Part shown: positions 1-34,659 of the stretch, piece after piece
How positions within the stretch are numbered: position 1 is the stretch's first letter
Layout of the letters: each line of letters opens with the position of its first letter
NCBI GenBank assembly: GCA_001873375.1
Contig: MNZA01000223.1
Location: 14,810 to 49,468 of the forward strand
Reading direction: 5' to 3'
DNA from: Oscillatoriales cyanobacterium CG2_30_44_21
Lineage (GTDB): Bacteria > Cyanobacteriota > Cyanobacteriia > Pseudanabaenales > Pseudanabaenaceae
DNA length: 34,659 nucleotides
Made by a program: the position numbers and the translations under genes
Notes under the pieces: model-generated
The model's input: only the letters and a program-made list of their open reading frames with translations
The model's database searches: none
What the model was told of the DNA's origin: nothing

Positions 1-60
1 CGGTTTTTTCAGAAAGGGCAAAGCGCTCCATAATAATAATGAATCGAGGAAACTGCACTG

Positions 61-660
61 ATGTTAGTTCAAACTAAACGATTTACGATCGCCGAATATC
101 AACGTCTTTTCGACTTGGGAATGCTGCAAAATGGTGCTGAGCGGGAACGTACGGAATTAATAAGAGGAGAAATTACACATATGGCAGCAAAGGGAACAAG
201 ACATACCGTTTGTTGTAGTAACTTGATGAGCGAGTTATATAAACTTGTGAATGATCGCGCCATTATTCGCTGTCAAGATCCGATCTTTTTACCGCCCAAT
301 AGCTCTCCAGAACCAGATTTTGTAATTGTGCGCGATCGCCCAGACAATTACCTAACAGGGCATCCCACCGCCGCCGATATTTTGTTAGCAATTGAAATTG
401 CCGACTCCTCACTAGAGTACGATCGCAATATTAAAGGTGCGCTCTATGCCGAAGCCGCGATCGCGAACTATTGGCTGTTTAATTTAATTGATAACCGATT
501 GGAAGTTTACAGCGAACCTTATACAGATGCTCAAGGGAAAGGTAACTACGCCCAAAGGCGATATGTACTTGAAAGTCAGGCTGTCAGCCTAAACATATTT
601 CCCAATCAAGATTTAAGCTTAGAGCTAAGTAAAGTTCTACCCAAAACTTTACAAGAATAA
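61..660 (+). CDS. Uma2 family (DUF820) endonuclease-like protein
   Basis: ORF with Uma2-like core: EPDFVIVRDRPDNY, LLAIEIADSSLEYDRNIKGALYAEAAIANYWLFNL. Confidence 0.85.
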   Translation: MLVQTKRFTIAEYQRLFDLGMLQNGAERERTELIRGEITHMAAKGTRHTVCCSNLMSELYKLVNDRAIIRCQDPIFLPPNSSPEPDFVIVRDRPDNYLTGHPTAADILLAIEIADSSLEYDRNIKGALYAEAAIANYWLFNLIDNRLEVYSEPYTDAQGKGNYAQRRYVLESQAVSLNIFPNQDLSLELSKVLPKTLQE

Positions 661-720
661 TGGCGGCGCATCGCGCCGCCATTACTCTGGGATTTTTAAG
701 TCAGCGCAAAGCGCTGTAAA
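659..720. repeat. Hairpin (AATGGCGGCGC-ATC-GCGCCGCCATT, 659-683) followed by conserved tail TTTTTAAGTCAGCGCAAAGCGCTGTAAA (partial family-D element)
   Basis: 11-bp perfect arms; tail shared with copies near 4447, 15279, 18344 and 27690; stem overlaps the stop codon of the Uma2 ORF. Confidence 0.8.
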
Positions 721-757
721 CTGTTTCAGCAACACGAATAATCATCACTAATTAAAA

Positions 758-1657
758 ATGTTGAAGTTTGTCCGTAAGTTAACTAGCCTCGCCGTCTGTA
801 CAGGATTATGTCTAGGAACAGTTGGCAATATAAGCCCTGCATCTGCTGACGATAGTAGTCTAGGGATTGTGATGCGGCGCGGACATTTGCGGGTCGGCAT
901 TGATGCCGCGATCGGCGGACCCTATATGTTTTGGGATGCCAAGACCCAGTATTACAACGGATTCGAGTTAGAGATTATTCGCGAAATCGCCTCCAGATTA
1001 AATATTGAATCGCGTCCCATTAATGTGCCTTGGTCAGCCCAGCCTGAAAGTTTAGCTGCACGGCAGGTCGATATTTTGATCAGCGCTAGAGAAGAAGGTG
1101 GGCTAGATAGTGGCAATACCAAGGGCAAATTTATTGAAACTACTTCCTACTATCGCAATGCTCAAAGATTATTGGTTCGTGCTGATGGCGGGCTGCAAGT
1201 TCGCTCCTTGCGGGACTTAGTTGGCAAGCGCGTAGGAGTTGTCGCCAACAGTGGTGGCGCAGCGATCGCCGAAACCTATAATAAAAACAGAGGTAATGCC
1301 ATTCGTTTATTTTCATCACGAGATCTTGATCGAATGGTGATTCAACTGCGCGATCGCCAACTGGATGCGCTGATTTTGGATGAGCCTGTGGCAGTGTGGC
1401 AAGTCCGCAATAACCCCAACTTTGGCGTTGTCGGTGAACCGCTAATTCCGATTCGGCTCGTGGCGGTGGTCAATAAAGAAGATGTTTCACTCAAGAAAGC
1501 TGTGGATAAAGCTTTAACAGAGATGCGACAAGAGGGTAAACTCGAACAAATACTAAAAAGGTGGAACCTGTGGGAAGGTCAGAAAACTTTAAAATCAACA
1601 AAGGAATTGCCAGCTATGGTCTTAGCGATCATTACGCAGTCCTCGGTCTACCGATGA
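758..1657 (+). CDS. ABC transporter substrate-binding protein, family 3 (amino-acid type) periplasmic
   Basis: Signal peptide; LRVGIDAAIGGPYMFWD, GFELEIIREIASRL, LVGKRVGVVANSGG, LDEPVAVW. Confidence 0.85.
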   Translation: MLKFVRKLTSLAVCTGLCLGTVGNISPASADDSSLGIVMRRGHLRVGIDAAIGGPYMFWDAKTQYYNGFELEIIREIASRLNIESRPINVPWSAQPESLAARQVDILISAREEGGLDSGNTKGKFIETTSYYRNAQRLLVRADGGLQVRSLRDLVGKRVGVVANSGGAAIAETYNKNRGNAIRLFSSRDLDRMVIQLRDRQLDALILDEPVAVWQVRNNPNFGVVGEPLIPIRLVAVVNKEDVSLKKAVDKALTEMRQEGKLEQILKRWNLWEGQKTLKSTKELPAMVLAIITQSSVYR

Positions 1658-2460
1658 CCACTGACGTGGCACAAATTCGCAAAAAATTTCTCAAATTAGC
1701 CAAGGTACTACATCCTGATGTATTTGGTAGATCTGATGAAGAAAAAGAAATTGCCACCAAGTACTTTTCCAAGATGGTCAGCCCCGCCTACCAAGTTCTC
1801 AATAGCGATCGCGATCGCGGTGAGTACTTGGCGACCTTGAGAATGTTTGCCCAAACCAAAAAGCAAAAGCAAGAAGTCCCGACTCTGACGGCAGAACTTT
1901 CACAAAAGCTCTATCGCATTCCCCATGAGATTACTTATAAGCAATATATCGAGCAGGTTTCACCTAAGCAATATGAAAACCTAGATGCGATTTTGGAATA
2001 CACAGAACTACTCAGTGAACTGAATCTTGTCTATTTATTCACCCAAAACAATTTAAGTCTGACACCAAGCGGCGGTGCTGTTGGAGCTAATCCCTCATCG
2101 GTTAGCCCGAATACAACACAAACCCCTGAACCTGCTAAACCTGCTCAATCTCCAGCCTTGCGTAATCTCAACATGGCAGAGCTATTTATCAGTAAAAAGC
2201 AATGGAGTGATGCCCTCAAAGAATTAATCACGGCGGAAAAGCTCGATCCGAATAATGCTAAAGTCTATGCCCTCAAAGGCTTGGTGCAAATGAATCAAAA
2301 TGCCGCCGCGATCGCCAAAGCGAGTTTCCAAAAAGCCCTCAAACTTGACCCGAAAGAACCCACTGCCCTGAAATATTTCAGTCAAGTCAGCGCTCCTGCC
2401 AAGCCTCCCGAAAAACCACCAGAAAAGAAAGGCGGACTTTTTGGCTGGGGTAAAAAGTAA
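1561..2460 (+). CDS. J-domain protein with C-terminal TPR
   Basis: DHYAVLGLPMTTDVAQIRKKFLKLAKVLHPD (HPD motif) plus TPR region; GTG start at 1561 or 1570; overlaps the upstream gene out of frame. Confidence 0.8.
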   Translation: MEPVGRSENFKINKGIASYGLSDHYAVLGLPMTTDVAQIRKKFLKLAKVLHPDVFGRSDEEKEIATKYFSKMVSPAYQVLNSDRDRGEYLATLRMFAQTKKQKQEVPTLTAELSQKLYRIPHEITYKQYIEQVSPKQYENLDAILEYTELLSELNLVYLFTQNNLSLTPSGGAVGANPSSVSPNTTQTPEPAKPAQSPALRNLNMAELFISKKQWSDALKELITAEKLDPNNAKVYALKGLVQMNQNAAAIAKASFQKALKLDPKEPTALKYFSQVSAPAKPPEKPPEKKGGLFGWGKK

Positions 2461-2559
2461 TCAATTCAGATCAAGAGCCTTGTATAGTGAGGCTTTTGCA
2501 GTATTTAATTGGATTTGAAAATTGTTAATAGTCTTGTTATGTAGGTTGAGGCGGACACT

Positions 2560-3579
2560 TTGGATTTCCGAAAACTAAAATACTATCGACATAACTCTTT
2601 GATCCTAGTTGCTAGTAGCGATCAACAGCTTTTATCGACAATTTCCGATGTGTCCAATGCCGAAAAATATAATTTCATCATTGCCAACGATGGCGAAACT
2701 GCTTGGCAATTGATCCTGCAAAAAAAACCCGCCATCATTCTGGCTGACTGGACTATGCCCGATGTGTCTGGCTTAGTCCTCTGCCATCGCACCAAGTCCA
2801 ACTTAGAGTGTCCTAGCCTCGTAGCGATTCATTTTATTTTGATTGTGGAAGCCTTTAACTATCGACAGCGTCAACTCGGTTTTGAAACAGGTGTTGATGA
2901 GTTTTTAGGCAATCCCATTGATCCTTCAGAGTTAAAAACCAGACTGCGATCGGGTTTACGGGCTAGCGCTTTGATGCAATCACTCACATGGACAAATCAA
3001 AGATTACTTGCCCAAAATGATCTCTTAGATGCCCTATCCCTATCCGATCCCTTGACTAGAGTTTTGAGTGAAAAAGCCTTTGCGGGAGTGATCCCCGCGA
3101 TGATGAATCAGTTTCGAGGGTATGGCAGTTACAAGGGCTATAGCTATTTAAGTATTTTAATGATTGATATTGATCGCTTTCATGAGACTGTCCAAGCCTA
3201 TGGTGAAAGTATTGGTGATGAGGCGATTAGGGCGATCGCGGGGCGGCTGACCCATAGCTGTATGGCAAATAGCTTGATCTACAGATATGGATTAGATGAG
3301 TTTGTCTGTGTGACTCCTCACAGTGATATATCAGACAGCGACAATCTCGCAAATAATTTATTGGCAAGTATTCGTAGCCATCCGATCGCCGTTTCGTCGG
3401 GGTTACTTTTCCCCTTAACGATCAGCATCGGAGGGGTCGTGATCGCCCTAGATGCTCAAGATTTAGATAACCTAGATAGACCAGATACTAACTTTGGCAA
3501 GCGAGTAACCCTCGCCGAAAAATCCCTTGCTCAATCGCAAAAGTCTGGCGGCGATCGCGCCTTTATTGAACAAATTTAA
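2560..3579 (+). CDS. Response-regulator-like receiver domain fused to degenerate GGDEF domain (GLDEF)
   Basis: ILADWTMPDVSG receiver core; LTRVLSEKAF, MIDIDRFHETVQAYGESIGDEAIRAIAGRL and YRYGLDEFV; TTG start. Confidence 0.8.
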   Translation: MDFRKLKYYRHNSLILVASSDQQLLSTISDVSNAEKYNFIIANDGETAWQLILQKKPAIILADWTMPDVSGLVLCHRTKSNLECPSLVAIHFILIVEAFNYRQRQLGFETGVDEFLGNPIDPSELKTRLRSGLRASALMQSLTWTNQRLLAQNDLLDALSLSDPLTRVLSEKAFAGVIPAMMNQFRGYGSYKGYSYLSILMIDIDRFHETVQAYGESIGDEAIRAIAGRLTHSCMANSLIYRYGLDEFVCVTPHSDISDSDNLANNLLASIRSHPIAVSSGLLFPLTISIGGVVIALDAQDLDNLDRPDTNFGKRVTLAEKSLAQSQKSGGDRAFIEQI

Positions 3580-3580
3580 G

Positions 3581-3607
3581 GAGTGGCGGCGTTTCGCGCC
3601 GCCACTC
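3581..3607. repeat. Perfect hairpin GAGTGGCGGCG-TTTCG-CGCCGCCACTC
   Basis: 11-bp arms, starts 2 bp after the upstream stop codon. Confidence 0.8.
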
Positions 3608-3664
3608 ACTTCAAAAGGCTCTAAAAGCGTTGTAATCAAGTTAAACAACAAATCAAAAATCAAG

Positions 3665-4072
3665 ATGTCCCCAAGCAAAACTGATGTAACCAGTAATGGA
3701 TATGAACCACAAATTATGCAGAGAGCCGAGGTTGCTCTGCGCTGTGCGCCTTTTACGGTGAAACTATTTGCCGATATGGCTCTCCAAGGCATAAATTTGC
3801 GGGCGATCGCAGGAAATGAAGGAGTCAAAAATCAATATCTCACAAACTTTAATAACCTAATTGCCACTGAAAACTCCCTGCTATGGTTAATCCAAGTCGG
3901 CATCCTGCGCCGTGAAGTTGATGGACAAGGAATCACCGATAGCTTTAGGCTTACACCAATGGGACATTTGCTGTTAGACAAATGGCGATCGCACAGTAAT
4001 TTCCCAAGCGCAAGTCTAGGCGATCGGCTACAAAACCTGTGGGCGCAAATTCAAATATCGCGATTTTTATGA
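3665..4072 (+). CDS. Conserved cyanobacterial protein resembling the Npun_F0494 family
   Basis: ORF; internal ATG at 3665 preferred because the 3527 start overlaps the upstream gene and hairpin; ALRCAPFTVKLFADMALQGINLRAIAGNEGV. Confidence 0.65.
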   Translation: MSPSKTDVTSNGYEPQIMQRAEVALRCAPFTVKLFADMALQGINLRAIAGNEGVKNQYLTNFNNLIATENSLLWLIQVGILRREVDGQGITDSFRLTPMGHLLLDKWRSHSNFPSASLGDRLQNLWAQIQISRFL

Positions 4073-4082
4073 TGACCCATAT

Positions 4083-4117
4083 CAAATAAAGAAATGGCTA
4101 CGCCATTTCTTTATTTG
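4083..4117. repeat. Hairpin CAAATAAAGAAATGGC-TAC-GCCATTTCTTTATTTG (terminal hairpin of the A family)
   Basis: 16-bp perfect arms; same motif at 8617, 13886, 25355, 27432, 29451 and 29567. Confidence 0.85.
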
Positions 4118-4140
4118 AAAAAACATAAAGCCCTGTCTTT

Positions 4141-4386
4141 ACAATTGAAGCTCTATCGCATTCCACAGCCATGCTAGATCGCCGTGAGAAGCTCTTGAAC
4201 TATCAGAAGTTGACATCTTTGCAAGAATACGTTTTGGTTTCGCAATCTGAAACCAAAGTGGAACTTTATCGCCGCGATCGCGATGGTGGTTGGTTAGTGC
4301 AGTCTTTGGGTGTGGGTGACAGTTTGCACTTGCAGTCGCTTGATTTGGCGATCGCGCTTGCGGATATCTATGAGGATGTGATGTAA
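4141..4386 (+). pseudogene. 5'-truncated Uma2 family remnant (C-terminal part only)
   Basis: Frame reads ...TIEALSHSTAMLDRREKLLNYQKLTSLQEYVLVSQSETKVELYRRDRDGGWLVQSLGVGDSLHLQSLDLAIALADIYEDVM, which is Uma2 C-terminal sequence with no N-terminal half. Confidence 0.7.
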
Positions 4387-4400
4387 GCAAATCAACCTAA

Positions 4401-4478
4401 TTAAAACCAAATGTAGTTCCGCCCGCATAGCGGGCGGAACTACATCTGGTTTTTAGGTTAGCGCAAAGCGCTTAAAGC
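4401..4478. repeat. Family-D-like element: AAAACCA-flanked hairpin ATGTAGTTCCGCCCGC-ATA-GCGGGCGGAACTACAT plus AGCGCAAAGCGCT tail
   Basis: 16-bp perfect arms 4411-4445, outer AAAACCA/TGGTTTT, tail 4460-4472. Confidence 0.8.
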
Positions 4479-4587
4479 AGCCAACAGAAAAAATTTAAAA
4501 GCTTTGCCCTGTAAGTCTGTACCTCATGAGGCATTGACTGCTAGACTGTCAATAGAAAATTTTAACGATTAGTAAAGTATTGAATCG

Positions 4588-5616
4588 ATGCCTCAAGACA
4601 CTGTTGCCAATGTTGCGACCTCTGCACTAAATATCACCCCAGACGAAGCCTTAGTTGTCTATGAAGACATGGTGTTGGGGCGTACTTTTGAGGACAAGTG
4701 CGCGGAAATGTATTATCGCGGCAGAATGTTCGGATTTGTGCATTTGTACAACGGTCAAGAAGCTGTCGCCTCTGGCGTAATTAAGGCGATGCGTTCTGAT
4801 GATTATGTGTGCAGCACCTACCGCGATCATGTCCATGCTTTGAGTGCAGGTGTAACTGCCAATGAGGTAATGGCGGAGCTATTTGGCAAAGAAACGGGAT
4901 GTAGTAAGGGTCGTGGTGGCTCCATGCATATTTTTTCGGCAAAGAATAATTTTTTAGGTGGTTATGCTTTTGTGGCTGAGGGCATCCCCGTTGCCTCAGG
5001 CACAGCTTTTCAGTCAAAATATCGCCGCGAAGTAATGGGCAATCCTAATGCTGACCAAGTGACGGCTTGTTTCTTTGGTGATGGCGCTAGCAACAATGGT
5101 CAGTTTTACGAAACCTTGAACATGGCGGCACTGTGGAAGTTGCCTTTGATTTTTGTGATTGAAAATAATGATTGGGCGATCGGCATGAAGCATCAACGTG
5201 CCACTTCCGATGTCAGGATTCACAAGAAAGCTGAAGCCTTTGGTATGCCTGGCTATGAAGTCGATGGTATGGATGTGTTGGCAGTACGCGATCGCGCTCA
5301 AGAGGCAGTTCGCCGCGCCCGTGCGGGTGAAGGTCCTACAGTTTTGGAATGTATGACCTATCGCTTTAGAGGTCACTCCCTCGCTGATCCCGATGAGCTA
5401 CGCAGCAAGGAAGACAAGGATAAATGGTTTGGTCGTGACCCGATCAAAATCTTTGCTAGCCGCATCATTGAGCATGGTTTGGTGGAAGAAAGTCAGTTAA
5501 AAGCGATCGACAAAAAGATCCGCGATGTTGTTGAAGAATGTGTAAGATTTGCGGAATCTTCTCCTGAACCCGATCCTAAAGATCTATTCCGCTATCAGTT
5601 TGCCGAAGACGAATAA
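4588..5616 (+). CDS. pdhA: Pyruvate dehydrogenase E1 component subunit alpha
   Basis: [82 protein letters not shown]. Confidence 0.95.
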
Positions 5617-5622
5617 TTCTTT

Positions 5623-5649
5623 GAGTGGTGGCGCGATGCGCCGCCACTC
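5623..5649. repeat. Hairpin GAGTGGTGGCGC-GAT-GCGCCGCCACTC
   Basis: 12-bp arms with one mismatch, just after the pdhA stop. Confidence 0.75.
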
Positions 5650-5663
5650 GTTTTCTAGTTTTT

Positions 5664-5696
5664 ATTAGGAGGCGGAGCGTTGCCCAGCCTCCTAAT
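5664..5696. repeat. Hairpin ATTAGGAGGC...GCCTCCTAAT between convergent genes
   Basis: 10-bp perfect arms. Confidence 0.65.
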
Positions 5697-7199
5697 TTAT
5701 TTAAAAGTATTTTGTCGTGAAGCTAGCCTTGCTTTACCTGACGCAGCCCATTCTTGTAAAACTTGTATTTCCTGCTGTGCAGTCTGCGCTAACGGCACAA
5801 TCTGACTCGCCGCTTCGAGAATGTCTTCATTAGTAAAGTCACGATTTTGGCTAAAGCCAATGTGCATCGCTTCAATGATGCCCTGTTCAATTTCTGCACC
5901 CGAAAAGTCGGGCGTTTCATAGGCGAGGCGGTCAATATCATAGGCACGAATGTTATGTGGGCGGTACTTGTTTAAATGCACCAAAAAAATCTGCGATCGC
6001 TCTTCTTGAGTAGGTAAACCCACAAAAAACACTTCATCAAAACGACCCTTTCGCAGAAGTTCTGGCGGGAGGGTGCGGATGTTATTGGCAGTAGCAACTA
6101 CAAATACGGGTGATGTTTTTTCTGCCATCCATGTTAAGAATGTACCAAAGACGCGATTAGTAGTTCCTGAATCGCCGCGACCATCAACTCCTGCAAAGGC
6201 TTTATCGATTTCATCAATCCAGAGTACACATGGCGACAGAGCCTCTGCGAGTTGGATCATTTGACGAGTACGCGATTCACTCTCACCGACTAAGCCAGCA
6301 AAGAGGCGACCGACATCAAGGCGCAACAGAGGTAGATGCCAATGATGGGAAATTGCCTTAGCAGTCAGGGACTTGCCAGTACCTTGAATGCCTGCCAGCA
6401 GTAGCCCCCGTGGATGCGGTAAACCATATTTGCGGGCGCGATCGCTAAATCCACTTCCACGCCGTAACAACCACTCTTTGAGGTTATCCAACCCGCCGAT
6501 ATCGCTGATTTCGGTGGTAGATGGATAGAATTCTAAAATTTGAGTCTGGCGAATACTCTGCCGCTTTTCTTCGAGAATTAGTTCCACATCTTCAGGGCGC
6601 AATTGGCTATTTTCAGCGATCGCCTTTGCCAAAACTCGTCTAATCCGCTCTAGGGACAAACCCTGACTAGCCCGAACCAATTCATCAATTGCTTGCTTAT
6701 TTAGTTGCGTATTATTGGTGGAACTTAGAAGTTGTTCTATCTCAACTTTTAACTCTTGAGAGTTAGGTAAGGGAAACTCTAAGATTGAGAAATATTCACT
6801 GAGGTTGTTAGGAATATTAATTTGCGAGGCAACTATGATTATGTTTTGGGCTTCACTTTTGAGCTTACGAGCAAGATTTTTGAGCTTACGGGCGATCGCA
6901 ATATCTTCTAAAAAGCGATCAAAATCTCTCAAGATAAACACTGATCCTTTAGAGACTTTATCAACAAATTCTAAAGCCTGTAAGGGATTACGTTTGCCTG
7001 CTCCTGCGTCATTGGGATTAGATTGATAGCCATCTACAAAATCCCACACAAACACGCTGCGACCAAGAGATTTGGCAACATTGCTAATCATTGATTCCGC
7101 CCGTTCTTCTTCGGCAGAAGGAATATAAATCAGAGGATAACGGGCGCGAAGAGTCAAATTTAGTTCTGATTCAAAGGTCATTAAGTAGTTCCACAACAA
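5697..7199 (-). CDS. AAA family ATPase, Ycf46-like
   Basis: GIQGTGKSLTAKAISHHW Walker A, VLWIDEIDKAF Walker B, FVVATANNIRTLPPELLRKGRFDEVFFVGLP; N-terminal YPLIYIPSAEEERAE. Confidence 0.9.
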   Translation of the reverse strand: MLWNYLMTFESELNLTLRARYPLIYIPSAEEERAESMISNVAKSLGRSVFVWDFVDGYQSNPNDAGAGKRNPLQALEFVDKVSKGSVFILRDFDRFLEDIAIARKLKNLARKLKSEAQNIIIVASQINIPNNLSEYFSILEFPLPNSQELKVEIEQLLSSTNNTQLNKQAIDELVRASQGLSLERIRRVLAKAIAENSQLRPEDVELILEEKRQSIRQTQILEFYPSTTEISDIGGLDNLKEWLLRRGSGFSDRARKYGLPHPRGLLLAGIQGTGKSLTAKAISHHWHLPLLRLDVGRLFAGLVGESESRTRQMIQLAEALSPCVLWIDEIDKAFAGVDGRGDSGTTNRVFGTFLTWMAEKTSPVFVVATANNIRTLPPELLRKGRFDEVFFVGLPTQEERSQIFLVHLNKYRPHNIRAYDIDRLAYETPDFSGAEIEQGIIEAMHIGFSQNRDFTNEDILEAASQIVPLAQTAQQEIQVLQEWAASGKARLASRQNTFK

Positions 7200-7229
7200 T
7201 AAAACTGGGACTTACGGTGAAGTTGCTAA

Positions 7230-7272
7230 AACCCTCACCCCCTCTCCCTGCATGGGAGAGGGGGTGAGGGTT
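7230..7272. repeat. Hairpin AACCCTCACCCCCTCTCCC-TGCAT-GGGAGAGGGGGTGAGGGTT
   Basis: 19-bp perfect arms; related in sequence to the CCCTCA repeats at 25407 and 33128. Confidence 0.85.
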
Positions 7273-7282
7273 CCAAAACATC

Positions 7283-7329
7283 GTAAAGATTTAGCAAGAT
7301 CGCCTACGGCGATCTTGCTAAATCTTTAC
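7283..7329. repeat. Hairpin GTAAAGATTTAGCAAGATCGCC-TAC-GGCGATCTTGCTAAATCTTTAC
   Basis: 22-bp perfect arms, right arm includes the stop codon of the minus-strand gene ending at 7326. Confidence 0.9.
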
Positions 7330-8534
7330 TGGATGAATACAAACTTGCCGCTATTGCCATCGGCTTCCATTTTAATCTGGGCAACAAAAAACTGCTGCTG
7401 CACAATCTCACCTTCGGGCGTAAAGGAAATCTCACCGATGGGAGTTATGTACTTACCAGCTAACAAAGTCTCGTTTAACTTAGTCCTAAGGTCTGGCAAT
7501 GGCAAAGTGCTTAGCTTCGTGTTCTTGTCGATCGCCCGCAGAGATTCCACAAATACTTGCACACTCGCAAAAGCTTGAGCGCTAAACTGCGGTGGCTCTT
7601 TTTTATTCTGTTCTATGTAAAGTTTACGGAAGGCTTTGTTGACTTCGCTATCAAGTTCAGGGCTGTAGGCTTGAGCAATGATAATTCCATCGCAAAGAGC
7701 TTTACATACGGGCAGAATATTGGAAGTATTCAAACCATTTCCGCCAATGATCAAACCCTTGTAACCTAGTTCTCGCAATTGCTTGACTAAATTACCACCA
7801 TCGACGGATAAGCCTGAAATAATAATTAAATCTGGCTTGATATTTATCGCGTTAGTAACTTGAGATTGAAAGTCGGTGTCGGTCGTTTGGAATGTCTGCA
7901 CTGTGGCTAATTCCAATCCTTTCTGTTTTACGGTTTCCTGAAACGTGCCAGTTTCTGACTTATTAAATGCATCATTTTGAGCATAGAAAACTGCGACTTT
8001 TTTAATTTGCGGATTGATTTTGAGGGCGGCGGCGATCGCATTGGGAGCAACTACTGCCACAGGAGCCGATACTCTGGAGATATACTTGCCAATCTCAGGG
8101 ATTCCTTTGGCAGTATTAGAAGGTCCAATGACAGGAACTCCTGCCCGTTCCGCGATCGGGTCAGCGCTAAAAGCCTGTTGCGACAGGGTTGGACCGACAA
8201 TGCCCACGATCTTATCCTGCGAAATTAAACTGTTAAATGCGTTGATTGTGCCTTGCTCATCACCTGTGGTGTCTTGAAAAACCAAACGAATCGGTGTGCC
8301 ATTAATGCCGCCCTGCTGATTGAAATAGGTTTCCGCAATCTTTGCGCCTGTCACTTGTTCTTGTCCTAGCAGCGCCACATTGCCAGACTGAGCCACGGCA
8401 ATGCCGATGGGAATCGCGCCATTGCTAGCTGTGCTGGGGCTGTTGGCAGTCTCCGTCTGACCGCAAGCCGCGACTAGCCAGCAGCACATTAAAGAGGCGA
8501 TCGCGTAACTTAAAAATTTTTTAATATCTCTCAT
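7326..8534 (-). CDS. Branched-chain/neutral amino acid ABC transporter substrate-binding lipoprotein
   Basis: Lipobox-like LVAACG; IPIGIAVAQSGNVALLGQEQVTGAKIAETYFNQQGGINGTPIRLVFQDT; LivK-type fold. Confidence 0.85.
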   Translation of the reverse strand: MRDIKKFLSYAIASLMCCWLVAACGQTETANSPSTASNGAIPIGIAVAQSGNVALLGQEQVTGAKIAETYFNQQGGINGTPIRLVFQDTTGDEQGTINAFNSLISQDKIVGIVGPTLSQQAFSADPIAERAGVPVIGPSNTAKGIPEIGKYISRVSAPVAVVAPNAIAAALKINPQIKKVAVFYAQNDAFNKSETGTFQETVKQKGLELATVQTFQTTDTDFQSQVTNAINIKPDLIIISGLSVDGGNLVKQLRELGYKGLIIGGNGLNTSNILPVCKALCDGIIIAQAYSPELDSEVNKAFRKLYIEQNKKEPPQFSAQAFASVQVFVESLRAIDKNTKLSTLPLPDLRTKLNETLLAGKYITPIGEISFTPEGEIVQQQFFVAQIKMEADGNSGKFVFIQ

Positions 8535-8545
8535 AAATTTAGATT

Positions 8546-8652
8546 TAATACCAATTTACAAAAGTGTGACTACACTTTTATGAATTAAAAACCAAAACCA
8601 GTATAAGTTTTTAAGTAAAGAAATGGCTATGCCATCTCTTTACTTGGCATAA
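8546..8652 (+). repeat. Family-A multi-hairpin element, full-length copy
   Basis: TAATACCAA...ACAAAAGTGTGACTACACTTTTATGAATTAAAAACCAAAACCAGTATAAGTTTTTAAGTAAAGAAATGGCTATGCCATCTCTTTACTTGGCATAA; aligns with 29498-29604. Confidence 0.8.
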
Positions 8653-8847
8653 GATAGCTTTAGGCGTTGGAGCTGCACCCTTCCCAGTGAAAAATTTGAC
8701 ATGGCAACGCGAAGCGCCGCTAATTCTTGGTTTTTAATTTCTAATTCTGTAGTGAGATGCTCTCGCTTAAAAGTTTCTCTGGATCATTCAATTCTTTACA
8801 TAAATTAATGCTTATAAAAGCTTGTGACAATAGGATTTCTTGCCAGT

Positions 8848-8877
8848 CTTAACTAATCCATAATCAAACCTAAACCT
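8848..8877 (+). promoter_or_regulatory. Putative Pho box: CTTAACTA-atc-CATAATCA-aac-CTAAACCT
   Basis: Three 8-mers at 11-bp periodicity matching the cyanobacterial SphR/PhoB consensus (C/T)TTAA(C/T)(C/T)(A/T) at 8/8, 7/8 and 7/8; upstream of the phosphoesterase gene. Confidence 0.55.
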
Positions 8878-9208
8878 TAGTTTAGAGGTTCTAGATATAT
8901 TATCTATTTGCATATCTCTAAAGATATAGTGTTATTTCAAGGTTAAGTCTTTACATCCAAATAACACCTTCATCACTAATAAAAATAGTGACGGTAAGTT
9001 CTATCCAATTTAGATTGCTTCTACCAACTAATTAATTAGTTGGTATTAATTGCCTAGATATAAATAAAGCGCAACTAAAGCTTGCCTTCTTTATTAAACA
9101 AAGGTTCTAGAGTTTTAGCTGATTCACTCTTATTCCTGATAATTGATCACAGCAGATGTGATTACTGTTTTTAATTGGCTATAGCTAAACTCACTTCACA
9201 CAAATAAA

Positions 9209-12200
9209 ATGACAACGACATCTGTACGTTTTTCTCAGTTTAATGCTTCTCTAAATCGCAATGCTGAAGGACAGTTAGTTACTGATCTTTCAACTCCAAA
9301 TAACGCTCAGGCAAAAGCAGTTGCCGAAATTATTCAACGCAATAATCCTGATGTGTTGCTAATCAATGAATTTGACTATGTATCAGCAAATCCATTGCAA
9401 CCTGTGCAACTTTTGCAACAAAACTATTTAGGAGTTAGCCAAAATGGTGCTAATCCTGTTGATTATCCTTTTGTTTACATTGCGCCATCAAATACTGGAA
9501 TTTCATCAGGATTTGACTTAAATAATAATGGTACGGCGGTGACAACTGTCGGTGCAGCAGGATATGGTGATGACTCTTTTGGGTTTGGTCAATTCCCTGG
9601 ACAATTTGGGATGTTGTTGTTCTCTAAGTATGAGATTGACACCGCAAATATTCGCACTTTCCAGAATTTCCTTTGGAAAGATATGCCGAACAACCTGCTC
9701 ACCAACGATCCCACCATTGACAATCCTGCAACTCCTGTCAATGAGAACCTGAATGGTTTTTATGCTCCTGAAGAAATTGCCGTATTGCGTCTATCTTCTA
9801 AGAGTCATTGGGATGTGCCAATTAAGGTCAATGGCGAGACTGTTCATTTATTGCTGAGCCATCCTACACCACCAACTTTTGATGGCACTGAAGACCGCAA
9901 TGGCAAGCGCAATTCCGATGAAATTCGTTTTTGGGCTGACTACATTACCCCAAACAAGGGCGGCTACATCTACGATGATCAAGGTGGCTCTGGCGGTATT
10001 GCCAATGGTTCTAGCTTCGTAATTATGGGCGATCAAAATGCTGATCCCCGTGATGGAGACAGCTTTAATAATGCCATTCGTCAATTGCTGCTAAATCCGA
10101 ACATTAATACTAATTTTGTCCCAGCCAGTTTGGGCGGAGCGCAACAATCTGATTTGCAAGCAGGCGCGAATGTTAACCAAAAAGGTAATCCTGCCTTTGA
10201 TACTGCTGACTTCAATGATAATCCCGCTCCAGGTAACTTGAGAACAGATTATGTGTTGCCTTCAAGCGACTTGCAAATCACTAATTCGGCGGTCTATTGG
10301 CCACTTAATAGCGATCCTAACTTTGCACCTGTTGGCACTTTCCCGTTCCCTAGTTCTGATCATCGCCTGATTTATGCAGATGTACAGGTGGGCGCAACCC
10401 CAGCAGGTAAGACCTTGACTGAGGCGAATTTGTTGGGAAATACCACCTTTGCGACGGGCTTTGTGCCGACTGGAGCCGCCGCGCAAATTAATGGTGTGGA
10501 TGTAACCGTGGGCGGCTTGTCTGGTGTGACTTATGACGCAACCAATAATCGCTACTATGCAATCTCAGACGATCGCTCTGCCGATGCGCGTTTTTATACC
10601 TTCACTCTCGATGCTGTGACAAATGCGGTCACGTTCACCAATGTAGTTCAGTTAAAAGATGCTAGTGGTAATCCTTTTGCCGCAAACTCTCTCGATCCTG
10701 AAGGGATTGCCTTAACCAAGAATGGCACAGTGTTCATTTCTTCGGAAGGTGAAGTAAATCTTGGCGCTGGTCGCGTTGGCGATCCTTTTATTAAGGAGTT
10801 TTCGCTAACGACTGGTCAAGAAGTGCGATCGCTGCCTGTTCCTAAAAAATTCTCGCCTGTGGTGGTTGATACCAACAACAGTGGCACGGTCAATACTGGC
10901 GATACTCAAACGGCTGGCGTTCGCAATAACTTGGCTTTTGAGAGCTTAACGATCGCCCCCAATCAAAAGACACTCTACACCGCAACTGAAAATGCGCTGA
11001 TCCAAGATGGATTACCTGCGACCGTTAACAATGGTTCGCGATCGCGCATTATTCAGTACAACCTGATCAGTGGTCAGCCCGAAAAGGAATATCTCTATGT
11101 CACCGATCCTGTGGCGATCGCGCCTAATCCTGCTGGTCAATTTGCCACTAATGGTTTAGTGGATTTGTTGGCGATCGACGATCGCGGCACTTTGTTAGCG
11201 GTGGAGCGCTCCTTTGCAGTGGGTGCAGTTGGCACTGGCAACACGATCAAGATTTACGAAATCACCTTGCAAGGCGCAACTGATATTAGTTTTAATGATT
11301 CGCTAAGCAGCTTAACCACCGATCAATTTGCCGCGATCGCCCCTGTCCAAAAGCGCTTAGTTCTCAATCTTGATGATTTGAATTTGCCCACTGGCACAGA
11401 CAACATCGAAGGCATCGCCTTTGGACCCAAGCTTGCCGATGGTCGTCAGTCGATTGTGTTGGTCAGCGACAACAACTTCAGCCCTACCCAATTTACACAA
11501 ATCCTTACCCTGAGCGCTGATATTGCCGCTAATCCCAATTCTTTAGTCAATGGTGTGGCGAGTGGTGATACTACTCAAAACTCGACTGTACTCTGGACTC
11601 GCAGCGCGATCGCTGGTGCGGTTAAGTTTGAATATTCCACAACTGCCGATTTCAGTGCGATCGCTGGTACTAAAAATGCCACAGTTACCAATCCCTTGCA
11701 ACCCGTCAAGGTTGATGTCACAGGGCTAACCGCCGATACTGATTACTTTTATCGTGTCACCGATGCGGCTGGAGTGACTGCCACTGGTAAATTCAGCACG
11801 GCGGCAGCGATCGGCAAGCAATCAGGATTACGCTTTGGAGTTGCTGGCGACTGGCGTGGTGAAATTGCGCCTTACCCTGCGATCGCCAATGCCGATGAAC
11901 GCGACCTGAGATTCTTTGTGGAACTGGGCGACACCATCTACGCTGACTTTGCTTCTCCTGCCGTTCTTAACGCTGATGGTACTGAAAAAGATCAAGTCAC
12001 CACCCTTGACGAGTACCGCGCCAAACATAGTGAAGTCTATGGCGATCGCTTTGGGCAAAACTTCTGGGCAGAGCTTCGCGCTTCGACTTCTGTTTTGGTA
12101 ACCATTGACGATCACGAAGTCGTTAATGACTTCCAAGGTGGTCAAGATGCCTCGACCCTATCCGCCGCCAATCAAGCTTTGTTTGGCGCAACCTCAGGAC

Positions 12201-13879
12201 TAGTCAATGATTCGCCCCTCTATGAAAATGGTTTGCAATCTTTCCAAGAGTACAACCCCATCCGTGATGAATTTTACGGAGCCACAGGTGACGCTCGCAC
12301 TGCTAACGAACGCAAACTTTACCGCGCCAATACCTACGGCTCCGATGCCGTAAACATTGTCCTCGATGCCCGTTCCTTCCGCGACCTTGGACTAACCAAC
12401 GTCACGAACCTCGCCGACCAAGTTCAAGTTGGCACATTTTTAGCGCAGTCCTTTAATCCCTCTCGGACATTCCTCGGTCGCGTTCAAGTGGAAGACCTCA
12501 AGCGCGATTTGCTACAAGCCCAAAAAGATGGCGTGACTTGGAAGTTCATCAATTTGCCTGAACCAGTGCAAAATCTCGGTGTACTCGCAGCAAGCGATCG
12601 CTATGAAGGCTATGCTGCTGAACGCACGGAAATCCTCAAGTTCATTGATGACAACAAGATCAATAACGTTGTCTTTATCGCCGCCGATATTCACGGCACA
12701 TTGGTTAATAACCTCACCTATCAGCTAGGGGTCGGTCAAGCGCAAATTGCTACCAATGCCTTTGAAATTACCACTGGCTCGGTTGCTTTCGATGCCCCTT
12801 TTGGCCCCACAGTTGCCGATCTTGCAGTTGCGGCTGGCATCCTTGATGCTAACGGCAAAGCTTTCTACGATTCTCTCCCTGTGGCAAATGACGCAGATAG
12901 TGCGCTCAATGACAAGGATGACTTTATTAAATCCATTGTCGATGGCGGTTTAGCACCTCTTGGCTACGATCCTCTCGGACTCAACAACAACCTCGCTCAA
13001 GCCAATGGCTTAATCAAGGCAAAATTGCTAAAAGGCGATTATGTAGCAACTCAAACCTACGGTTGGACAGAGTTTGACATCGATCCTATTACCCAAAAGC
13101 TAACCGTCACCACCTACGGTATCAAGCCTTACACCCGTGCCGAATTGGAAGCCGATCCTAATTTGATCATCAGCCGCACTCCCCAGATTGTCAGCCAGTT
13201 TGAAGTGGAAGCTAATCAAGTTGTTGCTGAAGCCAAACTCGTTGGCGTTGGCTCAATTAATAACGATGATTTGCTTGCCATCAATGGTCAAACCTTTGAC
13301 GGACGCAGCAATATCGTCTTCACAGGCGCAGGTACTGACAAAGTGGATCTGCTATTTAATCCATCCTTTGCGGTCGGCAACAACCGCATTGATACAGGTA
13401 GTGCCAGCGACATTATTTTTGTCAGCCAAGGCGATCGCGTCTTCGGTGGATCTGATAACGATATCTTTGAAGCCACAGAAAGCAAGGGCAACAACCGTAT
13501 GTCTGGCGGCGCTGGCGATGATACTTTCTTCCTCGGCAGTGGCGATCGCGCTCTCGGCGGTGACGGTGTTGACAAGTTCTTCGCTGGCGAAGGCGGCGGC
13601 AACTTACTCTCAGGTGGTGCAGGCGCTGATCAATTCTGGATCTTCAACGGCGATGTACCAGCGAGTGCTAACACCATTGCTGACTTCCAAATTGGTACTG
13701 ATGTGATCGGTTTCCAAAATGCAAGCTTTGGTCTGGCGGATATTGTTCGTTCTGGCAACAATATTTCTGTTATGGATGGCAGTAACAATATGTTGAAAGT
13801 AATCGCCACTTTCTCAAATGTCGATACATCTGGCTTGAATGCTTCTAGCTTTGTATTTCTCACTGGTTCTGCCGTGTAA
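9209..13879 (+). CDS. Modular secreted phosphoesterase: endonuclease/exonuclease/phosphatase + phytase-like esterase + PhoD alkaline phosphatase + RTX C-terminus
   Basis: INEFD, LLSHPTPP, VIMGDQNADP, SSDHRLIYAD (EEP); GGLSGVTYDATNNRYYAISDDRS and LAFESLTIAPNQKTLYTATENAL (esterase-like phytase); NSLVNGVASGDTTQNSTVLWTR, VELGDTIYAD, TIDDHEVVND, AADIHGT (PhoD); MSGGAGDDTFFLGSGD and LSGGAGADQF (RTX). Confidence 0.85.
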   Translation: MTTTSVRFSQFNASLNRNAEGQLVTDLSTPNNAQAKAVAEIIQRNNPDVLLINEFDYVSANPLQPVQLLQQNYLGVSQNGANPVDYPFVYIAPSNTGISSGFDLNNNGTAVTTVGAAGYGDDSFGFGQFPGQFGMLLFSKYEIDTANIRTFQNFLWKDMPNNLLTNDPTIDNPATPVNENLNGFYAPEEIAVLRLSSKSHWDVPIKVNGETVHLLLSHPTPPTFDGTEDRNGKRNSDEIRFWADYITPNKGGYIYDDQGGSGGIANGSSFVIMGDQNADPRDGDSFNNAIRQLLLNPNINTNFVPASLGGAQQSDLQAGANVNQKGNPAFDTADFNDNPAPGNLRTDYVLPSSDLQITNSAVYWPLNSDPNFAPVGTFPFPSSDHRLIYADVQVGATPAGKTLTEANLLGNTTFATGFVPTGAAAQINGVDVTVGGLSGVTYDATNNRYYAISDDRSADARFYTFTLDAVTNAVTFTNVVQLKDASGNPFAANSLDPEGIALTKNGTVFISSEGEVNLGAGRVGDPFIKEFSLTTGQEVRSLPVPKKFSPVVVDTNNSGTVNTGDTQTAGVRNNLAFESLTIAPNQKTLYTATENALIQDGLPATVNNGSRSRIIQYNLISGQPEKEYLYVTDPVAIAPNPAGQFATNGLVDLLAIDDRGTLLAVERSFAVGAVGTGNTIKIYEITLQGATDISFNDSLSSLTTDQFAAIAPVQKRLVLNLDDLNLPTGTDNIEGIAFGPKLADGRQSIVLVSDNNFSPTQFTQILTLSADIAANPNSLVNGVASGDTTQNSTVLWTRSAIAGAVKFEYSTTADFSAIAGTKNATVTNPLQPVKVDVTGLTADTDYFYRVTDAAGVTATGKFSTAAAIGKQSGLRFGVAGDWRGEIAPYPAIANADERDLRFFVELGDTIYADFASPAVLNADGTEKDQVTTLDEYRAKHSEVYGDRFGQNFWAELRASTSVLVTIDDHEVVNDFQGGQDASTLSAANQALFGATSGLVNDSPLYENGLQSFQEYNPIRDEFYGATGDARTANERKLYRANTYGSDAVNIVLDARSFRDLGLTNVTNLADQVQVGTFLAQSFNPSRTFLGRVQVEDLKRDLLQAQKDGVTWKFINLPEPVQNLGVLAASDRYEGYAAERTEILKFIDDNKINNVVFIAADIHGTLVNNLTYQLGVGQAQIATNAFEITTGSVAFDAPFGPTVADLAVAAGILDANGKAFYDSLPVANDADSALNDKDDFIKSIVDGGLAPLGYDPLGLNNNLAQANGLIKAKLLKGDYVATQTYGWTEFDIDPITQKLTVTTYGIKPYTRAELEADPNLIISRTPQIVSQFEVEANQVVAEAKLVGVGSINNDDLLAINGQTFDGRSNIVFTGAGTDKVDLLFNPSFAVGNNRIDTGSASDIIFVSQGDRVFGGSDNDIFEATESKGNNRMSGGAGDDTFFLGSGDRALGGDGVDKFFAGEGGGNLLSGGAGADQFWIFNGDVPASANTIADFQIGTDVIGFQNASFGLADIVRSGNNISVMDGSNNMLKVIATFSNVDTSGLNASSFVFLTGSAV

Positions 13880-13885
13880 TACCAA

Positions 13886-13914
13886 ATAAAGAAATGGCGT
13901 AGCCATTTCTTTAT
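13886..13914. repeat. A-family hairpin ATAAAGAAATGGC-GTA-GCCATTTCTTTAT
   Basis: 13-bp perfect arms. Confidence 0.8.
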
Positions 13915-13918
13915 ACTA

Positions 13919-13955
13919 AATAAGGGGGGCGCGGCTTTGCCGCGCACCCCTTATT
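13919..13955. repeat. Hairpin AATAAGGGGgGCGCGGC-TTT-GCCGCGCaCCCCTTATT
   Basis: 17-bp arms with one mismatch between convergent genes; possible bidirectional terminator. Confidence 0.75.
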
Positions 13956-15081
13956 ATTTACTAATACGGCGGCACTCGTCTCCAGAAATTGATTTTGTAC
14001 TCCCATCAGTTAAAACTTTGACACAAGTTAGGTCTGGTCTGGGTGCGTAAAATGAATAGACAATTACCCCTGACAAAAATATCAGCGAGGCAGGAATTAA
14101 TAGACTGGGGGATAGCCACTTAGGGCGCAATTTTTTCTTGATACTTGTCAGTTTCTTCTGAACATACAAAATATCGGGATGTCCAGCCTTCAATACTTTT
14201 TTATAGATTTTTAGCGCATTCCTATAATAAATTTTAGCTAATTGATAGCGTTTTTGGCTAGTACATATAGCTCCCAGATCTACGAAGCTAACCGCAACTT
14301 CTGGATGTTCATTATTAAATATATTTTGCTTAATTTCTAAGACCTGTAGTAATAAAAATTCTGCTTTTTCATACATTGTTTGACTGCTATAAATTGAGGC
14401 TAATTCTTTAATTACATTAGTCACATCAGGATGACCAACACCTAATGCCTTTCTTAAAATTTCAATCCCTTCTAAAAATAAAGCCTCGCCTTTATCAAAT
14501 AGGTTCTGGGAAAAGTTAAGAGTAGCAATTTCTAGTAAGCAGTTAGCGACTTGAGGCTGTCTCTCGCCATATAGTCTTTGGCTAATCGCTAAAACTTGAT
14601 TTAAGTAACCTTCGGCAATACTAAACCTGCCAAGCTTGCGTTCTCTCTGGGCTAACTCGTATAGCCATTCCAGAAAAATCCCCATTTTGCCACTAGCATA
14701 GGGCGGCTCTGGAGATATGCGGTAAATTGCCAGTGTATTGCTGCTAAAAATGATCTCATCTCCATGCATCAACACCCACGAATCGCGCACATCTCCATTA
14801 ATTATTAGCCCATTGGTACTTTTTCCACTTTCAGAGGTTCCATCACTAATCTGAAAAACATAATCTAAAGGATTTATCGAAATTGCTGATAATGTGGCGT
14901 GTTCTCGAGATACTGACTGCGATCGCAAAATAATATCGGCTTCAGGCGATCGACCTAAAATATAATTCTTTTGACTTAGATTAACGCTCTGCTGACCCTG
15001 CGGATCTTGCAAAACCAGAAAGTGATCAATTCGCTCACTTTCCACAACAGTTAAATCTTGTAGGTGTTCTAAGGAGTCCAT
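13954..15081 (-). CDS. FHA domain protein with kinesin-light-chain-type TPRs and C-terminal transmembrane segment
   Basis: YILGRSPEADIILRSQSVSREHATLSAI (FHA); repeated ALGVGHPDVTNVIKELASIYSSQ-type TPRs; SLLIPASLIFLSGVIVYSFY. Confidence 0.8.
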   Translation of the reverse strand: MDSLEHLQDLTVVESERIDHFLVLQDPQGQQSVNLSQKNYILGRSPEADIILRSQSVSREHATLSAISINPLDYVFQISDGTSESGKSTNGLIINGDVRDSWVLMHGDEIIFSSNTLAIYRISPEPPYASGKMGIFLEWLYELAQRERKLGRFSIAEGYLNQVLAISQRLYGERQPQVANCLLEIATLNFSQNLFDKGEALFLEGIEILRKALGVGHPDVTNVIKELASIYSSQTMYEKAEFLLLQVLEIKQNIFNNEHPEVAVSFVDLGAICTSQKRYQLAKIYYRNALKIYKKVLKAGHPDILYVQKKLTSIKKKLRPKWLSPSLLIPASLIFLSGVIVYSFYAPRPDLTCVKVLTDGSTKSISGDECRRISK

Positions 15082-15142
15082 TTTAGGAATAGGTCATCAT
15101 AGCCACATTTTTGCCTGCTTATTATACTTCCTTCCAACTCAT

Positions 15143-15388
15143 CCAAATTCACCAACATTGTAGTCACACTTTTGTGAATTTAAAAACCCCAAAAGCATAT
15201 AGCCTATGAAAGCTTTAAGGGATACAGATAAAATCTTGAAAGCGGCGCGTCTCGCCGCTTTCAAGATTTTATCTGTATTTTAAGTTAGCGCAAAGCACTA
15301 TAAATACAATGTTTGTAAATTTAAAACCAACCTCAGTATGGATTTTTAAACAAAGAAATAACCATGCTATTTCTTTGTTTAGTGTTAT
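15143..15388 (+). repeat. Family-A element interrupted by a family-D element
   Basis: 15143-15190 and 15312-15388 align with the left and right parts of the A copy at 29498; D copy at 15198-15302 lies between. Confidence 0.6.
15198..15302 (-). repeat. Family-D 105-bp element; hairpin 15222-15278
   Basis: Termini TATAG...CTATA; 26-bp perfect arms ATACAGATAAAATCTTGAAAGCGGCG; tail TTAGCGCAAAGCACTATA. Confidence 0.8.
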
Positions 15389-15398
15389 TTAGCAGAAG

Positions 15399-16649
15399 CT
15401 ATTCAGGGAACTTCTGAGGAAACTGTCCAGTTTCTACACTCAAGACAACTGGCTGACCATTACGGCGAATCTCTAATTGAATCTTATCGCCGACAGCACG
15501 AGATTCCACTAATTGAGTAACTTGATCAGCAGATAAAATGTTTTGATTATCGAGCTTAGTGATTAAGTCACCTTTTTTTGCCCCTGCCTTTGCCGCAGGT
15601 GATGCATCCACCACCCGAGTAATCAAAACACCCTTATCTTCAGAAAGCTGAATTCCTAGCTCAGCGTCTTGATTAACTTGACGCTTCACATTGGCATCAA
15701 CTGTGAGCATCTGAATACCCAAATAGGCGCGGCTCACCTTGCCACTCTGAATCAGCTGTTTGGAAATACGCTGAGCCGTCTCAATGGGAATTGAAAAGCC
15801 CAAACCTTGAGCGCCCTGGATAATCGCTGTGTTCACACCCACTACTTCGCCATTTTGGTTGAGCAAAGGTCCCCCAGAATTTCCAGGATTGATCGCCGCA
15901 TCAGTTTGGATGAAGCTAACGCGTTTGTCTGTTACGCCGATCTGTCCACTATTTCTGCCGATCGCACTCACGATACCCGCAGTCACGGTATTGTCCAGAC
16001 CGAGAGGATTGCCGATTGCGATCGCCCAGTCGCCTGGCTGCAAACTTTCTGAGCTACCAAGGCTCACCACTGGCAGATTGTCCGCTTTAACTTGGACTAC
16101 CGCAATGTCGGTCAACTCGTCACTGCCCAGCACCTTGCCTTCCAGTTGCCGTCCATCCTTGAGGACTACCGTCACCTTATCAGCTCCACTAACAACGTGA
16201 GCATTGGTGATGATGTCGCCCTCTTTGTTGATAATGAATCCTGAACCAGTGCCACGCTCCACTCTATCTTTGGGCATCCGTTGCAGTTGATCACCAAAAA
16301 ACTGACGGAACATAGGATCTTCTAGAAGAGCTTCAGGTATCTGCTGATTGGAAGCCACTGTGCGAGAAGCATTAATCCTGACTACGGCTGGTCCTGTGCG
16401 ATTGACAGCATCGACCACATAGTTACGGGGAACCGATATGGACTTGCTGCGATCATCCTGCGCGATCGCGGGTGACAATGAGGCAACCTGTGGCAAAGGC
16501 GTAATGGCGGTTACATTTGGCGACCTGACACCAGACACAACTGCCCAAGCACCCAAAACAACTCCCAACAGAAGCATTGATGCATAGATCAAAGGTTGCC
16601 TATAACGAGATTTCTTATCTTGGTCTCTCATAAATTTTTTTGCTACCAC
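15399..16649 (-). CDS. Trypsin-like serine protease with PDZ domain, HtrA/Deg family
   Basis: Catalytic TNAHVV, LTDIAVVQV, INPGNSGGPLLN; PDZ DASPAAKAGAKKGDLITKLD. Confidence 0.93.
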   Translation of the reverse strand: MVAKKFMRDQDKKSRYRQPLIYASMLLLGVVLGAWAVVSGVRSPNVTAITPLPQVASLSPAIAQDDRSKSISVPRNYVVDAVNRTGPAVVRINASRTVASNQQIPEALLEDPMFRQFFGDQLQRMPKDRVERGTGSGFIINKEGDIITNAHVVSGADKVTVVLKDGRQLEGKVLGSDELTDIAVVQVKADNLPVVSLGSSESLQPGDWAIAIGNPLGLDNTVTAGIVSAIGRNSGQIGVTDKRVSFIQTDAAINPGNSGGPLLNQNGEVVGVNTAIIQGAQGLGFSIPIETAQRISKQLIQSGKVSRAYLGIQMLTVDANVKRQVNQDAELGIQLSEDKGVLITRVVDASPAAKAGAKKGDLITKLDNQNILSADQVTQLVESRAVGDKIQLEIRRNGQPVVLSVETGQFPQKFPE

Positions 16650-16712
16650 TTGTAATTAGATTCTACAAAAAACTTCGATGCTTTGAATCCTTCTTCAGCT
16701 GACGGTTTTCCG

Positions 16713-16768
16713 AAAGTAAAAAAATTAATGGTGCAGGCTAAGCTCGCACCATTAATTTTTTTTACTTT
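16713..16768. terminator. Putative Rho-independent terminator/hairpin between anti-sigma gene and htrA
   Basis: AAAGTAAAAAAATTAATGGTGC / GCACCATTAATTTTTTTTACTTT inverted repeat flanked by A/T tracts. Confidence 0.6.
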
Positions 16769-17250
16769 GTCACCATCGACTTGGGTAAAGGTACAAGCGG
16801 CTCTTCCATCGCTATCAAAACAGGCTCTTCAGCGACTGGTGCTGTCGGTCTTATGTTATTTGCGACAGGGCTGAACTGCGGACTGCTATTAATCGTAAAT
16901 ATCGATCCAAATATCCCCACCACAGTTGCGGCAACCAAGCCGATACCAGCTATTTTCCACTTGCGTCGTTGCGATCGCCTATCAATTTCGGCAAAGACGC
17001 GACTAACCATTACTTCAGTTTCCGTTTTTACCGATGAGTTGGCGGCTACAGGTACAGGCAGTTCAATTAAAAGTTGACGCAATTTTAATTGCTGTTGATA
17101 GAGGCGGCGCAAATTAACATCATCGGACAGCCATTTCTCAACTAGCTGTTCTTCTTGCTCTGTAACCTCACCATCTATGTAAGCACTCAATAGTTCAAAG
17201 CGCTCTTCAGGAGTCGCCCTATCATCTTCAAAAATTTGATTAACATTCAT
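16762..17250 (-). CDS. Anti-sigma factor, RseA-like, single transmembrane segment
   Basis: ERFELLSAYIDGEVTEQEEQLVEKWLSDD N-terminal anti-sigma-like domain; TM WKIAGIGLVAATVVGIFGSIF; immediately downstream of ECF sigma gene. Confidence 0.75.
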   Translation of the reverse strand: MNVNQIFEDDRATPEERFELLSAYIDGEVTEQEEQLVEKWLSDDVNLRRLYQQQLKLRQLLIELPVPVAANSSVKTETEVMVSRVFAEIDRRSQRRKWKIAGIGLVAATVVGIFGSIFTINSSPQFSPVANNIRPTAPVAEEPVLIAMEEPLVPLPKSMVTK

Positions 17251-17269
17251 AATTCGGATACCCTCTTGC

Positions 17270-17932
17270 TCAATTACTCGCCAAATATGGCTGCAATTGA
17301 GCTTGTAACTTTAATCTTGCTCTGGCGATGCGTGACTTGACTGTACCAAGGGATACGCCCGTTAGTTCAGCGATTTCTTCATAGGGTAACCCCTGAATCT
17401 CGCGAAGCACAATTGTTTCGCGAAAACTAGCAGGTAAGTCTTGAATCGCAAGGCGAAGCTGCTCATAAAACTCCTGCGTAGACATGGTTTCAATCGGACT
17501 AGGCGCAGTACTAGGGAGATCCCATGTCATTTCATCTCCGTCACCAGACTTAAAGGGCGCATCCAGAGAAACAGAATTTCCAACCCGCTTGCGCTTCCGC
17601 AACTCGTCATAAAATAAATTGGTGGCAATGCGGCTTAACCAGCCCCGAAACTTTTCAGGTTCTTGCAATCGCTTGATGTTGCGATACACCCGCAACCAAA
17701 CTTCTTGAGCAAGATCAGCCCTGTCTTGCCAATCAGGAGCGAGCTTGTATAAGACTTGATCGACGTAAGATTGATTTCGTTGCATAAGCTCAGCGAACGC
17801 AGAACGATTAGTTTGCGCTTCGGTTTGGCACAACTGTACCAATTCAACAATGGGGAGCTTATCAACGGACACGGAGTTGGAGGGTATGTACCCCCCGATG
17901 CTGGTTGACCAAGATAGGCTATAACTCATCAA
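17270..17932 (-). CDS. sigG: ECF RNA polymerase sigma factor, SigG-like
   Basis: DRADLAQEVWLRVYRNIKRLQEPEKFRGWLSRIATNLFYDELRKRKR; LPYEEIAELTGVSLGTVKSRIARARLKL. Confidence 0.85.
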   Translation of the reverse strand: MMSYSLSWSTSIGGYIPSNSVSVDKLPIVELVQLCQTEAQTNRSAFAELMQRNQSYVDQVLYKLAPDWQDRADLAQEVWLRVYRNIKRLQEPEKFRGWLSRIATNLFYDELRKRKRVGNSVSLDAPFKSGDGDEMTWDLPSTAPSPIETMSTQEFYEQLRLAIQDLPASFRETIVLREIQGLPYEEIAELTGVSLGTVKSRIARARLKLQAQLQPYLASN

Positions 17933-18343
17933 CTACTCGCTCCTACTTGACTTAAATCGGCACATAAATCTAAAGATTATGCGTTTACTTTCAAGAGCTA
18001 GGACGGCTAGATGGAGAGGTTTGTTCCTATCAAAATAGAACTTTAGTAGATTGATATCTAACAAACTTTGTTAAATATTAATCTCAAACATATTTCAAGA
18101 GGGATAATAGCAGTTAGTCTTGTACATTTTTGCGAATCCACATAACCGCCAGAACTTTTAGCTTATTTTTTATTCAAATATCTTCTTGTCGTGTAATACC
18201 AAATCACTTAGATAGAACAACAGATAATATTTTTATACTGTAGATTAGGATTGTCTTTAGGTTCGGCTTAGCGACAACCATCTGTCGTCTTTACTTTGTG
18301 TTTTGATATGATTTAAATATCTAAGACTAGGATCAGAACAACA

Positions 18344-18448
18344 TACAGCGCTTTGCGCTTAATTAAAACCCAGAAATATTTTTGAGAGCGGCGCTTCGCG
18401 CCGCTCTCAAAAATATTTCTGTACTACTCAAAGCCTCAATAGGCTGTA
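18344..18448 (+). repeat. Family-D 105-bp element; hairpin 18371-18421
   Basis: Termini TACAG...CTGTA; 24-bp perfect arms CAGAAATATTTTTGAGAGCGGCGC-TTC-; AGCGCTTTGCGCT arm; same length as 15198-15302. Confidence 0.85.
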
Positions 18449-18469
18449 AACCATTGCAGACAAAATCAA

Positions 18470-18679
18470 ATGAAACTTAAAGTTGTTATTCACGAAGCAG
18501 AAGAAGGTGGTTACTGGGCGGAAGTTCCTGCGATCGCTGGATGTGCAACCCAAGGTGATACTTTTGAAGAACTTCTTCAGAACTTGTACGAGGCAGTTGA
18601 AGGATGTTTATGCGTAGATGTTGATACCCAGCTATTTGGAAATCAGAGCAATATTAGGGTTGTAGATACTGCTGTGTGA
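18470..18679 (+). CDS. HicB family antitoxin (short form)
   Basis: MKLKVVIHEAEEGGYWAEVPAIAGCATQGDTFEELLQNLYEAVEGCL. Confidence 0.9.
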   Translation: MKLKVVIHEAEEGGYWAEVPAIAGCATQGDTFEELLQNLYEAVEGCLCVDVDTQLFGNQSNIRVVDTAV

Positions 18680-18882
18680 AATCAGCTTCTGGCAAAGATT
18701 TCGCTAAAATATTGGAGAGGAAAGGTTGGGTACTCTTGAGAATCCAAGGTAGTCATCACATTTACGGTCATCTTGATAATGCTAATAAGATCTCTATACC
18801 CATTCATGCAAACAAATCTCTGAAAATTGGGCTTTTGAGGCATTTTATGAAACAGGCAAATTTATCAGATCAAGACTTGTAA
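18676..18882 (+). CDS. HicA family mRNA interferase toxin
   Basis: SGKDFAKILERKGWVLLRIQGSHHIYGH...ISIPIHANKSLKIGLLRHFMKQANLS; GTGA overlap with hicB. Confidence 0.9.
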   Translation: MKSASGKDFAKILERKGWVLLRIQGSHHIYGHLDNANKISIPIHANKSLKIGLLRHFMKQANLSDQDL

Positions 18883-18940
18883 GCAAGAAAATCAAATTTA
18901 GCAAACTAGTTTGGCAACCAGAAAAATTTATCATAAAAAT

Positions 18941-19084
18941 ATGCAGCGATCGCAGTGGATATCGGTTTTAACGGGCTTTGTTGCCGTGATTTTAGGAGTG
19001 GGTTATTTGATTTTGGTGCAAATATTAGATTGGCGCGGCGGCGAAATGTTGCCTGCTCCTGTTGATTTGTCATTTCTTTTTTAA
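18941..19084 (+). CDS. Small 47-aa single-pass membrane protein (not in ORF track)
   Basis: Translation MQRSQWISVLTGFVAVILGVGYLILVQILDWRGGEMLPAPVDLSFLF*; ends 29 bp before the preferred Rrf2 start. Confidence 0.65.
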   Translation: MQRSQWISVLTGFVAVILGVGYLILVQILDWRGGEMLPAPVDLSFLF

Positions 19085-19113
19085 ACACAAGTACAATGCG
19101 CTTAATTAAAATT

Positions 19114-19557
19114 ATGAAACTAACCAGAAAAGGTCATTACAGTGTGAAAGCAATGCTCGATCTGGTGGTTTGGGCAAAACGTAAACCTGTCTCAGTTCGA
19201 GAAATTAGCGATCGCCAGTCTATCCCTGCACCTTATTTAGAAAAAATACTTATTTCTCTGCGTCATGCTGACCTCGTGGAGTCGGCGCGCGGTGTGCAGG
19301 GTGGATATAGATTAAAGCGATCGCCCAAAAATATTTCCCTCGGCGAAATCCTATCGGCAGTTGGCGAAGATACCCGTCCTCTGCCAAGATTAACACCCCA
19401 AGAGAAGCAAGCCTCTGACTGGGTCACATTTGCTCTCTGGCAGCGACTAGATCGCAAGTTTAAAGATGCGCTGGGTAGTATTTGCTTGGAAGATTTATAT
19501 TACGATGCCCGCAGTTGGCAAGCTTCCCAAGGTCAGAGCGCAGGATTTATTGTTTAG
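19114..19557 (+). CDS. Rrf2 family transcriptional regulator
   Basis: [71 protein letters not shown]; start 19114 preferred over 19096. Confidence 0.9.
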
Positions 19558-20032
19558 CGCGAATTTGGCGCATCAGATTCGCCATTTCGATCGCACTCAT
19601 ACCAAACTCCCATCCCTTATTACTTTTAATGCCAGCGCGTTCTAGCGCCTGTTGCATCGTGTCAGTGGTCAGCACCCCAAACACAATCGGCACTCCTGTC
19701 TGATAAGCCGCCGCCGCTACGCCCTTAGAAACCTCATTAGCCACATAATCAAAGTGGGGCGTATCTCCACGAATGACTGCTCCCAAACAAATGAGCGCAT
19801 CATAGCGCCCTGAAGCCGCCAGTTCTTTGGCTACCATTGGGATTTCTAAACTGCCAGGAACCCACGCATAGTCAACTTGACTACCGCTTTCGGAAACATC
19901 AACTCCGTGCCGCAACAAAGAATCTTGACAGCCTTTGAGGAGCTTTCCCACAATCAAATCATTATATCGAGCCGTAACAATTGCAAATTTTAGACTGTCG
20001 GTATTAGTAAAGCTACCTTCAAAAACGGACAT
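19547..20032 (-). CDS. ribH: 6,7-dimethyl-8-ribityllumazine synthase
   Basis: [67 protein letters not shown]. Confidence 0.95.
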
Positions 20033-20068
20033 GGGAGTTTTTACCTTCAATTTATACTTGAATAACAA

Positions 20069-20103
20069 AATTTAGTGGAGGCGCGAAGCGCCTCCACTAA
20101 ATT
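20069..20103. repeat. Hairpin AATTTAGTGGAGGCGC-GAA-GCGCCTCCACTAAATT
   Basis: 16-bp perfect arms between psbZ and ribH. Confidence 0.85.
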
Positions 20104-20136
20104 CTAGGATTTTGAAAGCGCTACTTCTGGGCAGCA

Positions 20137-20325
20137 CTAAGCAACGAAAGAATTTAAGATGCCAATGACGATGACAAAGGCTAGCCAAATCAGTGAACCT
20201 AAGAATAAAAGAGGCTTGGATTGATTCCAAGAACTAGGTGAGGCATAGGCAACAGGTACGCCAATCACCAAGACAAAAGAAAACAAAACGAAAGCTGCTA
20301 ACAGTAGTTGGAATAAAATAGTCAC
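20137..20325 (-). CDS. psbZ: Photosystem II reaction center protein PsbZ
   Basis: 62 aa, [62 protein letters not shown]. Confidence 0.93.
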
Positions 20326-20391
20326 TTTTTTTAACTCCGCAATTCTAAATCAAGATATTAAAACAAAAAAACTTTGAGTTTCTGCAATTCC

Positions 20392-20452
20392 ATAAAGAAC
20401 TAGATTTCCAGTGACGCGGCTGCGCCGCGGCACTGGAAAATCGGTTCTTTAT
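20392..20452. repeat. Family-B hairpin with ATAAAGAACCGATTTT-type ends
   Basis: ATAAAGAACTAGATTTCCAGTGACGCGGC-TGC-GCCGCGGCACTGGAAAATCGGTTCTTTAT; ends shared with 34542-34603. Confidence 0.8.
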
Positions 20453-20499
20453 TTTACGGCGCAACTCTTACACCAAGTTAGCAGAAAATGCGTCTCTCT

Positions 20500-21846
20500 T
20501 TAGAGCGCACCTGCGGCAGTGCGATCAAGCACTCCTTCGGATAAGTGGGTTGTGATATTTGCCGACTGCAAAATTGGTTTACCCTGAGCGCCTTGAGGGT
20601 AGTCGATGACACTCACGCCGCCATTACCCTGTTTAAATGTCCAAAACTTTTCTGGTGTAAAGTCAAACAATAAACAAAGAATTGCCTTGTTTACAGCATC
20701 ATGGGCAACGACTAACGCAGTCTCGCCATCGGGAACTGAATCAACAATTTTTTGCCAAACGATTTCTACTCGGTCCCATACTTGCTGTAAATTTTCACCA
20801 TCAGGCATTTGCACAGTTTCGGGCTGCGCTTGCCATAGGTCGAGCTGTCCTGCAAATTCTGCCTCAATTTCATGTTCAAATTTTCCTTCCCACAGCCCAT
20901 GGGAAATTTCTTTGAGTTCATCAAGCAGTTCCAGCTTGATCTGGGGATGCTTACTCAAAATTTCTAGGGCGGTGTCCTTGGGTCGCAGCATTGGGCTACT
21001 GATGGCTTTATCGATCTTGACTTTGGCTAAAAATTCGCTAGCACGGCGAGCTTGAGCGTGACCATTGTTATTGAGAGGTACGTCAATTTGTCCTTGAAAA
21101 CGCTTTTGGCGGTTCCACTCGGTTTCCCCATGCCTTACCAATAGCAGGCGGGAGCCGTGATGATTTTTCTTGAAAGGCGGTAATGGTGAGTCGGAGACTT
21201 CGGCGAGGTGGGTGGTCAGGTTGACGGACTCTAGTTGCACGCCATCGGCAATGCTTGCACCTTGAAAGTTGAGGACACTGATCGCGCAATTGCCTTGCTG
21301 AATATGGTGATACAGATTGATCGGAATGCCGATCGCTGAACAAATCAAGGCGCGATTGATGCCGCTATGACCAACTAGCAAAATAGTTTTGTGTTGATGT
21401 TTGACTAAAATGTCTGCCCAGAAGGATTTAGCCTGCTCGAACAGTTCCACGATGGGAAAGCGATCGCCTAATTGAAATTTTTCTGGCTGATGCTGCCAAA
21501 GTTGATATTTTTCAGGAAACTGCTCCTGTACGTCACTGGCTAGCATCAATTCCCATTCACTGAGATCTATTTCCAGCAATCCTTCGGTTGTGAATAGCTC
21601 TGGCGGTTGAGAATTTTCGGACAAGATCAGCTTGGCAGTTTGCTGAGCGCGAACTAGGGGGCTGGCATAGGCGATATCAACACTTAAATTAGTCAAGGCT
21701 TTGCCCGCCAGTCGAGCCTGCTGTTGACCTTTATCAGTCAAAACTGACTGTAACTCTGGGCGATCGTAATTTCCCCTTCCTTGGATCTTGCTGAGGATAT
21801 TGAAATTACTTTCACCATGACGAACGATAACTACTCGCGTACCCAG
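20500..21846 (-). CDS. Two-domain histidine phosphatase (phosphoglycerate mutase-like), proposed CTG start
   Basis: In-frame extension upstream of the 413-aa ORF encodes (M)GTRVVIVRHGESNFNILSKIQGRGNYDRPELQSVLTDKG; second domain SRLLLVRHGETEWNRQKRFQGQ. Confidence 0.75.
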   Translation of the reverse strand: MGTRVVIVRHGESNFNILSKIQGRGNYDRPELQSVLTDKGQQQARLAGKALTNLSVDIAYASPLVRAQQTAKLILSENSQPPELFTTEGLLEIDLSEWELMLASDVQEQFPEKYQLWQHQPEKFQLGDRFPIVELFEQAKSFWADILVKHQHKTILLVGHSGINRALICSAIGIPINLYHHIQQGNCAISVLNFQGASIADGVQLESVNLTTHLAEVSDSPLPPFKKNHHGSRLLLVRHGETEWNRQKRFQGQIDVPLNNNGHAQARRASEFLAKVKIDKAISSPMLRPKDTALEILSKHPQIKLELLDELKEISHGLWEGKFEHEIEAEFAGQLDLWQAQPETVQMPDGENLQQVWDRVEIVWQKIVDSVPDGETALVVAHDAVNKAILCLLFDFTPEKFWTFKQGNGGVSVIDYPQGAQGKPILQSANITTHLSEGVLDRTAAGAL

Positions 21847-21984
21847 AAACTTATCCTCACCTTTACAACTTTTGAAGCCAGCCTTAGCTTGCTCTGAAAT
21901 ATGCTACCAACATTAAAACACTATTAAGAAATACTTATACCAATTCACAAAAGTTCTGACCTGCTTGTGTGATTTAGACTTTTC

Positions 21985-22045
21985 ACAAAACCAATTTTGG
22001 GGTTTTCAGCACCAATGGCGCTGAAAACCCCAAAATTGGTTTTGT
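21985..22045. repeat. Long hairpin ACAAAACCAATTTTGGGGTTTTCAGC...GCTGAAAACCCCAAAATTGGTTTTGT
   Basis: 26-bp perfect arms, 9-nt loop. Confidence 0.9.
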
Positions 22046-22344
22046 AACGAGAATTGCTGCGAAGCTGCACTATAGTATTAAGATGTATTTATCCTAATTG
22101 CTAGCTAAAAGGCATTTAGGCGTGAATTAACTAGGCTTACAAACCATAAATCATAAACTTGAATCATCAAGTACACTGTTTTGTCTATAAGCTGAAAGCT
22201 GAAGATGAATGGTGTAAGCACATTCTGGATAGTTTAAATAAGAACCAGTCTAAGAGATAGCCTTAGATTTTAACGAATTTCGCCAATTTTTTCATAGATT
22301 CCATCTTTACTCCATCACAGTGGAGATTGATGTATCAACGTTTT

Positions 22345-22460
22345 ATCTGAGGAGATAGGCTCAATTAAGAATATAAAAACCTAAAACCTGCGGCTGATGC
22401 TGCGCGTATGCCATAGGTCTCGGCTCTAGTTTCTTAATTATGCCTAGTCACTTGAAGATT
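22345..22460 (+). repeat. Family-F element copy 1 upstream of rne
   Basis: TCTGAGGAGATAGGCTCAATTAAGAATATAAA ... TAATTATGCCTAGTCACTTG resembles the copy at 22660. Confidence 0.5.
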
Positions 22461-22659
22461 CTTATAGACTTCATGGGTGAGTTTGGGTTTGGTTCCTAAC
22501 AAGACTAGCGACAGCTATACACTCTGAAGTTTTGATAAATGCTTTGACAAGATGTCTCACTATCGTAATGTCAGGGTAGACAGATTAATCCGTTACTAGC
22601 TCGTTACATGGCTAGGTTCCAGATTGTCGGTAAAGGGTCGCTTGTGATCGAAATTTTTT

Positions 22660-22757
22660 TCTAAGGAGCTAGGCGCAATTAAATATAAAGCCCCAAAAGT
22701 TATCGCGATCGCCATAGCTTTTGAATCTGGTTTTTGATAATGCCCAGCTACTTGCTC
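22660..22757 (+). repeat. Family-F element copy 2 upstream of rne
   Basis: TCTAAGGAGCTAGGCGCAATTAAATATAAA ... TGATAATGCCCAGCTACTTG; central AAAAGTTATCGCGATCGCCATAGCTTTT hairpin. Confidence 0.5.
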
Positions 22758-22810
22758 CTGTTAATTGGCTCGTTGAATTTTACAGGCTTCACAACCGCGT
22801 CTCTAGGCTG

Positions 22811-22913
22811 TTATACCAAGCAAATAAATGGCAGAGCCATTTATTTAAAAACCCATACTGGGTCTGGTTTTCAATTAACAAAGGTGTAGTTACATTTTTG
22901 GGAATTGGTATTA
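22811..22913 (-). repeat. Family-A multi-hairpin element, full-length copy, inverted
   Basis: TTATACCAAG...AAATAAATGGCAGAGCCATTTATTT...ACCCATACTGGGTCTGGTTTTCAATTAACAAAGGTGTAGTTACATTTTTGGGAATTGGTATTA. Confidence 0.8.
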
Positions 22914-23040
22914 GTTAGGGATAGTGCCGATGCTTTTATAAGTGTTTCTTATAAATTTAGGATAAGAAACATTTTGAAAAAGCCTGTGGATAGACTCTTA
23001 GACTGGCGCTTTTGAATCGAAGAAATTCTGAGGAAATTGA

Positions 23041-25350
23041 ATGCCAAAGCAGATAATTATTGCCGAGCAGTATCGAATTGCTGCTGTATTTAGTGAAGAT
23101 CAAATTGAGGAAATTGTAGTTGCCGCAGGTACTCACCAAGTTGGTGATGTGTATTTGGGCGTTGTCGAAAATGTTCTAACGAGTATTGATGCTGCCTTTG
23201 TGAATATTGGCGATGGCGATCGCAATGGGTTTATTCACATTACCGATTTAGGGCCTTTAAAAATGCGGCGATCGTCTGGCTCGATCAGCGATCTGGTTGT
23301 ACCGCAACAGCGCGTGTTAGTCCAAGTAATGAAGGAGCCAACAGGTAATAAGGGACCTAGATTAACAGGTAATATTTCTTTGCCTGGTCGTTATGTGGTG
23401 CTTCTGCCCTTTGGTCGGGGGGTGAATTTGTCCCGTCGCATTCGTAGTGAAGCTGAACGCAATCGCCTCCGCGCCTTGGCAATTTTAGTTAAGCCTGCGG
23501 GTATGGGTATTTTGGTGCGGACTGAGGCTGATGGTATGCCTGAGGAGCAGATTATTGAGGATCTGGATAATTTGCAACGCCAATGGGAAACGATTCAGCA
23601 AGATGTTGTTACGACCCGCCAGCCGACTTTGCTAGACCGGGAACGGGATTTTGTGCAACGGGTACTGCGTGACCTTTATAGCAATGAAGTCAATCGGATT
23701 GTGACCGACTCCAATGATGGCTTACGCCGCATCAAGCAGCATTTGCTCAACTGGGGCGATGGCAAAATCCCTAGCGGATTGATGCTCGATCATCACCGTG
23801 AGCGCACTCCGATTTTGGAATATTTTCGGGTGAATGCAGGCATTCGTGAAGCCCTGAAACCGAGAGTCGATCTGCCTAGTGGCGGCTATATCATCATTGA
23901 GCCAACAGAGGCTTTGACGGTAATTGATGTTAACTCTGGCTCATTTACCAGATCGCAAACTTCCCGCGAGACGGTTCTGTGGACAAACTGTGAAGCCGCC
24001 GTGGAAATTGCGCGTCAAATTCGGTTGCGAAATATTGCAGGTGTAATCGTTGTCGATTTTATCGATATGGATACGCGCCGCGATCAAATGCAGTTGCTAG
24101 AGCATTTTAATAAGTCGCTGCGATCAGACAAATCGCGTCCGCAAATTGCGCAGCTTACGGAATTGGGGTTAGTCGAGCTAACTCGTAAGCGTCAAGGACA
24201 GAGCATCTATGAACTGTTTGGTCGTCCCTGTGCCACTTGTGGCGGTTTAGGGCATTTGATGCATTTACCTGGGGAAGCGGTGGGGCAGCCTGTGGATGCG
24301 ACTGCCAGAACTTGGGAGTCGAAGCAATCTAATCAGCTTGATTTTACATCTGAGTATGAGGATGGTGATTCGGACTTGGGCGGCGGACTGGAGCCGAATT
24401 TGGTTAATCATCCTAGCTACCAAGAACGCGGCAATCTGCGCCGTCGTGGCAAGCGAGCCATGCTCAAAGATTCGCGAGATTTGCGTGAATCGGAGAAGGC
24501 TGCGCCTGTGGTGGAAGTGCGATCGCGGGTTGAGGCAAGGTTTGAGCCGCGAGTGGAAAGGGAGTCGGTAGTAGATCGCATTGTGGCAACTAAGCTATCT
24601 TTACCCAGCATTAGCCCGACAATCTTGCCAAATCCAACGATTTTGCCCAATGTCGTTCCTGCGGTATCGCTAGCACCGATCGCCGATGTGACAGAAGAGG
24701 TGGCTGAGGTGACTGCGCCGCCTGTTGTGGAGACTATTCCTGAGCGCCCCAATAAGCGTGAGCTTCGCACTAAGGTGATCGAACCACCAGAATTGATTGT
24801 GGTGGAGATGACCGAAGAGGAACAGGATGTTTATTCATTAATCGGAGTTTCGCCCCTAGTACTCATAGATCGGGAGCCAAAAGATCCTCGCAATGTAATT
24901 GTGACTGTGGCTCTGCCAGGACAAGCGCCTCGGGTTGCCAATGCCATTACTCCCAGTATGCAGTCGGAGCGATTTAATTCTGACCGGTACAACTCAAGTA
25001 AGTCTGATGCAGATCAAGATTTTGAAGAACCACGAGTAACCCAACAGGATCAGGAAATTGAGGTTAGTCCTGCGGAGATCGTTGCCGCTATGGCGACCCC
25101 AGCGGCAGAGCAGCAAGATGCTCTGCCTCCGCCGCCTGATGTGATCGTGAGCAACGATAGTGAGGCGACTCCACGCGTGATTACATCAAAGGGGATTATC
25201 TTGAGAGTAAATCGCCAGATAAACCAAGGATCAAATGATCCGAACAATTTAGAATCGAAGCCAGAGTTGTCGGATAGTCCGAGGGAGTTTGTGCCGATTC
25301 AATCGCCCGAAGCATCGAGACGCAAGCGATCGTCAGCTTTGCAACTGTAA
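23041..25350 (+). CDS. rne: Ribonuclease E/G family protein
   Basis: MPKQIIIAEQYRIAAVFSEDQIEEIVV, GDVYLGVVENVLTSIDAAFVNIG, TVIDVNSGSFT, GVIVVDFIDM, RPCATCGGLG zinc-link, basic C-terminus RRKRSSALQL. Confidence 0.95.
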   Translation: MPKQIIIAEQYRIAAVFSEDQIEEIVVAAGTHQVGDVYLGVVENVLTSIDAAFVNIGDGDRNGFIHITDLGPLKMRRSSGSISDLVVPQQRVLVQVMKEPTGNKGPRLTGNISLPGRYVVLLPFGRGVNLSRRIRSEAERNRLRALAILVKPAGMGILVRTEADGMPEEQIIEDLDNLQRQWETIQQDVVTTRQPTLLDRERDFVQRVLRDLYSNEVNRIVTDSNDGLRRIKQHLLNWGDGKIPSGLMLDHHRERTPILEYFRVNAGIREALKPRVDLPSGGYIIIEPTEALTVIDVNSGSFTRSQTSRETVLWTNCEAAVEIARQIRLRNIAGVIVVDFIDMDTRRDQMQLLEHFNKSLRSDKSRPQIAQLTELGLVELTRKRQGQSIYELFGRPCATCGGLGHLMHLPGEAVGQPVDATARTWESKQSNQLDFTSEYEDGDSDLGGGLEPNLVNHPSYQERGNLRRRGKRAMLKDSRDLRESEKAAPVVEVRSRVEARFEPRVERESVVDRIVATKLSLPSISPTILPNPTILPNVVPAVSLAPIADVTEEVAEVTAPPVVETIPERPNKRELRTKVIEPPELIVVEMTEEEQDVYSLIGVSPLVLIDREPKDPRNVIVTVALPGQAPRVANAITPSMQSERFNSDRYNSSKSDADQDFEEPRVTQQDQEIEVSPAEIVAAMATPAAEQQDALPPPPDVIVSNDSEATPRVITSKGIILRVNRQINQGSNDPNNLESKPELSDSPREFVPIQSPEASRRKRSSALQL

Positions 25351-25354
25351 TAAC

Positions 25355-25379
25355 AAATAAATGGCTACGCCATTTATTT
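25355..25379. repeat. A-family hairpin AAATAAATGGC-TAC-GCCATTTATTT
   Basis: 11-bp perfect arms after the rne stop. Confidence 0.8.
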
Positions 25380-25406
25380 ATTTCCGTTAACAAGGCGCTA
25401 ACACAG

Positions 25407-25506
25407 CCCTCATCCCCCAGCCCCTTCTCCCGCAGGAGAAGGGGAGAAATATTAAATTAAATTTCTTGTTCCCCTCTCCTGCGGGAGAGGGGCTAGGGGT
25501 GAAGGG
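25407..25506. repeat. Family-G 100-bp double-hairpin repeat
   Basis: CCCTCATCCCCCAGCCCCTTCTCCCGCAGGAGAAGGGGAGAAATATTAAATTAAATTTCTTGTTCCCCTCTCCTGCGGGAGAGGGGCTAGGGGTGAAGGG; near-identical to 33128-33221. Confidence 0.9.
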
Positions 25507-25540
25507 TTAGATCTTCGGTGTGTCAAATATATTAACGCCA

Positions 25541-25571
25541 TTAAAAAGCAGCGCATCGCGCTGCTTTTTAA
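25541..25571. repeat. Hairpin TTAAAAAGCAGCGC-ATC-GCGCTGCTTTTTAA
   Basis: 14-bp perfect arms. Confidence 0.85.
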
Positions 25572-25577
25572 TAGAAA

Positions 25578-25608
25578 TAAATAGCGGCGCATCGCGCCGC
25601 CATTTGTT
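25578..25608. repeat. Hairpin AAATAAATAGCGGCGC-ATC-GCGCCGCCATTTGTTT (imperfect outer arms)
   Basis: Perfect GCGGCGC/GCGCCGC core with A/T outer arms; abuts the kinase gene stop. Confidence 0.7.
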
Positions 25609-27356
25609 TAGAAAACTAGGTCTATGTCTAATTTTTTTAGGTCGATCGCGTATATTTTGTAGCCCGTAACTTCCACAGTGGCGATCGCCAGCAAATTAAT
25701 GGCAATGGGCGCGATCGCCGTAACCTCGCCATCAATAATTAAATTGCCAATGCTGTTACCGCGCAGATCTAACAACATCAATATGGTTTGGTATTCGTTA
25801 TAATTACCAGCCAGCGCATATCCCCAAGGAGTTGCCGTCATTATTGAGGCGGCATGGGGCAGCGTCAGGCGGGAGAGGCGATAGGGCTTGATGTCGAGGA
25901 GGTAGATATTGTGGCGATTGTCGGCTTCTAAGAGTAAAACGCGATCGCGTGTAAAAGTGGCAATACCCGAGCCAACTTGAATCGGCAAAGATAGTCTTTG
26001 CATGATGTTGCATCGCCGCGAAATGATCACAGCGCGACTTTCTTGAGTATCAGGCTTATTGGCGATCGCCAATAAGTGATGTCGATCAACAGCAATGATG
26101 CAGCTTAAAGCCCTTGAAGAAAACTCTAGCCGCATCGCTCGACCATAGACCAAATTGCGAATTTCTAATTGCTTACCTGTAGATATTGCCAACCAATCTC
26201 CTTGAGGAGAAACCGCCCAGTCAAAAGCCTGATCGGGAGATGCTTGGTATAAAAATCTGGGCTTGCCCTGCGTAAACTGATAGATCGAGTGCTTGGTCAA
26301 TACAAATAAAGTCTTACGGGCAAAAGCGATCGCGCGGATTTCATGCTCAGACTTAATGATTTGCTCCTCTTGATCAAGAGATAGGCTATGCCAATTGATC
26401 GTGGATTTGGAGGTACTGTAAAACCTTGACTTTTCAGTGCCAATAATGGCTACAACTCCTTGCGATAGATCTCTCTGGGCAAAGAAGGGGGACTTCTGAG
26501 AGAAAGAAATCGTTGCCGATCTTTCTTCTTCTAGTCCCGTCTGAAATTTGCTAAAGTCCTCCGACTGGAAGACCGTAACTAGATCTTTTCGCATTTCACT
26601 AGCCGAGCTATAGCGTCGTTTCGGCAGCTTCTCAAGGGAGCGCGTGATGATCGCCGCAAGCGATCGCGGTAAAAACTCAGGAATAATCACCCGATAGTTA
26701 AGATGGGCATTCATTAGCTCCGATGGCATTCCCGAAAAAGGACGTTTTCCCACCAAAAGCTCATACAAAATAATCCCCACAGCATAGAGATCGGAACCAA
26801 CGGAAAATTGTCCATAAAATCTTTCAGGAGCCATGTAGCCAGGGGAACCTGTATTATTGCTGTCCTCGTTAATCTCTTGGCTCAGTCTGGCGATCCCAAA
26901 GTCAGAAATTTTGGCTTGCCAACCTGTGGCAGTCACATTTAATAAAACATTTTCGGGTTTGATATCACAGTGGATAACGCTTGACTCATGGGCGTGTTCT
27001 AGACCTAGCAAAATATCGTTAACTAAGGCAAAACATTGCTGTACTGATAAAGACTTGTTTTGGTTCATCAGATCGCGCAAAGTTCCGCCCTCGCAGTATT
27101 CCATCACCAGATAGCGATATTTTTGATGATGGACGAGCGCCATGCAAGCAACGATGTTGTCATGCTGTAGGGTTAACAAAAAACGTAATTCTCGGAGTAG
27201 TTTACTGGTGGGAAAGCGCTTATTTTCCAGTTCTTTCAGCGCCACCAATTTGCCCGTATCGCGCATCCGCGCACACAAAACCTTGCCAAATTGTCCGCGG
27301 CCAACCAAGCCGAGGATTCTATATTTAGAAAAGTTGGAAGATGATTTATCATTCAT
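25608..27356 (-). CDS. Ser/Thr protein kinase (non-RD) with C-terminal propeller-like region
   Basis: LVGRGQFGKVLCARMRDTGKLVALKEL, HCDIKPENVLL, ISDFGIARL, GYMAPERF; beta-rich repeat region after residue ~300. Confidence 0.88.
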   Translation of the reverse strand: MNDKSSSNFSKYRILGLVGRGQFGKVLCARMRDTGKLVALKELENKRFPTSKLLRELRFLLTLQHDNIVACMALVHHQKYRYLVMEYCEGGTLRDLMNQNKSLSVQQCFALVNDILLGLEHAHESSVIHCDIKPENVLLNVTATGWQAKISDFGIARLSQEINEDSNNTGSPGYMAPERFYGQFSVGSDLYAVGIILYELLVGKRPFSGMPSELMNAHLNYRVIIPEFLPRSLAAIITRSLEKLPKRRYSSASEMRKDLVTVFQSEDFSKFQTGLEEERSATISFSQKSPFFAQRDLSQGVVAIIGTEKSRFYSTSKSTINWHSLSLDQEEQIIKSEHEIRAIAFARKTLFVLTKHSIYQFTQGKPRFLYQASPDQAFDWAVSPQGDWLAISTGKQLEIRNLVYGRAMRLEFSSRALSCIIAVDRHHLLAIANKPDTQESRAVIISRRCNIMQRLSLPIQVGSGIATFTRDRVLLLEADNRHNIYLLDIKPYRLSRLTLPHAASIMTATPWGYALAGNYNEYQTILMLLDLRGNSIGNLIIDGEVTAIAPIAINLLAIATVEVTGYKIYAIDLKKLDIDLVF

Positions 27357-27431
27357 ACGGTCAAAAAACTAGTCTCAAGAATTTCCGCATTAACCTAGCC
27401 TAAATATAGCTGTAGCCAGACAAGTTATACC

Positions 27432-27464
27432 AAATGAAGAAATGGCTATGCCATTTCTTCATTT
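27432..27464. repeat. A-family hairpin AAATGAAGAAATGGC-TAT-GCCATTTCTTCATTT
   Basis: 15-bp perfect arms. Confidence 0.85.
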
Positions 27465-27478
27465 AAAAACTAGAAGAT

Positions 27479-27505
27479 GAGTGGCAACGCTTCGCGTTGC
27501 CACTC
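27479..27505. repeat. Hairpin GAGTGGCAACGC-TTC-GCGTTGCCACTC
   Basis: 12-bp perfect arms. Confidence 0.85.
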
Positions 27506-27513
27506 TTTAACTG

Positions 27514-27568
27514 ACCGAAGAAATTTTTAGAAGCGCGGCGGAGCCGCGCTTCTAAAAATTTCTTCGGT
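27514..27568. repeat. Hairpin ACCGAAGAAATTTTTAGAAGCGCGGC-GGA-GCCGCGCTTCTAAAAATTTCTTCGGT
   Basis: 26-bp perfect arms. Confidence 0.9.
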
Positions 27569-27575
27569 TTGAGTA

Positions 27576-27600
27576 AACGCCAAGTGTTGCACTTGGCGTT
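27576..27600. repeat. Hairpin AACGCCAAGTG-TTG-CACTTGGCGTT
   Basis: 11-bp perfect arms. Confidence 0.85.
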
Positions 27601-27689
27601 CTTAACATTTCGTAGCAATTCAACTCGCTAGAAGTCCAAGGATTGTCGATATCATGGTAAGCAGCAATATATATAGCTGTCGCCAGTTT

Positions 27690-27785
27690 TACAGCGCTTT
27701 GCGCTTTCCTAAAACTCCCAAAATTTTTTAGCGTAGCCAGCCTTTAAAAAATTTTGGGGAATATACAAAGCCTCAAGGGGCTGTG
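27690..27785 (+). repeat. Family-D element (96 bp), nested inside a GCTGTCGCC/GGCGACAGC-bounded segment
   Basis: TACAGCGCTTTGCGCT...CCCAAAATTTTTTA/TAAAAAATTTTGGG...CAAAGCCTCAAGGGGCTGTG. Confidence 0.75.
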
Positions 27786-27852
27786 GTACTAGTACAAGCG
27801 GCGACAGCCACAAAATGAAATATTTCTTAGATAAAGTTCTTAGTCAAATCCT

Positions 27853-28392
27853 ATGAGTCAAGCTTCTGTACCCGCCGATGTTCCCAGCATGGGTCGTCGC
27901 CAATTTATGAACCTAATTTTAGGGGGTTCTGCTGCCGTCACATCTCTTGCTGCTCTTTATCCTGTAGCTGCCTATTTTGTCCCCCCTTCTAAAGGTGGCG
28001 CAGGCGGTGGTGTAGCTGCTAAAGATGCCCTTGGCAAAGACATTCTTGCTTCGGCATTTTTGGCAAACCATCAAGCAGGCGATCGCGAACTGGCTCAAGG
28101 GCTAAAGGGTGATCCCACATATATCGTGGTGACGGACACCAAAGAAATTGAATCCTATGGCTTAAATGCCGTATGTACGCACCTTGGCTGTGTTGTACCT
28201 TGGAATGCTGCTGAAAACAAATTTATCTGTCCTTGCCACGGTTCGCAATACAACAATGAGGGCAAGGTCGTTCGTGGTCCTGCGCCATTGTCGCTCGCAC
28301 TTGCCCATGCCACAGTTGCCGATGACATTGTGCAGTTCAGCACATGGACAGAAACTGATTTCCGCACCAATGACGCTCCTTGGTGGTCTTAA
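27853..28392 (+). CDS. petC: Cytochrome b6-f complex Rieske iron-sulfur protein
   Basis: [27 protein letters not shown]; twin-arginine-like [13 protein letters not shown]-terminus. Confidence 0.97.
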
Positions 28393-28399
28393 TAATTTT

Positions 28400-28432
28400 T
28401 TTTGATGGCGCGACTACGCTGCGCCATCAAAA
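28400..28432. repeat. Hairpin TTTTGATGGCGC...GCGCCATCAAAA in the petC-petA spacer
   Basis: 12-bp perfect arms, 9-nt loop. Confidence 0.85.
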
Positions 28433-28463
28433 TAGACAATGCAATTTACATTTGAACTTATAC

Positions 28464-29447
28464 ATGAAAAAAGCTTTTTTACCAGTTAGTCGTTTGCTTT
28501 TAGGATTTAGCCTAAGCATCCTCACAAGCTTGACATTACTGTTTGGACTGAATGTCCAATCTGCTAACGCCTATCCATACTATGCTCAGGAAGCCTACAA
28601 GACACCCCGTGAAGCCACAGGCAAGATCGTTTGTGCTAACTGCCATCTTGCTCAAAAAGGGATTGAACTAGAGTTGCCTCAGTCTGTACTGCCTGATTCT
28701 GTGTTTGAAGCGGTGGTTAAACTGCCCTATGACCACAACTTACAACAAGTTACCGCGGACGGAAGTAAGACAGGCTTGAATGTCGGCGCGGTACTTGTAT
28801 TACCCGAAGGCTTCAAAATTGCTCCTGAAGATCGCTTGTCTGAAGAAATGAAAGAAAAGACTAAGGATATTTACTACCAACCCTATAGCGATACCCAAGA
28901 AAATATCGTTTTGGTAGGACCAATATCTGGAGATGAATATCCTGAGATTACTTTCCCAGTGCTTTCTCCTGATCCTGCTAAGGACAAAAATGTTCACTTT
29001 CTTAAATATGCTGTCCATGCTGGCGGCAACCGTGGGCGTGGTCAAGTGTATCCAACAGGTGAAAAGAGCAATAACAATGAGTACACTTCATCGGTTTCTG
29101 GTCTAGTTACCCAAATTAGTTCTATCGAGCCTAATGAAGATGAAGGTATCTACGGTGGTTATCAGATCTCGGTGCAAACTACTGATGGCAGTGTTGCTAC
29201 TGAGTCAGTTCCTGCTGGTGCAACTTTGATTGTCGAGCCTGGTAGTGAAGTTACGGTTGGCTCAGCCTTGACGACTAACCCCAATGTGGGTGGATTTGGA
29301 CAACATGATGGTGAAATTGTGTTGCAAGATCCTCGCCGTGTTCAGTGGTTGTTGGCATTCTTTGCTTCTGTAATCGTGACCCAAATCTTGTTGGTATTGA
29401 AGAAGAAGCAAGTCGAAAAAGTTCAAGCCGCAGAAATGAATTTCTAA
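28464..29447 (+). CDS. petA: Cytochrome f (apocytochrome f precursor)
   Basis: ANAYPYYAQEAYKTPREATGKIVCANCHLA; C-terminal LLAFFASVIVTQILLVLKKKQVEKVQAAEMNF; ATG 28464 follows the hairpin. Confidence 0.97.
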   Translation: MKKAFLPVSRLLLGFSLSILTSLTLLFGLNVQSANAYPYYAQEAYKTPREATGKIVCANCHLAQKGIELELPQSVLPDSVFEAVVKLPYDHNLQQVTADGSKTGLNVGAVLVLPEGFKIAPEDRLSEEMKEKTKDIYYQPYSDTQENIVLVGPISGDEYPEITFPVLSPDPAKDKNVHFLKYAVHAGGNRGRGQVYPTGEKSNNNEYTSSVSGLVTQISSIEPNEDEGIYGGYQISVQTTDGSVATESVPAGATLIVEPGSEVTVGSALTTNPNVGGFGQHDGEIVLQDPRRVQWLLAFFASVIVTQILLVLKKKQVEKVQAAEMNF

Positions 29448-29450
29448 TAT

Positions 29451-29485
29451 CAAGTAAAGAAATGGCGGAGCCATTTCTTTACTTG
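29451..29485. repeat. A-family hairpin CAAGTAAAGAAATGGC-GGA-GCCATTTCTTTACTTG
   Basis: 16-bp perfect arms after petA. Confidence 0.85.
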
Positions 29486-29497
29486 CCCCAAAAAGAT

Positions 29498-29604
29498 TAA
29501 TACCAATTCACAAAAGTGTAGTCACACTTTTGTGAATTGAAAACCAAACCCAGTATGGGTTTTCAAATAAAGAAATGGCTCCGCCATTTCTTTATTTGGT
29601 ATAA
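29498..29604 (+). repeat. Family-A multi-hairpin element, full-length copy
   Basis: TAATACCAATTCACAAAAGTGTAGTCACACTTTTGTGAATTGAAAACCAAACCCAGTATGGGTTTTCAAATAAAGAAATGGCTCCGCCATTTCTTTATTTGGTATAA. Confidence 0.9.
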
Positions 29605-29630
29605 AGCGCGGCGATCGCCGCGCTTTTTTT
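29603..29630 (+). terminator. Rho-independent terminator-like hairpin AAAGCGCGGCGATCGCCGCGCTTTTTTT
   Basis: Perfect GC-rich palindrome followed by T tract, between convergent genes. Confidence 0.7.
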
Positions 29631-29631
29631 A

Positions 29632-30735
29632 TTAATGATTGCGTGGCAGTCGCAAAAACTTATTTTTCGCAGAAAGGGGACTGAGAATCTGGTTTAAGGC
29701 TCTTAATTGTTCAGGTGTTCCCATCGAAATCAGCACGTCACCTTGCCGAATTTCCGTATCCCCATCAGGACCCGCAATCAAGTGTCCATCCTCCCGCCGA
29801 ATTGCCAATACCAATACGCCAGTTTGCGATCGCAAGCTGGCTTTTTTAAGCGATATACCCACATAGCTGGGGTCATCAATGCGGTATTCCTCAATATAAA
29901 ATGACCGATTTTCGCCAGCGATGATGCCATCGACAAAATCCATCACCTGCGGGCGCAAGGCAACTGCCGCCATACGTTTGCCTCCCGTAATGTAAGGGGA
30001 AATCACTTCGTCAGCACCGCCCCGCCGTAGTTTTTGCATTGATTCTTCGGTGCTGGCTCTCGCGATCGCCCTAATCTGTGGGTTTAGCGTTTTTGCCGAT
30101 AAAACCGTGTAAAGATTTTCGGCATCGGAGGGCAGCGCCGCGACAATGCATAGGGCGCGTTCAATTCCTGCAAAAAGTAAGGTTTGATCAAGCGCTGCAT
30201 CACCCTGTACAGCCAGATATCCAGATTGTTCAGCTTGAGTAATTGTCTCAAGATCACTGTCAATGACAACAAAGTCAATATTTCCCTCGGCAGCAAATTC
30301 GGCGGTGACTTGCCGCCCTGTGCGACCAAATCCGCAGACTATGTAATGTTGATTTAGAGACTCCATCACTTTTCGTTGCCGCCTAGCCTGAAAGATGTTG
30401 TAAATATGCCCGTTGGCGATCGCAGTCGTAAACTGAGTCACAATGTAACTGAAACTTACCACACCCATAATGATCAGGGTAATCGTAAATATACGTCCCC
30501 GAGCATCTAAAGGATTAGTCTCTCCATAGCCAATTGTGGCAAAGGTAATCACAGTCATATAGAGCGCATCGAGCCAGCTCCATTTTTCGATGAAGTGGTA
30601 GCCCAATGTCCCAACTGCCAGCAAAGCGACCAAGAGAGAGACATTGGTAACTAAGATTTGTTGATATTGCTGTAACTCACGCTCTAAAAAAAGTGGTTGC
30701 AACTGTTGATAGTTGTGGGATTTTTTAGAAGTCAT
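29632..30735 (-). CDS. Two-TM potassium channel family protein with TrkA-N/TrkA-C (RCK) domains
   Basis: MTVITFATIGYGETNPLDA pore; HYIVCGFGRTGRQVTAEFAAEGNIDFVVIDSD; C-terminal VLISMGTPEQL. Confidence 0.92.
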   Translation of the reverse strand: MTSKKSHNYQQLQPLFLERELQQYQQILVTNVSLLVALLAVGTLGYHFIEKWSWLDALYMTVITFATIGYGETNPLDARGRIFTITLIIMGVVSFSYIVTQFTTAIANGHIYNIFQARRQRKVMESLNQHYIVCGFGRTGRQVTAEFAAEGNIDFVVIDSDLETITQAEQSGYLAVQGDAALDQTLLFAGIERALCIVAALPSDAENLYTVLSAKTLNPQIRAIARASTEESMQKLRRGGADEVISPYITGGKRMAAVALRPQVMDFVDGIIAGENRSFYIEEYRIDDPSYVGISLKKASLRSQTGVLVLAIRREDGHLIAGPDGDTEIRQGDVLISMGTPEQLRALNQILSPLSAKNKFLRLPRNH

Positions 30736-30774
30736 AGAACTTTAGAAGTTGGCAAGGGGGCGCTCTTGGTCTGA

Positions 30775-30797
30775 GGTGCGCGGCGAAGCCGCACACC
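30775..30797. repeat. Hairpin GGTGcGCGGC-GAA-GCCGCaCACC
   Basis: 10-bp arms with one mismatch. Confidence 0.7.
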
Positions 30798-30798
30798 A

Positions 30799-31266
30799 CT
30801 AATTTATTCGTAATTTCTCAAACCACGATCGCAGCAGTTCTTGACATTCCCTTTCTCTGATCCCCGCGATCACTTCCAACCGATGAAAGGATGCAGGGCT
30901 GTCGGGAAGATTAAGGACAGTGCAGATAGAGCCAGTTTTGGGATCGTCTGCACCATAGACTATGGTGCTAAGCCTTGATTGCACAATTGCGCCTGCACAC
31001 ATGGGGCAAGGCTCCAGAGTTACATAGAGTGTACAGCCCGTCAGATGCCAATCGTGCAAGTTTTTAGCGGCTTCTCTAATCGCAATCATCTCTGCGTGAG
31101 CCGTAGGATCTTGCGATCGCTCTTTATAATTTGCGCCTAGCCCGATCGCCTCTCCTTGAGCATTAACCACTACCGCACCGACAGGGATTTCTCCCGCCAC
31201 GCCCGCGGCTTTGGCTAAGGCGATCGCCTGATCCATCCAACTCTGATATGTGGCTAAGTCTTGCAT
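30799..31266 (-). CDS. tadA: tRNA-specific adenosine deaminase
   Basis: DPTAHAEMIAIREAAK, LYVTLEPCPMCAGAIVQSRL; Met at 31266 preferred to the 31335 start, which runs through a hairpin. Confidence 0.93.
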   Translation of the reverse strand: MQDLATYQSWMDQAIALAKAAGVAGEIPVGAVVVNAQGEAIGLGANYKERSQDPTAHAEMIAIREAAKNLHDWHLTGCTLYVTLEPCPMCAGAIVQSRLSTIVYGADDPKTGSICTVLNLPDSPASFHRLEVIAGIRERECQELLRSWFEKLRIN

Positions 31267-31295
31267 TGGCGTTTGCACTAAAGTAGAGCCAGAAT

Positions 31296-31328
31296 ATAGA
31301 ATAGCGCCGCTTCGCGGCGCTATTCTAT
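31296..31328. repeat. Hairpin ATAGAATAGCGCCGC-TTC-GCGGCGCTATTCTAT in the tadA/birA divergent region
   Basis: 15-bp perfect arms. Confidence 0.9.
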
Positions 31329-31341
31329 GAAACAAAGATTT

Positions 31342-32052
31342 ATGAAAATAATTAGATATGAAGAAATTGATTCCACTAATAGTGAAGCATGGCGGTTAAT
31401 CGATCAGGGAAAAGGCTCCGCGAATACAGTTATTGTCGCTAAGCGCCAAACTAAGGGGCGAGGACAGCGCGGCAATATTTGGCGATCGCCATTGGGCGGA
31501 TTGTTTATGTCGGTGATTTTGCAGCCCAATTTAGAGGCTAGCAGAGCTAATCAAATTACGCTGTGGTCAGCTTGGGGGATCGCCAAGGCGCTCAATCAGA
31601 CAGGAGCCAATGTCAAGCTGAAATGGCTCAATGATTTACTAATTGATCGGCGCAAACTTGGCGGGATTCTCACGGAGACACGGATTGAGTCGGGACGAAT
31701 TAATTATGCAGTAGTAGGAATCGGCATCAACTGGACAAATGAAGTGCCTGAAGGCGCGATCGCCTTGGGCGAATTGCCGACAACTCTATCGAGTATGGAT
31801 GAGTTAATTGATGTAGTAATTGCGGGACTGCAAATGGCACAGCAATGTTACGAGCAGGAGGGGATTGCCAAGATTTTGGCGGAATATTTAGAAATGCTCA
31901 GCGATCGCCATATCCGTAAAAATATCGATGGACAGGAACTTTATGGAGAAATCATTGACATTAGATCAACTTGTGAACTGGTAGTAAGATGGAATGGCAA
32001 ATGCCAAGACCAGATCTATCAGCCTCAAAATTTTTCTGTCGGCTACCTGTAG
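31342..32052 (+). CDS. birA: Biotin--[acetyl-CoA-carboxylase] ligase
   Basis: IDSTNSEAWRL, KRQTKGRGQRGNIWRSPLGGLFMSVIL, LKWLNDLLIDRRKLGGILTET, VVGIGINW. Confidence 0.93.
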   Translation: MKIIRYEEIDSTNSEAWRLIDQGKGSANTVIVAKRQTKGRGQRGNIWRSPLGGLFMSVILQPNLEASRANQITLWSAWGIAKALNQTGANVKLKWLNDLLIDRRKLGGILTETRIESGRINYAVVGIGINWTNEVPEGAIALGELPTTLSSMDELIDVVIAGLQMAQQCYEQEGIAKILAEYLEMLSDRHIRKNIDGQELYGEIIDIRSTCELVVRWNGKCQDQIYQPQNFSVGYL

Positions 32053-32061
32053 ACCTAAAAT

Positions 32062-33063
32062 ATGCGAAAATTCACTTTCTCAACTATTACTTTAGCAACA
32101 TTGCTTTGCATCACCAGCAATAACTATTTTCTAGTTAGCTCTGCCTATGCCGCTTCTAAATCAGCAATCTCTCCAGATGTCCTAGTTATTCAAAATACCG
32201 ATCCGATCCAGCCCGCACCAGAAATAGCTCCCCCGCCCACATTACCGATCGCCAATGATCGCGAGCCAATCCAAGTAAATATCGAGTCTGCGGATACTGT
32301 CTTTAAATCTCCAGCCCCAGATGAAAGTAATCCTGAGCGATCGCCCATCGTGGAAGCCCCTGAAGTTATCTTAGAAAACCGTGCTAATGGCTGTAAGTTC
32401 AGCGCCAGTAGCTTACTAGAACGGGATCAGAATTTTTGTAATCCTCAAGTAGCTTCTAAATCCGCCCCCAGTCGCCAAGGCGAAAGCTATCAAGAGGATA
32501 GCGGTGTTCTTTATGCGGCAGCATCAGAAACAACTTCCTTACAAGTGCGCCGCCTTAGTGCCAAAGAAATCGCCGCCATCAGCTTGCCTAGCAATGGTGA
32601 CAAGCAAATGCTGTTTCCCCTAATTGTGCCGACAATTATTAGTTCTCTTTTTGGCGATCGCGTTCATCCGATTACAGGACAAGTGCGCTTTCATCAAGGT
32701 ACTGACCTTGCCGCCCCAGAAGGTACACCCGTAGTCGCCGCCTTTAGTGGTACGGTCGAAATTGCAGGCTGGGCTGGTGGCTATGGCTTGATGGTCAGCA
32801 TCACCCATGGCGACACCCATGAGACCCGTTATGCTCACCTCTCAGAAGTACTAGTTGAGTCAGGGCAAAAAGTCAAACAAGGAACGGTGATCGGACTAGT
32901 CGGCAGCACAGGAATGTCCACGGGAGCGCACTTGCATTTTGAGATCTGGCAACGCCTAAAAGATGGCATGGTGGCGATCGACCCCACCTCGCAACTTGTT
33001 TTAGCGATGGATAATTTGCAAAAATATCTCGCTCAGATTTCCAAATCTTCTAACAAAGCGTAA
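32062..33063 (+). CDS. M23 family metallopeptidase
   Basis: FGDRVHPITGQVRFHQGTDLAAPEGTPVVAAFSGTVEIAGWAGGYGLMVSITHGDTHETRYAHLSEV...STGAHLHFEIW. Confidence 0.93.
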   Translation: MRKFTFSTITLATLLCITSNNYFLVSSAYAASKSAISPDVLVIQNTDPIQPAPEIAPPPTLPIANDREPIQVNIESADTVFKSPAPDESNPERSPIVEAPEVILENRANGCKFSASSLLERDQNFCNPQVASKSAPSRQGESYQEDSGVLYAAASETTSLQVRRLSAKEIAAISLPSNGDKQMLFPLIVPTIISSLFGDRVHPITGQVRFHQGTDLAAPEGTPVVAAFSGTVEIAGWAGGYGLMVSITHGDTHETRYAHLSEVLVESGQKVKQGTVIGLVGSTGMSTGAHLHFEIWQRLKDGMVAIDPTSQLVLAMDNLQKYLAQISKSSNKA

Positions 33064-33070
33064 AACCAAA

Positions 33071-33113
33071 AAAGATCTTAAAAGCGCTGCTTCGCAGCGC
33101 TTTTAAGATCTTT
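33071..33113. repeat. Hairpin AAAGATCTTAAAAGCGCTGC-TTC-GCAGCGCTTTTAAGATCTTT
   Basis: 20-bp perfect arms. Confidence 0.9.
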
Positions 33114-33127
33114 ATCTTTTTTGGCTC

Positions 33128-33221
33128 CCCTCATCCCCCAGCCCCTTCTCCCGCAGGAGAAGGGGAGAAATATTAAATTTCTTGTTCCCCTGTCCTGCGG
33201 GAGAGGGGCTAGGGGTGAGGG
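33128..33221. repeat. Family-G 94-bp double-hairpin repeat
   Basis: Near-identical to 25407-25506 with a short AAATT-type deletion. Confidence 0.9.
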
Positions 33222-33262
33222 CTTAGCGCTTTGCGAGTTTCAAGTCATTTTTGCGTAAGCGC

Positions 33263-33301
33263 AAAATTTGATGGCGCGGCATCGCCGCGCCATCAAATTT
33301 T
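33263..33301. repeat. Hairpin AAAATTTGATGGCGCGGC-ATC-GCCGCGCCATCAAATTTT
   Basis: 18-bp perfect arms. Confidence 0.9.
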
Positions 33302-33317
33302 GATTGCTTGACTAAAA

Positions 33318-34505
33318 TCAGGGACCTTGAATAATTGTAAAGTCGGATTCCGTATCAAACTTCCTCACATTTGATACAGAATAACTGGGAATCTCAACGG
33401 AGTACTTGACTAAATGCAGGATTGCCTTAGCTTCAGGAGAATTAATTTGTACCAGCGCTCTCAACACCGCACTACGGACTGAGCGATCGCCGTCTTTGAT
33501 TGCTTGCGACAGATAAAATACAGCATCATGACTGCCAATTTCTCCCATCGCCAAAGCGGCATCACATCTTACATAGGCATATTCATCTTCGCGCAACACT
33601 TTCGCGAGGAGTGGCACAACTTCATCGATGCCAATTTGTCCTAAGGTTCTAGCGGCAACGCTGCGAGTATGGCTAGAATTTGTACTCAGCATTTTTGCCA
33701 CAGGCGTAATCGCAGGAGCGCCAATACTTTTGAGGGCTTGGACAGCCTGAGACTGCACGCTGATATCGTTCTCAGTTAGCAAATTAGCGAGGGCATTGGC
33801 GGACAATGGCGACTTGATTTGTCCTAAAGCCCAAGCTGCCTCGAGGCGGACAGCCTTACTCTCATTGCCCAGAGCTTGAATGAGGGTGGTGACGGCTAAG
33901 GGTGAGCTAATCTGGCCGAGGGAATGCGCGGCATGGACTTTGACCATGTTGTCACTGTGCTTGAGGGCTTCGACTAGGGGCGATACGGCGGGCAGACTGG
34001 CGCGACCAAGGGCTTTTGCCACCGCCGACTGTACCTGAATCGAAGGATGACGTAATAATTTGACCAGTGAACTAATCGCCTCCGCACTGCCAATCCAAGC
34101 TAAAGCTGAAGCCGCTTGCCAGTGAATTTGGCGATGGGGATTTTGGGTTGCGGATATCAAAGGAGCGATCGCCATCGGCGATCGCAAATATCCGAGAGCG
34201 ATCGCCGCTTTCTTGGAAGTGGCGACTTCATCGCTCTCTAAGCGTTCTAGCAAGGCGGGAACCAGATTTTCACGACAACGGATTAGCTTTTGCAGGGCTG
34301 TAGAAAATTGATCGGAACGATTTGCCGCGTCAAATTCCGCCAAGATAGCTGACTCGCCACCTAGCTCTGGTGCTGACATGATATGTCGGTTTTCAGGCAT
34401 CGCGTACCCAGGTGAGGCAGGAATGCGATAGTCCTCCATTCTGGGCGCTTGCACCTTGGCATTATTTGGTGGCACGGAAGCCCTAGGTAATTGCGGCTCG
34501 TTCAT
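33318..34505 (-). CDS. HEAT-repeat (PBS-lyase-like) protein
   Basis: Repeated units such as AVAKALGRASLPAVSPLVEALKHSDNMVKVHAAHSLGQI. Confidence 0.9.
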   Translation of the reverse strand: MNEPQLPRASVPPNNAKVQAPRMEDYRIPASPGYAMPENRHIMSAPELGGESAILAEFDAANRSDQFSTALQKLIRCRENLVPALLERLESDEVATSKKAAIALGYLRSPMAIAPLISATQNPHRQIHWQAASALAWIGSAEAISSLVKLLRHPSIQVQSAVAKALGRASLPAVSPLVEALKHSDNMVKVHAAHSLGQISSPLAVTTLIQALGNESKAVRLEAAWALGQIKSPLSANALANLLTENDISVQSQAVQALKSIGAPAITPVAKMLSTNSSHTRSVAARTLGQIGIDEVVPLLAKVLREDEYAYVRCDAALAMGEIGSHDAVFYLSQAIKDGDRSVRSAVLRALVQINSPEAKAILHLVKYSVEIPSYSVSNVRKFDTESDFTIIQGP

Positions 34506-34541
34506 GGCATTGTCTTAGTCAAGCGTTTAGCTGGGGCATAA

Positions 34542-34603
34542 AATAAAGAACCGATTTTTGAAGTTGCGGTTTCACCGCAACTTCAAAAATCAGGTTCTTT
34601 ATT
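34542..34603. repeat. Family-B hairpin AATAAAGAACCGATTTTTGAAGTTGCGGT-TTC-ACCGCAACTTCAAAAATCAGGTTCTTTATT
   Basis: ~29-bp near-perfect arms; outer 16 bp shared with 20392-20452. Confidence 0.88.
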
Positions 34604-34617
34604 AAATTGCAATTGTT

Positions 34618-34659
34618 TATATAGCTGTCGCCAAATGTACTGGGACATAAAACCTAATA
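34618..34659 (+). repeat. Start of TATATAGCTGTCGCCA element, truncated by window edge
   Basis: 16 bp identical to 27670-27685; inverted partial match at 22508-22519. Confidence 0.55.

Follow-up and report, generated by a model that had tools for sequence, protein, structure and literature searches.

The window, a 34,659-nt stretch of a Pseudanabaena genome (G000, 99.97% complete), carries a dense set of short DNA hairpins. In particular, a search for inverted repeats with an arm score of at least 10 and a loop of 0 to 9 nt found 37, against 0–1 per dinucleotide shuffle (n = 10), a density far above the randomised background that rejects a chance origin and bears out the first-pass annotation's claim of at least 25 such repeats. 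The seven loci that it had quoted (7283, 18371, 20069, 27514, 31296, 33071 and 33263) are all present, the last beginning at 33262. Its description of nearly all hairpins as having a 3-nt loop and a GC tip stands for the majority, as 3 nt is the commonest loop size (24 of the 37) and 20 of these 24 are tipped by GC, but the hairpins at 7283, 27576, 15222 and 3581 are exceptions. The features are listed below, the hairpins without strand; F1 to F4 denote repeat families, and G010 is a metagenome-assembled genome used for comparison.

658–684: GC-ATC-GC hairpin, arms TAATGGCGGCGC, overlapping the stop of ORF 61–660
3581–3607: hairpin GAGTGGCGGCG / CGCCGCCACTC, 5-nt loop, degenerate tip
4082–4118: F1 hairpin (TCAAATAAAGAAATGGC-TAC)
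4403–4453: F2 hairpin (GTTCCGCCCGC-ATA), one mismatch
7283–7329: perfect 22-bp hairpin, non-GC tip CC-TAC-GG
8613–8645: F1 hairpin, one mismatch
13886–13914: F1 hairpin, loop GTA; the G010 counterpart has the flipped loop TAC and a two-arm A:T/G:C change
13919–13955: GGC-TTT-GCC hairpin (GCGCGGC tip)
15222–15278: perfect 26-bp hairpin, 5-nt loop; a different hairpin lies in the orthologous G010 spacer
18371–18421: F3 hairpin CAGAAATATTTTTGAGAGCGGCGC-TTC, perfect over 24 bp
20069–20103: hairpin AATTTAGTGGAGGCGC-GAA; the same G010 site has one two-arm change and loop TTT (a flip plus one change)
20392–20452: hairpin with tip GGC-TGC-GCC, core 20405–20439; missing from G010 between conserved flanks
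22822–22846: short F1 variant AAATAAATGGC-AGA
25355–25379: short F1 variant AAATAAATGGC-TAC, directly past the stop of an RNase E/G gene (25350)
25540–25572: hairpin GC-ATC-GC plus T-tract; most relatives have a different hairpin in this convergent spacer
27405–27418, + strand: TIR-like motif TATAGCTGTAGCCA, adjoining the hairpin cluster 27432–27600; second copy at 27672–27685
27432–27464: F1 hairpin AAATGAAGAAATGGC-TAT
27479–27505: hairpin GAGTGGCAACGC-TTC
27514–27568: F3 hairpin, perfect over 26 bp, tip GGC-GGA-GCC; 50 related places in G000 among the matches listed
27576–27600: hairpin AACGCCAAGTG-TTG, tip TG-TTG-CA
28400–28432: hairpin in an intra-operon spacer; GC-GGA-GC or GC-TCC-GC hairpins lie at the orthologous position in the G016/G007/G029/G009 clade
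29451–29485: F1 hairpin; two two-arm changes separate it from its G010 orthologue
29504–29539: F4 hairpin, 4-nt loop, lacking the GC tip (internal control family)
29564–29598: F1 hairpin CAAATAAAGAAATGGC-TCC
31296–31328: GC-TTC-GC hairpin on the boundary between divergent genes; the G010 orthologue has loop TAA and matched changes in both arms
33071–33113: GC-TTC-GC hairpin past the stop of ORF 32062–33063
33262–33302: GGC-ATC-GCC hairpin CAAAATTTGATGGCGCGGC
34553–34591: perfect 18-bp hairpin, tip GT-TTC-AC

The same tip recurs across the genome. A 368-kb portion of G000 contains 281 inverted repeats, of which 184 are closed by a 3-nt loop, 165 of them GC-tipped; in 850 kb there are 501 hairpins with a 3-nt loop, nearly all intergenic and 458 of them GC-tipped, which by extrapolation gives about 2,000 hairpins per Pseudanabaena genome. 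Only 4 of 212 lie inside genes (~98% extragenic), and with 501 copies in 850 kb they are extragenic, palindromic, short and multi-copy, as REP sequences are defined (PMC12306157). A hairpin usually sits 20–30 nt past a stop codon, and density is highest in convergent spacers; divergent spacers are also occupied, with more than 100 hairpins each in G000 and G010, and a T-rich (U-rich) tail follows the stem in only ~25%. The first-pass description of where the hairpins lie, many at stop codons and others in divergent or intra-operon spacers, holds. In Rfam they match no known RNA family. GNA or TNC makes up 58–64% of hairpin loops, compared to 14% at other GCNNNGC sites, without strand bias with respect to the mRNA (159 TNC and 158 GNA). 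The commonest tip is exactly the GC stem and GNA triloop of the d(GCGNAGC) mini-hairpin of Hirao and Yoshizawa, which is exceptionally stable (PMC4686876), although that is a biophysical motif and this a genomic element family.

Most hairpins fall into a few repeat families. Within the window, F1 comprises the hairpins at 4082, 8613, 13886, 27432, 29451 and 29564 (pattern AAATAAAGAAATGGC-NNN), with short variants at 22822 and 25355. Over the genome, a second arm differing at no more than 2 of 12 bases exists for 437 of 484 arms (259–278 after shuffling), the other 47 being singletons, so that the earlier claim of arms largely unrelated between loci was overstated, even though stems differ widely alongside the clear families F1 to F4. 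The claim of complete turnover at each locus fares similarly: long arm stretches have been symmetrically replaced at some sites, but most hairpins remain in recognisable families, and between distant species whole elements have often been gained, lost or replaced, which makes up much of the turnover. The hairpins occur throughout the genus Pseudanabaena and number zero in 72 other cyanobacterial loci (1.26 Mb). Among copies of AAAGCGNNGC-NNN-GCNNCGCTTT, the NN positions are complementary in 99 of 108, with many different dinucleotides at these free tip positions.

Some hairpins form the core of MITE-like elements of ~115 bp, as in one candidate MITE family of G010. This family has 44 matches with diverse flanks and ends TATAGC.../...GCTATA, which suggest a TA target duplication. 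No parent transposase was found between TIR motifs; the sole long TIR pair (L214) encloses an ORF that, by eye, resembles a DEAD-box helicase. Mobilisation as in RAYT/REPIN systems was likewise rejected, since G000 lacks the Y1 transposase: PF01797 (Y1/HuH) was not found in G000 or G017, and is present in the other congeners searched. REP and REPIN sequences are also short, extragenic, palindromic and abundant, with GC-flanked small loops in some REP families (PMC3116915, PMC3733652), whereas the present elements are symmetric single hairpins with hypervariable stems. Their outer 4-mers are AAAA, CAGA, CAAG and similar; GTAG and CGTC are absent among the commonest, as noticed without a dedicated tag test. 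In Nostoc, the small dispersed repeats (Elhai et al., 2008) resemble them in being, reportedly, mobile elements of very small size in the genomes of cyanobacteria.

Paired changes in both arms of a stem are standard evidence for selected RNA structure. Across 539 positions of orthologous stems, ascertained on hairpins detectable in both G000 and G010, 42 pairs differ in both arms and 14 in a single arm; had the arms drifted independently, ~4 and ~136 would be expected. Both arms therefore do change together, and drift is mostly two-sided, unlike the ordinary drift of shared arms that the first-pass annotation had named as contrary to its reading. Transversion pairs make up 19 of the 42, so that no G-U intermediate accounts for them, and two-arm transversions are about as frequent as two-arm transitions. 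When changes were ascertained on one arm, the other arm matched 78–82% of them, compared to 20–47% in the 4-nt-loop family F4. Part of the two-arm differences between paralogues is inherited and not independent. Moreover, coupling is alike in divergent, convergent and tandem spacers.

The loops invert in place. Across 35 orthologous G000/G010 hairpins, 10 loops are the exact reverse complement and 10 are unchanged (2.5 flips expected; permutation p = 0.0005); in the subset with conserved flanks (n = 29), 8 are flipped and 9 unchanged. In another pair, G029 and G009, a 112-base spacer is identical apart from a single substitution and a GGA/TCC loop inversion. An assembly artefact as the sole cause is unlikely, because some flipped loops have arms of only 11–15 bp, too short to make an assembly ambiguous in the ordinary way, and others lie in MITE-like copies with 14-bp cores. 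Asymmetric flanks give each copy of the young MITE-like family a direction, and read in that direction 22 copies have a GNA loop and 15 a TNC loop. Three copies (L159:5964, L215:558 and L143:2445) have perfect arms of 25–28 bp, while the commonest pair over only 14, and in the individual copies at L141:16554 and L132:18792 one and the same pair is changed on both sides.

We consider it fairly probable that these are genus-specific REP- and MITE-like palindromes whose inversion and renewed symmetry come from replication template switching, a reading that draws on comparisons between genomes and between copies rather than on events within a strain. Several families of short extragenic palindromes, some being the core of MITE-like elements, would present a GC-NNN-GC tip, mostly with a GNA/TNC triloop, at which single-stranded DNA could snap back into a very stable mini-hairpin, and tip stability may thus drive the process. 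The nascent strand would switch template there during replication; switch points on either side of the tip would invert the centre, turning the loop into its own reverse complement, while two switch points within one arm would recopy it from the opposite arm, so that a mutation in either arm spreads to both or vanishes. The active symmetry-regenerating process proposed by the first-pass annotation is supported by the 42:14 ratio, by the inversion of ~50% of loops, by the arms rewritten in the young MITE-like family and by coupling being equal where a terminator would be useless; its mechanism is an inference. No clear half-element precursor, with a lone arm in one relative and a hairpin in the other, was seen at 16 absent sites.

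The hairpins could instead be functional RNA elements, either bidirectional intrinsic terminators or 3′-end stabilisers, whose arms are paired by compensatory selection while loop changes are neutral. Their position close behind stop codons and densest in convergent spacers fits, as does the same convergent spacer holding a hairpin of differing sequence in most species. Transitions predominate among one-arm changes (11:2; p = 0.10 for the contrast with two-arm changes), and G-U mismatches are slightly more numerous than A-C ones when the mRNA strand is read (94 versus 70; p = 0.07), so that some RNA-level selection may exist and contribute to the paired arms. Yet such elements predict neither exact loop inversion at about half of the sites nor two-arm transversions as common as transitions, the loops lack strand bias, coupling is equally strong in divergent spacers, and only about a quarter have the U-rich tail; this explanation is unlikely. 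In the cell, the hairpins may protect 3′ ends, terminate transcription weakly in both directions in a cyanobacterium that lacks Rho, or have no role.

Ordinary mobile MITE or REP palindromes, with turnover only by insertion, loss and replacement among family members and symmetry inherited from the source, would account for the many-copy families, presence or absence between conserved flanks and the diverse flanks of the MITE-like family. These processes clearly contribute, but in-place inversion, as between G029 and G009, refutes them as the whole story: at orthologous sites with conserved flanks, stems are distinguished by a handful of matched pairs, or just one, and by flipped loops, and young MITE-like copies carry same-pair two-arm changes or one rewritten arm, leaving this account improbable. 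It is more improbable still that a dedicated enzyme, either a recombinase or a hairpin nuclease such as a second SbcCD, cuts extruded hairpins at their tip, with loop inversion and a resetting of the arms following on repair. A second SbcD is genus-specific, paralleling the hairpins, and adjoins an SbcC in the two genomes whose coordinates show the arrangement; however, the correlation spans only one genus and is indirect, G012 shows a single SbcD, and the ordinary SbcD and ExoVII occur just as they do in other cyanobacteria. Loss of a hairpin nuclease as the basis of the genus restriction was rejected, as SbcD, SbcC-like genes and ExoVII are all present, in addition to the second SbcD. It is also improbable that a dedicated hairpin-processing activity, possibly the genus-specific second SbcCD, continually inverts and re-symmetrises ~2,000 hairpins; if true, the loci would evolve as self-copying palindromes that follow a DNA-level rule in place of point mutation plus selection.

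Template switching has precedents, and every component described here is already known; the genome-wide scale and the near-saturated loop inversion appear to be new. Quasipalindrome correction (the Ripley model), known from assays with E. coli thyA and lacZ, turns imperfect inverted repeats into perfect ones by copying one arm from the other (PMC6357072). Its hallmark, an arm whose sequence has been replaced to match its partner, is seen here in the two-arm changes and in the rewritten MITE-like arms. The known cases are reporter hotspots, whereas the present ones are natural, would number in the hundreds and go together with loop inversion. Monttinen and Loytynoja (2022, PMC8794818) found that template switching creates and maintains RNA hairpins, with two-base compensatory changes and loop inversion as the shared footprints; inversions in their rRNA genes are very rare, whereas in these bacterial intergenic repeats flipped loops are about as frequent as unflipped ones. 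Paired changes thus appear to arise from DNA copying in a natural system of, by extrapolation, ~2,000 loci per genome, an origin that is visible because the loop flips too. The rate of template switching in nature would become measurable, and covariation alone should be treated with caution as proof of RNA function. The system would also be an accessible bacterial parallel to the small inversions associated with hairpins in chloroplast DNA (Kim and Lee, 2005, as summarised in PMC12928735), where, according to that summary, 5–50 bp between 11–24-bp repeats invert. As in plastids, the loop between short inverted repeats is reverse-complemented in place with its flanks unchanged; compared with the inversions summarised there, the loop here is 3 nt, the repeat family is dispersed and the arms co-evolve.

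The window (C204:14810-49468) contains 37 inverted repeats (arm score of at least 10), compared with 0 or 1 per shuffle, consistent with the at least 25 counted by the first-pass annotation; the loop is 3 nt long in 24, of which 20 carry a GC tip. The 850 kb sampled from the 3.5 Mb genome (G000; closest named relative Pseudanabaena sp. ULC187bin1) yield 501 hairpins with a 3-nt loop; 458 of them end in a GC tip and the stems of 381 pair perfectly. This extrapolates to about 2,000 per genome. In the first G000 sample, where gene contexts are approximate as genes were called by a simple codon-usage script, 4 of 212 hairpins lie inside genes, density peaks in convergent spacers, hairpins in tandem spacers are closer to the upstream stop (77 versus 27), and more than half of divergent spacers also hold one, in agreement with the placement originally described, near stops yet also in divergent spacers. 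The arms were said to be largely unrelated, which was overstated; read from the loop outwards, they reveal families, four of which are given here.

Hairpin families
F1: arm from the loop outwards AAATAAAGAAATGGC
F2: arm from the loop outwards GGTTGTTCCGCCCGC
F3: arm ...ATTTTGAAAGCGNNGC, variable tip
F4: arm CAATTCACAAAAGTGT, 4-nt loop (internal control)

Exact F2 cores number 133 in G000 and 49 in G010, a metagenome-assembled genome with 85% identity to G000. The F3 core is present in 14 of 14 Pseudanabaena genomes searched, at 21 to 256 copies per genome, and both cores are absent from nine genomes outside the genus, two of which belong to the same family. Further, among RNase E loci, 162 kb from Pseudanabaena contain 38 GC-NNN-GC hairpins, and 72 loci from other cyanobacteria (1.26 Mb) none. 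Within this sampling, the hairpin system is thus confined to the genus. Other repeats in the window are:

29603-29626: palindrome AAAGCGCGGC-GATC-GCCGCGCTTT, an F3-type stem whose tip carries the HIP1 core CGATCG (GGCGATCGCC)
29504-29539: F4 palindrome, also at many sites in G000 and G010
25415-25499, 33136-33215, 7230-7272: separate family CCCCAGCCCCTTCTCC...GGAGAAGGGG, with bigger loops and without the GC-NNN-GC tip

Of 131 G000 hairpins anchored in G010, 35 are the same element, 31 are replaced by a different hairpin and 65 have none, and therefore gain, loss and replacement are common; for example, G010 has the conserved flanks of hairpin 20405 but not the hairpin itself. Of the 35 shared loops, 10 are unchanged, 10 are exactly reverse-complemented in place (flipped), and most others are at most one base from either state. 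Among 3-nt loops, 9 exact flips are observed versus 2.5 on shuffling loops among sites (p = 0.0005). Where a flank is conserved too (29 shared sites), both arms are altered with pairing kept at 42 stem pairs (23 transitions, 19 transversions) and one arm at 14, where independence at 14.8% divergence per base predicts about 4 and 136, respectively; both arms mostly change together, as first suspected. Individual G000/G010 differences include:

L190:3306: one C:G/A:T pair inside the shared stem
L021:10726: one G:C/C:G pair and the loop
L198:5448: the loop alone, ATA/TAT

Changes of the same kinds appear between closer species in the one spacer compared (window 28392-28464), where G016, G007, G029, G009 and G030 carry a GTTTAGGATAGACGGCGC-type hairpin beside coding sequence that is ~93-96% identical. 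Over 112 bases, G029 and G009 differ by a GGA/TCC loop inversion and one substitution, and nothing else; a T:A to A:T change on both arms sets G030, G005 and G011 apart from the others.

Within families, the opposite arm was read wherever the first arm of an F1-F3 half-match departs from consensus. It matches the change in 78-82% of cases, compared with 20-47% for F4; these fractions are descriptive, as each palindrome is counted once per strand and paralogues have common ancestors. F1-F3 coupling is equal across convergent, tandem and divergent spacers, and 99 of the 108 F3 copies have complementary bases at the free NN positions of the tip. F4 arms are coupled far less than those of the GC-NNN-GC families, and F4 loops flip as well (GACT/AGTC at L191:2897).

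Interstrand template switching would invert the centre when its switch points fall on both sides of it, and would copy one arm onto the other when both fall within one arm; a single process would thus account for both flips and arm coupling. Template switching at quasipalindromes is established experimentally in E. coli (PMC6357072), chloroplast DNA shows small hairpin-associated inversions (as cited in PMC12928735), and template switching is a proposed means of maintaining RNA hairpins (PMC8794818), in which loop inversions were very rare. Selection on RNA structure may also contribute to arm pairing, as one-arm changes are biased to transitions and G-U mismatches are in weak excess, but it predicts neither exact loop flips, nor equal coupling in divergent spacers, nor frequent two-arm transversions. 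The hairpins may function as terminators or 3' stabilisers; cyanobacteria lack Rho, and in the species studied most transcription units end away from canonical terminators (PMC13289151).

At the tip, GNA or TNC loops account for 64% of hairpins in G000 and 58% of those in G010, versus 14% among GCNNNGC heptamers outside hairpins, and a GNA loop closed by a GC stem forms d(GCGNAGC), a DNA mini-hairpin of extraordinary stability (PMC4686876). On the mRNA strand, GNA (158) and TNC (159) are equally common; what is favoured is therefore a hairpin formed by either strand of the DNA, rather than a particular RNA loop.

G010 carries a young family of MITE-like elements of ~115 bp (44 hits, diverse flanks, ends TATAGC.../...GCTATA), whose asymmetric halves orient the loop; 22 copies have a GNA loop and 15 a TNC loop. 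In the commonest copies the outer arms pair for just 14 bp; three copies (L143:2445, L159:5964, L215:558) pair perfectly over 25-28 bp, in four (L032:12396, L226:1183, L035:9293, L221:19889) the outer stretch of one arm now complements the other, and two (L141:16554, L132:18792) carry single two-arm transversions. These patterns are the footprints that arm-to-arm copying would be expected to leave. TIR-like TATAGCTGTNGCCA motifs, which in G010 border MITE-like elements with a hairpin core, lie in the window at:

27405, 27672, 34620 (+)
22506 (-)

No Y1 transposase is detectable in G000, which apparently leaves this genome without RAYT mobilisation at present. SbcCD cuts hairpins. In the relatives sample, every Pseudanabaena but G012 has a second SbcD; at a strict threshold, in a 96-genome sample, other genera have none, one distant match excepted. 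We treat it as a lead towards a hairpin-processing factor, rather than as evidence for one. The G000 homologue lies at C265:18317-19537 (L177), and in G013 and G016 it adjoins an SbcC homologue. G000 has one full-length SbcC match and most congeners two; the second copy may truly have been lost, or may fall in a gap of the assembly. Elsewhere, window positions 9209-13879 encode a 1556-aa protein with endonuclease/exonuclease/phosphatase, phytase-like esterase and PhoD phosphatase domains.
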